A stretch of 64,000 bases of DNA, from assembly GCA_900315675.1 (NCBI GenBank), contig OMZY01000010.1:1-64000 (forward strand), written 5' to 3'. A model generated the notes under the pieces. That model saw only the letters and a program-made list of their open reading frames with translations. It ran no database searches and was not told the origin of the DNA. Each line of letters starts with the position of its first letter. The first letter of the stretch is position 1. The position numbers were made by a program, and so were the translations under genes. Origin of the DNA: an uncultured Eubacteriales bacterium (GTDB lineage: Bacteria > Bacillota > Clostridia > Christensenellales > Aristaeellaceae). Positions 1-64,000 of this stretch are shown here, piece after piece.

Positions 1-1
1 G

Positions 2-280
2 CTCGCGGAAGTCGGTGTGAATCCCGACACACGGGTAAAGGATCTCTCCGAGACCGAAATCAGCAAGCTGCGTGAATACATTGAGCACAACCTGAAGGTG
101 GAAGGTGATCTTCGCCGTGAAGTTTCGCTCAACATCAAGCGTCTGATTGAGATCGGCTGCTATCGCGGCGTTCGTCATCGTCATGGCCTTCCCGTTCGCG
201 GACAGAATACCAAGCAGAATGCCCGCACCCGTAAGGGCCCCAAGAAGACCATCGCCGGCAAGAAGAAAGCCACCAAGTAA
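2..280 (+). CDS. rpsM: 30S ribosomal protein S13 (5' truncated by window)
   Basis: C-terminal part of ribosomal protein S13, which sits in the head of the 30S subunit and contacts the P-site tRNA and 5S/L5 bridge. The reading frame enters at base 2 and gives [12 protein letters not shown], the usual S13 helical segment, then the family signature [14 protein letters not shown] and the conserved basic tail [10 protein letters not shown]. About 30 N-terminal residues lie outside the window. It is the first visible gene of the rpsM-rpsK-rpsD-rpoA-rplQ operon; rpsK follows after 56 bases containing a GGAGG ribosome binding site. Confidence 0.97.
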
Positions 281-336
281 GTCTCTGACTGAATTGATTC
301 CGCTTTTATGCGGATAATACGGAGGGAGTAAAATCA

Positions 337-738
337 ATGGCACCTAAGCAAAAGCTGAAGAAGGCTACGCGTAAACGCCGCGAACGGAAGCTCGTTGAGC
401 GCGGCGCTGCCCATATCCGTTCTTCTTTCAACAATACCATCGTGACCATCACTGATACCCAGGGCAATGCTCTTTCCTGGGCCAGCGCCGGCGGTCTGGG
501 CTTCCGCGGAAGCAAGAAGTCCACGCCCTTCGCTGCTCAGATGGCCGCTGAGACCGCTGCCAAGGCCGCTATGGAATACGGTCTGCGCACGGTTGAAGTG
601 TATGTCAAAGGCCCCGGTTCCGGACGCGAAGCCGCTATCCGTTCTCTTCAGGCCGCCGGTCTGGATGTGAACATGATCAAGGACGTGACGCCCATTCCCC
701 ACAACGGTTGCCGTCCGCCCAAACGCCGTCGCGTGTAA
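337..738 (+). CDS. rpsK: 30S ribosomal protein S11
   Basis: S11, 133 residues, the usual bacterial length. It forms part of the 30S platform that lines the mRNA exit region with S7 and S18. The sequence shows the conserved core [18 protein letters not shown], the [13 protein letters not shown] segment and the C-terminal [13 protein letters not shown] tail typical of the family. The start is supported by a GGAGG about 10 bases upstream. It lies 18 bases before rpsD and is co-transcribed with the rest of the operon. Confidence 0.98.
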
Positions 739-756
739 GAAGGAGGACAGACAGAA

Positions 757-1353
757 ATGGCAGTGAATAAAGATCCGATTGCCAAGAAATGCCGGAAGTT
801 CGACATTTCCCCGGCCGTTATGGGCTATGGCAATAAAAAATCCACCCGCAATCCCGGCGGAAACCGCCGCAAGAAGGTCTCCGAATACGGCGCCCAGCTG
901 CAGGAAAAGCAGAAGGTTAAGTTCGTATACGGCGTCCTGGAAAAGCAGTTCCACAAGTACTACCTGAAGGCCGCCAACATGAAGGGCATCACCGGTGACA
1001 ACATGCTCCGCCTGCTGGAGCAGCGTCTGGACAACGTTGTGTTCCGTCTTGGTCTGGCCAAGACCCGTCGCATGGCTCGTCAGATCGTCTGCCACGGCCA
1101 CATCCGGGTCAATGATATCAAAGTCGACATTCCTTCCTATCAGGTGAAGGTTGGCGATAAGATCACTCTGCGCAAGCGCAGCGAAGAGATGGAGATGTTC
1201 AAGAGTCTGCGTGAAGGAACCAGCACGCTGATCCCGAAGTGGCTCAGCTTCGACGCTCAGAACCTCACCGGCACCGTCAACGCTCTTCCCACCCGCGAAG
1301 ATATCGACCTGCAGGTTCAGGAGAACATGATCGTCGAGTTCTACTCCCGTTAA
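757..1353 (+). CDS. rpsD: 30S ribosomal protein S4
   Basis: S4, 198 residues, a primary 16S rRNA-binding protein that nucleates 30S assembly and in many bacteria represses its own operon. The N-terminal part has the positively charged S4 region, followed by the S4 RNA-binding domain around residues 90-150 (LEQRLDNVVFRLGLAKTRR ... VCHGHIRVN). The zinc-binding cysteines of some S4 proteins are absent, giving the C-minus form. Its position between rpsK and rpoA is typical of clostridia and gamma-proteobacteria, unlike Bacillus where rpsD is elsewhere. A ribosome binding site AGGAGG precedes it. Confidence 0.98.
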   Translation: MAVNKDPIAKKCRKFDISPAVMGYGNKKSTRNPGGNRRKKVSEYGAQLQEKQKVKFVYGVLEKQFHKYYLKAANMKGITGDNMLRLLEQRLDNVVFRLGLAKTRRMARQIVCHGHIRVNDIKVDIPSYQVKVGDKITLRKRSEEMEMFKSLREGTSTLIPKWLSFDAQNLTGTVNALPTREDIDLQVQENMIVEFYSR

Positions 1354-1391
1354 TGATTACTGGACAACCCGAATGAGGAGGGTACAACGAA

Positions 1392-2339
1392 ATGATCGTC
1401 GAAATCGAAAAAGCCCGTATCGACTGCGTGGAAGTTGGACAGAACGGCTGCTATGGCCGCTTTGTGATCGAGCCGCTTGAACGCGGATTCGGCCACACCC
1501 TGGGCAACTCCCTGCGTCGCGTGCTTCTTTCCTCCCTCCCCGGCGTGGCGGTCTCCTCCGTGCACATCGAAGGTGTGCAGCACGAGTTCTCCACGATCCC
1601 GGGAGTCAAGGAAGATGTAACGGAAATCATCCTGAATCTGAAGACTATGGCCTGCAAGATGTTTGCCGACGGCCCCAAGCAGCTCACCATTGATGTGAAG
1701 GGTCCCTGCGAACTGACTGCCGGTGATATCAAAACGGATGATGAGGTTGAAATCGCCAACCCGGATCTCCATATCGCCACCCTGAACGAGGATGCTCATC
1801 TGCAGATGCAGCTGACCCTCGATCGCGGCCGCGGCTATGTGAGCGCCGACAAGAACAAGACCCCCAGCATGCCCATCGGCGTGATCCCGATCGACTCCAT
1901 CTTCACCCCTGTGAAGAAAGTCAACTACACGGTCGAAGATACCCGCGTAGGTCAGATCACGGACTATGACAAGCTGACCCTTGAGATCTGGACCAACGGC
2001 ACGCTGAAGCCCGAAGAGGCCATTTCCAGCGCCGCCAAGATTCTGAATGAGCACCTGAACCTGTTCATCAGCCTGACCGATCAGGTCATGCCCGTGAGCA
2101 TGGTGCAGCCTGAAGACGACAAGAAGGACAAGGTTCTGGAGATGACTATCGAAGAACTGGATCTTTCCGTCCGTGCTTATAACTGCCTGAAGCGTGCCGG
2201 CATCAACAGCGTTGCTGAGCTGGTGCAGAAGAATCAGGAAGACATGATGAAGGTCCGCAATCTGGGCCGCAAGAGCCTGGAAGAAGTTGAGCAGAAGCTC
2301 AACGCTCTGGGTCTGGGCCTTCGCCCCAATGATGACTAA
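1392..2339 (+). CDS. rpoA: DNA-directed RNA polymerase subunit alpha
   Basis: RNA polymerase alpha subunit, 315 residues. The N-terminal domain (about 1-230) dimerises and scaffolds beta and beta'; it shows the signature [22 protein letters not shown] and the later [16 protein letters not shown] segment. After a short acidic linker (PEDDKKDK) comes the C-terminal domain (about 245-315) with [19 protein letters not shown] and [10 protein letters not shown], which binds UP elements and activators. A GAGGAGGG site precedes the start. It is embedded in the ribosomal operon, 17 bases ahead of rplQ. Confidence 0.99.
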
Positions 2340-2356
2340 TTTAGGAGGGAATTCCC

Positions 2357-2869
2357 ATGGCTAACCAACGCAAGCTGGGTCGCACCGCGGATCAGCGCAA
2401 GGCGCTGCTTCGTAACCAGGTGACCAACCTGATCTGGAACGGCCGGATCACGACTACCGAAGCCAAGGCCAAGGAAGTCCGCCGGATCGCCGACAAAATG
2501 ATCACCCTGGCTGTGCGCGAATGCGAAAATACGGTTTCCACCACCAAGGAAACCCATAATGACAAGGGACAGCTGGTCACCCTCGAAGTGGTGAACGATG
2601 CTCCGTCCAAACTGCATGCCCGCCGCATCATGATGGCTTACCTCTACGATCTGAAGGAAGCCAAGAATGCCGACGAGAACAAGGCTGAATACCGTGAGCG
2701 GACCAAGGACAACAAGCATCCTGTGGTCGAAAAGCTCTTCCGTGAAATCGGACCCAAGTACAAGGCCCGCAACGCGGAAAAGAACTGCTCCGGTGGCTAC
2801 ACCCGTATCTACAAGCTCGGACCGCGCCGCGGCGATGCCGCCGAGATGGTCATTCTCGAGCTGGTCTGA
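2357..2869 (+). CDS. rplQ: 50S ribosomal protein L17
   Basis: L17, a 50S protein near the exit tunnel. The first 80 residues match the family closely ([22 protein letters not shown] ... [18 protein letters not shown]). At 170 residues it is longer than the roughly 112-130 usual in bacteria because of an inserted middle segment (about 60-120) before the conserved end [24 protein letters not shown]. Longer L17 forms of this kind are known in clostridia. It is the last gene of the operon and is followed at once by a strong terminator. Confidence 0.97.
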
Positions 2870-2896
2870 CATTAACCGACACATCAAGCAAGCATA

Positions 2897-2932
2897 CCGT
2901 CCTCCCCTGCACAAGGAGGACGGTTTCTTTTT
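2897..2932 (+). terminator. Intrinsic terminator of the ribosomal protein operon
   Basis: A perfect 10-base stem (ACCGTCCTCC / GGAGGACGGT) with an 8-base loop, followed by a T-rich run, 28 bases after the rplQ stop. Confidence 0.92.
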
Positions 2933-3053
2933 ATCCTTTTCCCTTGACATTTTTGCGCTTTACGATCATCATGTTTAAGTGTGCTTTATATTCCTAAGCA
3001 CCATATATAATTCTGAATTCTGAATTAATTAAACCTTTCCGGAGGAAATACAT

Positions 3054-3524
3054 ATGACCGACCTTTATTCCGACAAAGACCTTCAGCAGATTTCCGCACA
3101 GGTGAAAAAGCGCTACGTCGTTCTCGGCGTCATCCTGGCTGTGATCCTGGGCCTGTTCATATATTCCCTGATCATCCGGAAGGAATGGATGAGCATTGTC
3201 CTTTTCGCCCTCATCGGCTTTATTGCCGTCTTTGTGATTGATCTTTTCTGCCTGCCGCTGCAGCGGTATAAAAAGCTGGTTCTTTCCGCTCTTTCCGGCC
3301 GTACGCACACCGAATCCCTGGTCTATGACTACGCGGAATCTGAACCCTCCCTCGTGGACGGCGTTCCCTGCCTGGGACTGATCTTCCTTGGCGAACCGGA
3401 TAAGCACGGCACCCGGGAACAGCGCTTCTACTGGGACCGTGAGATTCCCCTCCCCGCCTTCCAGTCCGGTTCCCAGGTAACCCTCAAATATACCGGCAAA
3501 AACATCATTGGCTACGAACTGTAA
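3054..3524 (+). CDS. Small membrane protein of unknown function
   Basis: A 156-residue protein that I do not recognise. Residues about 22-42 (YVVLGVILAVILGLFIYSLII) and 46-66 form two adjacent hydrophobic helices, suggesting a hairpin membrane anchor. The C-terminal 85 residues are soluble and mildly acidic and read like a small beta-rich domain. GGAGG lies about 9 bases before the start. A TTGACA at 2943 may be part of its promoter. It stands alone between two terminators, so it is probably a single-gene unit. Confidence 0.75.
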   Translation: MTDLYSDKDLQQISAQVKKRYVVLGVILAVILGLFIYSLIIRKEWMSIVLFALIGFIAVFVIDLFCLPLQRYKKLVLSALSGRTHTESLVYDYAESEPSLVDGVPCLGLIFLGEPDKHGTREQRFYWDREIPLPAFQSGSQVTLKYTGKNIIGYEL

Positions 3525-3537
3525 GAAACCTAAACCA

Positions 3538-3571
3538 AAACGCATGGATTTTCATCCATGCGTTTTTTATT
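3538..3571 (+). terminator. Intrinsic terminator after the small membrane protein
   Basis: Stem AAACGCATGGA / TCCATGCGTTT with a short loop and a TTTTTT run, beginning 14 bases after the stop codon. Confidence 0.9.
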
Positions 3572-3657
3572 TAATCAAGCAATATCCGTTTCTCCAACGC
3601 GTATAGAATAGCAAAACACTATATAATTATTCATTGTTAATTGTTAATTGTTAATTC

Positions 3658-3696
3658 GGAATTGCCGTAAGAATTTCCAATTCTTACGGCAATTCC
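3658..3696. repeat. 18-bp perfect palindrome overlapping a stop codon
   Basis: Bases 3658-3675 are perfectly complementary to 3679-3696 with a 3-base loop. The right arm contains the last codons and the TAA stop of the DUF4340 gene on the minus strand, and the left arm is their inverted copy. AT-rich 7-mers (ATTGTTA repeated) lie directly beside it. There is no T-run, so it is not a classic terminator, though it may block 3' exonucleases. Confidence 0.85.
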
Positions 3697-5186
3697 GTCA
3701 TCCCTCCCTTAATCAGATAAAACCGTGTGTGCCCGTCCAGTGTCACCGCGTCATGCATTTCATCCAGATCAGAGAGTTCAACAGTATGCGTCCTTTTGTT
3801 CACCGTACGGAACGTATACTTTATATATGCTTCTCCGGGCTCATAATTGGTCGAAAACCGGCCGCTCACTGTCACCGTCATCAATCGCTGCCACGCGGCC
3901 GCAAACGTCTCAAAGGGGATTTCTTCGCCGTTTTTCAGGCAGTGATATTTTTCTTCCGCGGCTTCGTCTTCCGTGGCGGGGATTTCTTCCACCACCAGGG
4001 AATAAAGCACAGGCTCCTCGCCCTTTTGCTCTACTAATACTTCCTCCAGCGAGGTCAGGGGCGTCAGCACCACATACCGCGCCACGGATTTGATCGGATC
4101 CGTCTTCAGGAAGGAACTCATCGTAAAATCGCTGATGGAGTAGATGTTTCCCTCATACAGGATGTAGGAGGACATCTCTCCCTTTTTCCCGCCGACCGTC
4201 AGGGTTGTCAGCTGTTCGTCCCAGGAACTGACGTCAAAAACGCCGCTCGCTCCGGTGGCGCCGGTTTTGCCGGCCACAGTATGGAACTCCAGAATTGCTG
4301 TGGGCTCCTCAAAGCCGTAAAGCTTCAGCGTTTCCGGGTTGGCTTCGTCCACAAAAAGGCCCAGCCGCAGATTCCCTGCGTTTTCCTTCATATTGTTGAT
4401 GGTGTCATAATCCGCCGGATAGACAAACGGTGCTGTCAGCAGCCAGTTTTCCTCCGCGTCCCGGTCTGCCACGTCCCCCTGCAGCTTCCATTCCTTCCGT
4501 ACGCTTCCGTCCCCGTTCTTCACGGTAATCCTGTCCAGCAGCGCCCGCTGGATTTCCAGCTTCGGAACGGGATGCAGCATGGCGAACTCTGTGGCAAAAT
4601 CTTCTTCAATACCGGCGGAAACGGCAAACAGCCGTTCGTCTCCGTCCACCGACATATAGTAAAAGCTGCTGTTTTCCGGATCTGCGGATTTACCGATGTG
4701 TACCGTCACTTCCGTTCCGTCCGTAAAACGGGTCACCGCGGTCACCCGCGGATCTTTCAGTCCGAAAACATCCTCTTCCACTTCCCATTCGGACCGTTTT
4801 TCAGCAAACACATCGTCAAAGGTCAGTTTCGTGGCGGCTTCTGTCAGCATTTCGGCGATATTGTCGTCTACCGTCCAGGAAGACGTCTCGCCTGTCTCGT
4901 CCTGCAGCCGGAGCTTGCCGTCCACGCCGCGGACTACGGTCCATTCTTCCTGTCCCTTTTGCTTCAGCGTCAGGCTCATCATTTCTTCTGCTTCACGGAA
5001 ATAGATATCTCCCGTCACGGCTTCGTGCCTGGAGTTTTCCCGGATCATTTCGATGGTGTCATCCGCCTTTTTCCGCAGCAGAAATCCCACAATCACGCTG
5101 ATTGCCAGCAGAATCGCGCACAGAATCACCCAGGTCAAACGTCTCCGCTTCCTGTCTTTGTGTTTCTGTTTTTCCACGCGTTGCAT
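3684..5186 (-). CDS. DUF4340 domain protein, partner of gliding-type ABC exporter
   Basis: A 500-residue membrane-anchored extracytoplasmic protein. After a basic N-terminus (KQKHKDRKRRR) there is one transmembrane helix (about 20-40, TWVILCAILLAISVIVGFLL). The rest is made of repeated beta-rich units of the DUF4340 type, recognisable from LTLKQKGQEEWTVV, LTFDDVFAEK and the DGTEVTVHIGK / FYYMSVDGDERLFAV pattern. DUF4340 proteins are usually encoded beside GldG-like proteins and ABC-2 permeases, exactly as here. The start was set at the ATG with AAGGA 8 bases upstream. A hairpin separates it from the upstream gldG-like gene, so expression may be reduced relative to it. The substrate is unknown. 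Confidence 0.85.
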   Translation of the reverse strand: MQRVEKQKHKDRKRRRLTWVILCAILLAISVIVGFLLRKKADDTIEMIRENSRHEAVTGDIYFREAEEMMSLTLKQKGQEEWTVVRGVDGKLRLQDETGETSSWTVDDNIAEMLTEAATKLTFDDVFAEKRSEWEVEEDVFGLKDPRVTAVTRFTDGTEVTVHIGKSADPENSSFYYMSVDGDERLFAVSAGIEEDFATEFAMLHPVPKLEIQRALLDRITVKNGDGSVRKEWKLQGDVADRDAEENWLLTAPFVYPADYDTINNMKENAGNLRLGLFVDEANPETLKLYGFEEPTAILEFHTVAGKTGATGASGVFDVSSWDEQLTTLTVGGKKGEMSSYILYEGNIYSISDFTMSSFLKTDPIKSVARYVVLTPLTSLEEVLVEQKGEEPVLYSLVVEEIPATEDEAAEEKYHCLKNGEEIPFETFAAAWQRLMTVTVSGRFSTNYEPGEAYIKYTFRTVNKRTHTVELSDLDEMHDAVTLDGHTRFYLIKGGMTELP

Positions 5187-5278
5187 ATATTGATTCCTTC
5201 TCTTATTCACCCAATATTTATCATCATGATAGTTCTCAGTAACTATAATTGTTCATTGTTCATTGTTAATTGTTAATT

Positions 5279-5304
5279 GAAAAAACCGGTTTACCGGTTT
5301 TTTC
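5279..5304 (-). terminator. Bidirectional hairpin between gldG-like and DUF4340 genes
   Basis: A perfect palindrome AAAAAACCGGT / ACCGGTTTTTT with a 2-base loop, overlapping the stop of the upstream gene. The T-run works on either strand. It may act as a partial terminator inside the exporter operon. Confidence 0.75.
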
Positions 5305-6730
5305 TTGGTTCCAGTATCAGCAGCGCCGCAAACAGCACTGACAGGGGCAATGCAATCAGCAGGATGGAACCCAGGTTCAGGCTTTCGGTCTTCAGTCCGG
5401 GCCGGGCCGCGTCCTTCGGCGCGATATTCAGGCCGGTTACCCCCTGCTGCATCAGGAAGTCCATCACATTCACGGTCAGTTCCTGGCTGCGTGTGATGGA
5501 ATACAGACCTTTATCAGTCAGCGTATATCCGCTGCCGATGATAAACGCCCGGGATACATATCCTTCGTTTGTCACGCGCCGTGCCTGCAGGGCCAGCGGG
5601 AATCCTTCCGTCCCGTCCGGTGCCGTCACCGTTGTATCTGTTCTGATTACAGCGGTTCCGGCGGCGCGCAGCACGACGCTGATCACCAGGTTCCGGTCGC
5701 CCTCTTCCGGCTCGGCAAATGCCCTTGTGCCCGGAAGAATCAGGAAATCCCTGTCCGTACCCACCAGATCCATCGTTATATCCGTGGAACACATTTCCGG
5801 CACCAGATAGGTTTGGGATTCATAGTAGGAATTCCGGTCCACCTGGCTCGCTTCTGCGAATCCTTCCAGCGGCTCAAATCCGTAGCTCCGCAGCAGCGTC
5901 ATATACCGGGGCATATTGTCCATCGAAACGTCGGTATCACATGCAAACAGGAAACTTCCGCCCTTCCCGGCAAACTCTGTCAGCGTCTTCAGCTCTGTCT
6001 CCGTCAGGTCTTTCAGCGGATCAAAGAAAATCAGCAGGTCTTCCGGATTCGGCATATAGCCCTCTTCCTTCAGGTCCTGGTAAACCACCTCAAACTGATT
6101 GGCCTCCAGCAGGTTCTGGAAATCGGTCAGGAACTCCAGCTTGTATTCGTCATGTCCCTGCATGATTACGGCCTTCGCCACCCGATCCCTGACCACATAC
6201 GCAATGGCGCTGGTTATGCTGCTTTCAAATGTCAGGTTTTCATAAACCAGTTCGCCTGTCTCGATGTCAAAGCCCTGGCCTATGAAATCCTCGCCGCCGA
6301 CGATTCTGAACCGGTTCGTCTGCTCACACCATACGATCAGGTTTCCTTCAACCGGTACCGCGTTGTCCGTGGAAAACCGGTTAACCAGCAGCTGGTCAAC
6401 CATCGGATCCACCTGTTTCCAGGTAATCCTGTCGCTGGCTGCAGCATACTTGTCCAGCAGCTCCTGCAGTTCCGGCCATTCCCTTTCACTGGCCTTGCGG
6501 AACAGCGCGTAGATTTCCACCGGCTTGTCCAGTGATTCAATCACAGCTTTGGTATCCGCGCTCTGGGACAGGATCCCGTTGAAAGATAGGTCAATCCGCC
6601 AGCCCTTGTTCTTTTCCAGGGCATAGATGCCTGCGTTCAGCGCGATCAGCGCAATCAGCACCATCGCCAGCATCAGCGCTGATACTGACCCGTATTTCAG
6701 CTTTCCTGTTCTGTGCTTCTCCTTAGCCAA
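5291..6730 (-). CDS. GldG-like auxiliary protein of ABC exporter
   Basis: A 479-residue protein of the GldG / ABC-2 auxiliary (DUF7088-like) family. It has an N-terminal transmembrane helix (about 18-40), an extracytoplasmic domain (WRIDLSFNGILSQSADTKAVIESLDKPVEIYALF resembles the family's start and was read in pieces), and a C-terminal helix (SILLIALPLSVLFAALLIL) before a basic end. These proteins partner ABC-2 permeases and DUF4340 proteins; the family is named after Bacteroidetes gliding genes, but many Firmicutes carry it without gliding. The start is the TTG nine bases after AGGAGG rather than the earlier ATG, because that binding site lies inside the longer frame. Neighbours are the permease upstream and DUF4340 downstream. 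Confidence 0.85.
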   Translation of the reverse strand: MAKEKHRTGKLKYGSVSALMLAMVLIALIALNAGIYALEKNKGWRIDLSFNGILSQSADTKAVIESLDKPVEIYALFRKASEREWPELQELLDKYAAASDRITWKQVDPMVDQLLVNRFSTDNAVPVEGNLIVWCEQTNRFRIVGGEDFIGQGFDIETGELVYENLTFESSITSAIAYVVRDRVAKAVIMQGHDEYKLEFLTDFQNLLEANQFEVVYQDLKEEGYMPNPEDLLIFFDPLKDLTETELKTLTEFAGKGGSFLFACDTDVSMDNMPRYMTLLRSYGFEPLEGFAEASQVDRNSYYESQTYLVPEMCSTDITMDLVGTDRDFLILPGTRAFAEPEEGDRNLVISVVLRAAGTAVIRTDTTVTAPDGTEGFPLALQARRVTNEGYVSRAFIIGSGYTLTDKGLYSITRSQELTVNVMDFLMQQGVTGLNIAPKDAARPGLKTESLNLGSILLIALPLSVLFAALLILEPRKNR

Positions 6731-6847
6731 CTGTCTTTTCCTCCTGCTGCTCGCCATCGGCGGGCAACTCTACACTCTAAACTCTTAACTCTTCACTCTT
6801 CACTGGCTTCTGGCAAACTTTATCATTTTTCATTCTTCATTTTCATT

Positions 6848-6874
6848 CCGGTAAAGATCACGGATCTTTACCGG
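6848..6874. repeat. 12-bp palindrome overlapping a stop codon
   Basis: CCGGTAAAGATC and GATCTTTACCGG flank a 3-base loop; the right arm contains the TAA stop of the permease on the minus strand. ATTCTTC-type 7-mers adjoin it. Confidence 0.8.
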
Positions 6875-7578
6875 GTATACCTTTTCCGGTCCAGCCTGAA
6901 CACCGCCAGCGCCAGGAATGCCGCGATAAAGGAGAAGTCATACAGGATTGCTGCTATGCTCAGCTGCCCCATCCTGATCATGTTCTCGTTCCGCCGGTAC
7001 AGGGACAGGAACTTGAGGATTTCGGAAATCCAGTCCGCCTGGATCAGGCTGTACATCTCGTCCAGGATCCACAGCATCAGGTTGGCGCCGTATGCCAGCA
7101 CCGCCGCCGTCACAGGCGTCCCGGCGCAGCCGGAAAGGAACAGGTCCAGCGCTACCAGCGCGCAGCCCTGCAGGATAAATCCCAGGTAGTTCACCGCCAG
7201 CTCTGCCGGATACACTCTGCCGTAAATGGCAACCACCAGCACAAACAGCAGCGTCATTCCCGCGGTAATCAGCAGTACTGTCACCGCGGCCAGGTATTTC
7301 CCCATCACGATGCCCGGCAGGGATACCGGACTGGTCAGCAGCAGCTGATCCGTCTTCTTCTGTTTTTCCTCTGCCAGCAGCCGCATGGTCAGGATCGGGC
7401 AAAGCAGCATCCACAGATAGCTCATCGTGTAGATGAAGTTCGGCAGTTCCCCGCTTCTCGGCTTCAGTATGCCGACGTAAAACAGAATGGAGGATATAAT
7501 CAGGAATACCCCGATAAAAACGTACCCGACGGAAGTGTAAAAATATCCCTGCAGCTCCCGTTTCCGGATCGTATTCAT
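6868..7578 (-). CDS. ABC-2 type permease, GldF-like
   Basis: A 236-residue integral membrane permease with six predicted helices. The N-terminal amphipathic segment RKRELQGYFYTSVGYVFIGVFL is typical of GldF/CcmB-like ABC-2 permeases, as is MLLCPILTMRLLAEEKQKKTDQLLLTSP in the second loop (read in parts). It should form the membrane channel for the ATPase encoded just upstream, with the GldG-like and DUF4340 proteins as extracytoplasmic partners. The start at MNTIRKREL has AAAGGAAG upstream; the longer frame has no homologous residues. The stop codon lies in a palindrome. Confidence 0.88.
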   Translation of the reverse strand: MNTIRKRELQGYFYTSVGYVFIGVFLIISSILFYVGILKPRSGELPNFIYTMSYLWMLLCPILTMRLLAEEKQKKTDQLLLTSPVSLPGIVMGKYLAAVTVLLITAGMTLLFVLVVAIYGRVYPAELAVNYLGFILQGCALVALDLFLSGCAGTPVTAAVLAYGANLMLWILDEMYSLIQADWISEILKFLSLYRRNENMIRMGQLSIAAILYDFSFIAAFLALAVFRLDRKRYTR

Positions 7579-7677
7579 GTCTGGCGTTTCTTCCTTTCTG
7601 CTCGCCTCCGGCGAGCAACTCTTCACTCTTCACTGGTATCTGACAAACTATCATTCTGAATTATGAATTCTGAATTG

Positions 7678-7734
7678 TTGGAAAAAATTTTATCTGGGAA
7701 ATACTCATGTATTTCTCAGGAAAATTTCTTCCAA
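7678..7734. repeat. Long imperfect hairpin overlapping the ATPase stop codon
   Basis: TTGGAA pairs with TTCCAA at the base, AAATTTT with AAAATTT in the middle, and GAAATAC/GTATTTC around a TCAT loop. The TGA stop of the ABC ATPase lies near the centre on the minus strand. Like the two other stop-straddling palindromes of this operon, it is flanked by AT-rich 7-mers. Confidence 0.75.
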
Positions 7735-8631
7735 CGTGTCTTTTTCTTCCGTCATCATCCGGATCGGCGCGTTCAGTCCCGCCAGCAGGCGGAAAATCTG
7801 GTCCGTCGCCCTTCCCTGCTCATCCGCGGTCCGGCAGGTCAGCAGGAATTCCGCCGTCCCGGCTTCCGGGCTGGCGGCTGTTTCCGCCCGCAGTACGCAC
7901 GGCAGGCCCTGCAGGGCGCCCAGGAGCGCTTCCTTCCGTCCGGCGGCGCGCACCCTCAGCTTCAGGGTGTCCGTCGGTTTCTCCGTCAGGTCTATGCTCT
8001 GTACCAGCTGCCCCGCATTCAGGATAATCACCCGGGAGCACAGCTGCTGCACTTCACTCAGGATATGGCTGGAAAACACCACCGTGTGGTCCTTTCCCAG
8101 CTTCCGGATCAGTTCCCGCATTTCCACCGTCTGCCGCGGGTCCAGGCCCACCGTCGGCTCATCCAGGATCAGCACGTCCGGTGATCCGCACAAGGCCTGG
8201 GCAATGCCGACCCGCTGCCGGTATCCTTTGCTCAGGTGGCTGATCACCCGCTTCCGCACATCCTTCAGCGTACACAGCTCAATGATCTCGTTCACATGTT
8301 CCTTGTTGGCTTTCCGGGTAACCTCCCGCAGCTCGCTGACGAAGGACAGATATTCCTCCACCGTCATCTCGTCATACAGCGGCGGCCGCTCCGGCAGATA
8401 GCCGATCATCCGTTTGCATTCCCGCGGATTGGCCATCATGTCTTTTCCGCCGATGCGGACCTTCCCCTCTGTCGGCGGAAAATACCCGGTCATCAGGTTC
8501 AGGGCCGTGGTCTTGCCCGCGCCGTTGCGGCCCAGCAGGCCTACCGTCTGTCCCTGGGGAACATGAAGCGAGACATCCCGGATTCCCGGGATGCTGCCGT
8601 ACATCTTCGTGACATGTTCCAGTTCTATCAT
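7705..8631 (-). CDS. ABC transporter ATP-binding protein, GldA-like
   Basis: A 308-residue ABC ATPase. Walker A is GLLGRNGAGKTT (about 37-48), the Q-loop follows, the signature is HLSKGYRQRVGIAQAL, and Walker B/D-loop is VLILDEPTVGLDP. A C-terminal extension of about 90 residues after the nucleotide-binding domain matches the DrrA/GldA type of exporter ATPase. The ATG start overlaps the gtrA stop by four bases (ATGA), so translation is probably coupled. The ATPase drives the downstream permease. The longer open frame was rejected because its extra 88 residues are a shadow of gtrA. Confidence 0.93.
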   Translation of the reverse strand: MIELEHVTKMYGSIPGIRDVSLHVPQGQTVGLLGRNGAGKTTALNLMTGYFPPTEGKVRIGGKDMMANPRECKRMIGYLPERPPLYDEMTVEEYLSFVSELREVTRKANKEHVNEIIELCTLKDVRKRVISHLSKGYRQRVGIAQALCGSPDVLILDEPTVGLDPRQTVEMRELIRKLGKDHTVVFSSHILSEVQQLCSRVIILNAGQLVQSIDLTEKPTDTLKLRVRAAGRKEALLGALQGLPCVLRAETAASPEAGTAEFLLTCRTADEQGRATDQIFRLLAGLNAPIRMMTEEKDTLEEIFLRNT

Positions 8632-9077
8632 TCTTTCACCCTGCGGTACAGCACCGCCCGTTTTGAGAAGTAATTCCAGATCATCACAACCAGGGTTGCG
8701 ATGCACTTGTTCAGCACATACATGTTGATCGTCCGGGACCCCAGGGTCAGGATCACTGCGTCCTCTCCCAGCGTCAGCCGGAACACCAGCATCAGCAGCT
8801 CGTTCAGTCCCAGCCCGATCAGGCTGGTAATCAGGAATCCTGCCTTCGCGCCGGCTCCCCGGTTCTTCGCCCCGCGGAAAACCCACACCACACACAGCAG
8901 GTAATTCAGGATCACGGAGATCAGGAAAGCAATGGGCGTTGCGATCAGCGTATCCACGCCGAATTTACCTTTCAGCAGGATCAGCACTGCCAGCTCCACC
9001 ACAAAACAGACGCCGCCGGTCAGGGCAAACCGAATGACTTCCGCTGTCCGGCTCTTCTTCTGTTCCATGAGTCTCAC
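8628..9077 (-). CDS. GtrA family membrane protein
   Basis: A 149-residue protein of the GtrA/DPMS-TM family with four membrane helices: about 13-33, 37-57, 78-98 and 110-135. The signature IRFALTGGVCFVVELAVLILL and the helix containing NYLLCVVWVF are characteristic. GtrA proteins are thought to flip or handle undecaprenyl-linked sugars for cell-surface modification; no glycosyltransferase is next to it here. The start may be the GTG overlapping the dnaE stop (GTGA) or the ATG nine bases later. It is overlapped at both ends by its neighbours. Confidence 0.88.
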   Translation of the reverse strand: MRLMEQKKSRTAEVIRFALTGGVCFVVELAVLILLKGKFGVDTLIATPIAFLISVILNYLLCVVWVFRGAKNRGAGAKAGFLITSLIGLGLNELLMLVFRLTLGEDAVILTLGSRTINMYVLNKCIATLVVMIWNYFSKRAVLYRRVKE

Positions 9078-12000
9078 CCCTTTTGTTTCAGCACAACATT
9101 TTCTTTGCCGATCGCGTCCCGGAGCCTCTGGAGACAGAGTTCATCCGCGCTGCACCAGTTTTCCTTCGGGCAAAGCAGTGTAATCTTCTCCTCCGGAATG
9201 TGCATGTAGACCGGTATATTGCCGGCGCTCAGCGCCAGCACGGCGCTTACCCGGTCCATATCGGACCGGTTCAGCCGCAGGAACACCTTCTGCTCCGCTT
9301 CCGCAGCCAGCTGGGCGTCCGTCTTCGGCGTTTCATTCTTTTTCTGGAATCCCTGCAGACGCAGCGTCGAAGGCTGCGCGCTCCACTCTTCCAGTCTCGT
9401 GACCCGCTCCGCCAGCAGCTTGGGCGCTTCGTCCTCCCGTACGCTGATCTTTCCGCTGATCACCACGGCTTCGTCCGCGTTCAGCAGCATCCGGTATTTC
9501 TCAAACACCCGTGGGAACACCAGGCACTCAATCTGCCCGGTCATATCCTCCAGGGTGACAAACGCCATGTAGTCGCCCTTCTTGGTTGCCTTTTCCTTGA
9601 CCTCTGTCAGGATGCCGCCCAGGTCCACAAACGTGCCGTCCAGGTCCGGCGCTTCGGCTTCCTCTTCGGGTTCAGTGATTTCCGCCGCCGTATAGCTCAG
9701 CTTCTTCAGCTTCTCCCGATAATCATCTAACGGATGACCGGTCATGTAGACTCCCGCGGCGTCCTTTTCCATCTTCAGCTTGGCTTTTGCCGGACAGTCC
9801 TGAATATTCGGCAGCCGCAGTTCCGCGTCGAACATGGGCTGTTCCTCTCCGCCGCCGAACATGTCAAACAGGCTCACCTGGCCGGATACGTTTTTCTTTT
9901 TCTGGGCCTGGTTCGCGTCCATGGCCGCCTCGTATACCGCCAGCATCTGCGGCCGGTTGGCGCCGAAGCCGTCGAAGGCGCCTGCCTTGATCAGGCTCTC
10001 CGTCACCCGCTTGTTGCATTCCGCCGTGTCAATCCGCCGGCAGAAGTCAAAGATATCCCGGAAAGGTCCGCCGTTCTCCCGCTCGTGGATAATCGCGTTC
10101 ACCGCGTTTTCTCCCACGCTCTTGATGGCGCCCAGGCCGAACAGGATCGCCGCCTTTCCTTCCTCGTCGTGATCCACCGTAAACTTCCAGCGGCTCCGGT
10201 TCACGTTCGGCGGCAGCACGGATATATCCCTGCCGCGGCAGTACTGGATGTATCCGGCGATCTTGCCGGTGTTGCCGTACACGCTGTTCAGCATCGCCGC
10301 CATGAACTGCACCGGGTAGTACCGTTTCAGCCAGGCCGTCTGCATAGCCACCACGCCGTACGCGGCGGCATGGGACTTGTTGAAGGCGTAGCTGGCGAAG
10401 GCGATCATTTCGTCATAGATTTCATTGGCCACATTCTCCGGTACGCCGTTGCGCACGCAGCCGGGCACAGTGACGTTCCCGTCCTTATCCGTCATTCCGT
10501 GAACAAAGATCTGCCGTTCTTCCTCCATGACCTTGTGCTTCTTCTTCGCCATGGCGCGGCGCACCAGGTCGCTCCGGCCGTAGCTGTATCCGGCCAGGTC
10601 ACGGACGATCTGCATAACCTGCTCCTGGTACACCATACATCCGTAGGTTACGTCCAGGATCGGCCGCAGTTTTTCGGTTTTATACTTTACGCTGGCAGGG
10701 TTAGCCTTGCCGGCGATATAGCGCGGAATGGATTCCATCGGGCCCGGGCGGTACAGGGAAATGGCCGCGATGATGTCTTCAAAGCAGCTGGGCTTCATGT
10801 TCGTCAGGAAGCCGGTCATACCCGCGCCTTCCATCTGGAACACGCCGTCCGTGTCGCCCCGGCTGATCATCTCGTAAACCGACGGATCATCCAGCGGAAT
10901 GTCCTCCGGTTTCATGTCCTTCCCGGTTTCCCGCATCATGTCCAGCGTGTCCCGGATGACCGTCAGCGTCCGCAGGCCCAGGAAGTCCATCTTCAGGAGA
11001 CCCAGCCGCTCAATGGTGCCCATCGGGTACTGGGTGGTGATAACCTCGTCGTTCCGCTGCAGGGGCACAAACTCCACCACCGGTTTTCCGGTGATCAGCA
11101 CGCCTGCCGCGTGGGTGGACGCGTGCCGCGGCATACCCTCCAGCGTCAGCGCGGTATCGATCAGTTCCCGTACCTTGGGCTGGTTGTCATACATCTCCCG
11201 CAGTACCGGGCTGATCTTCAGGGCTTTATTCAGCGTCATGCCCAGGTCAAAGGGAATGGCCTTGGCCACCGCGTCCGTCTCCTGGTAGCTCATGCCCAGC
11301 ACCCGGCCCACGTCGCGCACCACGCCCTTGGCCGCCATCGTACCGAAGGTGATAATCTGGCTCACGTGGTCCGATCCGTATTTCCGGGCCACATAGTCAA
11401 TGACCTCCTGCCGCCGTTCATAGCAGAAGTCCACGTCAATATCAGGCATGCTCACGCGTTCCGGGTTCAGGAAGCGTTCAAACAGCAGCTGATATTTCAG
11501 GGGATCCAGCATCGTAATCCCCAGCGTATAGGCCACGATGGATCCGGCGCCGCTGCCGCGGCCTGGGCCCACCATGATGCCGTGTGATTTGGCATAGTGG
11601 ATGAAGTCCCACACAATCAGGAAGTAGTCCACATAGCCCATATGTTCAATCGTGGACAGCTCGTACTCCAGCCGCTGATAGGGTTCGTCCCCCTCTTTGG
11701 CGTCCGGATAAAGCCGCTTCATGCCTTCCCCGCACAGGCGCCGCAGCATGCTCTGCGCCGTCTCGCCTTCCGGCACCGGATAGTGCGGCAGGCGGGTCAC
11801 GCCGAACTCGAATTCCACGTTGCACCGTTCCGCAATCTCCTGCGTCCGGTCTATGGCGTCCGGTACCTGTTTAAACAGGGCGCGCATTTCCTCTTCGCTC
11901 TTGACATAGAGTTCTTCCGTCTCCATCCGCATGCGCTGGTCGTCCGCCAGCGTTTTGCCGGTCTGGATGCACATCAGCACTTCCTGGGCGTGCGCGTCCT

Positions 12001-12628
12001 TCTTCTCCAGATAGTGGCAGTCGTTGGTCGCAACCAGCGGAACGTTCATCTCCCGCGCCAGGGCAATCAGCCTCGGCAGTACGGTTTTCTCCTCCCGCAG
12101 GTTGTGATCCATGATCTCAATATAGAAATTCTTCTCGCCGAAGATCTCCTGCATTTCCTTCACATAGGCATGGGCGCTTTCGTCCTGCCCGTTCAGCAGC
12201 ATTTTCGGCAGGTCGCCGCTCAGGCAGGCGCTCAGGCAGATCAGGCCCTCGTGATGTTCCCGGATCAGGTTATAGTCGATCCTCGGCTTGTAGTAATATC
12301 CCGTCAGGAATCCTTCGCTGATCAGGTACATCAGGTTCTGGTATCCGGTGTTGTTCTCGCACAGCAGGATCAGGTGGCTGTTCTCCCGGCCGGTCAGGGA
12401 TTTGTCCGTCCGGTCCCGGCATACGTATGCTTCGCAGCCGATGATCGGTTTGATCCCGGCGTCCTTCATTGCGTTATAAAAATCGATCGCGCCGTACAGT
12501 ACGCCGTGGTCGGTAATTGCGCAGGAATCCATCCCCAGCTCTTTCAGCCGGTCCGCAAGCGAGCTGATCCGGCAGGCGCCGTCCAGCAGGCTGTACTCCG
12601 TGTGCAGATGAAGATGCGTAAAGCTCAT
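9074..12628 (-). CDS. dnaE: DNA polymerase III alpha subunit (DnaE type)
   Basis: A 1184-residue replicative polymerase of the C family. The N-terminal PHP domain opens with FTHLHLHTEYSLLDG and CAITDHGVLYG. The palm carries the catalytic aspartates in PDIDVDF (about 390-396), with GPGRGSGAGSIVAY before it. The fingers contain YRPGPMESIP, the C-terminal part has a helix-hairpin-helix region (SLIKAGAFDGFG) and an OB domain near 1000-1080 (GGILTEVKEKATKKGDYMAFVTLED was read in parts). This is DnaE, not the PolC type that Firmicutes also carry. The promoter TTGGTA-N18-TATAAT lies upstream. It heads an operon with gtrA and the ABC exporter. Confidence 0.98.
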   Translation of the reverse strand: MSFTHLHLHTEYSLLDGACRISSLADRLKELGMDSCAITDHGVLYGAIDFYNAMKDAGIKPIIGCEAYVCRDRTDKSLTGRENSHLILLCENNTGYQNLMYLISEGFLTGYYYKPRIDYNLIREHHEGLICLSACLSGDLPKMLLNGQDESAHAYVKEMQEIFGEKNFYIEIMDHNLREEKTVLPRLIALAREMNVPLVATNDCHYLEKKDAHAQEVLMCIQTGKTLADDQRMRMETEELYVKSEEEMRALFKQVPDAIDRTQEIAERCNVEFEFGVTRLPHYPVPEGETAQSMLRRLCGEGMKRLYPDAKEGDEPYQRLEYELSTIEHMGYVDYFLIVWDFIHYAKSHGIMVGPGRGSGAGSIVAYTLGITMLDPLKYQLLFERFLNPERVSMPDIDVDFCYERRQEVIDYVARKYGSDHVSQIITFGTMAAKGVVRDVGRVLGMSYQETDAVAKAIPFDLGMTLNKALKISPVLREMYDNQPKVRELIDTALTLEGMPRHASTHAAGVLITGKPVVEFVPLQRNDEVITTQYPMGTIERLGLLKMDFLGLRTLTVIRDTLDMMRETGKDMKPEDIPLDDPSVYEMISRGDTDGVFQMEGAGMTGFLTNMKPSCFEDIIAAISLYRPGPMESIPRYIAGKANPASVKYKTEKLRPILDVTYGCMVYQEQVMQIVRDLAGYSYGRSDLVRRAMAKKKHKVMEEERQIFVHGMTDKDGNVTVPGCVRNGVPENVANEIYDEMIAFASYAFNKSHAAAYGVVAMQTAWLKRYYPVQFMAAMLNSVYGNTGKIAGYIQYCRGRDISVLPPNVNRSRWKFTVDHDEEGKAAILFGLGAIKSVGENAVNAIIHERENGGPFRDIFDFCRRIDTAECNKRVTESLIKAGAFDGFGANRPQMLAVYEAAMDANQAQKKKNVSGQVSLFDMFGGGEEQPMFDAELRLPNIQDCPAKAKLKMEKDAAGVYMTGHPLDDYREKLKKLSYTAAEITEPEEEAEAPDLDGTFVDLGGILTEVKEKATKKGDYMAFVTLEDMTGQIECLVFPRVFEKYRMLLNADEAVVISGKISVREDEAPKLLAERVTRLEEWSAQPSTLRLQGFQKKNETPKTDAQLAAEAEQKVFLRLNRSDMDRVSAVLALSAGNIPVYMHIPEEKITLLCPKENWCSADELCLQRLRDAIGKENVVLKQKG

Positions 12629-12676
12629 AATCCCTCCGGCAGCCGTGCCGCCATTCTGTGCAAGTATGAATAGTTT

Positions 12677-12706
12677 ATTATATCACAAAACAGTATCCAA
12701 TACCAA
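12677..12706 (-). promoter_or_regulatory. Predicted promoter of dnaE operon
   Basis: TTGGTA, 18-base spacer, TATAAT on the minus strand, about 50 bases before the dnaE start. Confidence 0.65.
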
Positions 12707-13053
12707 AGCAGCATCCACCGCCTCCGGCTTTGGTAATTCACAATTCACAATTCATAATTCATAATGATGATAGTCCTCTCCTGTCCTGACCCAATCCTTC
12801 TCCTTTTGCAGACATACAAAATCCAACCACCCCATACGCCTGGCAGGAATGTGAATGCGGGACAGATACTCTGTTACTGTTTTCGAAGAAAACGTGACTG
12901 AGTGTCTGTCCCCTCTGTCGCGTTCCTGCTCTCCGCAGTCTCAACAACATAGTGTCATCCCGAGCGAAGTCGAGGGATCCCTTGCTACGTCCGAAGGACG
13001 AATAATTCTGAATTTATCATCGCACTGCGATAACACTGCTTTCTACCTCACAA

Positions 13054-13090
13054 AATAGAAAACACGACTTCCTTCCGGAAGCCGTGTTCT
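13054..13090 (-). terminator. Terminator of exported 157-residue protein gene
   Basis: On the minus strand, an ACACGGCTTCC / GGAAGTCGTGT stem with a 4-base loop is followed by TTTTC. Confidence 0.82.
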
Positions 13091-13138
13091 CCGCCATTCT
13101 TAATTCTTAATTGTTAATTGTCATCGCTCCGCGATGAC

Positions 13139-13612
13139 TCACTCTTCCCTGATCGACGCCATGATCTTCTCCGTCAGCTCCGCCGCTTCCTGGGAAGCAT
13201 ACCAGAAATCAACCTCAATCATCAGGTCCCCGTCCTCAAAGATATATCCGATTCCGGGCGCGTTATCCGCCTCGTCCGTCATCCGGAAAACCACCATCTT
13301 GATTCCGTTGACCTTCCGCACTTCGGCCTCGTTGCCCTTTTCCTTCAGAAGCTTGGCGATGTCCTTCAGGTTATCCGCCATCTCAAGATTCCCGGCTTCC
13401 GACTTCGGGAAGCTGAAGCAGTCCATCTCCAGGTTATACGTAAAATAGGTATCCACACCGTTCTCAGAAGCTTCCGGTGATTCATAATCCATATCGTCCG
13501 GTATATCAACCACATACCGGCTCTGGGGCAGGTCCACCGTCTGGTCCGCCATAGCGATTCCAAACAGCATCATCAGGCAAATCATCAGGCCGATAATCTT
13601 CTTCATTCTCAT
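13139..13612 (-). CDS. Small exported protein of unknown function
   Basis: A 157-residue protein with a signal peptide (KKIIGLMICLMMLFGIAMA, cleavage after about residue 21). The mature part is acidic; near its middle FPKSEAGNLEMADNLKDIAKLL predicts a helix, and the C-terminal half alternates strands and a helix. I recognise no family. A good promoter (TTGACG-N17-TATAAT) sits 26 bases upstream and a terminator follows, so it forms its own transcription unit. Several other small exported proteins of this style occur across the window. Confidence 0.8.
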   Translation of the reverse strand: MRMKKIIGLMICLMMLFGIAMADQTVDLPQSRYVVDIPDDMDYESPEASENGVDTYFTYNLEMDCFSFPKSEAGNLEMADNLKDIAKLLKEKGNEAEVRKVNGIKMVVFRMTDEADNAPGIGYIFEDGDLMIEVDFWYASQEAAELTEKIMASIREE

Positions 13613-13637
13613 ATACCTCTCCGGATTGATTACCCTG

Positions 13638-13666
13638 ATTATACTTTTCTTCCCTTATTCCGTCAA
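13638..13666 (-). promoter_or_regulatory. Predicted promoter of exported protein gene
   Basis: TTGACG, 17-base spacer, TATAAT on the minus strand, 26 bases before the start. Confidence 0.75.
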
Positions 13667-13704
13667 ACCATTGAACAAGTAGGACACTATATAATTATTC
13701 ATTT

Positions 13705-13740
13705 GAAACAAAAAAGAGGCTTTCGCCTCTTTTTTGTTTC
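13705..13740 (-). terminator. Bidirectional terminator of ABC-2 transporter operon
   Basis: A perfect 16-base stem (GAAACAAAAAAGAGGC / GCCTCTTTTTTGTTTC) with loop TTTC, two bases beyond the permease stop. Confidence 0.92.
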
Positions 13741-13741
13741 A

Positions 13742-15406
13742 TCATGTTTCGCAGTAATACTTATCCGCGTTCCTGTACATCAGCGTTCTCGTCACAATGC
13801 ACAGGATCACCAGGATTCCGCTCAGGATGCCGAAGATGATCCACATGTTCAGCTTCCAGGTAATCAGGAAGTAGCTCAATGCGGCCAGGGCAATCAGGAT
13901 CGCCCAGGATACGAACATACCGATCAGCACGCCGAAGTTCTGCTTCACCGCTTCCTGCTCCGTGACCCAGTCCAGCTTGGGCTTTTTAATATCCCGGCTC
14001 AGTTCCAGGCAGGAGTTCACATACAGGAACAGCAGGCACATGATCAGGGCCAGGGCCACCTGCAGCTCCATTCCGGGGAAGAAGATGACCATGGTGACGC
14101 CCGCGGCAATGTGGCCGATAAAGCTCAGGCTGAATCCCGCAATGAATTTGGCGCGGATGAAGGTGTGTGTCGGCACCGGCAGCGCTGTCAGGAAATCATG
14201 TCCCCTGCCTTCCCGCGTCACCGCGGTGCTCAGGGCCGGGCTCAGCCCGCCCATGTAGGCCATGATAGCGGCCAGGATGCACATCACCAGGGCGGGGTTC
14301 AGTTCAGCCAGTATTCCGCCGAAGCCGTTTGCGCCTTCTCCCATTTTGCTCATGAACATGTTCATCATGATAATCATGATCACAGGCATAAAGCTGACGG
14401 GCAGAATGTTCGTTGCGTAGGAAGGAACCCGGAAGATGGTTTTAATCTCACGCTGCACGCAGGCCTTCAGCTGGCCGGCAGCGGCAAAGGATTCCTTGCC
14501 GGTGAACTTCTTTTTCCGGCCGCTGGGCGTTTCGGACTGCAGCATGCTCAGTTTCCGGTAGAAGAAACCCAGTCCCCACACCAGCAGCACCGGAGCGGCC
14601 AGGGAAACCAGGATCCACACCAGGAACATGGTGTCGTTCTGTCCCAGCATACCTTCCGCTGCCCAGGCCGTCGGCGGGAACATCTGCGTCATCCCCTTGA
14701 TACGGTCGGTGTTGTTCAGCACCAGGTTTTCCAGCATCTCGCCGCCGTCTGCCGCGTCGCTGCTCATGCCGCTAATGTTCATCATCAGATACATATAGCC
14801 CAGCAGGAAGGCGATACCGCCGACGGTCATCAGCATTTCGCGGTGCTTCCACAGTGCGGAAAGCCGGATCAGCAGGCTGGACAGGATGGCAATCAGGCAG
14901 ATGGGCAGGCTCGCGATCAGCAGCCAGACAACGATCATCCGGCAGTAGAAGATGGCGGCAGCCCCGGTCTTGATTCCGTAAAGGATACAGGCCGGCAGGA
15001 TAATCAGCGCGTCAATGCAGGTTTCGGAAATCCACACCTGCGTCAGTTTGGCGCTCAGCAGGGTCCGTGCTTTCACCGGCAGCGACGCCAGATAGGTGGC
15101 GTCCCGGCCCAGGAACAGTACGCTCAGCACAAAGAAGAAGGCCATCACCAGTGTGCCGGCTGTTGCGAATACAACGGCCATTGTCACCAGCATATCTGCC
15201 ATGTGCATTTTCATCAGGGCGTCGATGATCTTTGTTTCCGCATAGAAGAGCATCCCGCCCATATAGACAATCAGGAAAAGAATCAGGAAGAACATTCCGA
15301 TGGTGCGGCCTTTCTTTTCCTTCAGCGCCGTCTTCAGGTTACGCGGTTTCATGTCCGCGTATCTGGACAGCAGCTGCAGCCGCAGCAACGCCATGAATTG
15401 CTTCAT
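13742..15406 (-). CDS. ABC-2 type transporter permease, large
   Basis: A 554-residue membrane protein with about twelve hydrophobic helices arranged as two sets of six, separated by a cytoplasmic loop (GRKKKFTGKESFAAAGQLKACVQREIKTIF, read in parts). This resembles the large putative ABC exporter permeases (YthQ-like, DUF-type) of Firmicutes. The N-terminus begins MKQFMALLRLQLLSRYADMK, a typical amphipathic leader. Its start overlaps the ATPase stop by four bases, so it works with the ATPase encoded upstream. The substrate is unknown; there is no immunity or bacteriocin gene next to it. Confidence 0.88.
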   Translation of the reverse strand: MKQFMALLRLQLLSRYADMKPRNLKTALKEKKGRTIGMFFLILFLIVYMGGMLFYAETKIIDALMKMHMADMLVTMAVVFATAGTLVMAFFFVLSVLFLGRDATYLASLPVKARTLLSAKLTQVWISETCIDALIILPACILYGIKTGAAAIFYCRMIVVWLLIASLPICLIAILSSLLIRLSALWKHREMLMTVGGIAFLLGYMYLMMNISGMSSDAADGGEMLENLVLNNTDRIKGMTQMFPPTAWAAEGMLGQNDTMFLVWILVSLAAPVLLVWGLGFFYRKLSMLQSETPSGRKKKFTGKESFAAAGQLKACVQREIKTIFRVPSYATNILPVSFMPVIMIIMMNMFMSKMGEGANGFGGILAELNPALVMCILAAIMAYMGGLSPALSTAVTREGRGHDFLTALPVPTHTFIRAKFIAGFSLSFIGHIAAGVTMVIFFPGMELQVALALIMCLLFLYVNSCLELSRDIKKPKLDWVTEQEAVKQNFGVLIGMFVSWAILIALAALSYFLITWKLNMWIIFGILSGILVILCIVTRTLMYRNADKYYCET

Positions 15407-16146
15407 TCGTTTTCGCCTCCGTCATCCTTTTCCGTCAGCTGCAGGAACAGTTCCTCCAGGCTGGCGCCCTTTTCGCCGGAGCGCAGTTCTTCCAGAGTGC
15501 CCTGGGCGCGCAGGCTGCCGTGATCGATCACGCCGATGCGGGTGCACAGTTTTTCAGCAACTTCCAGCACGTGGGTGGAGAAGAACACGGTATTCCCCTC
15601 GTTGCAGTGACGGATCATTTCTTCCTTCAGCAGGTGGGCAGCGCGGGGATCCAGGCCGCTCAGCGGCTCGTCCAGGATCCAGATCGGCGGATTGTGAATC
15701 AGCGCGCCGATCACAACCAGCTTCTGCTTCATACCCTTGGAGTAGGTGCGCACCTGGCTGTTGATGGCGTCTTCCAGCTCGAAGATATGCAGGTATTTTT
15801 CAATGTGGGCCTTCCGGCGGGAAGCGCTCACCTTGTAAATATCCGCCATGAAATTCAGGTACTCCATACCGCTCAGCCGGTCATACAGGTCGTTGCCGTC
15901 CGGCACAAAACCGATCAGCTGCTGGGCTTCCAGGCGGTCGGTATCCAGCCGGTGGCCCGCCATGGTGATGGAACCTTCATCGGGCTTCAGCACACCGGTC
16001 ATCATTTTGATGGTGGTGGTTTTTCCGGCGCCGTTAGGCCCGATAAAGCCGAATAGTTCTCCGCCCTGCACGTTCAGTGTAAGGTTTTCAACCGCTTTTT
16101 TCTTGTTTTTAGAGTATGTCTTGGTTACATTCTGAATCTCAATCAT
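15403..16146 (-). CDS. ABC transporter ATP-binding protein
   Basis: A 247-residue ABC ATPase. Walker A is GFIGPNGAGKTTT (about 34-46), the signature is TYSKGMKQKLVVIGAL (degenerate LSGGQ), and Walker B is IWILDEPLSGLDP, followed by the H-loop in FFSTHVLE. The length is that of a bare nucleotide-binding domain plus a short tail. It overlaps the permease gene by ATGA, indicating coupled translation of a two-component exporter. Confidence 0.95.
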   Translation of the reverse strand: MIEIQNVTKTYSKNKKKAVENLTLNVQGGELFGFIGPNGAGKTTTIKMMTGVLKPDEGSITMAGHRLDTDRLEAQQLIGFVPDGNDLYDRLSGMEYLNFMADIYKVSASRRKAHIEKYLHIFELEDAINSQVRTYSKGMKQKLVVIGALIHNPPIWILDEPLSGLDPRAAHLLKEEMIRHCNEGNTVFFSTHVLEVAEKLCTRIGVIDHGSLRAQGTLEELRSGEKGASLEELFLQLTEKDDGGENE

Positions 16147-16201
16147 AGGTCCTCCTCCGGCTTATTGGCCGCCCTTGCTTGTTTTTGACACTACAGATGA
16201 T

Positions 16202-16230
16202 AGCATACTGCCATTGGTAAAAAAATGCAA
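16202..16230 (-). promoter_or_regulatory. Possible promoter of ABC-2 transporter operon
   Basis: TTGCAT, 17-base spacer, TATGCT on the minus strand, within 60 bases of the ATPase start. Confidence 0.45.
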
Positions 16231-16270
16231 TCTTAAGAAATATATGCGTACCTATTTCTCCGGCTCCGGA

Positions 16271-16303
16271 TAAAAAGAAGGCGCTATCTCATCAGCGCCT
16301 TCC
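16271..16303 (-). terminator. Terminator of the NAD operon
   Basis: GAAGGCGCT / AGCGCCTTC stem followed by TTTTT on the minus strand, 17 bases past the stop of the NadD-PncB fusion. Confidence 0.88.
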
Positions 16304-16319
16304 TTTGGCTCAAAGCCTT

Positions 16320-18134
16320 TTAATATTCGCTTTTTTCCCGGTTCAGTCGGAAGGCGACGGAGCGTTCCAGATACTCCATGTATTCATCATCCCTGCACAT
16401 GGTCTTCCCGGCGGAGTCGGACAGCTTGGCAACCGCCCTGCCGTTCACCGTCTGCAGCTTGATGACAATGTTCAGCGCTTCCTCGCTGGTATCGTTGGAG
16501 CAGAACGTGCCGATGCCGAAGGAAACCTTCGCCCGGTCCTTAAAGTAATCATACAGCGCCTGCGCCCGGTCAAAGTCCAGGCTGTCGCTGAACAGCAGCA
16601 GCTTGGTTTTCGGATCCGCCCCGTACTTTTTGTAGTGGGCGATCATCTTTTCGCCCCATTCATAGGGATCGCCGCTGTCGTGGCGCACGCCGGTGAAGTT
16701 GTTCACCATCGCCCGGTTGAAGTCCAGCAGGAACAGGTCCGTGGTCACCGTATCCGTCAGGGCCGTTCCGTTATCGCCCTTGTATTCGTTGTACCAGTCT
16801 TCCAGGGCGTAGTGGTTCGTGTAGGCCAGCGGGATGGAGTCGATGCCCTGGTACATCTGCACAAACTCATGGGCATAGGTACCGATGGGCTTCAGGCCGT
16901 ATTTCTTCGCCAGCATAACGTTGGAGGTGCCCACGCAGTTCTTTGTCTCCGTGGCCAGCCGCCGGACCACTTCGTCCTCCCATTCCCGGGACAGCCTGCG
17001 GCGGCATCCGAACTCGGCAAAGCTGAAGGTGTATTTTCCGTTCCGGAAGGCCTTGATCTTTTCGTCCAGCCGTTCCTCCGCGGATTTCCGCAGCTCCGCG
17101 TAGTCGTATTTCAGGCGGAAGTAAACCTCGTTGACAATCTCCAGCAGGTAGATTTCAAACTGCATCGCGGAGAACAGCGGTCCGCGCACGATGATCTTCA
17201 GGGTCCCGTCCTTGGTCAGCCGGGTTTCCACATAGTCCCGGATCGGCCGCCAAAGCCGCAGGAATTCCACATAATCGCTCTTGAGGAACCGGATGGACCG
17301 CAGGTAATCCAGCTCATCCTTTGTAAAGGTCAGGGAGCACAGATGGTCGATCTGCGCGTTGATTTCCTCAAACATTTCCGGCGTGAACACCACGCCCTCG
17401 TTCCGGCAGCGGAAATAGTATTCGCCGCTCAGGTCCGTGTGCTTATGGAAGATCACCTGGTCCATGTTGAACTTGTACAGGTCCGTGTCCAGCAGCGATG
17501 TGATGATGGGATCCAGCTTCATCGCGTGCTCTTTCCGTTCCGTTCCCAGCAGGTCCAGGATTTCCCCCGGCACCAGTCCTTCCGGGGTCTCTCCGCGGGT
17601 GATCAGCTCCCGTACCTGGGTGGAGGAAATGTTCTTCGTTTCCTCCGGCGTCTTCAGCACGGTGATATAGGGCATCAGCTCCGTCAGGAACGCGCTGCCG
17701 CGGATGATTTCGCCGCAGTCGTCTCCCGCCCGCTCCATGCAGACAATGCCGAATTCCTCGGCAATTTCCCGCACGTATTTCCAGCCGGTCTCCAGCTCCG
17801 TCAGCTTGTCGGAACCCATCAGCAGGGCGGCTTCATACCCTTCCTCTTTCAGCCGGCACAGGGTCTCATAGGACCTCGGCTGGTGGTCCAGGGTCAGTTC
17901 ATAGTCTGTAACCGCCATCCACGGCCGCTTTTCCCGCGCCGCCCGCAGCATGGCCAGCCGTGCCCGGTCGGAATAGGCGTAATCCTTTCCCTGTTCTTCC
18001 CGGATATAGGCCGACCGGGACGGCACAAACACCACCGTCTCCCGGCCCGTCTGCACCATCGCGTAATGGGCCAGTTCAATATGGGCCGTTGTGGGAGGAT
18101 TGAATGCTCCGAAAAATGCCAGTGCCTTTTTCAT
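16320..18134 (-). CDS. Bifunctional NadD-like adenylyltransferase / nicotinate phosphoribosyltransferase
   Basis: A 604-residue fusion. Residues 1 to about 200 form a nucleotidyltransferase of the NadD family: GAFNPPTTAH at 9-18 (the phosphate-binding loop, with T in place of the first histidine of the usual HxGH) and ISSTQVR at 169-175. From Met205 (KLDPIITSLLDTDLYKFNMDQ) the remaining 400 residues match a full-length PncB-type nicotinate phosphoribosyltransferase, with GVRHDSGDP and FSDSLDFDRA. Together the halves would convert nicotinate to NaMN and on to NaAD. The frame has no stop between them. An internal start at Met205 has only a weak GGAAAGAG before it. The start overlaps nadE by ATGA. 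Confidence 0.9.
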   Translation of the reverse strand: MKKALAFFGAFNPPTTAHIELAHYAMVQTGRETVVFVPSRSAYIREEQGKDYAYSDRARLAMLRAAREKRPWMAVTDYELTLDHQPRSYETLCRLKEEGYEAALLMGSDKLTELETGWKYVREIAEEFGIVCMERAGDDCGEIIRGSAFLTELMPYITVLKTPEETKNISSTQVRELITRGETPEGLVPGEILDLLGTERKEHAMKLDPIITSLLDTDLYKFNMDQVIFHKHTDLSGEYYFRCRNEGVVFTPEMFEEINAQIDHLCSLTFTKDELDYLRSIRFLKSDYVEFLRLWRPIRDYVETRLTKDGTLKIIVRGPLFSAMQFEIYLLEIVNEVYFRLKYDYAELRKSAEERLDEKIKAFRNGKYTFSFAEFGCRRRLSREWEDEVVRRLATETKNCVGTSNVMLAKKYGLKPIGTYAHEFVQMYQGIDSIPLAYTNHYALEDWYNEYKGDNGTALTDTVTTDLFLLDFNRAMVNNFTGVRHDSGDPYEWGEKMIAHYKKYGADPKTKLLLFSDSLDFDRAQALYDYFKDRAKVSFGIGTFCSNDTSEEALNIVIKLQTVNGRAVAKLSDSAGKTMCRDDEYMEYLERSVAFRLNREKSEY

Positions 18135-18919
18135 TGTTCTCCGTCCTTTCCGAAGGGATCCAGTACCAGCGGCATCCGCCGCTTGTGCATGTTCGCCGCT
18201 TCCCTTCTGCGGATTTTTTCATCGGTCTCCGGATTGCCGCAGGTGCCGGCCCGCAGGTACAGGTGAATATCCGCGTACCGCAGGCCCATGTTTTCCTCAT
18301 CGCTCTTGCCGCTCAGCCCGTCGCTGGGGGTCTTTTCCACCAGGTCCCGGGGCAGCTCTTCCATGGTCTTGCCGACCTCCACCACCTCGATGCTGGTCAG
18401 CTTGCCCAGCACCGCAAAATCGCAGGAGGTATCCCCGTCCTTGGTGCAGTATCCGGTCGTCGCCTCGCTCAGGTTGCCGGTCCCGGCCAGCCGGGCGTTA
18501 AGCGCCTGGGCAATATAGCGCAGCGTAGTCATCCGCAGCCGCGGACCCACGTTGATGTCCGCCGCCCGGCTGTATTCCACGGAAAACTCTCCTTCCGCCG
18601 CGGTGGAGCCGTTCTGGTCGGTCACCGCCTTCAGCGCCTGATGCATCGCCCCGATGTTCACCGTCCGCTGATTGATCCCCAGGGACTCGCACACCCGGCG
18701 GCTGTCGCTGATATCCTTCTGCTCTCCGTCCGGCAGCATTACGCCGTATACATTCTCCCGGCCCAGCGCCCGGGCGCACAGCGCCGCGGTCACCGTGGAA
18801 TCCTTCCCGCCGGAAATGCCGATCACCACCCGGCTGAATCCCTGCCGCTGTGCTGTCTCCCGGATCAGTTCCACCAGCCGGTCCCTTGTCTTTTCCGCGT
18901 CAAAACGATAGGCTTCCAT
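18131..18919 (-). CDS. nadE: NAD(+) synthetase
   Basis: A 262-residue NAD synthetase that amidates NaAD to NAD. It shows the N-type ATP pyrophosphatase P-loop GISGGKDST, the GTGNLSEATTGYCTKDGD segment (the GNxxE...GY-T/KxGD signature) and ADINVGPRLRMTTLRYIAQ. There is no glutaminase domain, so it is the ammonia-dependent form. The start ATG follows AAAGGAGG by eight bases; a TTG further upstream was rejected because it would place that site inside the gene. It lies between pncA and the NadD-PncB fusion, completing the last step of the pathway. Confidence 0.96.
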   Translation of the reverse strand: MEAYRFDAEKTRDRLVELIRETAQRQGFSRVVIGISGGKDSTVTAALCARALGRENVYGVMLPDGEQKDISDSRRVCESLGINQRTVNIGAMHQALKAVTDQNGSTAAEGEFSVEYSRAADINVGPRLRMTTLRYIAQALNARLAGTGNLSEATTGYCTKDGDTSCDFAVLGKLTSIEVVEVGKTMEELPRDLVEKTPSDGLSGKSDEENMGLRYADIHLYLRAGTCGNPETDEKIRRREAANMHKRRMPLVLDPFGKDGEQ

Positions 18920-18943
18920 CTTCTTTTCCTCCTTTGAGGTCAA

Positions 18944-19480
18944 TTACAGGATTTCAATCTGGCAGCTGGCCATGGTTTCCAGTGCCGCCCGGTGCTTTTC
19001 CGGCGTCACGCCGGCGCAGCAGTTGCTGCTGACCTGGATATCCGCCTCCGGGAACGCCGCCTTCAGCAGCAGCGCGTTGGATACCACGCAGATATCCGTG
19101 CACAGGCCGATCAGCTCAATCGTCGCGCCTTCGCCGCTTCCGATCTTTTCCCGGACCAGTTCCGGCAGCCGGACGCTGCCGAAGGTGGGCTTTTCCACGA
19201 TTGTGCAGTCTCCCAGCGCCTCCCGGATCACCGGATTCAGTTGCCATCCTTCCGTTCCCCGGATGCAGTGCGGCACCGGAAGCTTCTTTCCTTCCCGGGT
19301 TTCCATGTAGTTTGCTTCATGGGTATCCAGCGTGGCGAAGATCTCCGCTCCGGCTTCCCGCCATTCCCGGATTCTGGCCGCCGCGGCGGGTACAATTGCT
19401 TCCGCTTCCTTTGTGCCCAGGGCGCCGTCTATAAAATCATTCTGCAGGTCTACTGCAATCAGGATCTTTTTTTCTGCCAT
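18944..19480 (-). CDS. pncA: Nicotinamidase
   Basis: A 178-residue cysteine hydrolase of the isochorismatase-like family that deamidates nicotinamide to nicotinate. The catalytic triad is visible: Asp11 in VDLQNDF, Lys97 in VEKPTFG and Cys131 in GLCTDICV. The metal-binding residues Asp52, His54 (TLDTHEANY) and His71 (PVPHCIRGTEGWQL) identify it as nicotinamidase rather than another isochorismatase-like enzyme. Its ribosome binding site (AAGGAGGAA) lies within the final codons of the regulator gene. It supplies nicotinate to the fused phosphoribosyltransferase. Confidence 0.95.
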   Translation of the reverse strand: MAEKKILIAVDLQNDFIDGALGTKEAEAIVPAAAARIREWREAGAEIFATLDTHEANYMETREGKKLPVPHCIRGTEGWQLNPVIREALGDCTIVEKPTFGSVRLPELVREKIGSGEGATIELIGLCTDICVVSNALLLKAAFPEADIQVSSNCCAGVTPEKHRAALETMASCQIEIL

Positions 19481-19483
19481 GGT

Positions 19484-20197
19484 TTATTCCTCCTTCAGCC
19501 GGTACAGCTGGGCCGGCCGTCCCCGGCGCTTCCCGTTTTCACGGTCTGTCAGCTCTATCCTGCCCTTTTCTTCATACCGTTTCCGGATATCGCGGCGGAA
19601 GTTGCTGCTGTCCTGTTTTTCCTCCAGTACTGCCTCAAACACCGTCTGCAGTTCTCCCAGTGAGAACGCGTTCCGGTCGTTCAGGAAATGAAAACCCACT
19701 TCGGTGTAATCGATCTTTCCTCTCAGCCGCGTCACGCCGGTTTCTATGATCCGTCCGTGGTCAAAGGCCAGGTCGCTGCTGATCAGCACCGTGCCGTCTT
19801 CCCCGTTCAGGCGGATCCCGTTCGTCCCCTTCGTAATTTCAAACCGGCTGAAGGTTTTCCGGGTCTCTTCCGGCAGCGCCTCCAGGCTGTTGTTGGGAAT
19901 GATCACCAGGTAAGCCGTGGAAATCACCCGGCCCCGGGGATCCCGGTTCACTTCTGAGAAGGTGTACAGCTGTTCCAGGAATACGTCCTGCACCGGCAGC
20001 ATTTCCTTCAGCAGCTTCCGTGCCGTTGTCTCCGCTGATTCATCCAGTCCGACAAATCTTCCCGGCAGCGCCCATCGTCCGGCATAAGGTGCGGATTTTC
20101 TCCTGGACAGTAGCAGGTTCAGCTTCCCTTCCCGCACCGTGAGGATCAGCATATCCACCGTCACATACAGCTGACCCTCATTCAGTGAATCATGCAT
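19484..20197 (-). CDS. nrtR: NrtR-type Nudix transcriptional regulator of NAD metabolism
   Basis: A 237-residue two-domain protein. The N-terminal half is a Nudix fold (LLLSRRKSAPYAGRWALPGRFV, read in parts, then ESAETTARKLLKEML), in which the usual catalytic Nudix box GxxxxxExxxxxxxREUxEExGU is degenerate, as in NrtR repressors that bind ADP-ribose without hydrolysing it. The C-terminal half is a winged helix (FRRDIRKRYEEKGRIELTD and GRPAQLYRL). NrtR proteins repress NAD salvage operons, and this gene heads one. The second of two nearby ATGs was chosen because of AAGGAGGG spacing. Confidence 0.9.
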   Translation of the reverse strand: MHDSLNEGQLYVTVDMLILTVREGKLNLLLSRRKSAPYAGRWALPGRFVGLDESAETTARKLLKEMLPVQDVFLEQLYTFSEVNRDPRGRVISTAYLVIIPNNSLEALPEETRKTFSRFEITKGTNGIRLNGEDGTVLISSDLAFDHGRIIETGVTRLRGKIDYTEVGFHFLNDRNAFSLGELQTVFEAVLEEKQDSSNFRRDIRKRYEEKGRIELTDRENGKRRGRPAQLYRLKEE

Positions 20198-20233
20198 CCT
20201 CATCCCTCCTTTTTGGTCTGTTTGACTATAATT

Positions 20234-20262
20234 AAAATATACGCCTTTACTGTATTTGTCAA
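20234..20262 (-). promoter_or_regulatory. Predicted promoter of the NAD operon
   Basis: TTGACA, 17-base spacer, TATTTT on the minus strand, about 40 bases before nrtR. An inverted repeat ATAC-N9-GTAT lies between the two boxes and could be an NrtR operator; that is inference. Confidence 0.55.
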
Positions 20263-20734
20263 GTATTTTTTGTCATTTTTACAATAATTATTTTATCCCT
20301 TTAAAATCAACGTTCCCAGCCCGTACACGTTCGGGAACCTAACCGGCACACCCTGTCATTCAAAACAGTGTCATCCCGACCAAGCGTAAGCGCGTGGAGG
20401 GATCCCTTACTACTATCATTTCCGGAGGCACCACTTTGTTTTCCTTTCTCCGCCGCCCCAAAGTGTCATCTTGAGCAAGGCCGAAGGCCGCGTCGAAAGA
20501 TCTCCCAACCCGTACACGTTCGGGAACCCAACCGGCACATCCAGACGTTCAAAACCGTGTCATTTCGACTAAGGCCGTTGGCCGCATGGAGAAATCTCCT
20601 CACCCGTTCACGTTCGGGAACCTGACCGGAACCACATCATTCCCAAGGCAACAGGCGGAAACACTATATAATTCTGAATTCTTAATTCTTAATTCTTAAT
20701 TTGTCATCGCAAAGCGATGACACTGTCCCTTCAA

Positions 20735-20769
20735 TCAAAAAAACTGCTTCCCTCCGGAAGCAGTTTTCT
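20735..20769 (-). terminator. Terminator of exported 464-residue protein gene
   Basis: AACTGCTTCC / GGAAGCAGTT stem with a 4-base loop and a run of seven T on the minus strand. Confidence 0.88.
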
Positions 20770-20793
20770 CCGCCATTCTTCATTTTTCATTCT

Positions 20794-22188
20794 TCATTCT
20801 TCATTTGTCATTGCCCCCGGCAATGACATCGCCTCCACTCTCATTTCCGGTTCAATCCGCACCACAAATGACGCAGTGTCTTCCCCGGCATACTTCGCGT
20901 ACACATGCTCATACCGCTTATACATCCATTCCGCCTTCAGGCCGTCCACCGTCTTCACCAGGTCCGGATTCACTTCCTGCAGGAAATCCTTCAGGAAGGC
21001 CTTCACCTTCTCATCCGTTTCCGCGTCCGGCTGGGAATCTTTGGTGAACTGATCGTCGGATCCGTTCTTCCATTCCGCGCTGTCCATGTCCATGGCGGTC
21101 ACTTTGCCGTCTTCGTCAATCAGGAATGTCTCTTCCCATCCTTCCGCGCCGCCGAAGCTGACTTCATCGGCTCCGTCATCCATGCTCTGATATCCCATAT
21201 ACACAATATTATTTCTGTCAAAACCCGCAAGACCCAGGGCCCTCAGCGCCGCCCGTTCGGTGGCGTTCAGATCCGATTCGTCAATATACATCGGTTCCCC
21301 TTGTGCCATTTCGCGTTCAGAGATCACGTCGTATTCTTTCGGATCGAACCGCTTCACCTTTGTCTTTCCCAGATCCTTCACATTCATCTGGAAGCTGATA
21401 TCCAGCGTCCGGTTGCCTTTACCCGCCGTTTTCAGATTCAGGGTGATTTCACCCTCCATGTATTTCGGCAGTCCGTTTTCATCCCGCTTCACATTCACCA
21501 GCGCCTGCTTGAGCGATACGCTTTGGGCCGTGAACAGGATCCCCTGCGTGACCGATACATAATCCTCAATCCTCGCATGCCTGTCGACGGCATAACTGTC
21601 ATACTCATTGTCAAAATACCGTCTTGCCGCAAACTGGAAAACCTGGTTTGTCACCGCATTGAGCAGATCCGATTCCAGATCTTTGAACTCAAAACGCAGA
21701 TCCCCTTCCGGCGTTTCGGTCAGGATGTCCTTCCCCAGGAGCAGGTCCGCGCTTGCGGTGAAAGCCCTGCCCAGGCTGATCAGCTGCTCTGTTTCCCGGG
21801 TATTGCGGATCAGGGAAGTATGTTCCGACGTTGTGCCGGTCCGGTAGATTCCGGGTCTGACGGTCTCCATCACATAGACTGTGGTTCCGTCCGTCACAAT
21901 CTGGTAACCGTTTTTCTGGGCAGTTCCGTCCAGTCTGGAACCGCTGAGGGCCAGTTCCCGGTAGCTCTGGTTTCCGTCCTGCTTCAGGGTAATATCCGCG
22001 GTCTTGAACCATACGCCGTCCAGGGAGAATTTGGCCGTCCCGGTCAGCGTCACGTTGTCATTGTAAAACAGCAGTTTGGTCAGGGAATCGTACAGTTCCG
22101 TTGCCGGAGTAATGTTTTCCGCCATTACGGCAAAGCACAGCGCCAGCACCAGCAGCAGCGCGCCCAGACTGATCATCAGTTTTTTCAT
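20794..22188 (-). CDS. Exported protein of unknown function
   Basis: A 464-residue secreted protein with a clear signal peptide (LMISLGALLLVLALCFAVMA, cleavage near residue 23). The mature part is soluble, with alternating strands that include LTGTAKFSLDGVWFKTADITL and MEGEITLNLKTAGKGNRTLDISF (read in parts), suggesting a beta-rich lipoprotein-like fold but without a lipobox. I do not recognise the family. It begins four bases after the YczE-like gene, so the two are co-transcribed, and it ends at a strong terminator. Confidence 0.8.
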   Translation of the reverse strand: MKKLMISLGALLLVLALCFAVMAENITPATELYDSLTKLLFYNDNVTLTGTAKFSLDGVWFKTADITLKQDGNQSYRELALSGSRLDGTAQKNGYQIVTDGTTVYVMETVRPGIYRTGTTSEHTSLIRNTRETEQLISLGRAFTASADLLLGKDILTETPEGDLRFEFKDLESDLLNAVTNQVFQFAARRYFDNEYDSYAVDRHARIEDYVSVTQGILFTAQSVSLKQALVNVKRDENGLPKYMEGEITLNLKTAGKGNRTLDISFQMNVKDLGKTKVKRFDPKEYDVISEREMAQGEPMYIDESDLNATERAALRALGLAGFDRNNIVYMGYQSMDDGADEVSFGGAEGWEETFLIDEDGKVTAMDMDSAEWKNGSDDQFTKDSQPDAETDEKVKAFLKDFLQEVNPDLVKTVDGLKAEWMYKRYEHVYAKYAGEDTASFVVRIEPEMRVEAMSLPGAMTNEE

Positions 22189-22192
22189 AGGT

Positions 22193-22858
22193 TCATACTC
22201 CTTCCGTCCGTGTGGAAAAAAGAATCCGCATTGTGTTCAGAACGTCCCTGTGGCTGATCTGCCGGGGCTCAAACTTCAGCAGGTTGTATACCACCTGCAT
22301 CACCAGTCCCGCGCCGAAGGTGCTGATCAGCGTTCCGATGCCGATCGGTCCGCCCAGCAGCCATCCGGCCAGCAGCACCGCTGCCCACAGCATCACTTCC
22401 ACAATACCGATCGGTATCTTCGGCAGCCGTTTGCCCAGGCCGACCAGCAGGGAATCCCGCGGTCCGCAGCATTGCTCTCCCTTCATGTAGATCCACATAC
22501 CCAGGGCCATGAACACAAAGCCTGTCATCATGATCAGGATGCCCAGCCAGGTGTTTTTGTTCTCCGCCAGCGGATTCAGGTCGTTGTACATCTGTACAAA
22601 ATTGCCCGTCAGCAGCGCGTCGATGATTGTTCCGAAACCGATCCGCTCCTTCAGGAGCAGGTCAATTCCCAGGATCACCAGGGACATCACTGTCATGGAC
22701 AGGCCGTAGTTCAGCGGCGTATGTTTCGCGATGCCCATCCCGAAGCAGTCCCAGGGGGCCAGGCCGATATTGGCATAAATGGTCAGGTGTACACCGAAGG
22801 CAAACACCAGCAGTCCCAGCACAATCCTTCCCCACTGCAGAACAATCTTTTTACGCAT
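22193..22858 (-). CDS. YczE/YyaS/YitT-family membrane protein
   Basis: A 221-residue integral membrane protein with five or six helices. The segment LGLLVFAFGVHLTIYANIGLAPWDCF, with the GxAPWD motif, and the later CCGPRDSLLVGLGKR, with G-PRD, are repeated half-motifs typical of the YczE-like branch of YitT proteins. Their role is unknown; one Bacillus homologue affects surfactin production. The upstream region has an extended -10 (TGGTATAAT on the minus strand at about 22894-22902). The exported 464-residue protein is encoded directly downstream. Confidence 0.82.
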   Translation of the reverse strand: MRKKIVLQWGRIVLGLLVFAFGVHLTIYANIGLAPWDCFGMGIAKHTPLNYGLSMTVMSLVILGIDLLLKERIGFGTIIDALLTGNFVQMYNDLNPLAENKNTWLGILIMMTGFVFMALGMWIYMKGEQCCGPRDSLLVGLGKRLPKIPIGIVEVMLWAAVLLAGWLLGGPIGIGTLISTFGAGLVMQVVYNLLKFEPRQISHRDVLNTMRILFSTRTEGV

Positions 22859-23004
22859 ATAGTCCCTCTTCCCGTATCCGGAATTCAGAGGGGATTATAC
22901 CACAGGCACCTCCTCTGCGCATCCTGCTTTTCTGATCACATAGATTTAAGGATCCTCCATGCCTTTTTCTTCCCTCTCTTCATAAGAATAAAAGTAAATA
23001 TCAC

Positions 23005-23110
23005 ATGCCGGAGGCATAATTCATACGCCGCAGGCGTAATTCATATGGCCGCAGGCCATAATTCATATGCCGCAGGCATAATTCATTTTCGAAGCACCTG
23101 TGCTTCGAAA
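23005..23110. repeat. Hairpin array with AATTCAT linkers, block 1
   Basis: Five consecutive hairpins: ATGCC-GGA-GGCAT, ACGCC-GCA-GGCGT, ATGGCC-GCA-GGCCAT, ATGCC-GCA-GGCAT and TTTCGAAGCA-CCTG-TGCTTCGAAA. Each pair is separated by AATTCAT. Stems differ while pairing is kept. Confidence 0.9.
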
Positions 23111-23196
23111 TATTAGCTTGGCTAAATCCATACATCATTGTTCCTTCTTTGTATACAGAACACATACAAAAAACACTGTCCTGAACCCGGGCTTTA

Positions 23197-23226
23197 TTGC
23201 GGATCCCGGGCTTTTCATAGTAGAAT
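23197..23226 (+). promoter_or_regulatory. Possible promoter of DUF3798 transporter operon
   Basis: TTGCGG, 18-base spacer, TAGAAT, about 55 bases before the start codon. Confidence 0.45.
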
Positions 23227-23280
23227 AGGCACATCAAACTTGGTAACCAGGAAAACCAAAGAGAAAGGAAGCATAAAACC

Positions 23281-24483
23281 ATGAAGAAACTGCTGTCCCT
23301 GATCCTGGCGCTCGCCATGATGCTGACCGTGATGGCCGGCCTGATGGCTTCCGCCTCCGCCGAAGAAGATACCTTCCATATCGGTATCGTCACCGGTTCC
23401 GTTTCCCAGTCTGAAGACGACCGCCGCGGTGCGGAAGCCTTCCAGGAAAAGTACGGCGAAGACCGCGTCAAGCTCGCGATCTATCCCGACAACTTCTCTG
23501 AAGAGCTGGAAACAACCATCCAGACCATCGTGAACCTGTCTGCTGATCCTGACATGAAGGCCATTATCGTGAACCAGGCAATTCCCGGCACTGCGGAAGC
23601 TTTCCGTCTGGTCAAGGAACGCCGTCCGGACATCATCTGCATTGCCGGTGAGTCCCACGAAGACCTGCCCGTCATCGGTGCCGCCGCCGATCTGGTCACC
23701 AACAATGACTTCGTTGCCCGCGGCTACCTGATGATCCGCACCGCTCACGAGCTGGGCTGCGACACCTTCGTGCACATCTCCTTCCCCCGTCATATGAGCT
23801 ACGAGACCATGAGCCGCCGCGTGGCCATCATGAAGGAAGCCTGCAAGGAATTCGGCATGACTTTCGTGCTGGAGACCGCTCCCGACCCCTCTCAGTCTGA
23901 CGTCGGTACCCCCGGTGCTCAGGCTTACATTCTGGAGCACGCTCCCGAATGGATCGAGAAGTACGGCAAGAACTCCGCTTACTTCTGCACCAACGACGCT
24001 CACACCGAGCCCCTGCTGAAGCAGCTGCTGGCTTACGGCGGATACTTCATCGAAGCTGACCTGCCTTCTCCTCTGATGGGCTATCCGGGCGCCCTGGGTC
24101 TGGACCTGACCGGCGCCAACGGCGACTTCGAAAAGATCCTGTCCTCTGTTGAAGAAGCTGTTGTGGCCAAGGGCGGCGAAGGTCGTTTCGGCACCTGGGC
24201 TTACAGCTACGGCTACACCGTGTCCGCCGGTCTGGCGCAGCATGCCTACAACGTCATCAAGGGCGAAAGCGAACTGTGCGATATCGACGATATCGCCAAA
24301 GCTTTCCAGGAATATTCTCCCAAGGCTGAATGGAACGGCTCCGGCTATACCGATGCTACTACTGGCGTAAAGAGTGAGAACGTGTTCCTGGTCTATCAGG
24401 ACACCTACATCATGGGCAATCCCGGCCACTACATGGGCGCGACCCAGATTGAGATTCCGGAGAAGTACTTCACCGTGAAGTAA
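23281..24483 (+). CDS. DUF3798 periplasmic-binding-type lipoprotein/exported protein of ABC importer
   Basis: A 400-residue secreted protein with signal peptide KKLLSLILALAMMLTVMAGLMASASA. The mature part resembles a type I periplasmic-binding fold (FHIGIVTGSVSQSEDDRRGAEAF and ADPDMKAIIVNQAIPGTAEAF read in parts) and matches the DUF3798 family, which occurs next to CUT2/BMP-type ABC genes. It should deliver substrate to the ATPase and permeases encoded downstream. Its cysteine is not at a lipobox. A GC-rich hairpin follows before the ATPase gene, typical of keeping the binding protein in excess. The ligand is unknown. Confidence 0.88.
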   Translation: MKKLLSLILALAMMLTVMAGLMASASAEEDTFHIGIVTGSVSQSEDDRRGAEAFQEKYGEDRVKLAIYPDNFSEELETTIQTIVNLSADPDMKAIIVNQAIPGTAEAFRLVKERRPDIICIAGESHEDLPVIGAAADLVTNNDFVARGYLMIRTAHELGCDTFVHISFPRHMSYETMSRRVAIMKEACKEFGMTFVLETAPDPSQSDVGTPGAQAYILEHAPEWIEKYGKNSAYFCTNDAHTEPLLKQLLAYGGYFIEADLPSPLMGYPGALGLDLTGANGDFEKILSSVEEAVVAKGGEGRFGTWAYSYGYTVSAGLAQHAYNVIKGESELCDIDDIAKAFQEYSPKAEWNGSGYTDATTGVKSENVFLVYQDTYIMGNPGHYMGATQIEIPEKYFTVK

Positions 24484-24500
24484 TCCCTGACAGTTTTACA

Positions 24501-24527
24501 GGGGGAGGTCACCGCCTCCCCCCTTTT
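24501..24527 (+). terminator. Intercistronic attenuating hairpin after binding-protein gene
   Basis: GGGGGAGG / CCTCCCCC stem followed by CTTTT, between the DUF3798 gene and the ATPase. Partial termination would favour the binding protein. Confidence 0.7.
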
Positions 24528-24563
24528 CATGAATTACGGCATATATCAAATAATAAGGACGGA

Positions 24564-26156
24564 ATGCAGATGAGTCAGAGCGCACCGCTTCTGGAAATGA
24601 AGAACATCCAAAAGGATTTCTTCGGTAATCAGGTGCTGACGGACATCAACCTTACCCTGCGGGAAGGCGAAGTGCTCGGTCTGGTCGGCGAAAACGGCGC
24701 CGGCAAGTCCACCCTGATGAAAATCCTTTTCGGCATGGATGTAATCCGCGATACCGGCGGATACAGCGGAGATATCCTTCTGCACGGACAGAAGGTGGAA
24801 TTCAAGACGCCCTTTGAGGCGCTGGCCGCTGGAATCGGCATGGTCCATCAGGAATTCTCCCTCATTCCCGGCTTTACGGCCACTGAGAATATCCTGCTGA
24901 ACCGGGAGCCGAAAAAGAAAAGCGTGGTCTCCGAGATTTTCGGTGACCGTCTTGATACCCTGAATCGGAAAGAAATGACCGAAAAATCCGAAAAAGCCAT
25001 CGAGAAGATGGGCGTTCATATTGACGGATCCATGGTCATTCATGATATGCCCGTCGGGCACAAACAGTTTACGGAAATCGCCCGGGAGCTCAGCAAGGAC
25101 CAGCTCAAGCTGCTGATCCTGGATGAGCCTACCGCCGTGCTGACGGAGAAGGAAGCGGAAGCCCTGCTTGCCTCCATCCGGGGCATGGCCGCCCGCGGCA
25201 TCGCCGTCATCTTTATTACCCACCGCCTGCAGGAAATCCTGGATGTGTGCGACAAGGTCGTCGTCATGCGCGACGGCTATGTGGTGCAGGATGTCCCCGC
25301 GAAGGATACCGGCATCACGGAAATCACCCGCTGGATGGTCGGCCGTTCCGTGGACTCCGCGGCCAAGGCGGATATCCGGGACAATCCGGACGCTCCCATC
25401 GCCCTGTCCATCCGGAAACTCTGGGTGGATATGCCCGGTGAAACCGTCCGCAATGTCAATCTGGACGTGCGGGAAGGTGAAATCCTGGGCATCGGCGGTC
25501 TCGCCGGCCAGGGCAAGCTTGGCATCCCCAACGGCATCATGGGCCTCTATGAAGCTGGCGGTGAGGTCACCCTCCGTGGGAAGAAGATTCCGCTCAACCA
25601 GCCCCGTGCCTGCCTGGACGCCTCCATGGCCTTTGTTTCGGAAGACCGCCGCGGCGTAGGCCTGCTGCTGGACGAGACCCTGGAATGGAACATTGCCTTC
25701 CCGGCCATGCAGATCCAGAACAAGTTCCTGAAGAACTACCTGGGCGGCCTGGTCAAATGGCGGGATGAGAAAGCCATTCACGATATTACTCAGCGGTATA
25801 TTGACGAGCTGGCCATCAAGTGTACCAGTTCCAAGCAGAAGGCGAAGGAACTCTCCGGCGGCAATCAGCAGAAGGTCTGCCTGGCCAAAGCCTTCGCCCT
25901 GGAACCCGGCTTCCTCTTCGTTTCCGAGCCTACCCGCGGCATTGACGTCGGCGCCAAGGCGCTGGTGCTGGAAGCGCTGAAGAAGTTCAACCGGGAAAGC
26001 GGCGTCACCATCGTGATGATCTCTTCCGAGCTGGAGGAGCTTCGCCAGACCTGCGACCGGATCGCCATTGTTTCCGGCGGCCGTGTAGCCGGCATCCTGC
26101 CGGCTACAGAATCTGCTGAACAGTTCGGTTTGCTGATGGTCAGCCAGGTTGTGTAA
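24564..26156 (+). CDS. Sugar/nucleoside-type ABC importer ATPase (two NBDs)
   Basis: A 530-residue protein with two nucleotide-binding domains, as in RbsA/MglA/YufO. Domain 1: Walker A GENGAGKST (about 43-51), degenerate signature RELSKDQLKLL, Walker B LLILDEPTAVL. Domain 2 (from about 280): the Walker A region is changed to GLAGQGKLG, the signature ELSGGNQQKV is intact, and Walker B is FLFVSEPTRGIDVG, with S replacing D. This asymmetric pattern is usual in the family. Two ATGs six bases apart are possible starts. It should energise the two permeases that follow. Confidence 0.93.
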   Translation: MQMSQSAPLLEMKNIQKDFFGNQVLTDINLTLREGEVLGLVGENGAGKSTLMKILFGMDVIRDTGGYSGDILLHGQKVEFKTPFEALAAGIGMVHQEFSLIPGFTATENILLNREPKKKSVVSEIFGDRLDTLNRKEMTEKSEKAIEKMGVHIDGSMVIHDMPVGHKQFTEIARELSKDQLKLLILDEPTAVLTEKEAEALLASIRGMAARGIAVIFITHRLQEILDVCDKVVVMRDGYVVQDVPAKDTGITEITRWMVGRSVDSAAKADIRDNPDAPIALSIRKLWVDMPGETVRNVNLDVREGEILGIGGLAGQGKLGIPNGIMGLYEAGGEVTLRGKKIPLNQPRACLDASMAFVSEDRRGVGLLLDETLEWNIAFPAMQIQNKFLKNYLGGLVKWRDEKAIHDITQRYIDELAIKCTSSKQKAKELSGGNQQKVCLAKAFALEPGFLFVSEPTRGIDVGAKALVLEALKKFNRESGVTIVMISSELEELRQTCDRIAIVSGGRVAGILPATESAEQFGLLMVSQVV

Positions 26157-26171
26157 AGGGGGGAGAATGCA

Positions 26172-27215
26172 ATGAAAGAAAAATTGAAAGACTTTATTGC
26201 CAGTTTCGGACTTCCCCGGCTGATCATTTCAGGTTTTCTGCTGGCGTTATTTATTTTATCTCCCATTGTGGGTGCGGATCTGCCCATGCAGATTTCAAAC
26301 GTCATCAACCGCTTCAGCTGGAATGCAGTGCTGGTACTGGCCATGGTCCCCATGGTGCACTCCGGCTGCGGCCTCAACTTCGGTCTGCCGCTGGGAATCG
26401 TTGCCGGTCTGCTGGGCGGCACACTAAGTCTGGAATTTGGTTTCACCGGCCCGATGAGTTTCCTGATGGCAGTGATTATCGCCACCCCCTTCGCCATGCT
26501 CTTCGGTGGAGGCTATGGCTGGTTGCTGAACCGGATTAAAGGCGGCGAAATGATGATTGCCACCTACGTAGGTTTCTCCTCCGTGTCCTTCATGTGTATG
26601 ATGTGGCTCCTGCTGCCCTATCACAAGGCGGATATGGTCTGGGGGCTCTCCGGAAAAGGACTGCGTACCACCATCTCCCTGGAAGGCTACTATGACAAAG
26701 CGCTTTCCAACTTCTTGCAGATCAACATCGGCAAAATCTCCATCCCCGTCGGCGCACTGCTGCTGTTCGCGGTGCTGGCCTTCGCCATGTGGGCGTTCCT
26801 GCACACCAAAACCGGTACGGCCATGACCGCCGTCGGCTCCAATCCAACCTTCGCCAAGGCAGCCGGTATCCAGGTGGATAAAATCCGTATGCTCTCTGTC
26901 ATGATGAGCACCTGGCTGGGTGCGGTTGGTATTCTGGTATATGAACAGGGTTTCGGCTTTATCCAGCTGTATAATGCACCTTTTTATATGGCCCTGCCCG
27001 CTGTCTCCGCCATCCTGATCGGCGGCGCTACGGTCAACAAGGCCAGCATCATGAACGTGATCCTGGGTACCTTCCTGTTCCAGGGTATCGTCACCATGAC
27101 GCCTACCGTAATGAATAATATGATTCATATGGATATGAGCGAGGTTATTCGTATGATCGCTTCCAACGGCATGATCCTCTATGCGCTGACCCGCAAAACG
27201 GAGGTGAGAAGATGA
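26172..27215 (+). CDS. ABC importer permease 1 (BPD_transp_2 family)
   Basis: A 347-residue permease with eight to ten membrane helices. The segment HSGCGLNFGLPLGIVAGLLGG resembles the conserved N-terminal part of RbsC/YufP-like permeases, and GTAMTAVGSNPTFAKAAGI matches the EAA-like cytoplasmic loop (R-TAxGxNxxAAxxxGI) that docks on the ATPase. A GGGGGGAG site precedes the start. It overlaps permease 2 by four bases (ATGA), so the two are probably made in equal amounts as a heterodimer. Confidence 0.92.
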   Translation: MKEKLKDFIASFGLPRLIISGFLLALFILSPIVGADLPMQISNVINRFSWNAVLVLAMVPMVHSGCGLNFGLPLGIVAGLLGGTLSLEFGFTGPMSFLMAVIIATPFAMLFGGGYGWLLNRIKGGEMMIATYVGFSSVSFMCMMWLLLPYHKADMVWGLSGKGLRTTISLEGYYDKALSNFLQINIGKISIPVGALLLFAVLAFAMWAFLHTKTGTAMTAVGSNPTFAKAAGIQVDKIRMLSVMMSTWLGAVGILVYEQGFGFIQLYNAPFYMALPAVSAILIGGATVNKASIMNVILGTFLFQGIVTMTPTVMNNMIHMDMSEVIRMIASNGMILYALTRKTEVRR

Positions 27216-28357
27216 GCAATATCAGCAAACCGGCCGGCAGCCGCAGTGTCGGAAAAACTGTCGGCTCCTTCCTTGCCAACAATTCGGTGCCGATCATGTT
27301 CATCCTCATCTGCGCCGTCTGTATCCCGCTTTCCGGTTTTTCCCTTGATTATCTGCTCAATGAAATCATCACCCGCCTGGGCCGGAACGCGTTCCTGATC
27401 CTGAGCCTGCTGATCCCGATCATGGCCGGTATGGGCCTGAACTTCGGTATGACCCTGGGTGCCATGGCCGGCGAAATAGCCCTGATCTTCGTCTCCGACT
27501 GGCAGATCTGGGGCATCCCCGGTGTCATCCTTGCCATGATCGTTTCCGTCCCCTTCTCCGTGCTGCTGGGGCTTTTCTGCGGCAAGATCATGAACATGGC
27601 CAAAGGCCGGGAAATGATCACCAGCTATATCATTTCCTTCTTCATTAACGGGGTATATCAGCTCATCGTACTGTATATGATGGGTTCTGTTATCCCGATT
27701 GCTCACAGTTCCATCAAGCTGCCCCGCGGCTATGGTATCCGGAATACTGTTGGACTGCTGAATATGCGTCAGTGCATTGACAACCTGCTGGCCATTCGTG
27801 TGGGTGGAGTCAAGATTCCCGCGCTCACCCTGCTGATCATCGTCCTCATGTGCCTTCTTATCATTTGGTTCCGCCGCACCAAGCTGGGCCAGGATATGCG
27901 CGCTGTGGGTCAGGATATGCAGGTAGCCCGGGATGCCGGTATCAAGGTCGAGCGGACCCGGATCATTTCCATCATCATCTCCACCGTGCTGGCCGGTTTC
28001 GGTATGATCCTGTACCTGCAGAACATCGGAAACCTGTCCACCTATTCGGCTCACTCCCAGGTGGGTATGTTCTGTATCGCGGCCCTGCTGGTCGGCGGCG
28101 CCTCCGTGGACCGTGCCTCCATCGGCAACGTGTTCCTGGGCGTCATCCTGTTCCACCTGATGTTCATTGTTGCTCCGCAGGCCGGCGCGAAGATTACCGG
28201 CGACTCCATGATCGGTGAATACTTCCGCGTCTTCGTCTCCTACGGCGTTATCACAATTGCCCTGATCATGTATGAAATGAAGAAGCGCCGCCAGAAAGCC
28301 AATATCGGTGAACAGCTGGCCCTGGCCCAGAAGGAGGAAGTGCAGCATGAACAATAA
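27212..28357 (+). CDS. ABC importer permease 2 (BPD_transp_2 family)
   Basis: A 381-residue permease paralogous to its neighbour. It repeats the MGLNFGMTLGAMAGEIALI segment, and the docking loop is LGQDMRAVGQDMQVARDAGI. The C-terminal tail (about 355-381) is long, charged and cytoplasmic (MKKRRQKANIGEQLALAQKEE), where permease 1 ends abruptly. Its last eleven bases overlap the start of the small membrane-anchored protein downstream. It forms the translocation channel with permease 1. Confidence 0.92.
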   Translation: MSNISKPAGSRSVGKTVGSFLANNSVPIMFILICAVCIPLSGFSLDYLLNEIITRLGRNAFLILSLLIPIMAGMGLNFGMTLGAMAGEIALIFVSDWQIWGIPGVILAMIVSVPFSVLLGLFCGKIMNMAKGREMITSYIISFFINGVYQLIVLYMMGSVIPIAHSSIKLPRGYGIRNTVGLLNMRQCIDNLLAIRVGGVKIPALTLLIIVLMCLLIIWFRRTKLGQDMRAVGQDMQVARDAGIKVERTRIISIIISTVLAGFGMILYLQNIGNLSTYSAHSQVGMFCIAALLVGGASVDRASIGNVFLGVILFHLMFIVAPQAGAKITGDSMIGEYFRVFVSYGVITIALIMYEMKKRRQKANIGEQLALAQKEEVQHEQ

Positions 28358-28814
28358 GCGCAAATGGATTATCCGCGGCTGTTCCCTCCTGGTCATCCTG
28401 GCGATCGCCGCGCTCATGTTCCTCGTCGGCCGCGGCCATACGGTCTATATTGACAACAAGACCCTGGAGTTCAACGGCCAGACCGCTGACGCTCTTCAGC
28501 GGGTGGAAGTCTGGGTTGGAGGCGAGCGGCTGAGCAAGCTGGCCAAACGGGAACGGACCATGTCCACCGTAATTGGCCAGAACTTTGAAATGAAGCTCAT
28601 CAGCACCATCAATAAAGGCGATGAGCCCACCGAGGAAATCGTAAAGATCTCCCTCCCCTACGGCTGGGACGGCATCGTGGTGAATGTTCCCGGTTATCTT
28701 GCCGGCCTTCCTCAGGAAGCCTGGATGACTGAGTTCATTGCCGAACCCGAACCCGTCACCGCTGAAGACGAACCTGAACTCTCCGAAGACGAAATCCCCA
28801 TGGGCGACTTCTGA
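28347..28814 (+). CDS. Membrane-anchored accessory protein of DUF3798 importer
   Basis: A 155-residue protein with one N-terminal membrane helix (about 10-28, GCSLLVILAIAALMFLVG) and an extracytoplasmic domain. The domain starts HTVYIDNKTLEFNGQTADALQRVEVWV (read in parts) and ends in an acidic tail rich in EPE and DE. The start overlaps the end of permease 2 and has AAGGAGG nine bases upstream, which is why a slightly longer frame was rejected. Its place as last gene of the operon, before a terminator, suggests that it belongs to the importer, but I know of no established function. Confidence 0.82.
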   Translation: MNNKRKWIIRGCSLLVILAIAALMFLVGRGHTVYIDNKTLEFNGQTADALQRVEVWVGGERLSKLAKRERTMSTVIGQNFEMKLISTINKGDEPTEEIVKISLPYGWDGIVVNVPGYLAGLPQEAWMTEFIAEPEPVTAEDEPELSEDEIPMGDF

Positions 28815-28832
28815 TCCCGGATTCAAAAATGT

Positions 28833-28866
28833 ACCGCACCTGTTCATCAGGTGCGGTTTTCTTTGT
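28833..28866 (+). terminator. Terminator of DUF3798 importer operon
   Basis: ACCGCACCTG / CAGGTGCGGT stem, 5-base loop, then TTTTCTTT. Confidence 0.92.
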
Positions 28867-29288
28867 CAGTCATAAACTATAACGTTTGTGAGTTTTCAGT
28901 CGTAAATTATCAGTTATTCTCCCAGCCCGCACACATTCAGGACCCCAACCGGAACGCCAAGGAGTAAAGTGTCATTCTGAGCGCAGCGCAGCGGAGTCGA
29001 AGAATCTCCCTGCCCGCATACGTTCGGGAACCCAACCGGAACCACGCTGCCTCCACATGTCATTTCGACCAAGGCAGCTTGCTGCCGCGTGGAGAAATCT
29101 CCTCCGAAGAAATAAACCTTCAACATTTACGGAACATCTTTTGTAAAGAAACCATACTAATTCTGCATTCTTCATTGTTAATTGTTAATTTGTCATCGCT
29201 TTTGCGATGACACTGTCTCCCCCGCCGCAGCGGATGTTTCATTCAAAGGATGGCGAAGCCATCCATCCACCATTATTCCTTATAAATT

Positions 29289-29560
29289 GTCATCCTGAGC
29301 AGGGCGAAGCTCTGAGGACTGCCAGTGGCAGAAATCTCGTCAGAGCTGAGGTCAACCGAAGCAAGCGAGCTGCCCAGTGGGGAGTGAGGGAATCGGTGAC
29401 CCAGTGGGTCATTTGCCGAAGGCAAAAGCGCCCTGAGCGAGTCAATCGAAGCAAGAAGCAGGTTGAAGCGCCAGCGATGCCTGCTGCGCCGACTGAGATT
29501 GCGGAACAGTCGCGCCGACTGAGGTTGCGGACAAACGAAGTGAGCGCAGTCGAAGGATCT
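29289..29560. repeat. Long interspersed repeat (GCGCCCTGA block), copy 1
   Basis: Shares long stretches with 31741-31890 and 37780-37880: TGACTGCCAGTGGCAGAAAT-like start, GAGGTCAACCGAAGCAAG, GCGCCCTGARCGARTCAAT and GCGCCGACTGAGRTTGCGGA. Internally it contains short palindromes such as CTGCCAGTGGCAG and GCCGAAGGC. Confidence 0.75.
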
Positions 29561-29636
29561 AGTCTTCAGTTTTCAGTTGTTCCCCGCCGCAGCGGAATAA
29601 TTCTGCATTCGGGCTTTTCCCCATTCCCTCCTTTAA

Positions 29637-29669
29637 TCAAAAAAACAGCTTCCACCGGAAGCTGTTTTC
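29637..29669 (-). terminator. Terminator of alpha/beta hydrolase gene
   Basis: ACAGCTTCC / GGAAGCTGT stem followed by seven T on the minus strand. Confidence 0.88.
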
Positions 29670-29694
29670 TCCTCAATTCTTCATTCTTCATTTT

Positions 29695-30792
29695 TCATTC
29701 TTCATTCTTATTTGACATCGCTTCGTCATAAAACTCCACAAACTTCCCGAACAGCTCCTCGTCCAGCCGGTTCTGCCACAGTGCCTTCACATCCACGTTT
29801 TCCCTGATTCCCTCGTCCCGGTCCCTGATAAACCTTTCCAGGTTCTTCGGGTCTTTATAATCATAGTCCAGGCTGTTCACCCAGTTCTGGTAACTCTGAA
29901 TGATTTCCTGCGATTCCTTTGTGTCCTTGTAGAAGTATTTGTGTCCTTTCCCTTCCAGCCGCATAAAGCTGAACCGCGGATCATCCTTGTGGTTCCGGTA
30001 ATACACGTCATATCCGAATTCCGGAGGAACAATATCATCATCTGAACTGTGTACCACCAGGATCTTCGCGTCGCTCTTGCTGAACCCTTCATCCGCCGTC
30101 AGCCAGGCATAACTGCCGAATTTGATCCAGTCATGCAGTTTCAGGAAGGGCAGCGACAGGTAAACTGCCGGACCGGCAATATGCCTGCCTTCAGAAATGA
30201 ACAGATCCGTTGAATTGTTGAATCCGGAACAGTCAATCACAGCTTTCATTTCCGGATGATGCACCAGGGCGGCGCCCACGCAGTATCCGCCCCAGCTGTG
30301 GCCGAACAGTCCGATAGGCAGCTTCGGAAAATTCCCGCTGTTCTCCACAAACTCAATCGCGTGCTCCAGGTCAATCACGCCCTGGGGCAGGCCTTCCACC
30401 GCCGTGCCTTCGCTCTCGTCGTTTCCGGTCACGTCAAAGCCGAACACATAATATCCGTGCTTTGTGAAATAATCCGCGCAGCCCATATTGTTGTTGTGTC
30501 CGGAACCGTATCCGTGGGATAAGATAATAATCCCCTTTGGTTCCACCCCGGCTGAGCTGTACAGGTATCCTGTCAGCATCTGCCCCTTGTTGGACGGGAA
30601 GGTGTATTTCGTCCGTTCGAGTCCTTCAAAAAACTCGACGCGCTGATTGGTCGGCTGGATCGTATCAAACCTGTTTCCGAAGTGTTTTGCATATTGCACT
30701 TCGCTCAGGATCGCGCTTCCTGCAAGCACGGCAAACAGCACGCATGCTGCTATCACCAGGATCTTTTTCCTGACCGGCTTTTTCTGTTTCAA
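29695..30792 (-). CDS. Membrane-anchored alpha/beta hydrolase
   Basis: A 365-residue hydrolase. An N-terminal helix (KKILVIAACVLFAVLAGSAIL) anchors it to the membrane. The fold then shows an oxyanion segment IIILSHGYGSGHNNN, the nucleophile elbow GLFGHSWGGYCVG (Ser in GHSWG), an acid in VVHSSDDDIVPP and the catalytic histidine in GKGHKYFY. The start is the TTG seven bases after GGAGGTGAT; a longer ATG frame would encode that binding site within the protein. The substrate cannot be told; carboxylesterase or acyl-peptide activity are both possible. Confidence 0.88.
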   Translation of the reverse strand: MKQKKPVRKKILVIAACVLFAVLAGSAILSEVQYAKHFGNRFDTIQPTNQRVEFFEGLERTKYTFPSNKGQMLTGYLYSSAGVEPKGIIILSHGYGSGHNNNMGCADYFTKHGYYVFGFDVTGNDESEGTAVEGLPQGVIDLEHAIEFVENSGNFPKLPIGLFGHSWGGYCVGAALVHHPEMKAVIDCSGFNNSTDLFISEGRHIAGPAVYLSLPFLKLHDWIKFGSYAWLTADEGFSKSDAKILVVHSSDDDIVPPEFGYDVYYRNHKDDPRFSFMRLEGKGHKYFYKDTKESQEIIQSYQNWVNSLDYDYKDPKNLERFIRDRDEGIRENVDVKALWQNRLDEELFGKFVEFYDEAMSNKNEE

Positions 30793-30992
30793 AATATCAC
30801 CTCCCATGGAACAAGGGGACGATTCTGTCGTCACATTTCTTTTCTGAAATGATCACGGGATTTGTCTTTGTTTGCTCTCGAATCTGTGCCCATCATATCA
30901 TCTTCCGCCGCGTCCCGCATCATCTGTACGGAAAAAATGCAAAATTGTAATGCGTTTCATGAAAACCCAGCAGCTCGCATTTTCTCCCGGCT

Positions 30993-31021
30993 TTGACTGT
31001 ACGCCGTTAACTTGATATGAT
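30993..31021 (+). promoter_or_regulatory. Predicted promoter of comB-like gene
   Basis: TTGACT, 17-base spacer, TATGAT. The -10 box includes the in-frame ATG at 31017, so translation must start at the later ATG (31056). Confidence 0.75.
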
Positions 31022-31055
31022 GAACATATCATTCATCTACTGTGAGGATCAGGTT

Positions 31056-31745
31056 ATGGAGATCAGGATCAATCACCTTATTGAGGGCGCCCGGCAGGCG
31101 GAAGGCCTGGTGGTCATCATTGATGTGTTCCGCGCCTTCTCCCTGGAGTGCTGGCTGTTCGCCATGGGCGCCCGGGAAATCCGTCCCGTCGGCGCTGTTG
31201 AGGACGCACTCGCCTGGCGGACCCGCGATCCGGAAGCTGTCCTCATCGGTGAGCGCCACGGCCGGAAACTGGACGGCTTTGATTTCGGCAACTCACCTTC
31301 CTCCGTGGATCCGGAGATCATCCGGGGAAAGCGGATCATCCATACCACCAGCGCCGGTACCCAGGGCGTCACCGGTGCCGTCCATGCCCAGGAAATCCTG
31401 ACCGGCAGCTTCGTCAACGCGAAAGCCATCGCGGAATATATCCTTCAGAAAAATCCGGATGTCGTCACCCTGGTCTGCATGGGCAAGGAAGGCCTGGCCC
31501 CCGCGGAGGAGGATGAGCTCTGCGCCCTCTACCTGCAAAGTCTCCTGCGCGGCTCTCCCATGCCGGATATCGACGAACGTCTTCATGCGCTCCGCACCGG
31601 CGGCGGAAAACACTTCTTTGATCCGGACAACCAGGAGGTTTTCCCGGAAAAGGACTTCTGGATGTGCGTCGACCGCGACCGTTTCAGCTTCGTCATCCGC
31701 GTCGAAAACCAGGACGGTAGTTTATCTTCCGTCAAGTTGAGCTGA
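31056..31745 (+). CDS. 2-phosphosulfolactate phosphatase-like protein (ComB family)
   Basis: A 229-residue protein of the ComB family (magnesium-dependent phosphatases acting on 2-phosphosulfolactate in coenzyme M or sulfolactate synthesis). Typical segments are GLVVIIDVFRAFSLECWLFAMGA at the start, GERHGRKLDGFDFGNSPSSV and the IIHTTSAGTQGV motif (family TTxxGT). The start at MEIRIN has GAGG nine bases upstream and lies downstream of the promoter. No other coenzyme M or sulfolactate genes are nearby, so the true substrate is uncertain. The last residues may be repeat-derived, since a repeat block begins at the stop codon. Confidence 0.85.
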   Translation: MEIRINHLIEGARQAEGLVVIIDVFRAFSLECWLFAMGAREIRPVGAVEDALAWRTRDPEAVLIGERHGRKLDGFDFGNSPSSVDPEIIRGKRIIHTTSAGTQGVTGAVHAQEILTGSFVNAKAIAEYILQKNPDVVTLVCMGKEGLAPAEEDELCALYLQSLLRGSPMPDIDERLHALRTGGGKHFFDPDNQEVFPEKDFWMCVDRDRFSFVIRVENQDGSLSSVKLS

Positions 31746-31890
31746 CAGAGGTGAGCGAAGGAAGCGGTAGCACAGTGTGCTATCCTGCGAAGCAGGAAGC
31801 GCCCTGAACGAATCAATCAAAACAAGCAGAGGGCTGTAGTGGCAGCAAGGCCGTCTGCGCTGATTGAGATTGCGGATACGGGGTATTTGT
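31741..31890. repeat. Long interspersed repeat (GCGCCCTGA block), copy 2
   Basis: Abuts the comB-like stop codon. It contains GAGGTGAGCGAAGGAAGC, GCGCCCTGAACGAATCAAT and GCTGATTGAGATTGCGGA, matching copy 1, and a palindrome CCTGCGAAGCAGG. Confidence 0.7.
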
Positions 31891-31967
31891 CAACTTTTTA
31901 CGCGTCAAACTGATTGATTATGTTTCAATACAGCGTGTGTGACATCTCTTTGTACACCCTCGTAAGC

Positions 31968-33092
31968 CTATTCAATCGCTGACTGCATATAGGGATTATC
32001 CGCGGTGATCCTGTTCTCTTCCCTGTCCGCGAACTCTTCCAGCCAGTGGAAGGTGCCGGTCTTCTTCACATCATCCCCGTAGATCGTTCTGAAATCATCC
32101 TTCATGGAGATCACATGATAGCCCGCCGCTTCCCATTTTTCCCGGAGGCCCTGGGCTTTTTCCGTATTGCCGTAATCCCGTTCCTCGTCGTCCGCAATCA
32201 GCATGAATGCCGCGCTTCTGTAACGGTTGTTGCTGATCGTAAAGTTATGCATGCTGGTATCTCCGCCGGAGTTGCCGAAGGAGAGCACCGGCTGCCTGCC
32301 GATCTCCTGGGCAATCTGGAGTACCTTATTTGTCTTCAGGTTCTTGATCAGCAGCTTATCCGTCCGGATCAGCGTATCCGACCCGGTGAACGCGTAGTCC
32401 AGTCCATCCGCGTCCCCCTGGTTTGTCGCTTCCAGCGCTACGTCCATGCCGATAATCTGCTCATAGGGAATATCCACCATCCCCTCGATAAACGTCCGGC
32501 AGATGAACCGGTCGCTGCCGCTGCAGACATAGACCTTGAAGTCGTTTTCCTCCAGGTAGTCCACGACTTCGATCATCGGCAGGTAGAAGGATCCGGCATA
32601 GGTCATGCCTTCAAATCCGTCCGCCTCGCGGGCCAGCTGACGCGTCACAAAATCGGAGAATTCCGCCAGCGTCATGCCCGCGTAGGCCTTTGCCGCGTGC
32701 TCGGCGTGCAGCAGGTCCATATGATCCGGGAAGGACTTGTCCAGGGCATGATCCCGCAGGATCCGCCCGAACTCCAGCATCTCCTCGTCCGGTTCATAGG
32801 TCGGATCGGCAAAGATACGCCGCGCCAGCAGGTAGTATTCCAGGTAGGTCGGATACAGTTCGCCGCAGAGCGTTCCGTCCATGTCAAACGTGGCGATCCG
32901 GTCTACCGGCGGAATATAGTCCGGGGAGTCCTCATCCGTCACGTCTTCCACGTACTCGATCAGCGCGTTCAGCGCCGGCGCGTCCGGATCCCACTCCTCA
33001 AAAATCCCGGTAAAGGACTCCGCCGTTGCCGCTCCGGCAAACAGAACGCACGCCATCACCAGCGACATCAGCACAGCAGCGAATCTTTTCAT
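31968..33092 (-). CDS. Exported HAD-superfamily phosphatase-like protein
   Basis: A 374-residue protein with a signal peptide (FAAVLMSLVMACVLFAGAATA). The mature part is a HAD hydrolase: motif I is TFDMDGTLCG with the nucleophile Asp and acid/base Asp, motif II is VYVCSGSDRF, and motif IV is LSFGNSGGDTSMH. The helical cap resembles phosphoserine phosphatase-like enzymes. Extracytoplasmic HAD proteins of this kind are uncommon. It starts 30 bases after the SpoIIE phosphatase gene ends, with GGAGG nine bases upstream of the chosen ATG, and is probably co-transcribed with it. Confidence 0.88.
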   Translation of the reverse strand: MKRFAAVLMSLVMACVLFAGAATAESFTGIFEEWDPDAPALNALIEYVEDVTDEDSPDYIPPVDRIATFDMDGTLCGELYPTYLEYYLLARRIFADPTYEPDEEMLEFGRILRDHALDKSFPDHMDLLHAEHAAKAYAGMTLAEFSDFVTRQLAREADGFEGMTYAGSFYLPMIEVVDYLEENDFKVYVCSGSDRFICRTFIEGMVDIPYEQIIGMDVALEATNQGDADGLDYAFTGSDTLIRTDKLLIKNLKTNKVLQIAQEIGRQPVLSFGNSGGDTSMHNFTISNNRYRSAAFMLIADDEERDYGNTEKAQGLREKWEAAGYHVISMKDDFRTIYGDDVKKTGTFHWLEEFADREENRITADNPYMQSAIE

Positions 33093-33121
33093 CTTCCTTT
33101 TCCTCCCTCTTCCGGCCGCAT

Positions 33122-34843
33122 TCATTTTCCTTTGTATTCCATGCAGAGCATCGTCAGATCGTCGAACTGCTCCGCGTCCTTCACGAAGCCGTCCACCGCC
33201 TGCCGCACGCTCTTCAGCGTCTCCTCCGGCGTACCGTCCTTCGCCCGGTTCAGCGCGGCCAGCATCCGCTCCGTCCCGAACATGTTCTTCTCTCCGTCCG
33301 TTGCCTCCGGCACGCCGTCCGTGTACACAAACAGCTTGTCACCCGGGTTCAGCTGGATTTCGTATTCCTTGTAGTTCATCCCGGCCATTCCGCCGATCAC
33401 AAACCCGTGCTTGTCCTTGAAAATCCGGAACTCTTCCCCGGCGCGCATCAGCACCGGGTATTCATGTCCCGCGTTGGCCGCCGTCATCTTTCCCGTGGAA
33501 ATCTCCAGGATTCCGATCCACACCGTGATGAACATTTCCATTTTGTTGTTGGAGCAGATGGCTTCGTTCATCTTCATCAGGATTTCCCCGGCGGAACGAC
33601 CCAGCATGGCGCAGCTCTGCAGGATAACCTTTGAAATCATCATGAACAGGGCCGCCGGAATGCCTTTGCCGCTCACGTCCGCCATCACCAGGCACAGATG
33701 ATCCTCGTCGATCAGGAAGAAGTCGTAGAAGTCCCCGCCCACTTCCTTGGCCGGATCCATCGTGGCATACAGGTCAAATTCCTTCCGGTCCGGGAACGGC
33801 GGGAAATTGTGCGGCATCATGGAGTACTGGATCTTGGATGCCATAAGCAGCTCCGTGCCGATGCGCTCCTTCTCCGCGGTAATCTGTGTTATCTCCGCCT
33901 CGTGCTCCGTCAGGCTCTTTTCCATGTCAGCCATGACCTTGCCCAGGTTCTCCAGTTCATCTCCTGTGTGAATATCCAGGCGCGAGAAATGGTCCGCGCT
34001 GACCACGCCTTCCCTCTTATCCTTCGCGTAGGCGGCCGCCGCGTCCGCAATCGTGTCCAGCGGATCCACCACGTGAGTCTTCATCCGCCGGGTTGTCAGC
34101 CAGGCAATCAGCAGCGTCGCCGCCAGCAGCGTCACGCCGATCTGCAGCGCGTACTGTCCCAGCTTTGTAATCACGCTGTTTACGGATACGTCCACCATCA
34201 GGAAACAGGCGGTCTCCCCGTTCTCATCCCGGATGGGATAGCCCGCCGTGCACATCAAGCCGTATTTGGCTGTACTGTCAATGTCATAGAGCATTCCCTC
34301 GCCGTTCCAGTTCAGGAATTTATCGATTGCGCTTTTCTTCACCGGTTCCCATTCTCCGGGATTCATATAATCGGTCGGATGGGAGTCCGCAATATAAACC
34401 AGCGCGGAGGTGTCCCGGTCAAACATGGCCAGGTAGACATAGTCCACGTCGATCACAAAATTCCGCAGCATATGAACCAGCGTGTCGCGCGGTCCGCCCT
34501 TCCGGCTCACCGATTCCAGGCCGGAGAAATGTGCCTTGTATTCTTCCGTCCCGGTTTTTGCCCGTTCCTCCGGGGTCAGGCTCCGGTAAACATCCATAAT
34601 CTCTTTGGCAAAGCCGACAGAGTCCGCGCCTCTTTCCGCGGAGACAGACGCTTTCACAGCAGTTTCCGACGCCCTGCTGATAGACCGCTGCACCAGCGTG
34701 TTGCCGAATATGGCAAGGCCCAGGAGCAGCGCTATCGCGCCCAGAAGCAGACAGCTCCGCAGAGAGCCGCGCATAGCCTTTCCTGCCAGCGAATTCCGCC
34801 GTTTCTCTATTGTGTTCATTTCTCTCTGGTCTTTACCGTCCAT
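33122..34843 (-). CDS. Membrane sensor SpoIIE-family protein phosphatase
   Basis: A 573-residue sensor phosphatase. Helix 1 (about 25-46) and helix 2 (about 230-252, QIGVTLLAATLLIAWLTT) bracket an extracytoplasmic sensor domain of the Cache type. A HAMP-like linker follows (VDPLDTIADAAAAYAKDKREG), then a coiled coil (EAEITQITAEKERIGTELLMASKIQ, read in parts) and a PP2C/SpoIIE domain with DPAKEVGGDFYDFF, VMADVSGKGIPAALFM and FVYTDGVPEA, all carrying metal-binding aspartates. Such proteins usually control anti-sigma-factor antagonists; none is encoded nearby. The start at MDGKD has GGGAGAAG upstream; a later ATG is also possible. Confidence 0.92.
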   Translation of the reverse strand: MDGKDQREMNTIEKRRNSLAGKAMRGSLRSCLLLGAIALLLGLAIFGNTLVQRSISRASETAVKASVSAERGADSVGFAKEIMDVYRSLTPEERAKTGTEEYKAHFSGLESVSRKGGPRDTLVHMLRNFVIDVDYVYLAMFDRDTSALVYIADSHPTDYMNPGEWEPVKKSAIDKFLNWNGEGMLYDIDSTAKYGLMCTAGYPIRDENGETACFLMVDVSVNSVITKLGQYALQIGVTLLAATLLIAWLTTRRMKTHVVDPLDTIADAAAAYAKDKREGVVSADHFSRLDIHTGDELENLGKVMADMEKSLTEHEAEITQITAEKERIGTELLMASKIQYSMMPHNFPPFPDRKEFDLYATMDPAKEVGGDFYDFFLIDEDHLCLVMADVSGKGIPAALFMMISKVILQSCAMLGRSAGEILMKMNEAICSNNKMEMFITVWIGILEISTGKMTAANAGHEYPVLMRAGEEFRIFKDKHGFVIGGMAGMNYKEYEIQLNPGDKLFVYTDGVPEATDGEKNMFGTERMLAALNRAKDGTPEETLKSVRQAVDGFVKDAEQFDDLTMLCMEYKGK

Positions 34844-34965
34844 CCGTCTTCTCCCGCCGTCAGCCGGTGCGGTATGATTTACGCACAGACTCAAATGTCT
34901 CTCCGGACAAATGTGTTTTTCTCATTTGCCGCGCTGTATTTCTGTTTTATACTGTGGTTACATGC

Positions 34966-34994
34966 ATTATATCACACGGTTACCTGCAGTTCAA
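34966..34994 (-). promoter_or_regulatory. Predicted promoter of SpoIIE-HAD operon
   Basis: TTGAAC, 17-base spacer, TATAAT on the minus strand. Confidence 0.7.
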
Positions 34995-35018
34995 CAAAAT
35001 ATGCCCTTTCCGGCAAAC

Positions 35019-35046
35019 AAAAAACGCGCCCGTCAGGCGCGTTTTT
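35019..35046. terminator. Bidirectional terminator-like hairpin between divergent genes
   Basis: AAAAACGCGCC / GGCGCGTTTTT with a 5-base loop. It lies upstream of both flanking genes, so it could be a leader attenuator of the methyltransferase gene or an insulator. Confidence 0.7.
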
Positions 35047-35171
35047 AGGTCCATTTGTTTTATCCCGTATTCGGTCCGTAATCTTTAGTTTTCCGGTTTA
35101 TTGCCTCCCCGGCCGGTTTGAAGTAAGATAAGTACAGCAACGGCAAATCTGCGGAAACAGGAGGGATCCTC

Positions 35172-35963
35172 ATGAAAACAAGAACCGCTATCGTCAGTGA
35201 TTTCTATAATCAGGTGAAGAATGAGGATACCCGCCTCATCCGCAGCCGGCACGGACAGCTGGAGCATGCCGTCACCATGAACTATATTCACCGGTATGCC
35301 GCTCCCGGCGCCAGGGTGCTGGAAGTGGGCGCCGGCACCGGCAGGTACTCCATTGCCCTGGCGAAGGAAGGCATGGAGGTCACCGCTCTGGAGCTGGTGG
35401 AAAGCAATCTGGAAGTCCTGCGGCAGAACGGCCGTGGGATTGACCGCCTCACCGCCTGTCAGGGCGACGCCGTCGACCTGTCCCGTTTCGCGGACGAAAC
35501 CTTTGATGTGACGCTCGTGCTGGGTCCCCTCTATCATCTTTATGACGCGCAGGATGTGCACAAGGCCATTGATGAAGCCATCCGCGTCACGAAGAAGGGC
35601 GGCGTGCTTCTCTTTGCCTTCCTTTCCGTATTCGGGATCATGTACTCCAACTATCTCACCGGCAACTGGGCTGCGGGTCAGGAGGAGAACTTTACAGCCG
35701 ATTACGGCTTCCGCCATTTCAAGGAACAGCTGTTCACCGGCTACGATATTGTGGAATTCGAAAACCTTTTTGAGGGAAAGCCGGTGCAGTGGATCACCAC
35801 CACAGGTACCGACGGGATCCTGGAATCGGTGGAGGACCGTCCGGATTTCAAAATCACGGACGAGGATTTCCCGGCTTTTGTGGACTGGTACCTGGCCTTC
35901 TCGGAAAAACGGGAGCTGCTGGGTGCCACCAATCATCTTTTGTATATCTGCCGCAGGCTTTAA
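35172..35963 (+). CDS. Class I SAM-dependent methyltransferase
   Basis: A 263-residue methyltransferase. Motif I is ARVLEVGAGTGRYSIALAK (about 46-64), motif II ends in VTALELVESNLEVL, the acidic residue after strand 4 is in CQGDAVDLS, and motif post-II is FDVTLVLGPLYHLYD. The family is the UbiE/Methyltransf_11-25 type acting on small molecules or unknown acceptors. AGGAGG lies ahead of the start. It appears as a single gene with its own terminator, divergent from the SpoIIE operon. Confidence 0.92.
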   Translation: MKTRTAIVSDFYNQVKNEDTRLIRSRHGQLEHAVTMNYIHRYAAPGARVLEVGAGTGRYSIALAKEGMEVTALELVESNLEVLRQNGRGIDRLTACQGDAVDLSRFADETFDVTLVLGPLYHLYDAQDVHKAIDEAIRVTKKGGVLLFAFLSVFGIMYSNYLTGNWAAGQEENFTADYGFRHFKEQLFTGYDIVEFENLFEGKPVQWITTTGTDGILESVEDRPDFKITDEDFPAFVDWYLAFSEKRELLGATNHLLYICRRL

Positions 35964-35969
35964 AATCAG

Positions 35970-36008
35970 GCCGGACGGTCCTTTTTGGATCGGCCGGTTT
36001 CATTTTTC
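35970..36008 (+). terminator. Terminator of methyltransferase gene
   Basis: Imperfect stem around CCGGACGGTCC / GGATCGGCCGG with a T loop and a following TTTCATTTTT. Confidence 0.65.
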
Positions 36009-36076
36009 CGGGACAAATCCGGCTTCTGATTCGTATATATATGTGAACACTTCTTTAGAAGGAGGATTTGAGAAAG

Positions 36077-37129
36077 ATGTTCAGAAACAATCATCACGGC
36101 TTTACCATGCGGCTGCTGGCTTTGATGCTGGCCGCCGTTCTGATCGCGGGTTCCGCCCTGGCGGAAGACGCTTCTTCCGCTTTGGCCAAAGACCCCTTTG
36201 CCCTGCTGGAGGGCATTGACCTGAGCCTGTGCAGCGGCGCCGGCGCCTGGTCCACGGATATACAGATTCATGCGGACGGCACCTTCAAAGGCACTTATCA
36301 TGACAGTGAAATGGGCGACACGGCGGATAATTATCCGAACGGTTCCATGTACATCAGCGAATTTTCCGGCAAAATGTCCGTTGTGGAGCAGGTCAGTGCA
36401 ACCATCTGGAAGATCCGGGTGGATGAAGTGAATCAGGAAGGCAAAACCGGAGAAGAAACCATTGAGGACGGCCTTCGCTATGTCACCTGCGATCCCTACG
36501 GCGTCACCGCCGGGGACGAAATGATGCTTTATCAGCCGGGAACCTCCCTGGACGGCTTCTCCGACAGCATGAAGTTCTGGGCGCATGTTTTTGACGCTGA
36601 ACAGCAGGAGCTTACGGAGCTGAAGGACTGGTTCCTCTACAGCAGCAAGGAAGACGCTGGTTTTGTGGGCACCCCCGCCGGTGCCGCCGCCGGCGTTTCC
36701 ATGATCAACCCCTGGGAGGATCTGCCTTTGGATCAGGTGCAGAAGCTGATCGGCGTTCCTATGAATATCCCGGAAGGCGCTGAAAAAGCCATCTCCCGCT
36801 GGTATGAAGGAGAAAAAATGGCGGAACTGCAGTTCTTCCGGACCAACGGCGATTTCTGCTTCCGTGCCAAGCCCGTCGCGCCCCGCGGCGAGCTGATAGA
36901 TATCTCGGGAATGTACTTCACCTGGCAGTATCAGGAGGACGTCACCGTCGGCGGCTGCACCGGCACCCTCGCCCAGGTGCAGAGCGAAACCGGCGACTGG
37001 GTCCAGCGCTGCCTCTGGTACGATAACGCCGCCGGCGTCAGCTATTCCCTGACCGTCGTAGCTCCCGATGTCGACGGCCTCGACCTCATCGCCCTCGCCG
37101 AGCAAATCTTCCTTCCCACCGTAGGCTAA
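36077..37129 (+). CDS. Exported protein of unknown function
   Basis: A 350-residue secreted protein: signal peptide RLLALMLAAVLIAGSALA after a basic N-region with two histidines. The mature part begins with a lipocalin-like beta domain (SGAGAWSTDIQIHADGTFKGTYHDSEMG, read in parts), and a second half from about 220 starts NPWEDLPLDQVQKLIGVPMNIPEGAE and is rich in beta strands. The second half may be a separate domain resembling other exported DUF proteins in the same bacteria. The start at ATG 36077 is ten bases after AAGGAGGA, so the TTG nine bases earlier was rejected. Single gene with a terminator. Confidence 0.8.
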   Translation: MFRNNHHGFTMRLLALMLAAVLIAGSALAEDASSALAKDPFALLEGIDLSLCSGAGAWSTDIQIHADGTFKGTYHDSEMGDTADNYPNGSMYISEFSGKMSVVEQVSATIWKIRVDEVNQEGKTGEETIEDGLRYVTCDPYGVTAGDEMMLYQPGTSLDGFSDSMKFWAHVFDAEQQELTELKDWFLYSSKEDAGFVGTPAGAAAGVSMINPWEDLPLDQVQKLIGVPMNIPEGAEKAISRWYEGEKMAELQFFRTNGDFCFRAKPVAPRGELIDISGMYFTWQYQEDVTVGGCTGTLAQVQSETGDWVQRCLWYDNAAGVSYSLTVVAPDVDGLDLIALAEQIFLPTVG

Positions 37130-37140
37130 TCGGATACAAC

Positions 37141-37176
37141 ACAATGGCTGCCTTTCCGGCAGCCATTTTCTTTTTT
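37141..37176 (+). terminator. Terminator of exported 350-residue protein gene
   Basis: ATGGCTGCC / GGCAGCCAT stem, 5-base loop, then TTTTCTTTTTT. Confidence 0.9.
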
Positions 37177-37257
37177 CAACCACCAACACGCAAAACAGGA
37201 ATGTGACTGCTTTCCATCGCCTCCACTACCAAACCAAAACCGTCTTCGTCTTTTTCA

Positions 37258-37354
37258 CATTCACCGCAGGTGAATAATTCATATCGTCGAAGACGATAAT
37301 TCATATTGAGTCGCTTGCGGCTCAATAATTCATATTGCCAAAGGCAATAATTCA
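37258..37354. repeat. Hairpin array with AATTCAT linkers, block 2
   Basis: TTCACC-GCA-GGTGAA, ATCGTC-GAA-GACGAT, ATTGAGTCGC-TT-GCGGCTCAAT and ATTGCC-AAA-GGCAAT, each followed by AATTCAT. The first stem differs from blocks 3, 5 and 6 (TTCGCC/GGCGAA) by a paired compensatory change. Confidence 0.92.
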
Positions 37355-37779
37355 TTCCCCTGTCCCGCCGCAGCGGTTAATTGTGCATTGTTAATTGTTA
37401 ATTGTTCATTTGGGCTTTGCCCATTGTCCCCTCTGTCACATTTCTGCTATCCATAACCTCCACGTTATAGTGTCATTCCGACCGGAACGAAGTGGAGTGG
37501 AGGAATCCCTTACTACGTCCGAAGGACGAATAATTGTGCATTGTTAATCATTGTTAATTGTTAATTATTCATTTGGCCTTTGCCCACTGTCCCTCTGTCA
37601 CGTTCCCGCTCTCTATAACCTCCAAAATGTCATCCTGACCAAGGCCGCTTGCGGCCGCGTCGAAGGATCTCCTCCGAAGATATAGACCTTCTGTAACCGG
37701 AACATCTTCTGCATAGAAACCGCACCAATTATGAATTATGAATTGTTGAGCATCTGTCCAAATCTTTGATTTGGGGCGA

Positions 37780-37880
37780 AGAGCCGATGACTGCCAGTGG
37801 CAGAAATTTCATCGGATCTGAGGTCAACCGAAGCAAGTGAGCTGCCCAGTGGGCAGTCGCGCCGACTGAGGTTGCGGAAT
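37780..37880. repeat. Long interspersed repeat, copy 3 (shortened)
   Basis: Matches copy 1 in GATGACTGCCAGTGGCAGAA, GAGGTCAACCGAAGCAAG, GAGCTGCCCAGTGGG and GCGCCGACTGAGGTTGCGGA, but lacks the GCGCCCTGA middle. Confidence 0.72.
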
Positions 37881-37949
37881 ACAGATGCCATGCTACAGCC
37901 GTCAAAGTGCCTTTGGCACTTTGGTAACGGCGATCGCAGAATTGTGAAT

Positions 37950-38468
37950 TCATATTCTCTTCTCCATCCACAGCAGATCGTACCATCTGTCAAACTTCTT
38001 CCCCACGCCCTTCATCCAGGCCACCTGCTCATATCCTTCCTTCTCATGGAACCGCACGCTGTCATGGGTCAGGTACTCGTCTTCCTCCTCGCAGTATCCG
38101 ATGCCAGCCAGCAGAGTCACGATTCCCCGCTCCCGCAGCCTTTCCTCCAGCCCCCTGTACAGCAGCGCGCCCGCCCCGTTCCTGCGGCATTCATGATCCA
38201 CATAGATCGACGTGGTCACGGTCCAGTTATAGGCGTCCCGTGGGCTGTAACGCCCGGCGTAAACATACCCGATAATCCTTCCCGCCTTCTCGCACACCAG
38301 GTAGGGATATTTCGCGCTGATCTTCCGGACCCGTTCCCTGAACTCTTCCGCCGTCGGCGCTGTATACTCAAAGGAAACCGCCGTGTTCTCCACATAATAG
38401 GCGTAAATCTCTGCCAGTCTTTCCGCGTCTTCCTCCCGGACGGCGCGGATTGTCATTTCACTTTCCAT
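37950..38468 (-). CDS. GNAT family N-acetyltransferase (phosphinothricin acetyltransferase-like)
   Basis: A 172-residue acetyltransferase. It begins with TIRAVREEDAERLAEIYAYYVENTAVSFE (read in parts), the usual start of the PAT/YncA subgroup, and acetyl-CoA binding motif A reads YVDHECRRNGAGALLYRGLEE. The PAT subgroup acetylates small amines such as phosphinothricin or methionine derivatives. The gene is last in the marR/redox/GNAT operon, starting three bases after its neighbour ends. Confidence 0.9.
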   Translation of the reverse strand: MESEMTIRAVREEDAERLAEIYAYYVENTAVSFEYTAPTAEEFRERVRKISAKYPYLVCEKAGRIIGYVYAGRYSPRDAYNWTVTTSIYVDHECRRNGAGALLYRGLEERLRERGIVTLLAGIGYCEEEDEYLTHDSVRFHEKEGYEQVAWMKGVGKKFDRWYDLLWMEKRI

Positions 38469-38470
38469 TG

Positions 38471-38914
38471 TTACTGCCTCTCTCCGATAATCTTTTCCAG
38501 CACTGCCACCGCGTTGGCAACCATCTGCGGGCAGAGCTCCTCAAATAGTTTCTTTTCCCTTGCCTTTTTCTTCCCTTCCGGGGTGGAGATATCGTATCCC
38601 AGTATTTCCCTGCAAATGCAGGATCCGCAGGCCTCCGCAAACCCTATCGTCATCCGGTCTGTCACCTCGTTGGAGTCCTCCCGGCTGTCCTTGTCCGCCA
38701 GATCATGCTGCCCGTACAGGGAGCCCAGCACCATCAGCGCGCCGGTGCAGGCACCGCACACTTCTCCCCGGCGCATGCCTCCTCCGAAACAGGATCCGAG
38801 CTTCAGCGCCTGTTCCTCCGTCAGACCGCATTCCTCCGCGTAGGAGGCCAGCACCGCCTGGGAGCAGTGGAACCCGTCCCGGAAGTATTTCACCGCTTTT
38901 TCCTGCCGCGTCAT
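38471..38914 (-). CDS. C_GCAxxG_C_C family redox protein
   Basis: A 147-residue protein of the C_GCAxxG_C_C family (putative redox-active, sometimes selenium- or iron-sulfur-related). The cysteines are spread as expected: FHCSQAVLASYAEECG, LGSCFGGGMRRGEVCGACTGALMVLG with the GACTG form of the signature, ACGSCICREILG and FEELCPQMV. The biochemical role of the family is not established. It overlaps the MarR gene by four bases and precedes the GNAT gene, so all three are co-regulated. Confidence 0.9.
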   Translation of the reverse strand: MTRQEKAVKYFRDGFHCSQAVLASYAEECGLTEEQALKLGSCFGGGMRRGEVCGACTGALMVLGSLYGQHDLADKDSREDSNEVTDRMTIGFAEACGSCICREILGYDISTPEGKKKAREKKLFEELCPQMVANAVAVLEKIIGERQ

Positions 38915-39348
38915 TTCTTTATCTCCGCCTCCCGGCAGGCCTCGTTGTAAATCCGCAGCGCTTCCAGCACCTGCTGTCGCCTGTCTTCACTGATCCGGGA
39001 GAAAACCTCCCCGAACTTTGCGTCCATATCGTTTTCGATCTTTTCAAACCTGGCCTGTCCTTTTTCCGTCAGGGTCAGCACCACGCTGCGGCGGTCCGTC
39101 TTCGACGGTTCCCTGTTCACATATTCCTTCTGAACCAGTTCCTCCACGCCGCGGCTGATGCCGCTTTTATCCAGGCCTACCGCTTCCGCCAGTTCTTTCA
39201 CGCAGATGCCCGGTTTCCGGCCGATCTCCACGATCAGGAAGCACTGGGATTCATTGATGCCGCACTGGCAGCAGTCGGACTGATTCAGGGCCGCCAGATG
39301 GCATTCCAGCTCCCTGGTATATTCCCGGAAAAGCTTTACCTCTTTCAT
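38911..39348 (-). CDS. MarR family transcriptional regulator
   Basis: A 145-residue winged-helix repressor. The recognition region is VKELAEAVGLDKSGISRGVEELVQKEYV and the wing is REPSKTDRRSVVLTLTEKG, both read in parts and typical of MarR. Near the N-terminus is a cluster of cysteines (SDCCQCGINESQC), which could sense oxidants or metals. It heads its own operon. The promoter (TTGACA-N17-TATGAT) lies upstream and overlaps an inverted repeat AGTTGC...GCAACT, a possible autoregulatory operator. Confidence 0.92.
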   Translation of the reverse strand: MKEVKLFREYTRELECHLAALNQSDCCQCGINESQCFLIVEIGRKPGICVKELAEAVGLDKSGISRGVEELVQKEYVNREPSKTDRRSVVLTLTEKGQARFEKIENDMDAKFGEVFSRISEDRRQQVLEALRIYNEACREAEIKK

Positions 39349-39371
39349 GCGTTCCCCTCCTTATGGCTGTC

Positions 39372-39400
39372 ATCATATTCATTTTAGTTGCGTTTGTCAA
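39372..39400 (-). promoter_or_regulatory. Promoter of marR operon, with possible operator
   Basis: TTGACA, 17-base spacer, TATGAT on the minus strand. The inverted repeat AGTTGC / GCAACT (about 39386-39418) covers the -35 box. Confidence 0.78.
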
Positions 39401-39519
39401 CTGTTTATTTTTGCAACTTTTGTTTTTCTTCCGTTCCTTCCGTTTTCTTTTATATGCCGGGATTGAAGCCCCGGCTTCTCCCGTTGTATTGTTGAATAGT
39501 CATAAAGGAGGCCGTATAG

Positions 39520-41055
39520 ATGAAAAAGCAGTTCGTCACTCTTGCCCTGCTGATTCTTGCCCTGTTCGCAGTCTGTGTATGCGCCGCCAGTGCAGAAGAG
39601 CCGCTCCCCGCAAAGATCAGCGAATTCTTCAGCGACAGCTCCTTCGCGGATGCGGAGATCATCGGCACCGCCCGCTGGAACACCGGCTGGTTCGTCCTCG
39701 TGCGGAAAGGCGGCAACAATATCGTTTACAGCTTCGCCCCTTCGGAAAACGGCTGGAAGAACGACTTCTCCGCTGCCAAGGGCGTACCTCAGGGCGACGT
39801 CCGGATGTTCGTCACCGATTCCATTGACGAATATATGGCGCAGCAGTCCTATAAAGGCCCCTTCCTGGTCTTTGAGCAATACAGTGCCGCCGAAAAATCT
39901 GTAACGCTGTTCGCCGCCTATCAGCATAATTCCTCAGGCCAGTGGAATCTGATCCGCCTCTTCGGCGGCAGTTTTGACCATATGGTGCTGCAGAAAGGCG
40001 TCATCACCTATTACAAGGACGCGGCGCTGAGCGAGGTTGCCGGCACAGCGAAAGGAGCCTTCCAGCGGAACCTGCGCTATGTGAACCTTTCTTCCCTGCC
40101 TCAGACCTATAAAAAGGCTGCCAGCAGCCTGACCAAGCCTCCGGTACTCCCCGAAGGTTCCGAACTCGTCGCAACGGACATCCAGTTTGAAGGCGGAAAG
40201 AAGTATTCCGTTTATTCCGCGCCGGATAAAACCTCCCTGCGCAGCAGCAACGGCAAGGCCGCGGTTTCCACCAACGGCTGGATTCAGGTGTTCGGAAAGG
40301 AAAACAACTGGATCCTGATCCAGTATTCCATCGACAAGGATCATTACCGTTTCGGCTATATTGACGCGGCTGCCCTGCCGAAAAAGGCCAGAGTGTCGGA
40401 TCTGGCCTTTGACAGGATCAAAGCGACGGTCAGCGAGAACGTCAGCGTGACGGATGACCCGCTCTTCTCCCGCAGCGAAATCGCGTCTCTTAAAGGCGGT
40501 GAAAACGTAATCCTTCTGTCTAAGATGGGTAACTGGGCCTATATCGAAGTTCCCGGCTGTCGCGGTTTTGTTCCCTGGTCTTCCCTTTCCTTCTCTTCGG
40601 CGGCTGTTGAAGGCTTTAACATCTTTACCGGCAAAGACGGCAGGCAGTACGACATGTTTGAAATCCAAAAATTGTTGTACGACGACGCTCATCACGTATA
40701 CGCCGTTTCCGGTCAATACGAACGCTTTGTGGAGGGTAATGAATGCTATGAGGGCGACCTGACCGGTGAGGTCGTAACCTATAACCTCGCGCCGGATTTC
40801 CGCGCGGAGATGCAAAGTCCATCGCAACCCGATCCCGACGCTTATGTTTCCGTCACGGATCTGTATACCTGGTATATCGACGCCTATCTGGAGGGAAAAG
40901 CCCCCGAAGGCGGAAACCTGGTCTTCTCCTGTGACCTGACGGATGCGCAGGCGGAAACCACCCCTGTCGACTTCTGGTTTGTCACCGCTTATATCCGCCT
41001 CAACGACAAAAACGAAATCGAATACATGAAATCCCGTTATGTTCCCTGGGGCTGA
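39520..41055 (+). CDS. Large exported protein with SH3-like domains
   Basis: A 511-residue secreted protein. Signal peptide FVTLALLILALFAVCVCAASA is cleaved near residue 25. The N-terminal domain (25-190) is beta-rich (WNTGWFVLVRKGGNN, WNLIRLFGG). Two bacterial SH3-like segments follow, at about 225-290 (KYSVYSAPDKTSLRSSNGKAAVSTNGWIQVFG, read in parts) and 305-360 (NVSVTDDPLFSRSEIASLKGGENVILLSKMGNWAYIEV, read in parts). The C-terminal domain is acidic. SH3b domains often bind peptidoglycan or mediate protein contacts at the wall. AAAGGAGG precedes the start. Confidence 0.82.
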   Translation: MKKQFVTLALLILALFAVCVCAASAEEPLPAKISEFFSDSSFADAEIIGTARWNTGWFVLVRKGGNNIVYSFAPSENGWKNDFSAAKGVPQGDVRMFVTDSIDEYMAQQSYKGPFLVFEQYSAAEKSVTLFAAYQHNSSGQWNLIRLFGGSFDHMVLQKGVITYYKDAALSEVAGTAKGAFQRNLRYVNLSSLPQTYKKAASSLTKPPVLPEGSELVATDIQFEGGKKYSVYSAPDKTSLRSSNGKAAVSTNGWIQVFGKENNWILIQYSIDKDHYRFGYIDAAALPKKARVSDLAFDRIKATVSENVSVTDDPLFSRSEIASLKGGENVILLSKMGNWAYIEVPGCRGFVPWSSLSFSSAAVEGFNIFTGKDGRQYDMFEIQKLLYDDAHHVYAVSGQYERFVEGNECYEGDLTGEVVTYNLAPDFRAEMQSPSQPDPDAYVSVTDLYTWYIDAYLEGKAPEGGNLVFSCDLTDAQAETTPVDFWFVTAYIRLNDKNEIEYMKSRYVPWG

Positions 41056-41059
41056 ATGT

Positions 41060-41097
41060 AAAAAGCCTGCTTTCCCTTCCGGAAGCAGGCTTTTTCT
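41060..41097 (+). terminator. Terminator of exported SH3-like protein gene
   Basis: AAAAGCCTGCTT / AAGCAGGCTTTTT stem with T-run. Confidence 0.9.
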
Positions 41098-41146
41098 TTC
41101 CCCAGGCCGTATCAAGCCCCACATGTCCAGCACTTATCAGGCAATG

Positions 41147-41229
41147 CAGGAATGTGACTGGGGGACAGACATATCCGTCACGGCCGTCAGGCTGTGACCG
41201 TAAGTCTGTCCCCTCTGTCACATTTCTGC
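41147..41229. repeat. Large GGGACAGAC inverted repeat, copy
   Basis: GCAGGAATGTGAC ... GGGGACAGAC at the left pairs with GTCTGTCCCC ... GTCACATTTCTGC at the right; a second stem (CGTCACGG / CTGTGACCG) lies inside. It is followed by the family tail CTATCCATAACCTCCAC. Confidence 0.85.
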
Positions 41230-41427
41230 TATCCATAACCTCCACGATGTCATCCTGACCAAGGCCGCTTGCGCCCGCGTGGATGGATCTACCCACCCGC
41301 TCACGTTCGGGAACCCAACAGGAACGCCATCACCTTCATATGTCATTTCGACCGGAGCGCAGCGAAGTGGAGAAATCTCGTTCTCCTCTCCCCGCCGTAG
41401 CGGATAATTCTGCATTATGCATTCTGC

Positions 41428-41496
41428 ATTCGCCTTTGGCGAATAATTCATATCGTCGAAGACGATAATTCATATTGCCGCAGGCAATAATTCATT
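41428..41496. repeat. Hairpin array with AATTCAT linkers, block 3
   Basis: TTCGCC-TTT-GGCGAA, ATCGTC-GAA-GACGAT and ATTGCC-GCA-GGCAAT with AATTCAT linkers; the ATTGAGTCGC unit of block 2 is missing. Confidence 0.92.
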
Positions 41497-41533
41497 CCAG
41501 CCCTGCCAGGGCCTTTCGCCCTGTCAGGGCTGG
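41497..41533. repeat. 16-bp palindrome overlapping chitinase stop codon
   Basis: CCAGCCCTGCCAGGGC pairs with GCCCTGTCAGGGCTGG around CTTTC. The single mismatch falls in the stop codon of the chitinase on the minus strand. Confidence 0.85.
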
Positions 41534-42738
41534 AGTCCCTGGTGCATTTCCGTAATCATCGGCCAGTCATTGTCGATGCTGTCTCCATGCACTTCCCACA
41601 CGATCAGGCCGCCCAGGCCCTTTTCCTTGATGTAGTCCAGCTTGGCCTGCAGGGATTCAGCGCTTTCATAGGTGATGAAGTTGAGATATTCAGCCGCGTC
41701 CGGATCATCGTTCCACAGCCAGGCAGCGCCCTTTTCCGCGTCATAGCCCTTATGCCATCCGGGAGTGCCTTCCGGAACAGCCGCCTGCTCTGTCGCCATC
41801 AGGTCATGCCAGGTATAATCTTCAATCGCGTCCCCGGGAGCGCCCACGGTCTCCTCCGCCGCCTCCCGCATCTTCCAGCCATGGCTGTACAGCGGGGAAC
41901 CGATGGTGATCTTTTCCGCCGGCACGCCCTGCTCCAGCAGGTACTTCACCGCCGTGTCCGCGGAAACTTCGCCCAGCAGCGCCGTGTGATGGCCCGTGTT
42001 CTCTTCCCAGGAGCCGGCCATGTCATAGGTCATCAGGTTGATCTTGTCCACATACGGATGCAGGGAGGCATAGTCCTGCTTGCTCAGGGACCAGCCGACA
42101 GAGGCGCCCGCGCACACGGTCAGCACCTTGTTCCCGGCGCCGAAGTGCTCGTCCAGCGCTTCCCGCAGTTCCTTCAGCAGCAGCGTGTAGTTGGTCCAGT
42201 CATCGCCCACCACCGGGCATCCTTCATCGTTTTCATCCTCGGGTTCCCGTTCCACGCCGGGATACTCCCAGTCGATGTCCAGGCCGGACAGGAAAGGATA
42301 TTCGTCCAGGGTGTCCAGGCAGCTCTTGATGAAGGAGCCGCGGCTTTCAGCCGTCAGCGCCATCTCGGAGAAATGGCCGGAGTCGGTCCATCCGCCGATG
42401 GAGATCAGGATCTGCTTGTCCGGATACTTTTCCGCGGCGGCCGCGTACTGCGGGAAATGCGCCACGGCGTTGTCCGGGTCCGTATCCGCCCAGGGATCAG
42501 TGGAAACTACGGCAAAGCCGCCGTCCTGGGGAACAACTTCCCAGAAGGCGTGGTTCACGCAGTCAATCCGGTCCCAGGGCAGGTTCGTCACGTCCTGCCG
42601 GGCGTCGGAATAGATGTTCCAGTTCGGGAAGTATACCGTCACACCGGGTCCTTTCTTCGCTGTCTCCGCAGCGGCCGCGCCCAGGAGCAGGGCAAGTGTC
42701 AGGGAAAGAGTCAGTAACACGCAAATCAGCTTTTTCAT
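41524..42738 (-). CDS. Secreted glycoside hydrolase family 18 (chitinase-like)
   Basis: A 404-residue GH18 enzyme that would cleave beta-1,4-linked N-acetylglucosamine chains such as chitin, or act as an endo-beta-N-acetylglucosaminidase. Signal peptide ICVLLTLSLTLALLLGAAAA. The catalytic motif is complete: GLDIDWEYP at 152-160 with the proton donor Glu158 and aspartates 154 and 156. Other barrel strands are VTVYFPNWNIY, ILISIGGWTDS, INLMTYDM and ITIGSPLYSHGW. No carbohydrate-binding module follows. The start is supported by GGAGGG nine bases upstream and a promoter (TTACAG-N16-TAGAAT). Confidence 0.95.
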   Translation of the reverse strand: MKKLICVLLTLSLTLALLLGAAAAETAKKGPGVTVYFPNWNIYSDARQDVTNLPWDRIDCVNHAFWEVVPQDGGFAVVSTDPWADTDPDNAVAHFPQYAAAAEKYPDKQILISIGGWTDSGHFSEMALTAESRGSFIKSCLDTLDEYPFLSGLDIDWEYPGVEREPEDENDEGCPVVGDDWTNYTLLLKELREALDEHFGAGNKVLTVCAGASVGWSLSKQDYASLHPYVDKINLMTYDMAGSWEENTGHHTALLGEVSADTAVKYLLEQGVPAEKITIGSPLYSHGWKMREAAEETVGAPGDAIEDYTWHDLMATEQAAVPEGTPGWHKGYDAEKGAAWLWNDDPDAAEYLNFITYESAESLQAKLDYIKEKGLGGLIVWEVHGDSIDNDWPMITEMHQGLQP

Positions 42739-42779
42739 TTTGAGCCCTCCAAATGTAATAGTTTTCCCTTGTTGGGCTC

Positions 42780-42807
42780 ATTCTAACACTGAACCATTTG
42801 ACTGTAA
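42780..42807 (-). promoter_or_regulatory. Predicted promoter of chitinase gene
   Basis: TTACAG, 16-base spacer, TAGAAT on the minus strand. Confidence 0.55.
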
Positions 42808-42907
42808 TTGACTCGCTTTGTGCTGTTGTTGTCAGTTGTTGTGCTGTTATACCGTTTCCGGTTTCTGCCGCCGGAGATGTAACCGTTTGCGTTTTCCGGT
42901 CCCTCTT

Positions 42908-43294
42908 TTATTTCCGGAATATCCGTACCAGCACGCCGCCCGGGATTCCCTCCACGGTCGCGCCCAGGTCCGCTGTTTCCCAGTCCTTCAGCAGGGGGCT
43001 GTCGGTCACAATCCGGGGCGTAAACCCATTCTCCCAGCCGCCCTGGTTTTCAATAAAGATCCGGCAGGCGTTGCCCGCCGCGTCCTGGCCTTCCAGCATA
43101 TAGCGGGCGGAAAGCCGGGTCTTGCCGTCCTGCCCGATCCGCTGCGTGTCCACGCCGGTGCCCACGGTCTTGCCCCGGAAATACGGCCCCTCCGTGATCC
43201 CTGTGAAGGGAATCATCACAATGGTGGTTTCCTGTCCCCGGACGGAGACGGCCTCGCCGCATTCCACCCGGATTTCCATCAGCAGTTCTTCCAT
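42908..43294 (-). CDS. DUF3237 family protein
   Basis: A 128-residue protein resembling the DUF3237 family of small beta-barrel proteins with unknown role. Characteristic are TIVMIPFTGITEGPYFRGKTVGTGVD at the start and ARYMLEGQDAAGNACRIFIENQG in the middle (both read in parts). The fold is probably lipocalin-like and binds a small ligand. It is the last gene of an operon after rpiB, 26 bases downstream, with GGAGAG before the start. A metabolic link to ribose phosphate is not established. Confidence 0.78.
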   Translation of the reverse strand: MEELLMEIRVECGEAVSVRGQETTIVMIPFTGITEGPYFRGKTVGTGVDTQRIGQDGKTRLSARYMLEGQDAAGNACRIFIENQGGWENGFTPRIVTDSPLLKDWETADLGATVEGIPGGVLVRIFRK

Positions 43295-43320
43295 GGTTTT
43301 CTCTCCTTTTCCGGCGGTCC

Positions 43321-43776
43321 TTACACCTCCGGCGCCTCACCGTTTTCAATCCTGGTGATCATATCGATCCTCCGCTGGTGTCGTCCGCCCTCGAATTCCG
43401 CGGTCAGCCAGGCACGGGCGATCATCTTCGCCTTCTCCGTGCCCACCACCAGGGCGCCCATGGTCAGGATATTGCTGTTGTTGTGCCGCTTGCTCATTTC
43501 GGCGCTGTATACGTCGCTGCAGGTGCACACGCGGATCCCCTTCACCTTTCCGGCCGCGATGCTGATGCCCATGCCGGTGCCGCACAGCAGGATTCCCCGG
43601 TCGCATTCCCCGTCGGCCACGGCTTTGGCCGCCCGGTAGCCGTATACTGGATAGTCGTCCTGGCTGTTCACGTCATAGGTGCCGAAATCCTTCCATTCCA
43701 GCCCCATCCCCTCCAGCATTTTCTTCAGTTCCTCTTTCAGGGCGATTCCGTGATGGTCGCAGGCCAGCGCAATCAT
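43321..43776 (-). CDS. rpiB: Ribose-5-phosphate isomerase B (RpiB/LacAB family)
   Basis: A 151-residue sugar-phosphate isomerase interconverting ribose-5-phosphate and ribulose-5-phosphate. It shows the start IALACDHHGIALKEEL (substrate-binding DHxG), the loop LLCGTGMGISIAAGKVKGIR with the catalytic cysteine, and HNNSNILTMGA. Some family members prefer allose or galactose 6-phosphates, so the exact substrate is not certain. It lies between a membrane protein and a DUF3237 gene, and has CGGAGGTG nine bases upstream. Confidence 0.94.
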   Translation of the reverse strand: MIALACDHHGIALKEELKKMLEGMGLEWKDFGTYDVNSQDDYPVYGYRAAKAVADGECDRGILLCGTGMGISIAAGKVKGIRVCTCSDVYSAEMSKRHNNSNILTMGALVVGTEKAKMIARAWLTAEFEGGRHQRRIDMITRIENGEAPEV

Positions 43777-43801
43777 ACCGTATGCACCTCCGTTTTGCCG
43801 C

Positions 43802-44677
43802 TCAGTAAATCAGGGATTTTCCGGAGCCGTAATCCACCACTTCCGCTGGAATCCGGTACGTGTTCCCTTCAGGGTCCGTCAGGATGACATCCGCAGGTTT
43901 GTTCACGTCCCTGACTTCGACCCGGCAGTTGGTGGAGATAACCCCATTCCCGGGAGTAATCGTCACGGTTCCGTTTTCCGGATCCTCCAGCTGCGCGGTC
44001 CATTCCTCCGTCACGGGATACTTTTCGGGATCCAGGGGGAAACTGACCGCATAGGTGGTTCCGGTGCCGTTCCGGAAGGCCAGGAACAGGCTCACCGCCA
44101 GCACCAGCACCGCGATCCCCGCGGCAATGAGCCGGGCCGGCTTCTGCCGCAGAATGAACAGGATCAGCGCAGGCACCGCACTGTAGCAGAAAAGCATAGC
44201 CAGCAGGTACCGCGGGAAGGTACCGGTCACCGTTTTCAGGTAGTCCGTTCCGATCCAGATCAGCGCAGCCAGCGCAACGGACAGGATCAGGCCGCTGAGA
44301 ATATTCCCCTTCTTGATATACCAGGCGATGAAAGCGCCCGGCAGCGTTGCCGCCGTCCAGATGAACCAGTAGGGCCAGTAGTACCTGAACAGCCCGAAGC
44401 CCAGCCTGTTGAAGGGCACCTGAACCAGGTAAACCAGGGGCTGGGAGATCAGGAAGTACACAAAGGTTTTCAGCGCGGCTTCCGCCGGCTTTTCGCAGTT
44501 GACCACCACGATAATCGCCAGGACGATCCACGCCTCAAAAGTCACGGCAATCTGATGAATGGAATTGTTGTCCGGAACCAGCAGGGCGATCAGGCCGGTG
44601 ATCACGCCAGAGATCACCGCAAAAATGATCAGCCTTTTCCACGTCATTCTGATTCCGCCGAAAAGTTTGCTCAGCAT
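43802..44677 (-). CDS. Polytopic membrane protein with extracytoplasmic C-terminal domain
   Basis: A 291-residue protein. Seven hydrophobic helices are visible (about 13-34, 46-62, 68-90, 100-120, 126-146, 155-178 and 183-202), then a soluble beta-rich domain of about 90 residues with TYAVSFPLDPEKYPVTEEW and NGTVTITPGNGVISTNC. The domain resembles a small Ig-like fold. I do not recognise the family. A good promoter (TTGACG-N17-TAAGAT) lies upstream and rpiB follows after 26 bases, so it is the first gene of that operon. Confidence 0.8.
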   Translation of the reverse strand: MLSKLFGGIRMTWKRLIIFAVISGVITGLIALLVPDNNSIHQIAVTFEAWIVLAIIVVVNCEKPAEAALKTFVYFLISQPLVYLVQVPFNRLGFGLFRYYWPYWFIWTAATLPGAFIAWYIKKGNILSGLILSVALAALIWIGTDYLKTVTGTFPRYLLAMLFCYSAVPALILFILRQKPARLIAAGIAVLVLAVSLFLAFRNGTGTTYAVSFPLDPEKYPVTEEWTAQLEDPENGTVTITPGNGVISTNCRVEVRDVNKPADVILTDPEGNTYRIPAEVVDYGSGKSLIY

Positions 44678-44753
44678 TTTGAACTCCTTTTTTCTGCAGT
44701 ACTGTCTTAAAAAGCCGTATTGTCAGTGATATGTTTCCCGGATTGTTATGATG

Positions 44754-44782
44754 ATCTTACCAAAGCGCGGGTTTTCCGTCAA
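44754..44782 (-). promoter_or_regulatory. Predicted promoter of membrane protein-rpiB operon
   Basis: TTGACG, 17-base spacer, TAAGAT on the minus strand. Confidence 0.7.
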
Positions 44783-44785
44783 ACT

Positions 44786-44818
44786 GAAAAAGGAGGCACG
44801 GAATACCTCCGTGTCTCC
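44786..44818 (-). terminator. Terminator of Bax inhibitor-1 gene
   Basis: GGAGACACGGA / TCCGTGCCTCC stem followed by TTTTT on the minus strand. Confidence 0.85.
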
Positions 44819-44836
44819 TTCAGGCGGACTGCCGTT

Positions 44837-45682
44837 TTATTTCTTGCTGTCGCCCGTCAGGCGGATAATCAGCTCCAGGATCCGCAGGTACAGCCAGAGC
44901 ACCGTGAAGACCAGGCCGAAGGCGGCGCTCCACTCGTACTCCTTCGGATAGCCTTCCTTCACGCACTCGTCAATGGCGGAGAAGTCGCTGATCAGGAACA
45001 GGGAGGCCAGCAGGATGCCGAGCAGATCTAGGCCGATGGCCACTGCCGGATTCTGGAAAATCCCCTGGACGTAGGGACGGGTGAAGGGAATCAGGGAACC
45101 CAGGAAGGTGATCACCCCGAACGCGATGGAGCCGATCACCAGGGAGTAAAGCACGGTGCGGAATTTCCCGCACACCCGGACCTTTCCTGAGGTGTACAGC
45201 CAGCTCATGCCAGCGACCACGGCCACGGTCAGCAGCAGAGCTTCCAGGCCCAGGTACTCAAAGCCCTTCAGCACCTTGAACACCAGGAAGGAAATCACGT
45301 AGCCCTGGCCGGCAGCGTAGATGCTGCCGGTGACGGGAATGGTCTTCCGGACGAAGATACCCGCCATTTCTGCAACAAAACCGATCAGCAGCACCGCACC
45401 CAGGATCGCGGTTTCGTTCAGTGTCAGGGTCACGGTGAACTTTTCGTAAAAGGTCAGGGTCTGCCATGCCGGCGCGTTCGCATAGACTGCGGAAACCAGC
45501 AGCTGGGCAATCATTCCCAGCACCGTCAGCGCCAGAAAGATGCAGGTTTTCGCCGCGACGCCCGTGTAGGTGGCGGTGCCGTCCATCGTCCGGCCTTCCG
45601 CCTTGCTCAGGCGGCTCAGCACCGGATTGGGGCGGAGCAGGGTCCGGGAGGAAGTTTTATGTTCACGTGCGATGGTGGTCAT
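44837..45682 (-). CDS. Bax inhibitor-1/YccA-like membrane protein
   Basis: A 281-residue membrane protein of the Bax inhibitor-1 group, the bacterial YccA/BaxI_1 branch that begins with a soluble, basic N-terminus. Here this N-terminal 40 residues contain RPNPVLSRLSKAEGRTMDG. Seven helices follow, and the C-terminal signature SDFSAIDECVKEGYPKEYEWSAAFGLVFTVLWLYLRILELI (read in parts) carries the acidic residues lining the proposed pore. The role of bacterial members (ion leak or FtsH modulation) is not settled. The start at MTTIAREH has GGAG nine bases upstream. Promoter CTGACA-N17-TATATA. Confidence 0.92.
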   Translation of the reverse strand: MTTIAREHKTSSRTLLRPNPVLSRLSKAEGRTMDGTATYTGVAAKTCIFLALTVLGMIAQLLVSAVYANAPAWQTLTFYEKFTVTLTLNETAILGAVLLIGFVAEMAGIFVRKTIPVTGSIYAAGQGYVISFLVFKVLKGFEYLGLEALLLTVAVVAGMSWLYTSGKVRVCGKFRTVLYSLVIGSIAFGVITFLGSLIPFTRPYVQGIFQNPAVAIGLDLLGILLASLFLISDFSAIDECVKEGYPKEYEWSAAFGLVFTVLWLYLRILELIIRLTGDSKK

Positions 45683-45727
45683 GGTTCGTTTCTCCTTCTC
45701 TTTCATCATTCATTCGTTCAACACCTT

Positions 45728-45756
45728 TATATACGTTCCGGAAAATGGGCTGTCAG
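45728..45756 (-). promoter_or_regulatory. Predicted promoter of Bax inhibitor-1 gene
   Basis: CTGACA, 17-base spacer, TATATA on the minus strand. Confidence 0.6.
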
Positions 45757-45968
45757 TTCATGGGCATAAATTTGTCCGTTTTCTTCTGAACAGATCCGGA
45801 GGACGCGGGTCAATGATCCCCTGGAAGAAAAAAACACCCGTACCGCTGATCGGTTGTAAAACAAGAGAAGCAGCCCCTCTCCGGCCCGCGTCCGAAAAAA
45901 AGTGAAACAAACCATACCCCCGCGGCGTTTTATATAGTGTAAAGACTAAACAAGGAGGTACACCCAAC

Positions 45969-46754
45969 TTGAAGAAACTGACAAAAACCACCGCGTTACT
46001 CGTGCTGGCAACCCTGCTGATGCTCCTGCTCAGCAGCTGCGGCAGCGCACAGGATACAACCACTGTGTCCGCCGACCCCATGATGGCAGATGTTCTCTCC
46101 GCTGAGACCGAACCGGAAACCGTTCCTTCTGTGGAGACCGATTCTTCCCTGCCTGAACCGGAACTCATTCCCATGGCGGACAACGGCTCCTTCGGAGAAG
46201 AAACAGGGACCATTCCCGAACCGGAAACCGCGCCCGCGGCGGACAGTAGCACCAGCCGTCAGGACGGCGAGCGCTTCCAGGATTCAATCATGCTGGAGGG
46301 CATGCCGGAAGCCGTCTTCTACGAACATGTGAAAAATGACGTCATCGGCATCGAGCTGGATTATGACTATGAAAACTTTGAGCGCCGCAGCGGTTCCGCC
46401 AGCGAGTGCTTCATTTCCAAGTATGACAATGCGGACGCTCCCGAAAACTATCTGGAAATCTTCTACACCGAGGAAGACTCTGATTCCGCCGCGGCTTCCA
46501 TCGCTGAAGGACTGTCCGCCAATTATGCCGCGAACAAGGAAGCCTTCACGCTGAAGAACGCCGGTGCCTGCACCCGCATCGACGCTTCCTCCACCCCGGA
46601 CGGCCAGATGCCTGACCATCTGCAGACGGTTTATATTATCCCGCTGCAGAAGGGCTGTGCCGTTGCCACCGCGCATTACTCCGCTGAAGCCGCGGAAGGC
46701 TTCGGCCACCGCTTTGCTGAAATCATGGATACCCTCACCGTCATGAGCAAGTAA
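45969..46754 (+). CDS. Lipoprotein of unknown function
   Basis: A 261-residue lipoprotein: hydrophobic signal TTALLVLATLLMLLL and lipobox LSSC with the acylated cysteine at 24. A long acidic, proline-rich linker (about 30-95, with several EPE repeats) holds the folded C-terminal domain away from the membrane. That domain (about 105-261) is a single alpha/beta unit, with YDYENFERRSGSASECFISKY and a C-terminal helix near EGFGHRFAEIMDTL. No family recognised. The start codon is TTG, with AAGGAGG eleven bases upstream. Confidence 0.82.
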   Translation: MKKLTKTTALLVLATLLMLLLSSCGSAQDTTTVSADPMMADVLSAETEPETVPSVETDSSLPEPELIPMADNGSFGEETGTIPEPETAPAADSSTSRQDGERFQDSIMLEGMPEAVFYEHVKNDVIGIELDYDYENFERRSGSASECFISKYDNADAPENYLEIFYTEEDSDSAAASIAEGLSANYAANKEAFTLKNAGACTRIDASSTPDGQMPDHLQTVYIIPLQKGCAVATAHYSAEAAEGFGHRFAEIMDTLTVMSK

Positions 46755-46776
46755 GCCTCCGACCCCATAAAGAAGG

Positions 46777-46806
46777 CAGGCGCCCGTCCCGGGCGCCTGT
46801 TCTTTG
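46777..46806 (+). terminator. Terminator of lipoprotein gene
   Basis: CAGGCGCCCG / CGGGCGCCTG stem with a 3-base loop and TTCTTT. Confidence 0.88.
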
Positions 46807-46828
46807 TTGCAGCGTATTAAACTCGGTG

Positions 46829-46904
46829 CGGAAAGTTGACAGACGGGACGGGGTTAATGTCATGCGAAGTTTGACCTTAACCCCGTCCCTCTGTCAACTT
46901 TCCG
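46829..46904. repeat. Large inverted repeat of the CTGTCAAC type
   Basis: CGGAAAGTTGACAGA...GGGACGGGGTTAA pairs with TTAACCCCGTCCC...TCTGTCAACTTTCCG. It is a diverged member of the GGGACAGAC family, with arms changed together. Confidence 0.82.
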
Positions 46905-46973
46905 TATGGAACTCCACAACGTAAAGATATCAGTGAAACACTATATAATTGTGCATTATGCATTGTGCATTGT

Positions 46974-48464
46974 TCATTTGTCATCGCTTTGCGATGACCC
47001 GCCGTCCCTGAACATTGAGAACTTCTCCATCGGATATTTCTCCAGGTTCTCCAGGATCTTCCGGTCGTCCGCCTTGTTCAGCAGCGCCTGCCGGTCCCGC
47101 AGCACCTGGGCTTCCGCCTGGTGCTTGGAAGGTCCGCCGATGCAGCCGCCGGGGCAGATCATGCCCTCGATAAAGTCCTCCTCCAGCTTTCCGGCCCTGA
47201 GCAGCATCAGGGCTTTTTTGCATTCGTCGCCGCCGGAGCACTGCCGCAGCCGGATGCCTTCCGTATCCTCTCCCATCTCCCGCATGGCCTGCAGCACCGC
47301 CGCCGCGACGCCGCCGCTGCCCGCGAACTGTTTGCCGAACAGGGAGGATTCCTGGTACTCCTCTTCCACCGGTTCAATTTTGATCTCCCGGGAATCCAGC
47401 ATCGCCACAATTTCTCCGTAAGTCAGGGCGTAGTCCGGCCGGTCCGCGATGAACTCGTTCAGCGTCTCGCCCTTCTTGGCGATGCAGGGCCCGATGAACA
47501 CCGTGACGCAGTCCGGATCCAGGCACTTCAGGTACCGGGATACGGCGACCATGGGGCTGACGGTATTGGACTTGTACAGTTCATATTCCTTGGGGAAATG
47601 GTGCCGCAGCATGGAGATGAACGCCGGGCAGCAGGAGGTGGTCATCTTCCGCCCTTCCTTCCGGGCCTCGATCCACTCGCGGGCTTCATAGGCCGCGGTC
47701 ATATCGCCGCCCAGGCCCACCTCCACCATCTCCGCGAAGCCCAGCTTCTTCAGCGCCGCGCGGATGGCCGCCATGGTGATGCCGCTGCCGAACTGACCTT
47801 CCGTCGCCGGGGCGCACATGGCGATCACCCGCTTGCCTTCCCGGATCTTCCGGATGATCTGCGTCGCGTAGATTTTGGAACCCACCGCGCCGAAGGGGCA
47901 GCTGTGGATGCAGTGGCCGCAGTGGATGCACTTTTCATCGTCGATATAGCAAAGGCCGTTCTCGCCGTAGGAAATGGCGTCCACCGGGCAGGCCTTCTTG
48001 CAGGGCCGGGTCATGTGGAGAATGGCGCCGTAGGGGCAGGATTTCGCGCACAGCCCGCAGGATTTGCACTTGGTTGGATCGATCTTCATCCGGGTGTCGC
48101 CGGGGCTGATCGCCCCGAAGCGGCAGGCGTTCAGACAGGCTTTGCCCAGGCAGAACCTGCAGATATCCGTCACCAGGTAATCCTGGATCGGGCAGTCGTC
48201 GCAGGCGGCGGGGATCACCGCCACCACGTTTTTTGATTCGGAGTTCACGTCCGGCGCCAGGCCCATGGCCAGCCGGATCCTGCCCCGGATAATCTCCCGT
48301 TCCTTATAGATGCAGCAGCGGTATTCCGGTTTGGGCCCGGGGATCAGCTTCTGCACCAGCTTTTCACAGCTTTCCGCGTTCAGGTCATCCTCCCAGGCCA
48401 GGCGGCACACCTCCCGCAGCACCTGGTGTTTCAGTTCCACAATCCCTTTGTCGTTGGTCATCAT
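46974..48464 (-). CDS. Monomeric [FeFe] hydrogenase (group B-like)
   Basis: A 496-residue iron-only hydrogenase, probably catalysing reversible proton reduction with ferredoxin. The N-terminal half (about 80-200) contains several cysteine clusters for 4Fe-4S centres (ACDDCPIQDY, CKSCGLCAKSCP, CIHCGHCIHSCP). The H-cluster motifs are TTSCCPAF (275-282), IGPCIAKKGE (324-333, with G for the M of the common MPC) and CPGGCIGGPSK (437-447). This pattern fits the group B enzymes of clostridia rather than the common group A. No hydE/F/G maturation genes lie in the window. The start ATG follows GGAGG by nine bases. Confidence 0.88.
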   Translation of the reverse strand: MMTNDKGIVELKHQVLREVCRLAWEDDLNAESCEKLVQKLIPGPKPEYRCCIYKEREIIRGRIRLAMGLAPDVNSESKNVVAVIPAACDDCPIQDYLVTDICRFCLGKACLNACRFGAISPGDTRMKIDPTKCKSCGLCAKSCPYGAILHMTRPCKKACPVDAISYGENGLCYIDDEKCIHCGHCIHSCPFGAVGSKIYATQIIRKIREGKRVIAMCAPATEGQFGSGITMAAIRAALKKLGFAEMVEVGLGGDMTAAYEAREWIEARKEGRKMTTSCCPAFISMLRHHFPKEYELYKSNTVSPMVAVSRYLKCLDPDCVTVFIGPCIAKKGETLNEFIADRPDYALTYGEIVAMLDSREIKIEPVEEEYQESSLFGKQFAGSGGVAAAVLQAMREMGEDTEGIRLRQCSGGDECKKALMLLRAGKLEEDFIEGMICPGGCIGGPSKHQAEAQVLRDRQALLNKADDRKILENLEKYPMEKFSMFRDGGSSQSDDK

Positions 48465-48489
48465 GGTCCTCTTCCTCCGTGCCTCCAAC

Positions 48490-48593
48490 ATTCGCCGCAG
48501 GCGAATAATTCATATCGTCGAAGACGATAATTCATATTGCCGCAGGCAATAATTCATCGCAGTGAGTGCCATCGCTGCGCGATGCCACTCACT
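48490..48593. repeat. Hairpin array with AATTCAT linkers, block 4
   Basis: TTCGCC-GCA-GGCGAA, ATCGTC-GAA-GACGAT and ATTGCC-GCA-GGCAAT with linkers, then a longer stem CAGTGAGTGCCATCGC / GCGATGCCACTCACTG with one mismatch. It lies between the histidine kinase and hydrogenase genes, in an otherwise co-directional pair. Confidence 0.9.
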
Positions 48594-48654
48594 GTCCGTA
48601 CTTCCCGACCGCCTCGTCCACCGTCATTTCCCCGGTGCCGATCAGACATTTTTC

Positions 48655-51201
48655 TCATTTTCTCTTTTCCTCCTTGATTCTGCGAATTTCCCTGATCACC
48701 AGTTTCAGGTCGATCGGTTTGGCGATATGTCCGTTCATGCCCGCCTTCATGCATTCCGCCACGTTTTCGGAGAAGGCGTCGGCTGTCATGGCAATGATGG
48801 GAATCGAGGCGGCCCATTTGTTCTCCAGCTTCCGGATGTGCCGCGTCGCGTCCAGGCCGTTCATTTCCGGCATCTGGATATCCATAAAGATGAGGTCGTA
48901 GGTTCCTTCCGCGGCCTGCTCCATTTTCTCCGCGCAGATCCGTCCGTTTTCCGCCCGTTCGGACGTGATGCCGTACATCTCCAGCATGGCGGAGATGATC
49001 TCCCAGTTGATGTCGTTGTCCTCGGCGATCAGGATATGCATGCCGGCCAGGTCGGAGCAGTCGTCCTCCGGTTCCAGGGCTGTCCCTTCCGTTCCGAGCA
49101 GCTCGTTGATCCGCTCATACAGCCCGGATCGGAACAGCGGTTTGCTGATGAACCCGTTCACCCCGGCCTCCTTCGCCGCCTCCTCCGCGTCGGACCAGTC
49201 GTAGGCGGAGGTCAGCAGGACCGGGACGGGCGCGTCGATTTCCGCCCGTATGCGCCGTACGGTCTCGATGCCGTCCATCTCCGGCATCTTCCAGTCCAGG
49301 ATCACCGCGCTGTAATCCCGTCCTTCCGCGTGCCTGAGGCGGATCATCTCCAGCGCCTGTGCGCCGCTTCCCGCCGTTTCCGTGTGAACGCCCAGCGATT
49401 CCAGTGTATCCGCCGCGGTTTCCAGCTGGTCCGGATCGTCGTCCGCAACCAGGATATCCACGTTCTCGAAGCGCATTTCCTCCAGGTGCTTTTCGGCCGC
49501 GGGAAGATCCAGGACCACGGTGAAGGTGGTGCCTTTCCCCTCTTCGCTCTGGCAGTCGATGGTGCCCTCCATCAGCTCCACCATCTGCCGGGTGATGGCC
49601 AAGCCCAGGCCCGTGCCCTGGATGCTGTTGACCCGGCTGTCCGTCTGGCGGGAGAAGGGCTGGTACATCTTCTCCAGGAATTCCGGCGTCATGCCGATAC
49701 CCGTGTCCGCCACGCAGTAGGTCAGCTTCACGCAGCCGGCCTTTTCGCTCTTTTCCTCCCGCAGGTCCACGGAGATGCGGCCGCCCGGCATGGTGTACTT
49801 GATGGCGTTTGAAAGAATGTTGATATAAATCTGGTTCAGCCGCAGCTGATCCGCGTACAGGTATTCATGCTCAATGTGGTTGGTGCGGAAGCTGAATTCG
49901 ATGTTCTTCTCCTTGATCATGGGCCGGGACAGGTTCATCAGATTCTGCACGGTTTCCACCAGGGAGAAGGTCATCGGATTCAGGGTGATCTTTCCGCTCT
50001 CCACCTTGGAAATGTCCAGGATGTCGTTGATCAGCGTCAGCAGGTGATTCCCGGCCAGGCTGATCTTCCGCAGGTTTTCCGACACCGCTTCCCTGTCTCC
50101 CGGGTTCTTTTCGGTAATCGCGGTCAGGCCGATGATCGCGTTCATCGGCGTGCGGATATCGTGGGACATGGTAGAAAGGAAATCGGTCTTGGCCTTGTTG
50201 GCGGCTTCCGCCTCCCGGGCCATGGCCCGCAGCTTTTTGTTGAAGGAATGCATGTACAGGTAGTCCAGCACCAGCAGGAGCAGCAGTCCGAAGGTAATCA
50301 CCCCGATCAGGAGCCAGTCCTCCGTCACCCTGTTCAGGTCGGTGTCCGGGGCGGAGCTCAGCAGCACCCAACCCTTGGTGGAGGTGATGGGCGTATAGGC
50401 CACCACGCATTCCCTGCCTTTGGAGTCCAGCATGGTGAAGGAGCCGGTTCCGGACAGGATATCCGCAAACAGCTGCTGCTGGGCCGGGACGCCCGTCTGG
50501 TTGTAGGATTTGTAGAATTCAAAGAAGCTGGCGTTCTTGAAGGAGCGCCCCTTGATGACATAGTTGCTTTCCGTGTCGATGATGGAGAAGTCCTCGTCCT
50601 CATACTCCTCCTGCGGGAACACCCACTTCGCCTTCAGGTCGGAGGTGGGAACGATGCGCAGCAGGTAGGCCTGCCGCTTCTCCCCGCTTTCCGCGTCCCG
50701 CACCGTGATCCGGTTGCAGAAGGCCAGGGACTGTTCCCCGTTCAGGGGGTTGGTATAGGTCCGGCTGACGTTGATTGCCGTGCCCAGGTCCGCAATCCAG
50801 CTCCCGTCCCCCAGCAGCTCCAGCCGTTTGTAGGAAACGGCGTAATCGTCCGCGGTGTTCAGCTTCGGCCGGGTGGAAAAGCCGTCCAGGGTTTCGGTGT
50901 CGATCAGGTGGGCGGAGATGGTGGGATTGACATGGGTGGCGCGGACATATTCCGCCGCCTCTTCCAGGGTCATCTCCCGGCTGCTGATATACTGGGCCCA
51001 GTTGTCGCAGATTCCCTGCTCCCCTTCCAGGTAGTTGCCCGTCACCCGTTCCATGGCGATGGTCGAGTTGACAAAGTGTTCCACCTGGTAGCGGAAGTTT
51101 TCTCTTTTCTGGTAATTGGAATACAGCTCAATAAAGACCAGCATGGCAATCATCAGAGCGATATTCGCCATGATGATCCATGACCTTTTGAGACGGTTCA
51201 T
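48655..51201 (-). CDS. Hybrid sensor histidine kinase with two receiver domains
   Basis: An 848-residue hybrid kinase. Helices at about 9-27 and 296-313 flank an extracytoplasmic Cache-like sensor domain. A HisKA domain follows (STMSHDIRTPMNAI, phospho-acceptor His347), then an HATPase domain with LNILSNAIKYT-type N-box (read as INILSNAIKYT), VADTGIGM and GTGLGLAI. Two receivers close the protein: REC1 phospho-acceptor Asp in AVILDWKMPEMDG and REC2 in LIFMDIQMPEMNG. No HPt domain or response regulator with a DNA-binding domain is encoded nearby, so its output partner is elsewhere. The promoter is very good (TTGACA-N17-TATAAT). Confidence 0.95.
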   Translation of the reverse strand: MNRLKRSWIIMANIALMIAMLVFIELYSNYQKRENFRYQVEHFVNSTIAMERVTGNYLEGEQGICDNWAQYISSREMTLEEAAEYVRATHVNPTISAHLIDTETLDGFSTRPKLNTADDYAVSYKRLELLGDGSWIADLGTAINVSRTYTNPLNGEQSLAFCNRITVRDAESGEKRQAYLLRIVPTSDLKAKWVFPQEEYEDEDFSIIDTESNYVIKGRSFKNASFFEFYKSYNQTGVPAQQQLFADILSGTGSFTMLDSKGRECVVAYTPITSTKGWVLLSSAPDTDLNRVTEDWLLIGVITFGLLLLLVLDYLYMHSFNKKLRAMAREAEAANKAKTDFLSTMSHDIRTPMNAIIGLTAITEKNPGDREAVSENLRKISLAGNHLLTLINDILDISKVESGKITLNPMTFSLVETVQNLMNLSRPMIKEKNIEFSFRTNHIEHEYLYADQLRLNQIYINILSNAIKYTMPGGRISVDLREEKSEKAGCVKLTYCVADTGIGMTPEFLEKMYQPFSRQTDSRVNSIQGTGLGLAITRQMVELMEGTIDCQSEEGKGTTFTVVLDLPAAEKHLEEMRFENVDILVADDDPDQLETAADTLESLGVHTETAGSGAQALEMIRLRHAEGRDYSAVILDWKMPEMDGIETVRRIRAEIDAPVPVLLTSAYDWSDAEEAAKEAGVNGFISKPLFRSGLYERINELLGTEGTALEPEDDCSDLAGMHILIAEDNDINWEIISAMLEMYGITSERAENGRICAEKMEQAAEGTYDLIFMDIQMPEMNGLDATRHIRKLENKWAASIPIIAMTADAFSENVAECMKAGMNGHIAKPIDLKLVIREIRRIKEEKRK

Positions 51202-51363
51202 ATCAAACAGTTCCTCCTGACAGGAATATCAGAACAAACGATTCTCTTCGGTTTGGAATAAACTCAATACGCGTTTCCCGCGGCCGTTTTCTCCCGGTTT
51301 GCTGTTTTTAACGTCCTTGTAAAGCCTTTTCTCCGTTCCGAAATGCCGGAGATCCTTTTCTTC

Positions 51364-51392
51364 ATTATATGTTCCAAGTCGTACAATGTCAA
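51364..51392 (-). promoter_or_regulatory. Promoter of hybrid histidine kinase gene
   Basis: TTGACA, 17-base spacer, TATAAT on the minus strand. The 5' leader is about 160 bases. Confidence 0.82.
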
Positions 51393-51611
51393 ACGTACAT
51401 ATCATTGCTGAAGCGATGACGCTTTCTCACGTTCGGGATCCCAGCAGGAACTCCAAATTCTGAACCAAGTATCACCTGAGGGTGTCATTCCGACCGGAGC
51501 GAAGTGGAGTGGAGGAATCCCTTACTATGTCCGAAGGACAAATCATTCTGTACTTGTCGCCCTGCTATGTATTAATCAGGATCTCTCCCGCCGCAGCGGA
51601 TAAATCAAAAA

Positions 51612-51640
51612 GAAAAAGCTCCCTCAGGAGCTTTTTCATC
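51612..51640 (-). terminator. Terminator of exported SH3-like 157-residue gene
   Basis: AAAAAGCTCC / GGAGCTTTTTC stem with a TGAG loop on the minus strand. Confidence 0.88.
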
Positions 51641-51674
51641 CGCCAATTGTTCATTGTGCATTGTGCATTGTGCA

Positions 51675-52148
51675 TTACTTCCTGATCCACCCCGTCGCGC
51701 CCCGCAGGCCGACGATCAGCCATTCCCCTTCATCCTTCAGGATCGGCAGGGTGGTATCGGCGTCCAGCAGGCCAACCTTCGGCGCGGTCACGTCGTTCCA
51801 GGCATAGACCGGGGTTGCTCCGGTGGTCCGGTACCAGGCCGGGTCGATCATCAGATACTCGGCGTTCACATAGCCGGCAATGCCCGCGTCCTCGCTGTCG
51901 GAACGCATGATTTCCGCCCAGCCGTCCATCTGCTTCGTCACGATGATAAAATCATTGTTCGTCAGCTCGTCGATGATGCCCGCGTCGCTCCGGGGAGCTT
52001 CCCGCAGGGTCAGTTTTTCGCACAGGATCGCAGCCCGCAGGCCGATCTGTCCTTCACCGTAGGGCGGGATAATCTCCGCCTGGGCGGAAACTGCAATCAG
52101 AAGCATGGCCAGGGCCAGTGCAAACATAATCATTTTCTTCATACGCAT
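51675..52148 (-). CDS. Small exported protein with two SH3-like segments
   Basis: A 157-residue secreted protein: signal peptide KKMIMFALALAMLLIAVSAQA. The mature protein appears to consist of two SH3b-like repeats, about 37-95 (AILCEKLTLREAPRSDAGII, GWAEIM, GYVNAEYL) and 108-157 (GATPVYAWNDVTAPKVGLLDADTTL, GEWLIVGLRGATGWIRK, read in parts). The paired LREAP/GYVN and PVYA/GWI patterns are usual for such domains at the cell wall. A terminator follows; GAGG lies seven bases before the start. Confidence 0.82.
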   Translation of the reverse strand: MRMKKMIMFALALAMLLIAVSAQAEIIPPYGEGQIGLRAAILCEKLTLREAPRSDAGIIDELTNNDFIIVTKQMDGWAEIMRSDSEDAGIAGYVNAEYLMIDPAWYRTTGATPVYAWNDVTAPKVGLLDADTTLPILKDEGEWLIVGLRGATGWIRK

Positions 52149-52273
52149 ATCAGTACCTCTTTCTGAACCGGCGGTCTGGCAGCGGGCTGCCGTGTTTCCG
52201 ACCCGCCGCCCGCTGCGAACCGGTTCATCTATATATACGTATCAGAAAGCCGTTTTGTTCCTTTTTCCGTGTC

Positions 52274-52765
52274 TCAGCCCAGCGGCCGGGTCTCGATCAC
52301 TTCATAGTACATGGGGGTATAGCCTTCCGGAGCGGTCTTCAGCAGCTCCGCCAGGATCTCCTCGTCGTCCACCTTTTTCAGCACCATCTTCGCCCCGTTG
52401 GTGGCGGTCATCAGCTGCGCGTCCGCGGCGGGCAGCGCGCCGTACATGGCCATCAGCTCGGAGCCGTTTTCAATGTTCGCCGTGGTCTGGTTCGGGTTGA
52501 TGCCCAGCTGGACGTAGTACACGTCCCCGATCTTCTGCATGCCGTAGACAAAGTAGGCGATGTTCGGCGTGCCGTCCGGGTTCACGGAAGCCACGGCGTA
52601 GAAGCCGGTGTAGGAGTTGACGGCGTTCATCAGCTCATCGCCAGTCAGGGCGCCGTAGTAGTTGGCGACGGAAGCGGTGGTCACGGCGTCCGTGGTTTCC
52701 GCCGCGGCGCACGCAACGGCCAGCAGAAGCACGCAGGCCAGCATAACAGATATGATTTTTTTCAT
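52274..52765 (-). CDS. Exported PPOX-type split-barrel-like protein
   Basis: A 163-residue secreted protein with signal peptide ISVMLACVLLLAVACAAA. The mature part resembles the pyridoxamine 5'-phosphate oxidase-like flavin split barrel: FYAVASVNPDGTPNIAYFVYG (strand-turn-strand start), GDVYYVQLGINPNQTTANIENGSELMAMYG (the K/Q-TxxNI motif). Such proteins are almost always cytosolic and bind FMN or F420, so an exported member is unusual. Alternatively it may be an unrelated beta barrel. Promoter TTGACA-N18-TAAAAT; GGAGG precedes the start. Confidence 0.75.
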   Translation of the reverse strand: MKKIISVMLACVLLLAVACAAAETTDAVTTASVANYYGALTGDELMNAVNSYTGFYAVASVNPDGTPNIAYFVYGMQKIGDVYYVQLGINPNQTTANIENGSELMAMYGALPAADAQLMTATNGAKMVLKKVDDEEILAELLKTAPEGYTPMYYEVIETRPLG

Positions 52766-52793
52766 GGGGATTCCTCCTTTATTATTTGTATGT

Positions 52794-52823
52794 ATTTTAC
52801 AGTACTTTTCCTGTTTTTGTCAA
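52794..52823 (-). promoter_or_regulatory. Promoter of exported split-barrel protein gene
   Basis: TTGACA, 18-base spacer, TAAAAT on the minus strand, close to the divergent promoter at 52856. Confidence 0.7.
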
Positions 52824-52855
52824 TCTTTTCAATGCATTGAGCGTCTCTTTCCTCG

Positions 52856-52884
52856 TTGACCTCCCGATAGAAATCCGGTATAAT
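52856..52884 (+). promoter_or_regulatory. Promoter of exported acidic protein gene
   Basis: TTGACC, 17-base spacer, TATAAT; about 130 bases before the start codon. Confidence 0.8.
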
Positions 52885-53018
52885 GTCCCCGACCGGAACG
52901 GAAAAAAATAGAAAACGCAGTCCCGACTGCCAGCTCCTTTTTTTCTGCGTAACAATATATGCGGGCCGGGAAAAAGCACCCCGCTGCGGCCCGCGGGACA
53001 CAAAGGAGGAAAATGACG

Positions 53019-53783
53019 ATGAAAAAACTGCTTGCGCTGCTGCTGGTTCTCTGCCTCACCCTCGCTGCTGCATCCGTTTTCGCGGAAGAGGATTATGAGG
53101 AAGACGAAGAGTTCGGTTACTATCCGGATGAGTATCCGGAATCCCTGGTTTATGTCAACACCTGGGTCGCCGAAGACGGCGACTGGCGCATCGAAGTATT
53201 CGCCGAGGACGGCGGTCTCAAGCCCATGATCGTCCACCGGCTGGGAGACAATAAAGAGGATGTCTGGGAATATGCCATGGCCCTCAATCCCGAAAAGACC
53301 GCGCTGACCGCGGTGCCCTTCGGCCTGCATTACCGCCAGGACACTGTTTCCGGCGACTGGGACGAAACCTACTATGAGGATGGGGACGCGGTGCTGACCA
53401 TCACCGAGGAAGGGACCCTGCTCTGGGAGGACCTGAAGGAAGACGCGGGCAAGGACCTGGAGTTCGAGCCCATCGGCAACTTCTACGGCGGCCGCTGGAT
53501 GAAGGACGATATCGAAGTCATCTTCTATGACTGGTATGAAGGCCAGTATGATATCCGCTGCTATCAGTACGATGAGAACGGCAATATTCTGGCAGACGCC
53601 ATCCTGAAGGGCGACTACGATCCCGAAACGGACACCGTCACCGCGGAAGGCTACTTCGATCCGGACGAACCCTTCACCGTCACCTTCTCCTATGATGAGC
53701 ACAACAACGTGGTCTGGACCCAGGACGGCGAAAGCACCACCATGGAATACAGCTACAACGTTGACAGCGTTGAAAACGGCTGA
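53019..53783 (+). CDS. Acidic exported protein of unknown function
   Basis: A 254-residue secreted protein with signal peptide LLALLLVLCLTLAAASVFA, followed by a very acidic N-terminus (EEDYEEDEEFGYY). The rest is beta-rich and repetitive, with paired strands such as WVAEDGDWRIEVFAEDGGLKPMIVHRLGD and WMKDDIEVIFYDWYEGQYDIRCYQYDENGN (read in parts), and two halves that look like duplicated beta-sandwich units. No family recognised. The second ATG of three was chosen because AAAGGAGG lies nine bases before it. Own promoter and terminator. Confidence 0.82.
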   Translation: MKKLLALLLVLCLTLAAASVFAEEDYEEDEEFGYYPDEYPESLVYVNTWVAEDGDWRIEVFAEDGGLKPMIVHRLGDNKEDVWEYAMALNPEKTALTAVPFGLHYRQDTVSGDWDETYYEDGDAVLTITEEGTLLWEDLKEDAGKDLEFEPIGNFYGGRWMKDDIEVIFYDWYEGQYDIRCYQYDENGNILADAILKGDYDPETDTVTAEGYFDPDEPFTVTFSYDEHNNVVWTQDGESTTMEYSYNVDSVENG

Positions 53784-53804
53784 TCAGCCTCATCAGTCCC
53801 ACCC

Positions 53805-53832
53805 CGCGCCGGCCCCGCCGGCGTTTTTTATA
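53805..53832 (+). terminator. Terminator of acidic exported protein gene
   Basis: CGCCGGC / GCCGGCG stem with a CCC loop, then TTTTTTATATTTT. Confidence 0.9.
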
Positions 53833-53876
53833 TTTTCAATCGCATGCGAATAAAAAGCCAACGATCCCAAGTGCAT

Positions 53877-53953
53877 ACGGGAATGTGACAGAGGGGACAG
53901 ACGAAGCGTCACGCAAAGTGTGACACTTGGTCTGTCCCCTCTGTCACGTTCCC
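53877..53953. repeat. Large GGGACAGAC inverted repeat, copy
   Basis: GGGAATGTGACAGAGGGGACAGAC pairs almost perfectly with GTCTGTCCCCTCTGTCACGTTCCC (each over 20 bases, so key parts only: GTGACAGAGGGGACAGAC / GTCTGTCCCCTCTGTCAC). An inner stem GCGTCACGC / GTGTGACAC forms the tip. Confidence 0.88.
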
Positions 53954-53980
53954 GCTTTCCATAGCCTCAACTAACTCTCA

Positions 53981-54111
53981 CATTCGCCTTTGGCGAATAA
54001 TTCATATCGTCGAAGACGATAATTCATATTGAGTCGCTTGCGGCTCAATAATTCATATTGCCGCAGGCAATAATTCATTCCCCCGGCCCTACCGCAGGCA
54101 ATAATTCATTC
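53981..54111. repeat. Hairpin array with AATTCAT linkers, block 5
   Basis: TTCGCC-TTT-GGCGAA, ATCGTC-GAA-GACGAT, ATTGAGTCGC-TT-GCGGCTCAAT and ATTGCC-GCA-GGCAAT with linkers, then a second partial CCGCAGG unit. Confidence 0.93.
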
Positions 54112-54143
54112 CGAAAAGCCTTCGTTCAATCGAAGGCTTTTCG
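54112..54143. repeat. 13-bp palindrome around oxidoreductase stop codon
   Basis: CGAAAAGCCTTCG / CGAAGGCTTTTCG around a 6-base loop that holds the stop codon on the minus strand. Confidence 0.88.
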
Positions 54144-55247
54144 CAGCTCCCCTTTCTTCAGCCCGTTCATCTTCCCTGCCCTCGGCCAGTTCATATTCGC
54201 CATCATCATATACATCCACCGCGGGAAACCCTGTACATCTGCGTATATATCTCCCGCTTTATCCCCGTTCCGGATCGCCCCGGCCAGCTTTTCCATCCCT
54301 TCTCCGACATGCTTCCCGGGTCCCTGCCCGTTCGCGAACATCTTCAGCATCTCTCCGGCCCCGATAGCGATCCCGCCGCAGTATTCATACCCGCACTTTT
54401 CGCACCATTCCTTCACCATGCTCAGCAGGTTCTTCAGCTGATGGCTTTCATAAAAGCCCATGTTGGAAACCACATAGACCTTCTTCCTGCCGCCGGGCTC
54501 CCGCTCCAGCCGTTCCATCACCCGTAGCATCTGGGAAGGAATTCCGTCCACATACAGCGGCATACCCAGCACCAGCGTTCCCGCGGATAAAAGCGTCCGG
54601 CTCGTTTCCTCCGGCCTGGTAGCTGAAAGATTGACAATCTCTTCTGTCCCCAGCCGTCCGGCCAGGGCGGTCAGGAACTTCCGGGTATTCGATCCGTTGC
54701 CCCGCAGGCTCCCGTTCAGCAGAATCATCCCGTCCTGCTCACAGCCCGCCTCCTGCGTTTTCGCCGTTTCCGCCTCGCAGGGAATAAACTTCAGTTCTTT
54801 GATCCAGCCCCGGAAGTTCAGGCACACCGCCTCCACATAGGCTCTTGCCTTTGCCTTTTCATCCTCTGTAAAGGCGCTTCCCCGAAAGATGAAGGTAATG
54901 GGCTTCTCCTCCGGATACCGCTTCTGGTGATGCATCTCCCCGTGATGGATTTCCATGTACGGAAGCACCCAGCCGATACTCCGGTCCATCACATTCTTCA
55001 CAAAGCTGCTGAAGCCGCCGTAGGTGTACCGGCTGATCACCGTAACCTCTTCCGCCTGGTGGATCAGGGCGCCCATGCGGTCGTATCCGTCTTTGATCAC
55101 GCACTGTCCCGGGGTTTTGAGCCAGCAGCCGAAGCAGCCCACGCAGGGTTTGATGTTCCCCTTGTCGGAGATCACCTCATACCCCTCATACTGCTGCGCA
55201 ACCTCTTCCCATTCCTTTTCGTTCAGATCATGAATCAGTAATTTCAT
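54126..55247 (-). CDS. Tandem flavodoxin-fold NAD(P)H-dependent oxidoreductase
   Basis: A 373-residue protein with two flavodoxin-like halves. The first (1-185) has the NADPH-dependent FMN reductase pattern of clostridia: CVGCFGCWLKTPGQCVIKD (conserved cysteines) and SRYTYGGFSSFVKNVMDR. The second half starts at about 187 with ILLNGSLRGNGSNTRKFL, the FMN phosphate-binding loop of another flavodoxin unit, followed by LGMPLYVDGIPSQMLRVMERLE. Single-domain members are about 180-200 residues, so this is a fusion or duplication. It may reduce quinones or nitro compounds. The start ATG has AGAGG seven bases upstream. The stop lies in a perfect palindrome. Confidence 0.88.
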   Translation of the reverse strand: MKLLIHDLNEKEWEEVAQQYEGYEVISDKGNIKPCVGCFGCWLKTPGQCVIKDGYDRMGALIHQAEEVTVISRYTYGGFSSFVKNVMDRSIGWVLPYMEIHHGEMHHQKRYPEEKPITFIFRGSAFTEDEKAKARAYVEAVCLNFRGWIKELKFIPCEAETAKTQEAGCEQDGMILLNGSLRGNGSNTRKFLTALAGRLGTEEIVNLSATRPEETSRTLLSAGTLVLGMPLYVDGIPSQMLRVMERLEREPGGRKKVYVVSNMGFYESHQLKNLLSMVKEWCEKCGYEYCGGIAIGAGEMLKMFANGQGPGKHVGEGMEKLAGAIRNGDKAGDIYADVQGFPRWMYMMMANMNWPRAGKMNGLKKGELRKAFD

Positions 55248-55349
55248 AAACAACCTCTTTCCGTCGTATTGCAGGCATATGATAGGGCTGGAAGGATGAA
55301 AAAGTAAGGAGCCAAACCTTAAAGGATTATTAATTCTTCCGCCATAAAC

Positions 55350-55382
55350 AAAAAAGGACGGAAGGATTCCTCCTTCCGTCCC
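55350..55382 (-). terminator. Terminator of ACT-metallo-beta-lactamase gene
   Basis: GGACGGAAGGA / TCCTTCCGTCC stem followed by TTTTTT on the minus strand. Confidence 0.88.
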
Positions 55383-55387
55383 GGCTT

Positions 55388-56833
55388 TCAGTCATCGCTG
55401 AATGCAATATGCAGTTCCTTCGCCGCTCCGTGCGCGCCGAACACTTTCCATTCTCCCGTGCCCAGGCGCTGCATCACCGCGCCGCGTTCCTTCGCGCACA
55501 GGGCCGGATCCGTATCCACGGAGGTCATGAGCACCGGCGCGTACTGGTTGTACGCCGCCTGCTCCCGGGTCATGCCGTGCATGTTCACATAGATGTCCCC
55601 GGTAAAGGCGATCTTGTGCTGGTAGTCAATCAGCACCGTCTCGCCCGGCAGGTGGCCGCCCATGCCCTGGTAAACCTCAAAATGCAGTTCCCCGAAGTCG
55701 AAAAAGCCCATCTGCTCCAGCGGGTTTGCCTGTTCCCCCTGCGTATCCCACAGGGTTTTGATCTTTTCCGGTTCCGCAGGCCGGTAGAAGGTCAGCGCCT
55801 TGCAGATGCTCACATAGGGCTTATGCAGCGGGTTCTGCTCCCGGTAGCCGTTTTCGCCCCTGGCTTCCAGTTCCAGGCAGTCCCGGGTTTTCCGGCTGGC
55901 CAGGATCTCGTCAAACAGCGGCAGCAGTCCGCAGTGGTCCACGTCCGCATGAGTGATGAAGATCCGCTTTTTCATTTTGTCGTATTCCGGGATCAGGCTG
56001 CGGAACAGGCTTTCCATCTCTTCCCGGTACAGGGCGTAGCCGCTGTCCACGAACAGGATCTCCCCGCCGCTGCGGATAATCGTCGTGTTGCTGCCGCAGG
56101 GCGGCTCGATCAGGATAATCTCCGTATCCTTTGTGATCTGGTGCCGGGAAATTCGCGGCAGGAACGCCTCGCCCCGGCAGACGGAAAGCAGCTCCGCAAA
56201 GCGGCTGATGCTGTCAAAGGTCTTGAAGGGAGAAAGCCCCTTTTCGTCCAGCATCTGCATCACCAGGTTGGAGTTCACCAGCAGGTCGTTCCGCTTTTCC
56301 TCCGGCAGGCCGGTCAGCTGCATCAGGCCGGAAACAAAGGACTGATAGAAAATGCTGTTGTCAAACACCCGCTCCGTGTGGTTATAGTCCAGCACCCGCG
56401 CCGGGCACAGCTCCTGCACCTCCCGCAGGAACTCTTTCAGCTTCTCCTCGCTTTCCACAAACAGGCCCATCTTGAAGGCCTGGTAGGCGGAGCCGTTTTC
56501 CTGGGAGCTGATGTAGGAAATATTCAGGTGATACCGGTGGATCAGCTTCAGCACGTCCGTCACGGCGCCGGGCACGTCCCGCAGCATGAACTCCAGCAGC
56601 ACAATGCTGTTCTCGTTTTTATCCGTCTGCAGGTACCCGATCTTCCGCAGCTCGCTGTCCGCCTTCGCCAGCTGTTCTTCCTCCCCGTCCGCGTCAATGA
56701 ACAGGGTATGGGAGTCCACCGCCTTATTGTAGCTGACCCGGGTGATGTTGATACCCAGGGACGCAAAGCATTCGCTGGCCTTCAGGAAGGCCCCGATATG
56801 GTCCGGCATCGTCGTGATGTAAGTCTTCTTCAT
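55388..56833 (-). CDS. ACT-ACT-metallo-beta-lactamase fold fusion protein
   Basis: A 481-residue protein with an unusual build. Residues 1-70 are an ACT domain (TYITTMPDHIGAFLKASECFASLGINI, read in parts), about 77-150 a second (LEFMLRDVPGAVTDVLKLIHRYHLNISYI, read in parts), and from about 235 a metallo-beta-lactamase fold: TEIILIEPPCGSNTTII, ITHADVDHCG (294-302), GGHLPGE (392-398), AFTGD (409-413) and a final histidine in GAHG. The usual HxHxDH is here HADVDH, so one metal ligand is replaced by Asp. ACT domains bind amino acids, suggesting ligand-controlled hydrolase activity. The start at MKKTYIT was chosen from the ACT alignment. Promoter TTGACT-N17-TTTAAT. Confidence 0.85.
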   Translation of the reverse strand: MKKTYITTMPDHIGAFLKASECFASLGINITRVSYNKAVDSHTLFIDADGEEEQLAKADSELRKIGYLQTDKNENSIVLLEFMLRDVPGAVTDVLKLIHRYHLNISYISSQENGSAYQAFKMGLFVESEEKLKEFLREVQELCPARVLDYNHTERVFDNSIFYQSFVSGLMQLTGLPEEKRNDLLVNSNLVMQMLDEKGLSPFKTFDSISRFAELLSVCRGEAFLPRISRHQITKDTEIILIEPPCGSNTTIIRSGGEILFVDSGYALYREEMESLFRSLIPEYDKMKKRIFITHADVDHCGLLPLFDEILASRKTRDCLELEARGENGYREQNPLHKPYVSICKALTFYRPAEPEKIKTLWDTQGEQANPLEQMGFFDFGELHFEVYQGMGGHLPGETVLIDYQHKIAFTGDIYVNMHGMTREQAAYNQYAPVLMTSVDTDPALCAKERGAVMQRLGTGEWKVFGAHGAAKELHIAFSDD

Positions 56834-56878
56834 GGGCGAAACCACCCTCCCGCGCTGAGATTGGGATTTATCTTACTG

Positions 56879-56907
56879 ATTAAAGTACACTCTATGTCAA
56901 TAGTCAA
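56879..56907 (-). promoter_or_regulatory. Promoter of ACT-metallo-beta-lactamase gene
   Basis: TTGACT, 17-base spacer, TTTAAT on the minus strand. Confidence 0.65.
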
Positions 56908-57053
56908 ACAAAATTTATCATCGCTGTGCGATGGCATTCTCCCCCGCCGCAGGCGGAATAATTGTTAATTGTTCATTGTTAATTGTTCATTTGGGCTTCG
57001 CCCACTGTCCCTCTGTCATCTTCTCGTTTCCGCAGCCTCCACTAAATGATCAC

Positions 57054-57175
57054 ATTCGCCTTTGGCGAATAATTCATATCGTCGAAGACGATAATTCATA
57101 TTGAGTCGCTCGCGGCTCAATAATTCATATTGCCGCAGGCAATAATTCATTCCACCAGCCTGCGGCTGGTGGCAG
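57054..57175. repeat. Hairpin array with AATTCAT linkers, block 6
   Basis: TTCGCC-TTT-GGCGAA, ATCGTC-GAA-GACGAT, ATTGAGTCGC-TC-GCGGCTCAAT and ATTGCC-GCA-GGCAAT with linkers, then CCACCAGCC-TGC-GGCTGGTGG. Same order as blocks 2 and 5. Confidence 0.93.
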
Positions 57176-57180
57176 GTGGC

Positions 57181-57209
57181 TTGTCATTCTCCCCTCTTTC
57201 TGCTATTGT
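57181..57209 (+). promoter_or_regulatory. Promoter of Dabb-domain gene
   Basis: TTGTCA, 17-base spacer, TATTGT, 31 bases before the start codon. Confidence 0.65.
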
Positions 57210-57240
57210 TATCAAAACACACCCATCAAGGAGTATCGCC

Positions 57241-57522
57241 ATGAAACACTTTATCATCGCCAAGTTCAAGGAAAATATTGACTGGAAAGCCCTGCTTCCC
57301 GAAATCACCGAACTCTTTGACGCCGGCCGTGCCATTGACGGCATTTCGGATGTGATCGTCCATCCTTCCTGTTCCAGCCGTTCCAACCGCTTCCATATCA
57401 TGATCGAAATTCATCTGACCCCCGAAGGGCTGGAAAACTGGGACAAGTCTGACGTGCATAAGACCTGGAAGGCCAAGTACGGCGATATGCTGGAAGGAAA
57501 GACGATCTTTGACTGCGAATAA
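57241..57522 (+). CDS. Stress-responsive alpha/beta-barrel (Dabb) domain protein
   Basis: A 93-residue protein of the Dabb family: KHFIIAKFKENIDWKALLPEITELF at the start, a middle with ISDVIVHPSCSSRSNRFHIMIEIHL and the C-terminal HKTWKAKYGDMLEGKTIFD (all read in parts) match the dimeric ferredoxin-like barrel that binds small hydrophobic ligands. The function of most members is unknown. AAGGAG lies eight bases before the start. It is followed after 41 bases by the small hydrolase gene and is probably co-transcribed with it. Confidence 0.88.
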   Translation: MKHFIIAKFKENIDWKALLPEITELFDAGRAIDGISDVIVHPSCSSRSNRFHIMIEIHLTPEGLENWDKSDVHKTWKAKYGDMLEGKTIFDCE

Positions 57523-57563
57523 TCAGAACTGAACGCAATAACATATCAGGAAGTGACTGACAG

Positions 57564-58121
57564 ATGAATAAAAAGAAACTCGCCGTGATCCTGCCGGGCA
57601 CGGGTTATACGCCCTTTATGCCCTTACTGTTTTACGCCGCCAATTCGGCGGAAGAGAGAGGCTATGAAATCTGCTGGGTGGACTACTGCCCCATCTTCGC
57701 GGAAGCGAAATCCCGCGGGGCGGACGGCATGAACGCCGCGATGGAAAAGGCTTTCCAGTATGCGGAAGAAAAGCTGGACGCCATCCGGTACGATGAATAT
57801 GAAACCGTCGTCTTCATCGGCAAGAGCCTCGGCACCATTGTCGGAGCGAAATATGCCGCGCAGCACAATTGCACCCCGGATCAGGTCTGGTACACTCCCG
57901 TTCCCGAAGCCTATGAATATGTCAAAGGAAACGTGCTGGCCTTCATGGGCGACCGTGACCATGTGATGAACGCGGAGGAGGCCCGTAAAAAGGCGGCGGA
58001 GAAAAACCTTCCCCTTCATGTCTACCCCAACGCCGATCATTCCCTGGCCACCGGCAATACGCTTACGGACCTGGACATCCTGAAAGATGTCATGACTGTA
58101 ACAGGGGAATTCCTCAAATAA
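57564..58121 (+). CDS. Small alpha/beta hydrolase
   Basis: A 185-residue hydrolase of the minimal alpha/beta type (no lid domain). The start KLAVILPGTGYTPFMPLLFYAA has an oxyanion-type GTGY loop, the nucleophile is in VVFIGKSLGTIVGAKYA (Ser of GKSLG), the acid in AFMGDRDHVMN and the catalytic histidine in PNADHSLATG. Similar small proteins are annotated as dienelactone hydrolase-like or unknown. It is the second gene of a two-gene unit with the Dabb protein; terminator follows. Confidence 0.88.
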   Translation: MNKKKLAVILPGTGYTPFMPLLFYAANSAEERGYEICWVDYCPIFAEAKSRGADGMNAAMEKAFQYAEEKLDAIRYDEYETVVFIGKSLGTIVGAKYAAQHNCTPDQVWYTPVPEAYEYVKGNVLAFMGDRDHVMNAEEARKKAAEKNLPLHVYPNADHSLATGNTLTDLDILKDVMTVTGEFLK

Positions 58122-58134
58122 CACGGAACCAAAC

Positions 58135-58168
58135 AAACCGGAGGAACAAAATCGTTCCTCCGGTTTTC
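58135..58168 (+). terminator. Terminator of Dabb-hydrolase unit
   Basis: AAACCGGAGGAAC / GTTCCTCCGGTTT stem followed by TTTC. Confidence 0.88.
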
Positions 58169-58192
58169 ATATACTCTCTGTCTGCAGCAGCG

Positions 58193-58777
58193 TCACTCAA
58201 CCTCAATGATGCATTCCCAGAACGCCGCCAGTTTCTCCCGCAGCGTTTCAGACCGGAACCACTCCGTACTGCCGGACCCTTCCCCATGGACTACCGCTTC
58301 CGATCCTTTGATCAGGATTCTGGCCAGGGTGACGTCATCCGCGTCCAGGCGGCTGGAGATTTCACCCTTTGCTTTCAGCCGGGCAAGCGCTCCGGCCAGG
58401 GGCTGCACCATCGCTTCCAGCGTCCTGTCATGCAGCGCGTTCCGGACCGTCCAGTGGAGCTTGTCTCCCTGCAGCACATGGTAAAAGATCTCCGCGCTTC
58501 GGCCCATTTCCTCCGGGATCATCCGGATAATCTGCCGGAAAGACAGGGATTCATCCCCCAGGATGCCGCCGATCCTTTCCGCGTAGGCGTTCAGGAACCG
58601 CTCCGTCACCGCCTCAAAAAGCGCTTCCTTGGACGGAAAAAAGTGATAGAAACTGCCGGTGACAATCTGCGCCTCTTCCAGGATCATCTTCACGGAAGTC
58701 TTTTCAAAGCCATTCTGAAAGAACACCTTCTCCGCGGCGTCGAGGATCACTTCCCGGGTCTCTCCCTTTTTGGCCAT
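58193..58777 (-). CDS. TetR family transcriptional regulator
   Basis: A 194-residue repressor. The N-terminal helix-turn-helix is plain (REVILDAAEKVFFQNGFEKTSVKMILEEAQIVTGSFYHFFPSKEALFEAV, read in parts); the C-terminal ligand domain is helical. The start ATG overlaps the stop of the flavodoxin/ferredoxin gene (TAATG), so the two are made together. Two near-identical TAGAATATYGTTCTA palindromes around the shared promoter are its likely operators, giving autoregulation. Confidence 0.93.
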   Translation of the reverse strand: MAKKGETREVILDAAEKVFFQNGFEKTSVKMILEEAQIVTGSFYHFFPSKEALFEAVTERFLNAYAERIGGILGDESLSFRQIIRMIPEEMGRSAEIFYHVLQGDKLHWTVRNALHDRTLEAMVQPLAGALARLKAKGEISSRLDADDVTLARILIKGSEAVVHGEGSGSTEWFRSETLREKLAAFWECIIEVE

Positions 58778-59622
58778 TATTCCTTCTCCTTTGTCAGATC
58801 CTTTGCGGTAATATACGGGTTCATATACAGTTTACGCTTTTCCGGCAGTCTCATCAACCGGACAAGCGGAGTTTTCATGCTGCTCGCCTCCAACAGCTTC
58901 CGGTCTTCTCCTTTGATTTCGTATCCGATGGCCCGTTTCGGGCAGCTCACCACGCAGGCCATACAGTTCGCGCAGTGATGCTGGAACGTCGGCCTGCCGT
59001 TCTCCAGCACAATGTTATGGCAGGGGCACACCCGGCTGCACAATCCGCAGGAAATACACTGATCGCTGACCGTAAACGGATTGTCCGCGTACTTCTGCAG
59101 TTCGATGTAGGGAGTCATGATCCTCTCCCTTCTGCACCGGATAAAGGCGCTGGCCCGGGGATAGGCTCTTTGCTTTTGCTGACAGATATCCGCGGCAATC
59201 CGCTTCAGCTTTCTTTCCGTCGCCGGAACCCGGAGCTTTGCGGAAGGAAACGGCGGGTACACAATCACGTAGTTCGCCACGCTGTGGACAATGTTGCCGT
59301 AACTGATCTGCGCTCCCTTTTTCGCCAGGATCTCCGCCAGCCTTTCGCAGGCAATCCCGCAGATAAAGCTGGGCATGGTAACCACAAACACATAGGCTTT
59401 CGGGTTGACCGCCAGCTTTTCCACAAACGCCGCTACGGGCGCAGGCATGGTCCAGTGATACACCGGATAAACGAACCCCACCACATCGCAGTCCGTGGCC
59501 GGATATTCCTCCGGATTCACCCTCATGGAAATGATCTCTGTATCCCCCATCGCCTGGGCAATCACCCGCGCCGCCCGCATGCTGTTTCCGGTACCGGTAA
59601 AGTAATAAATACGTGCTTTCAT
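58777..59622 (-). CDS. EFR1-type flavodoxin/ferredoxin fusion protein
   Basis: A 281-residue electron carrier. The N-terminal half is a flavodoxin fold beginning IYYFTGTGNSMRAARVIAQAMG, the FMN phosphate loop, with VVGFVYPVYHWTMPAPVAAFVEKL after it. The C-terminal half carries two 4Fe-4S clusters: CISCGLCSRVCP and CANCMACVVSCP. Such EFR1 proteins are common in clostridia, but their redox partners are mostly unknown. The start ATG follows GGAGG by five bases. A consensus promoter and two operators lie directly upstream, so it is inducible through the co-transcribed TetR regulator. Confidence 0.92.
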   Translation of the reverse strand: MKARIYYFTGTGNSMRAARVIAQAMGDTEIISMRVNPEEYPATDCDVVGFVYPVYHWTMPAPVAAFVEKLAVNPKAYVFVVTMPSFICGIACERLAEILAKKGAQISYGNIVHSVANYVIVYPPFPSAKLRVPATERKLKRIAADICQQKQRAYPRASAFIRCRRERIMTPYIELQKYADNPFTVSDQCISCGLCSRVCPCHNIVLENGRPTFQHHCANCMACVVSCPKRAIGYEIKGEDRKLLEASSMKTPLVRLMRLPEKRKLYMNPYITAKDLTKEKE

Positions 59623-59637
59623 AGCAGCCTCCAAAAA

Positions 59638-59652
59638 TAGAATATCGTTCTA
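59638..59652. promoter_or_regulatory. Predicted TetR operator 1
   Basis: TAGAATATCGTTCTA, a 15-base palindrome with arms TAGAA / TTCTA, just downstream of the -10 box. Confidence 0.8.
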
Positions 59653-59656
59653 CTTC

Positions 59657-59685
59657 AGTGTAAAAGCACGCAGATGATTTGTCAA
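59657..59685 (-). promoter_or_regulatory. Promoter of EFR1-tetR operon
   Basis: TTGACA, 17-base spacer, TACACT on the minus strand, flanked by the two TAGAATATYGTTCTA operators. Confidence 0.85.
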
Positions 59686-59693
59686 TATAAAAT

Positions 59694-59708
59694 TAGAATA
59701 TTGTTCTA
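59694..59708. promoter_or_regulatory. Predicted TetR operator 2
   Basis: TAGAATATTGTTCTA, differing from operator 1 at one base. It lies just upstream of the -35 box, 56 bases (centre to centre) from operator 1. Confidence 0.8.
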
Positions 59709-59855
59709 TTTTGTTGTGAGACAAATGCTATCGTCTGATAATAAAAGATGTCTTCTTACTTTTCCATAGTGTCATTTTATGATAGAATTATTAAGATACA
59801 TTGGCACAAAACCCTATATTCGCCATATACAGATCAGTACCCTGAGGTGAGCACT

Positions 59856-60179
59856 ATGGATGATTTGAAAAAACTGATGCAGGAAATCGATACTTTCACA
59901 GAAGAGCGGGACTGGGATCAGTTCCATAGTCCTGTCAATCTTGCAAAATCCATAGCCATCGAGGCTGCTGAATTACTGGAATGCTATCAGTGGAATGATA
60001 ATGCTGATCCTGATGCGGTTGAAGAAGAGTTGGCAGATGTATTGAACTATTGTCTTCAGCTTGCATCGAAGCTAAACATGGATCCTGCGGAAATCATCCG
60101 GAAGAAAATAAAGAAAAATGCCCTGAAATACCCGGTTGAAAAGAGTAAAGGGAGAAGCGACAAATATGATCAACTTTAA
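59856..60179 (+). CDS. MazG-like nucleotide pyrophosphohydrolase
   Basis: A 107-residue all-alpha NTP pyrophosphohydrolase of the MazG/RS21-C6 type. The metal-binding pattern is present: AKSIAIEAAELLECYQW (ExxE) followed by EEELADVLNYC (ExxD). Such enzymes hydrolyse dNTPs or modified nucleotides to monophosphates. The start at MDDLKK has GAGGTGAG upstream; 36 extra codons of the longer frame have no family match. It overlaps the GIY-YIG/DUF2075 gene by 14 bases, so the pair is translated together. The region is more AT-rich than the preceding 59 kb. Confidence 0.88.
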   Translation: MDDLKKLMQEIDTFTEERDWDQFHSPVNLAKSIAIEAAELLECYQWNDNADPDAVEEELADVLNYCLQLASKLNMDPAEIIRKKIKKNALKYPVEKSKGRSDKYDQL

Positions 60180-61938
60180 TGTCCAGGTTCGTGACTTCCC
60201 TTTTGATGAATCCAGTCAGAGCAAGATCGAAAGCTGGAAGGGAAACAACCGGGAATATGGCTCCAACTGGCCTGTCGTTTATCTGATTCATAATGATGAT
60301 AAGCGGGAAGCCTATATTGGTGAAACCCTCAATGCCGGAAAACGTGCGGCACAGCACTGGCAGAATAAAGAACGGAAACATCTGAAGACAATTCATATTA
60401 TGACAGACGATACATTTAATAAGTCTGTCATTCTTGATCTGGAAGCCTTCCTGATCAAATACATGTCTGCTGACGGCAAATATACCCTGCAGAACGGGAA
60501 TGCCGGGCTCTCCAATTTCGACTACTACAGCCGGAAAGAATATGAGGACGAATTCCTGAAGATCTGGGACAAGCTGAAGGAACTGAATCTGGTTCAAAAA
60601 GGAATCACCGATATCCAGAATACGGATGAATACAAGTATTCTCCTTACAAAACACTGACAAAAGACCAGGAACAGGTCCTGGGAACAATTCTTTATATCA
60701 TCAACGGCTATCTGAAGCATGGAATCAAAACATCTGTTCTGGTGGAAGGCGGCGCCGGTACCGGCAAAACAATTCTGGCTGTCTATCTGCTGAAGCTTTT
60801 GAGTGATCTGAAAGCTGAAGTCTATGATGAGGAGGATTCCGAGGAAGCAATCTCACCGGAAATCAGTGAACTGCGATCCTTGATTCGTGATCGGGAACTC
60901 AAAGTTGGTATTATCATTCCCCAGCAAGCTCTGCGTGTTACCTTAAAGAGGGTATTCAGCAAAATCCATGGAATGACAGATGCAAAAACACTGACTCCCA
61001 TGGAAGCAGCACGTGCCGGAAAGGATGCTCCGTTTGATCTTCTGATCTGCGATGAAGCCCATCGCCTGCACCGGCGTGCCGGCCTCAGCCAGTATGCCTC
61101 ATATGACCAGACAAATAAAGATTTGGGATTGCCCAAAGAAGCTACCGAACTGGATTGGATCATTCATTGCAGCAAGATGCAGCTCCTTTTCTATGACTCC
61201 GATCAGTCTGTGCGCCCATCTGATATAACGCCGGACACCTTCCAGCAGATTCTTTCACACCAAAGCATCAACCGTTTAAAGCTCTCCTCCCAGCTTCGCT
61301 GCTTGGGTGGTGATGACTATATTCAATATATCCATGAAGTATTGAGCATCGATGGCTTTGGTCATCCCGGAATTGAATCGACCGGACCAGTATTGCATGA
61401 GAGCGCATTGCCTCTCCCCCATGGACCATTCCAGGATTATACGCTCCGGCTTTATGATGATCTGGATGAAATGATGGATAAGATCAACCAGCTCAATGAT
61501 CAGTACGATCTTTGCTGTGCTGTAGCTGGCTACGGCTGGGAGTGGGTAACAAAAGACAAACCGAAAGACACGCCTCTGCGGGATATCCAGATTGGAAGAG
61601 GATATATCTGGAACCGAACCAACACAGACTGGATCAATTCTGACCGTCTGCCATACGAAATCGGCTGCATTCACACCGTTCAGGGATATGATCTGAACTA
61701 TGTAGGCGTTATCTTTGGGCCGGAAATTATCTATAGCAAAGCAACCGGACGCATTGAAGTGGTCAAGAAAAACTATCATGATCGTCTCGGCAAAGCAGTC
61801 GGTGATGATACAGAGGCTCTGCGCAACTATATACTGAATATCTATGCCACACTGATGACCCGGGGCATTCATGGCGCATTCGTTTATGTATGTGATCCGG
61901 ATTTGAGGGAGTATCTGAGAAAATATCTGCATAGTTGA
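60166..61938 (+). CDS. GIY-YIG nuclease - DUF2075 helicase fusion protein
   Basis: A 590-residue protein. Residues about 35-110 form a GIY-YIG endonuclease-like domain (PVVYLIH and AYIGETLNAGKRAAQHW, with a candidate catalytic Glu93 in LDLEAFLIKYM). From about 160 to the end is a DUF2075 (schlafen-like) superfamily 1 NTPase: Walker A VEGGAGTGKT (193-202), Walker B LLICDEAHR (289-297), then LRCLGGDDYI and a late IHTVQGYDLNYVGVIFG motif (arginine-finger/motif VI region). It would cut and translocate on nucleic acid. Pairing with a MazG-like enzyme next to cas3 suggests a defence role, by inference. The start lies inside the mazG-like gene, with GGGAGAAG upstream. Confidence 0.88.
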   Translation: MINFNVQVRDFPFDESSQSKIESWKGNNREYGSNWPVVYLIHNDDKREAYIGETLNAGKRAAQHWQNKERKHLKTIHIMTDDTFNKSVILDLEAFLIKYMSADGKYTLQNGNAGLSNFDYYSRKEYEDEFLKIWDKLKELNLVQKGITDIQNTDEYKYSPYKTLTKDQEQVLGTILYIINGYLKHGIKTSVLVEGGAGTGKTILAVYLLKLLSDLKAEVYDEEDSEEAISPEISELRSLIRDRELKVGIIIPQQALRVTLKRVFSKIHGMTDAKTLTPMEAARAGKDAPFDLLICDEAHRLHRRAGLSQYASYDQTNKDLGLPKEATELDWIIHCSKMQLLFYDSDQSVRPSDITPDTFQQILSHQSINRLKLSSQLRCLGGDDYIQYIHEVLSIDGFGHPGIESTGPVLHESALPLPHGPFQDYTLRLYDDLDEMMDKINQLNDQYDLCCAVAGYGWEWVTKDKPKDTPLRDIQIGRGYIWNRTNTDWINSDRLPYEIGCIHTVQGYDLNYVGVIFGPEIIYSKATGRIEVVKKNYHDRLGKAVGDDTEALRNYILNIYATLMTRGIHGAFVYVCDPDLREYLRKYLHS

Positions 61939-62051
61939 AAGTTTTATCCAGACGCCGAAAGATGTTATCAATTTGTATGATATTATTATTTTTCGATCAA
62001 CAATAACAATCATTTAAAAAATATATAATTCTTTCTTTTTTCATCCAGCCA

Positions 62052-62095
62052 ACAAGATGCTGCAAAAATGCAGCATCTTGTATAGTATTATTTTT
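62052..62095 (+). terminator. Terminator of MazG/DUF2075 unit
   Basis: ACAAGATGCTGCA / TGCAGCATCTTGT, a perfect 13-base stem with an AAAA loop, followed by TATAGTATTATTTTT. Confidence 0.88.
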
Positions 62096-62193
62096 ATGCG
62101 GTGAAACAATAAACATCGAAGGTCACCGATTTCGAATGGCATTAAACCACATGAAGTATTATTGTAAAACACTATTGAATATCATACAAATAC

Positions 62194-62223
62194 TTGAGGC
62201 GGTGATCGATAAGATGATATAAT
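62194..62223 (+). promoter_or_regulatory. Predicted promoter of cas3
   Basis: TTGAGG, 18-base spacer, TATAAT, about 130 bases before the cas3 start. Confidence 0.6.
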
Positions 62224-62352
62224 AAATCGATTTATACTGTTGACAGAATCATACCCTATTATTGATCAAAACCGTAATTACTATAGTAGGGTCGCTCATT
62301 CACGATTAATGACAATCTATGTTTTTTCATATATCAATTATAGGAGATAAGA

Positions 62353-64000
62353 ATGCCGAATCACGCCATATCAACTGCTCTTCCAGATCTCTTATGGGCA
62401 AAAACAAATCCGTACAAACAATTGCTGCCTCATATGATAGATACCGGAAACTGTGCAAAAGCATATTTGGAAGCCCCAGCTTCATCTGCCCTTCTTTCCT
62501 TTCTGATGGAGCAGTGGAACTGTAACAGGGATTACGCAATAGCTTTCACTGCTTATTTGATATCCATGCATGATATCGGAAAAGCAACACCGCAGTTTCA
62601 AATGCAAAGCGAAGAACAGCTCCAACGGCTAAAATCAACTGCTATTCAGTCCATATTGCCAGAAAAAGCATTGCCTCCGGTCAGACATGAATACCTGTCC
62701 GGGCAAATTGCCAAAAGAATCTGGAAATCTGGTGAAACCAGCCATAGGATCCTTGATGCATATTCCTGTATATTAACGCTGCATCATCAGAAACCCGATG
62801 AATCTGACAGACACAAACCCAAAGTGCATGAATGCTGGCAGCAGATACAAGAGAATATAGAGGTTCAAATCCGATCAGCATTCTCCTTTGAAGGGAACCT
62901 GCCTATAACTGGAAAACTGGATGCGGTCTGTATGCTTCTGACCGGCATATTGATTCTGTGCGATTGGGTTGCCTCATCGGGACCATTTGATTGTCTGCCG
63001 GAGATCACAGAAGATTACTGTGAAAGAAGCTACAACATTGCTCAAAAAGCACTGAAGCGTTATGGCCTGATAGAACAGCATCAATTCAAAAATATTAAAA
63101 CCTTTCAGTCTCTGTGGCCGAAAATAAAGAATCCCAGGGATATCCAGATCAAATGTGAGGCTTTAGTCCCGGATGCTCCCCTGACAATCATAGAAGCTCC
63201 GATGGGCGAAGGGAAAACAGAGGCTGCTCTATATACAGCTGTGCGTACGATGCAATGCGAGCAGAAGCGCGGAATCTATGTCGCTTTGCCGACACAGGCA
63301 ACCAGCAACCAGATGTATGGGCGGTTTGCCCATATGCTTGAGGCTAATGAAGGTGGAAATACCAGGCTACTGCATGGAACTGCTTTTCTAATGAGGCAGG
63401 AATCAGAAATCATCCAATCGGAAGATGCAGCTGAGGCAAAAAGATGGCTCAGCACATCCAGAATGGGGCTTCTGGATGAAAACGGCGTGGGAACGGTAGA
63501 TCAGGCCATGGGAGCAGTCCTGTTTGCGCGTTTCAGTGTTCTCCGTCTCCTTGGGCTTGCAAACAAAGTTCTCATCATAGATGAGCTGCACGCTTACGAT
63601 GCTTATATGAGCGAAATCATCGAATCCTTATTGTATTGGTGCCATTCGCTGAAAATACCTGTTGTGCTTCTGTCAGCCACACTGCAAAAAGCGCAGCGTG
63701 TACGGTATCTTTCCTGTTTTACAGAGCAGGCTTCTCTTCCCTCACTCAGCGAAAGCTATCCGCTGATTACGCAGGTAACATCAACAAATGAAATAGTACA
63801 GACAGAAGCAAAGGCTACCTTGCAAACAATATATCGATTCGAAGCTGTACGTTTCGGAGAGGATGACGCGCAGATTGCTCGGTTTTCTTTGAGTAAAGTA
63901 CAAAAGGGAGGCTGTTACTGTGTTCTGGCTAATACGGTCAGACGAGCGCAGGCAATCTATCAGCAGCTGCAGGCAGAAGCAGAGCCTGATACAGAAATAC
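62353..64000 (+). CDS. cas3: CRISPR-associated helicase/nuclease Cas3 (3' truncated by window)
   Basis: The first 549 codons of a type I Cas3, the nuclease-helicase that degrades DNA targeted by Cascade. The N-terminal HD nuclease has His27 (LLPHMID), His73-Asp74 (SMHDIGKATPQFQ), His112 (RHEYLSG) and HH144-145 (LTLHHQK), plus the conserved LCDWVAS (202-208). The superfamily 2 helicase follows: EAPMGEGKTE (281-290), ALPTQATSNQMYGR (311-324), GTVDQAMGAVLFARF (380-394), IIDELHAYDAYM (408-419, DELH for the usual DEVH) and LLSATL (439-444). The HAYD and GTVDQ motifs suggest subtype I-E or a close relative. GGAG lies seven bases before the ATG. Cascade genes, if present, lie beyond the window. Confidence 0.95.
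   Translation, partial: MPNHAISTALPDLLWAKTNPYKQLLPHMIDTGNCAKAYLEAPASSALLSFLMEQWNCNRDYAIAFTAYLISMHDIGKATPQFQMQSEEQLQRLKSTAIQSILPEKALPPVRHEYLSGQIAKRIWKSGETSHRILDAYSCILTLHHQKPDESDRHKPKVHECWQQIQENIEVQIRSAFSFEGNLPITGKLDAVCMLLTGILILCDWVASSGPFDCLPEITEDYCERSYNIAQKALKRYGLIEQHQFKNIKTFQSLWPKIKNPRDIQIKCEALVPDAPLTIIEAPMGEGKTEAALYTAVRTMQCEQKRGIYVALPTQATSNQMYGRFAHMLEANEGGNTRLLHGTAFLMRQESEIIQSEDAAEAKRWLSTSRMGLLDENGVGTVDQAMGAVLFARFSVLRLLGLANKVLIIDELHAYDAYMSEIIESLLYWCHSLKIPVVLLSATLQKAQRVRYLSCFTEQASLPSLSESYPLITQVTSTNEIVQTEAKATLQTIYRFEAVRFGEDDAQIARFSLSKVQKGGCYCVLANTVRRAQAIYQQLQAEAEPDTEI

Follow-up and report, generated by a model that had tools for sequence, protein, structure and literature searches.

The closest described systems are the GTAG/CGTC-tagged REPs, with the BIMEs and REPINs and the RAYT/TnpA-REP proteins. 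Passages of two reports (PMC3733652, PMC8266576) describe these as short tagged palindromes with the tag 5' of the hairpin, intergenic and near gene 3' ends, present in many copies and folding as single strands in a strand-specific way, and describe a tag able to supply the stop codon for the next gene. All of these features are common to the arrays reported here. The same passages record REPs that are perfect palindromes and Y1 genes that are single-copy and housekeeping-like, which is a further likeness. The ends of IS200/IS605 elements also have a small hairpin preceded on its 5' side by a guide tetranucleotide, and TnpA-IS200 processes them as single-strand DNA; a part of one report (PMC6006769) has these enzymes acting on the lagging-strand template. 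For bacterial palindromic repeats, it is usually difficult to establish the folding strand or to say whether DNA or RNA is the active form.

We analyzed a 64,000-nucleotide stretch of a Clostridia contig (the window) that carries six blocks of short hairpins. We read these blocks as REP-like arrays of tagged hairpins in single-strand DNA, with another tag and another layout, and give this reading a probability of about one half.

Hairpin blocks in the window

A sequence-only reading had placed six hairpin blocks in the window, and they lie at those positions to within a base, all on the plus strand. It was also right about the stem order shared by blocks 2, 5 and 6 and about the two-arm change from TTCGCC/GGCGAA to TTCACC/GGTGAA in block 2. 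The stem it listed as ATTGAGTCGC/GCGGCTCAAT does pair but includes one T.G pair, and in every block except block 2 the listed hairpins are followed by a locus-specific further hairpin that it had missed.

Block 1 (23005..23086) has four hairpins (stems ATGCC, ACGCC, ATGGCC and ATGCC; loops GGA/GCA) with AATTCAT after each, and is followed by the terminal hairpin TTTCGAAGCAC/GTGCTTCGAAA (23087..23110). Block 2 (37259..37355) has four hairpins joined by AATTCAT linkers, beginning with the TTCACC/GGTGAA stem; a terminal hairpin was not found there. Three hairpins with AATTCAT linkers make up both block 3 (41428..41495), which is without the ATTGAGTCGC unit, and block 4 (48490..48557). The terminal hairpin of block 3 (41496..41534) includes the stop codon (41524) of a minus-strand ORF (41524-42738), and that of block 4 lies at 48560..48594. 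Blocks 5 (53982..54078) and 6 (57054..57150) each contain four hairpins with AATTCAT linkers. Block 5 carries an extra half-hairpin and linker (54079..54109), apparently a partial duplication, and a terminal hairpin (54112..54143, partly by eye) whose loop holds the stop codon (54126) of the minus-strand ORF 54126-55253. Block 6 is closed by the terminal hairpin CCACCAGCC/GGCTGGTGG (57152..57172, partly by eye).

The window contains 34 copies of AATTCAT where 11.35 would be expected, and 0 of 100 shuffles reached this count. The array copies are 93-97% identical where their lengths match, and the right flank past 3 bases is 14-41% identical. This is the pattern of a common array with an unshared right flank and a sharp right edge; the arrays have been copied within their own genome. 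One array recurs in close copies as blocks 2-6 and once on contig C18, so there is little independent covariation within the window itself. The compensatory stems claimed from it are real, with their support coming from other arrays and genomes.

Tagged units and covarying stems

Across arrays, each unit consists of a near-perfect hairpin with a 7-base tag immediately on its 5' side; the tag ends in TCAY. Stems range from 5 bp up, with 7 bp most frequent, and a 3-base GNA loop with C-G closure is common. In an array, typically three to five hairpins face one way, and the row is often closed by a terminal hairpin that shares sequence with the 3' end of the next gene. The 5' TCAY was built into our hairpin search; identical tags also stand out in unguided scans for neighboring hairpins. 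The AATTCAT linker, claimed to be constant, is largely so inside one array but differs among arrays and species. The lineage-specific forms AATTCAT, ATTTCAY and ATATCAY differ at orthologous array positions, so the tag itself has changed between lineages at shared positions. Such a change between close species amounts to a natural experiment that could help to identify the cognate factor.

The stems drift yet stay paired, and the fold is kept while the letters change. At shared array positions we counted 150 double Watson-Crick stem changes, 13 changes involving G.T, 7 other one-sided changes and 2 others. A perfect 7-bp stem is present in 111 of 135 distinct 17-mers, compared with 2.55 under arm shuffling. 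These data support the earlier inference that such covariation reflects either selection or a mechanism of copying; template switching still competes as a rival explanation for some of the pattern.

In its full form, this rival makes the arrays functionless: template switching would make and correct the palindromes, and the arrays would be by-products of linker slippage and hairpin repair. Parts of the literature describe template switching as able to create perfect hairpins and compensatory changes (PMC8794818), and quasipalindrome correction in E. coli as strand-biased (PMC7202029). The terminal hairpins point the same way, as they pair gene-end codons with a non-coding arm and keep this pairing where the codons differ between species. 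However, in the closest pair of genomes (G163-G185), 18 of 33 changed hairpins differ in one stem pair and 9 in two, as stepwise change predicts, and the conserved tag and the array copies at unrelated sites count against this explanation. Two further points against it (both below) are that loop polarity goes with the tag whichever replication strand carries it, and that G.T is tolerated more than A.C. We therefore regard it as unlikely.

The tagged strand and its fold

Among 207 triloops, GNA occurs 126 times and its reverse complement TNC 9 times, and C-G closes 110 of the 126 GNA loops. GNNA accounts for 40 of 72 tetraloops; the third base is a pyrimidine in 29 of these 40, which thus do not have the RNA-type third purine. 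Stem mismatches are G.T in 25 cases and A.C in 5. The loops follow the tag strand even in arrays that face away from the origin (GNA 22, TNC 0, other 2). What is preserved is the fold of the tagged strand. Because of the bias of GNA over TNC, the pyrimidine in GNNA and the excess of G.T over A.C, this strand probably folds as DNA. Passages of two studies describe GNA and GNNA loops as unusually stable in DNA (PMC6479982, PMC8373063).

Folding energy was uninformative as a test of DNA against RNA: with the ViennaRNA tables for DNA and for RNA, the observed triloops come out no higher than others (mean rank 0.500 and 0.496, respectively), and the tables fail to separate triloops. Therefore, the DNA argument rests on the published loop data. 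Both tables give the tag strand a small energy advantage, which probably reflects the wobble pairs. With hundreds of stems, a fixed tag, loop polarity and wobble bias, the folding strand could be named from sequence alone.

Distribution across genomes

When the genome and its relatives were searched for AATTCAT-separated hairpins, arrays were found far outside the window. The pattern AATTCAT-spacer-AATTCAT (non-heptad spacer) has 65 matches in the window's own genome and the reversed pattern has 0; these genome-wide matches rule out a duplication confined to one contig. The fetched loci of four same-genus genomes contain 393 distinct hairpins in 186 arrays. Like REPs in copy number and location, the arrays are intergenic, with flanking ORFs on both sides, and consist of short palindromes in high copy number. 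A survey of 45 genomes of the genus found 6 array-rich, 6 with one or two arrays and 33 with none. Genome G091 has orthologous sites without arrays.

Class-wide counts are mostly chance-like against the reversed-pattern control. By counts alone, G400, G472, G538, G421 and G619 stand out; on viewing, G313 contains such arrays and G410 a single isolated site. Arrays of the same kind occur in other Clostridia examined and may be widespread but overlooked. One strict two-hairpin pattern had 0 matches in viral contigs. Our literature searches recognized no publication describing these arrays, which does not prove their absence from print.

Y1 transposases and a possible mechanism

The suggestion of a REP-like mobile element fits the form of the arrays: tagged palindromes, intergenic, in many copies, with a sharp right edge and with array-free sites in G091. 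It fits less well in that the tags are not GTAG/CGTC and that, in array-rich genomes, 15 of the 16 Y1 transposase genes lie more than 1 kb from any array hairpin. RAYT-like Y1 genes, of the REP-associated type that the earlier reading had advised looking for, are present in all 10 genomes searched but show no tie to the arrays. The one Y1 gene with a hairpin at ≤1 kb is among those of five array-rich genomes, and array-poor genomes gave 0 of 5. An orthologue of one Y1 gene from an array-rich genome is present in array-free G091. The c-type Y1 gene is found in G000, G163, G185 and G066 and is absent from G132, and the a-type is also found in G091. Two tested Y1 proteins score 73.8 and 69.3 against the NCBIfam REP-transposase model (cut-off 80 bits). 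A Y1 transposase would have been an obvious driver but was rejected, as no orthologue is confined to and common to all array-rich genomes examined and no arrays flank these genes.

Under the REP-like reading, the acting form would be single-stranded DNA, and a protein would read the tag, stem shape and loop instead of the stem letters. The strongest candidate for this putative reader, which would also copy arrays to new sites, is a HuH Y1 nuclease resembling TnpA-REP. The arrays may insert, or survive, mainly in one orientation relative to the fork.

Orientation relative to replication and genes

In three genomes, 59 of 63, 44 of 49 and 44 of 49 arrays point toward the inferred origin, and in these same numbers the tagged strand is the C-rich leading-strand template. 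A recount on fetched loci gave 44/47, 40/47 and 46/52 toward the origin. This orientation ties the repeats to replication. Gene orientation was rejected as its cause, with about 53% of coding sequence on the leading strand (hand-summed).

Origin-directed orientation in three genomes would also suit signals of chromosome polarity or topology whose orientation guides segregation, the handling of forks or the relief of supercoils, the hairpins being extruded as cruciforms. So would the clustering in G132, where the interval 1.005-1.087 Mb, some 90-170 kb away from the inferred terminus, holds 31 of 53 AATTCAT-type matches. We find such a role improbable: only 6 of the 45 genus genomes are array-rich, spacing is uneven, and covarying stems are not needed for it.

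Of 173 genes to the right of arrays, 112 have their 3' end facing the array and 61 do not, and left-hand genes have no strand preference (87 plus, 86 minus). Near arrays, a hairpin of at least 10 bp spans the stop codon at 29 of 176 gene ends, compared with 46 of 1037 elsewhere. The right-hand excess and the stop-codon hairpins would suit a structured RNA, a tandem row of 3'-UTR or terminator-like hairpins by which transcripts are ended, protected or regulated, with orientation as a by-product. Some long array hairpins have terminator-like A/T runs, a terminal hairpin holds GGAGG ahead of an ORF starting MSRTIGIDLGTTNS (by eye dnaK), and G.U pairing is ordinary in RNA. However, the tagged strand that folds is antisense to the right-hand genes, which most often abut the arrays by their 3' ends, and the left-hand genes offer no such link. 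The GNNA loops mostly have no third purine of GNRA, array orientation follows replication and not genes, and no Rfam covariance model matched the window at gathering score. The structured RNA that had been suggested is therefore less likely than the DNA reading, and we consider it doubtful.

Comparison with known systems

We propose, more tentatively than the REP-like reading, that these are a distinct Clostridia class of replication-polarized single-strand DNA hairpin arrays. A putative factor would read the heptamer tag and the DNA-type loop, stems would drift freely, the tag would have switched genome-wide between lineages, and arrays would draw neighboring gene ends into the terminal hairpin.

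Like CRISPR arrays, they alternate a constant short repeat with variable units. CRISPR identity, which calls for long identical repeats and unique spacers that are not palindromic, was rejected, as here the repeat has only 7 nt, the units between are palindromes and the arrays are scattered (186 at the fetched loci of four genomes). Intrinsic terminators and 3'-UTR hairpins share the position at gene ends, in some cases over a stop codon, whereas the arrays string several hairpins together, each with the constant tag, occur upstream of genes as well, and fold on the strand antisense to the right-hand gene. Many have no T-run; by eye, A/T runs are present on some long hairpins and on none of the short ones, and several terminal hairpins have none. 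In contrast to IS200/IS605, there is no two-ended element with a gene, and the tagged strand lies on the leading-strand template, opposite to the lagging-template rule.

The arrays are not classical REPs, because they have no GTAG/CGTC tag, with TCAC/TCAT at the foot instead, and because the Y1 genes are unflanked by arrays and occur also in an array-free relative. A REPtron, with a RAYT gene flanked by its own REPs, was likewise rejected on the single Y1 gene near an array hairpin. As for the inverted pairs of BIMEs and REPINs, some head-to-head pairs exist, but most arrays are rows in one direction. In contrast to REPs, the arrays are not flanked by a Y1 gene, only a minority of pairs are inverted, and a 7-nt WWTCAY tag marks same-direction, mostly origin-directed rows of hairpins with almost freely varying stems and a GNA loop.

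Hairpin arrays within the window and their copies

The six hairpin blocks claimed by the sequence-only reading are real. In blocks 1-6, starting at 23005, 37259, 41428, 48490, 53982 and 57054, near-perfect hairpins stand in rows with AATTCAT between them, all on the plus strand. We call such a row, in which each hairpin is set off by a 7-base linker, an array. One array was copied into blocks 2-6 and an array on contig C18, with 93-97% identity at matching lengths and only 14-41% in the right flank past its first three bases (left-flank values are rough, as three blocks were trimmed one base off at the left). Block 5 and the C18 array have an upstream repeat in common (61%), and blocks 3 and 4 are without one hairpin-plus-linker unit.

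The window's own genome (G000; 3.62 Mb, 57 contigs) contained 65 matches to AATTCAT-spacer-AATTCAT with a non-heptad spacer vs 0 for the reversed pattern. Among the matches listed, nearly all spacers were hairpins, with many different stems. G132, a genome of the same genus with a 3.41-Mb contig, gave 53 matches.

Other repeats were also seen. Heptamer tandem repeats (ATTGTTA, ATTCTTA and ATTGTGC types) occur in the window, for example at 3626-3667, 20658-20721, 37380-37421 and 46935-46998, some directly after terminator-like hairpins. Pure AATTCAT/AATTCAC heptad runs elsewhere in G000 have their heptamer in common with the array linker. Intergenic repeats of the TGTCATTYCGACC...GGAATCYC type (12963, 20314, 20463, 29007, 37461, 41250 and 51473) often adjoin CTGTCCCCTCTGTCACGTTCC repeats. 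A dispersed repeat lies at 29276-29531 and 37728-37903 (an 84-nt pair at 29302/37774 is 88% alike), with copies at 79-90% identity in loci of G132 and two further array-rich genomes of the genus, G163 and G185.

Distribution and linker families

Across 45 genomes of the genus, the two-linker pattern had at least 19 matches in 6, one or two in 6 and none in 33. Three other genera of the family (g7, g17 and g38) have AATTCAT arrays whose stems are different. Beyond the family, arrays of this kind were seen in G313 and in a contig with the title Oscillospiraceae bacterium SIG450. At g17 loci L147, L148, L149 and L151 (G086, G146), AATTCAT arrays form head-to-head pairs with a short core between; two viewed loci have GCTGTCTCAAAA-type terminator-like sequence at their borders.

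At orthologous loci, arrays of this type have ATTTCAC/ATTTCAT or ATATCAT/ATATCAC as linkers instead. In the extracted loci, AATTCAT predominated in G000 (106/129 hairpins), G132 used both kinds (AATTCAT 72 and ATTTCAC 58 of 154), and ATTTCAC/ATTTCAT predominated in G163 (112/138) and G185 (134/172). Because usage differs by genome in this way, the linker is a lineage-specific tag, which changes between lineages.

In the relative G091 (0 pattern matches), the four orthologous spaces viewed were short and array-free, and no tagged hairpins were found in the 100 kb searched. At one of these four sites G163 also lacks the array. Unlike the array-rich genomes searched, G091 matches an IS200-type transposase strongly at four places on contig C1 (440323, 840723, 1196126 and 3042474; 155-aa frames, 135-139 bits).

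Stem covariation and terminal hairpins

We searched 1250 kb of loci from four genomes for segments with TCAY before and AWWTCAY after, with the strand set by the tag and not by the loop. With no more than one mismatch allowed per hairpin, this yielded 393 distinct hairpins; as the loci were picked mostly for the arrays in them, densities do not hold for the whole genome. In a separate earlier run, 324/813 segments were perfect hairpins vs 0/35 in reversed sequence. A perfect 7-bp stem was present in 111 of 135 distinct 17-mers (arm shuffling: mean 2.55, maximum 7).

The stems covary. We matched 119 orthologous array pairs by flank similarity (both flanks in 71) and paired 194 equal-length hairpins, 70 of them identical. 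In their stems, 1221 pairs were unchanged and 150 had been replaced on both arms by another Watson-Crick pair; 13 became or ceased to be G.T, 7 differed on one arm in another way and 2 fell in none of these classes. Hairpins with more than one mismatch had been removed beforehand, which lowers the count of broken pairs, and the genome pairs are not independent.

A further, terminal hairpin of at least 8 bp lies right of the last linker in 67/183 arrays vs 32/1860 random positions. A stop codon falls inside hairpin or linker in 45 of the 57 terminal hairpins with a minus-strand gene end nearby, and in 24 of 133 minus-strand gene ends near arrays the stop codon is supplied by the TCA of the linker, which reads TGA on the minus strand. 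Four of nine equal-length terminal hairpins compared between species were identical; in the others, 17 pairs had changed on both arms to another Watson-Crick pair, and 3 changes were one-sided or of another kind. Template switching (discussed in parts of PMC8794818 and PMC7202029) may be part of the source of perfect pairing, most plausibly in terminal hairpins. At L110 (~6898-6990, G000 contig C48), the array stops directly ahead of an ORF read by eye as dnaK, and its terminal hairpin contains a GGAGG motif.

The folding strand

The arrays fold on the tag strand. Among 207 distinct triloops, GNA was found in 126 vs 9 for its reverse complement TNC, an excess present in each of the four genomes (40/4, 43/3, 47/2 and 55/1), and C-G closed 110 of the 126. 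GNNA made up 40/72 tetraloops (third base pyrimidine in 29, purine in 11). Distinct single-mismatch hairpins had G.T in 25 cases vs A.C in 5 (p 0.0003). Unusual stability of GNA and GNNA loops in DNA is reported in passages of PMC6479982 and PMC8373063 that cite the original measurements. The ViennaRNA DNA and RNA tables ranked the observed triloops no higher than others, so the DNA-loop argument rests on those published measurements.

Orientation to the replication origin

GC skew of 9-kb samples in G132 was negative in 9/10 between 1.02 and 2.56 Mb and positive in the other 10/10. All three 16S genes of G132 are minus-strand genes, located at 1.32, 2.47 and 2.57 Mb. Together these place the origin near 2.62 Mb. 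The best dnaA match (contig C1, 1306829; L127) is ~1.3 Mb away.

Arrays are directed toward the inferred origin in 59/63 cases in G132, 44/49 in G163 and 44/49 in G185, where the G163 and G185 origins were set just past the outermost 16S gene, a choice partly steered by the array strand switch. A recount over extracted loci with all linker types gave 44/47, 40/47 and 46/52; many arrays are orthologous across genomes, and the samples in both counts are not independent. Several of the arrays directed away belong to a head-to-head pair, as one of its arms. For 173 arrays, genes were called both left and right; GC skew along the array strand was negative in 158 of them. The direction of these flanking genes (crude ORF calls) was 87 plus and 86 minus on the left and 112 minus and 61 plus on the right, which rules it out as the cause of array orientation.

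Arrays directed away from the origin still have loops matching the tag strand (22 GNA, 0 TNC, 2 other); loop polarity is therefore a property of the element, not the result of mutation bias between replication strands.

Comparison with REP systems

We propose that the acting form would be single-stranded DNA, on which a tag-reading enzyme may act, and that orientation could arise from insertion or survival bias. The sequence-only reading had suggested a REP-like mobile element, and we compared the arrays with REP (repetitive extragenic palindromic) elements and TnpA-REP as described in sections of PMC8266576, PMC3733652 and PMC6006769. Two defining features set the arrays apart: they carry no GTAG/CGTC tag and no flanking Y1 gene (the HuH transposase gene of the TnpA-REP/RAYT kind). 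We therefore call them REP-like in working and do not class them as REP. The anatomical part of the suggestion stands, as the arrays are like REP/TnpA-REP in that the tag lies 5' of the hairpin, the fold is strand-specific, certain loops are preferred, stems are perfect and copies are numerous.
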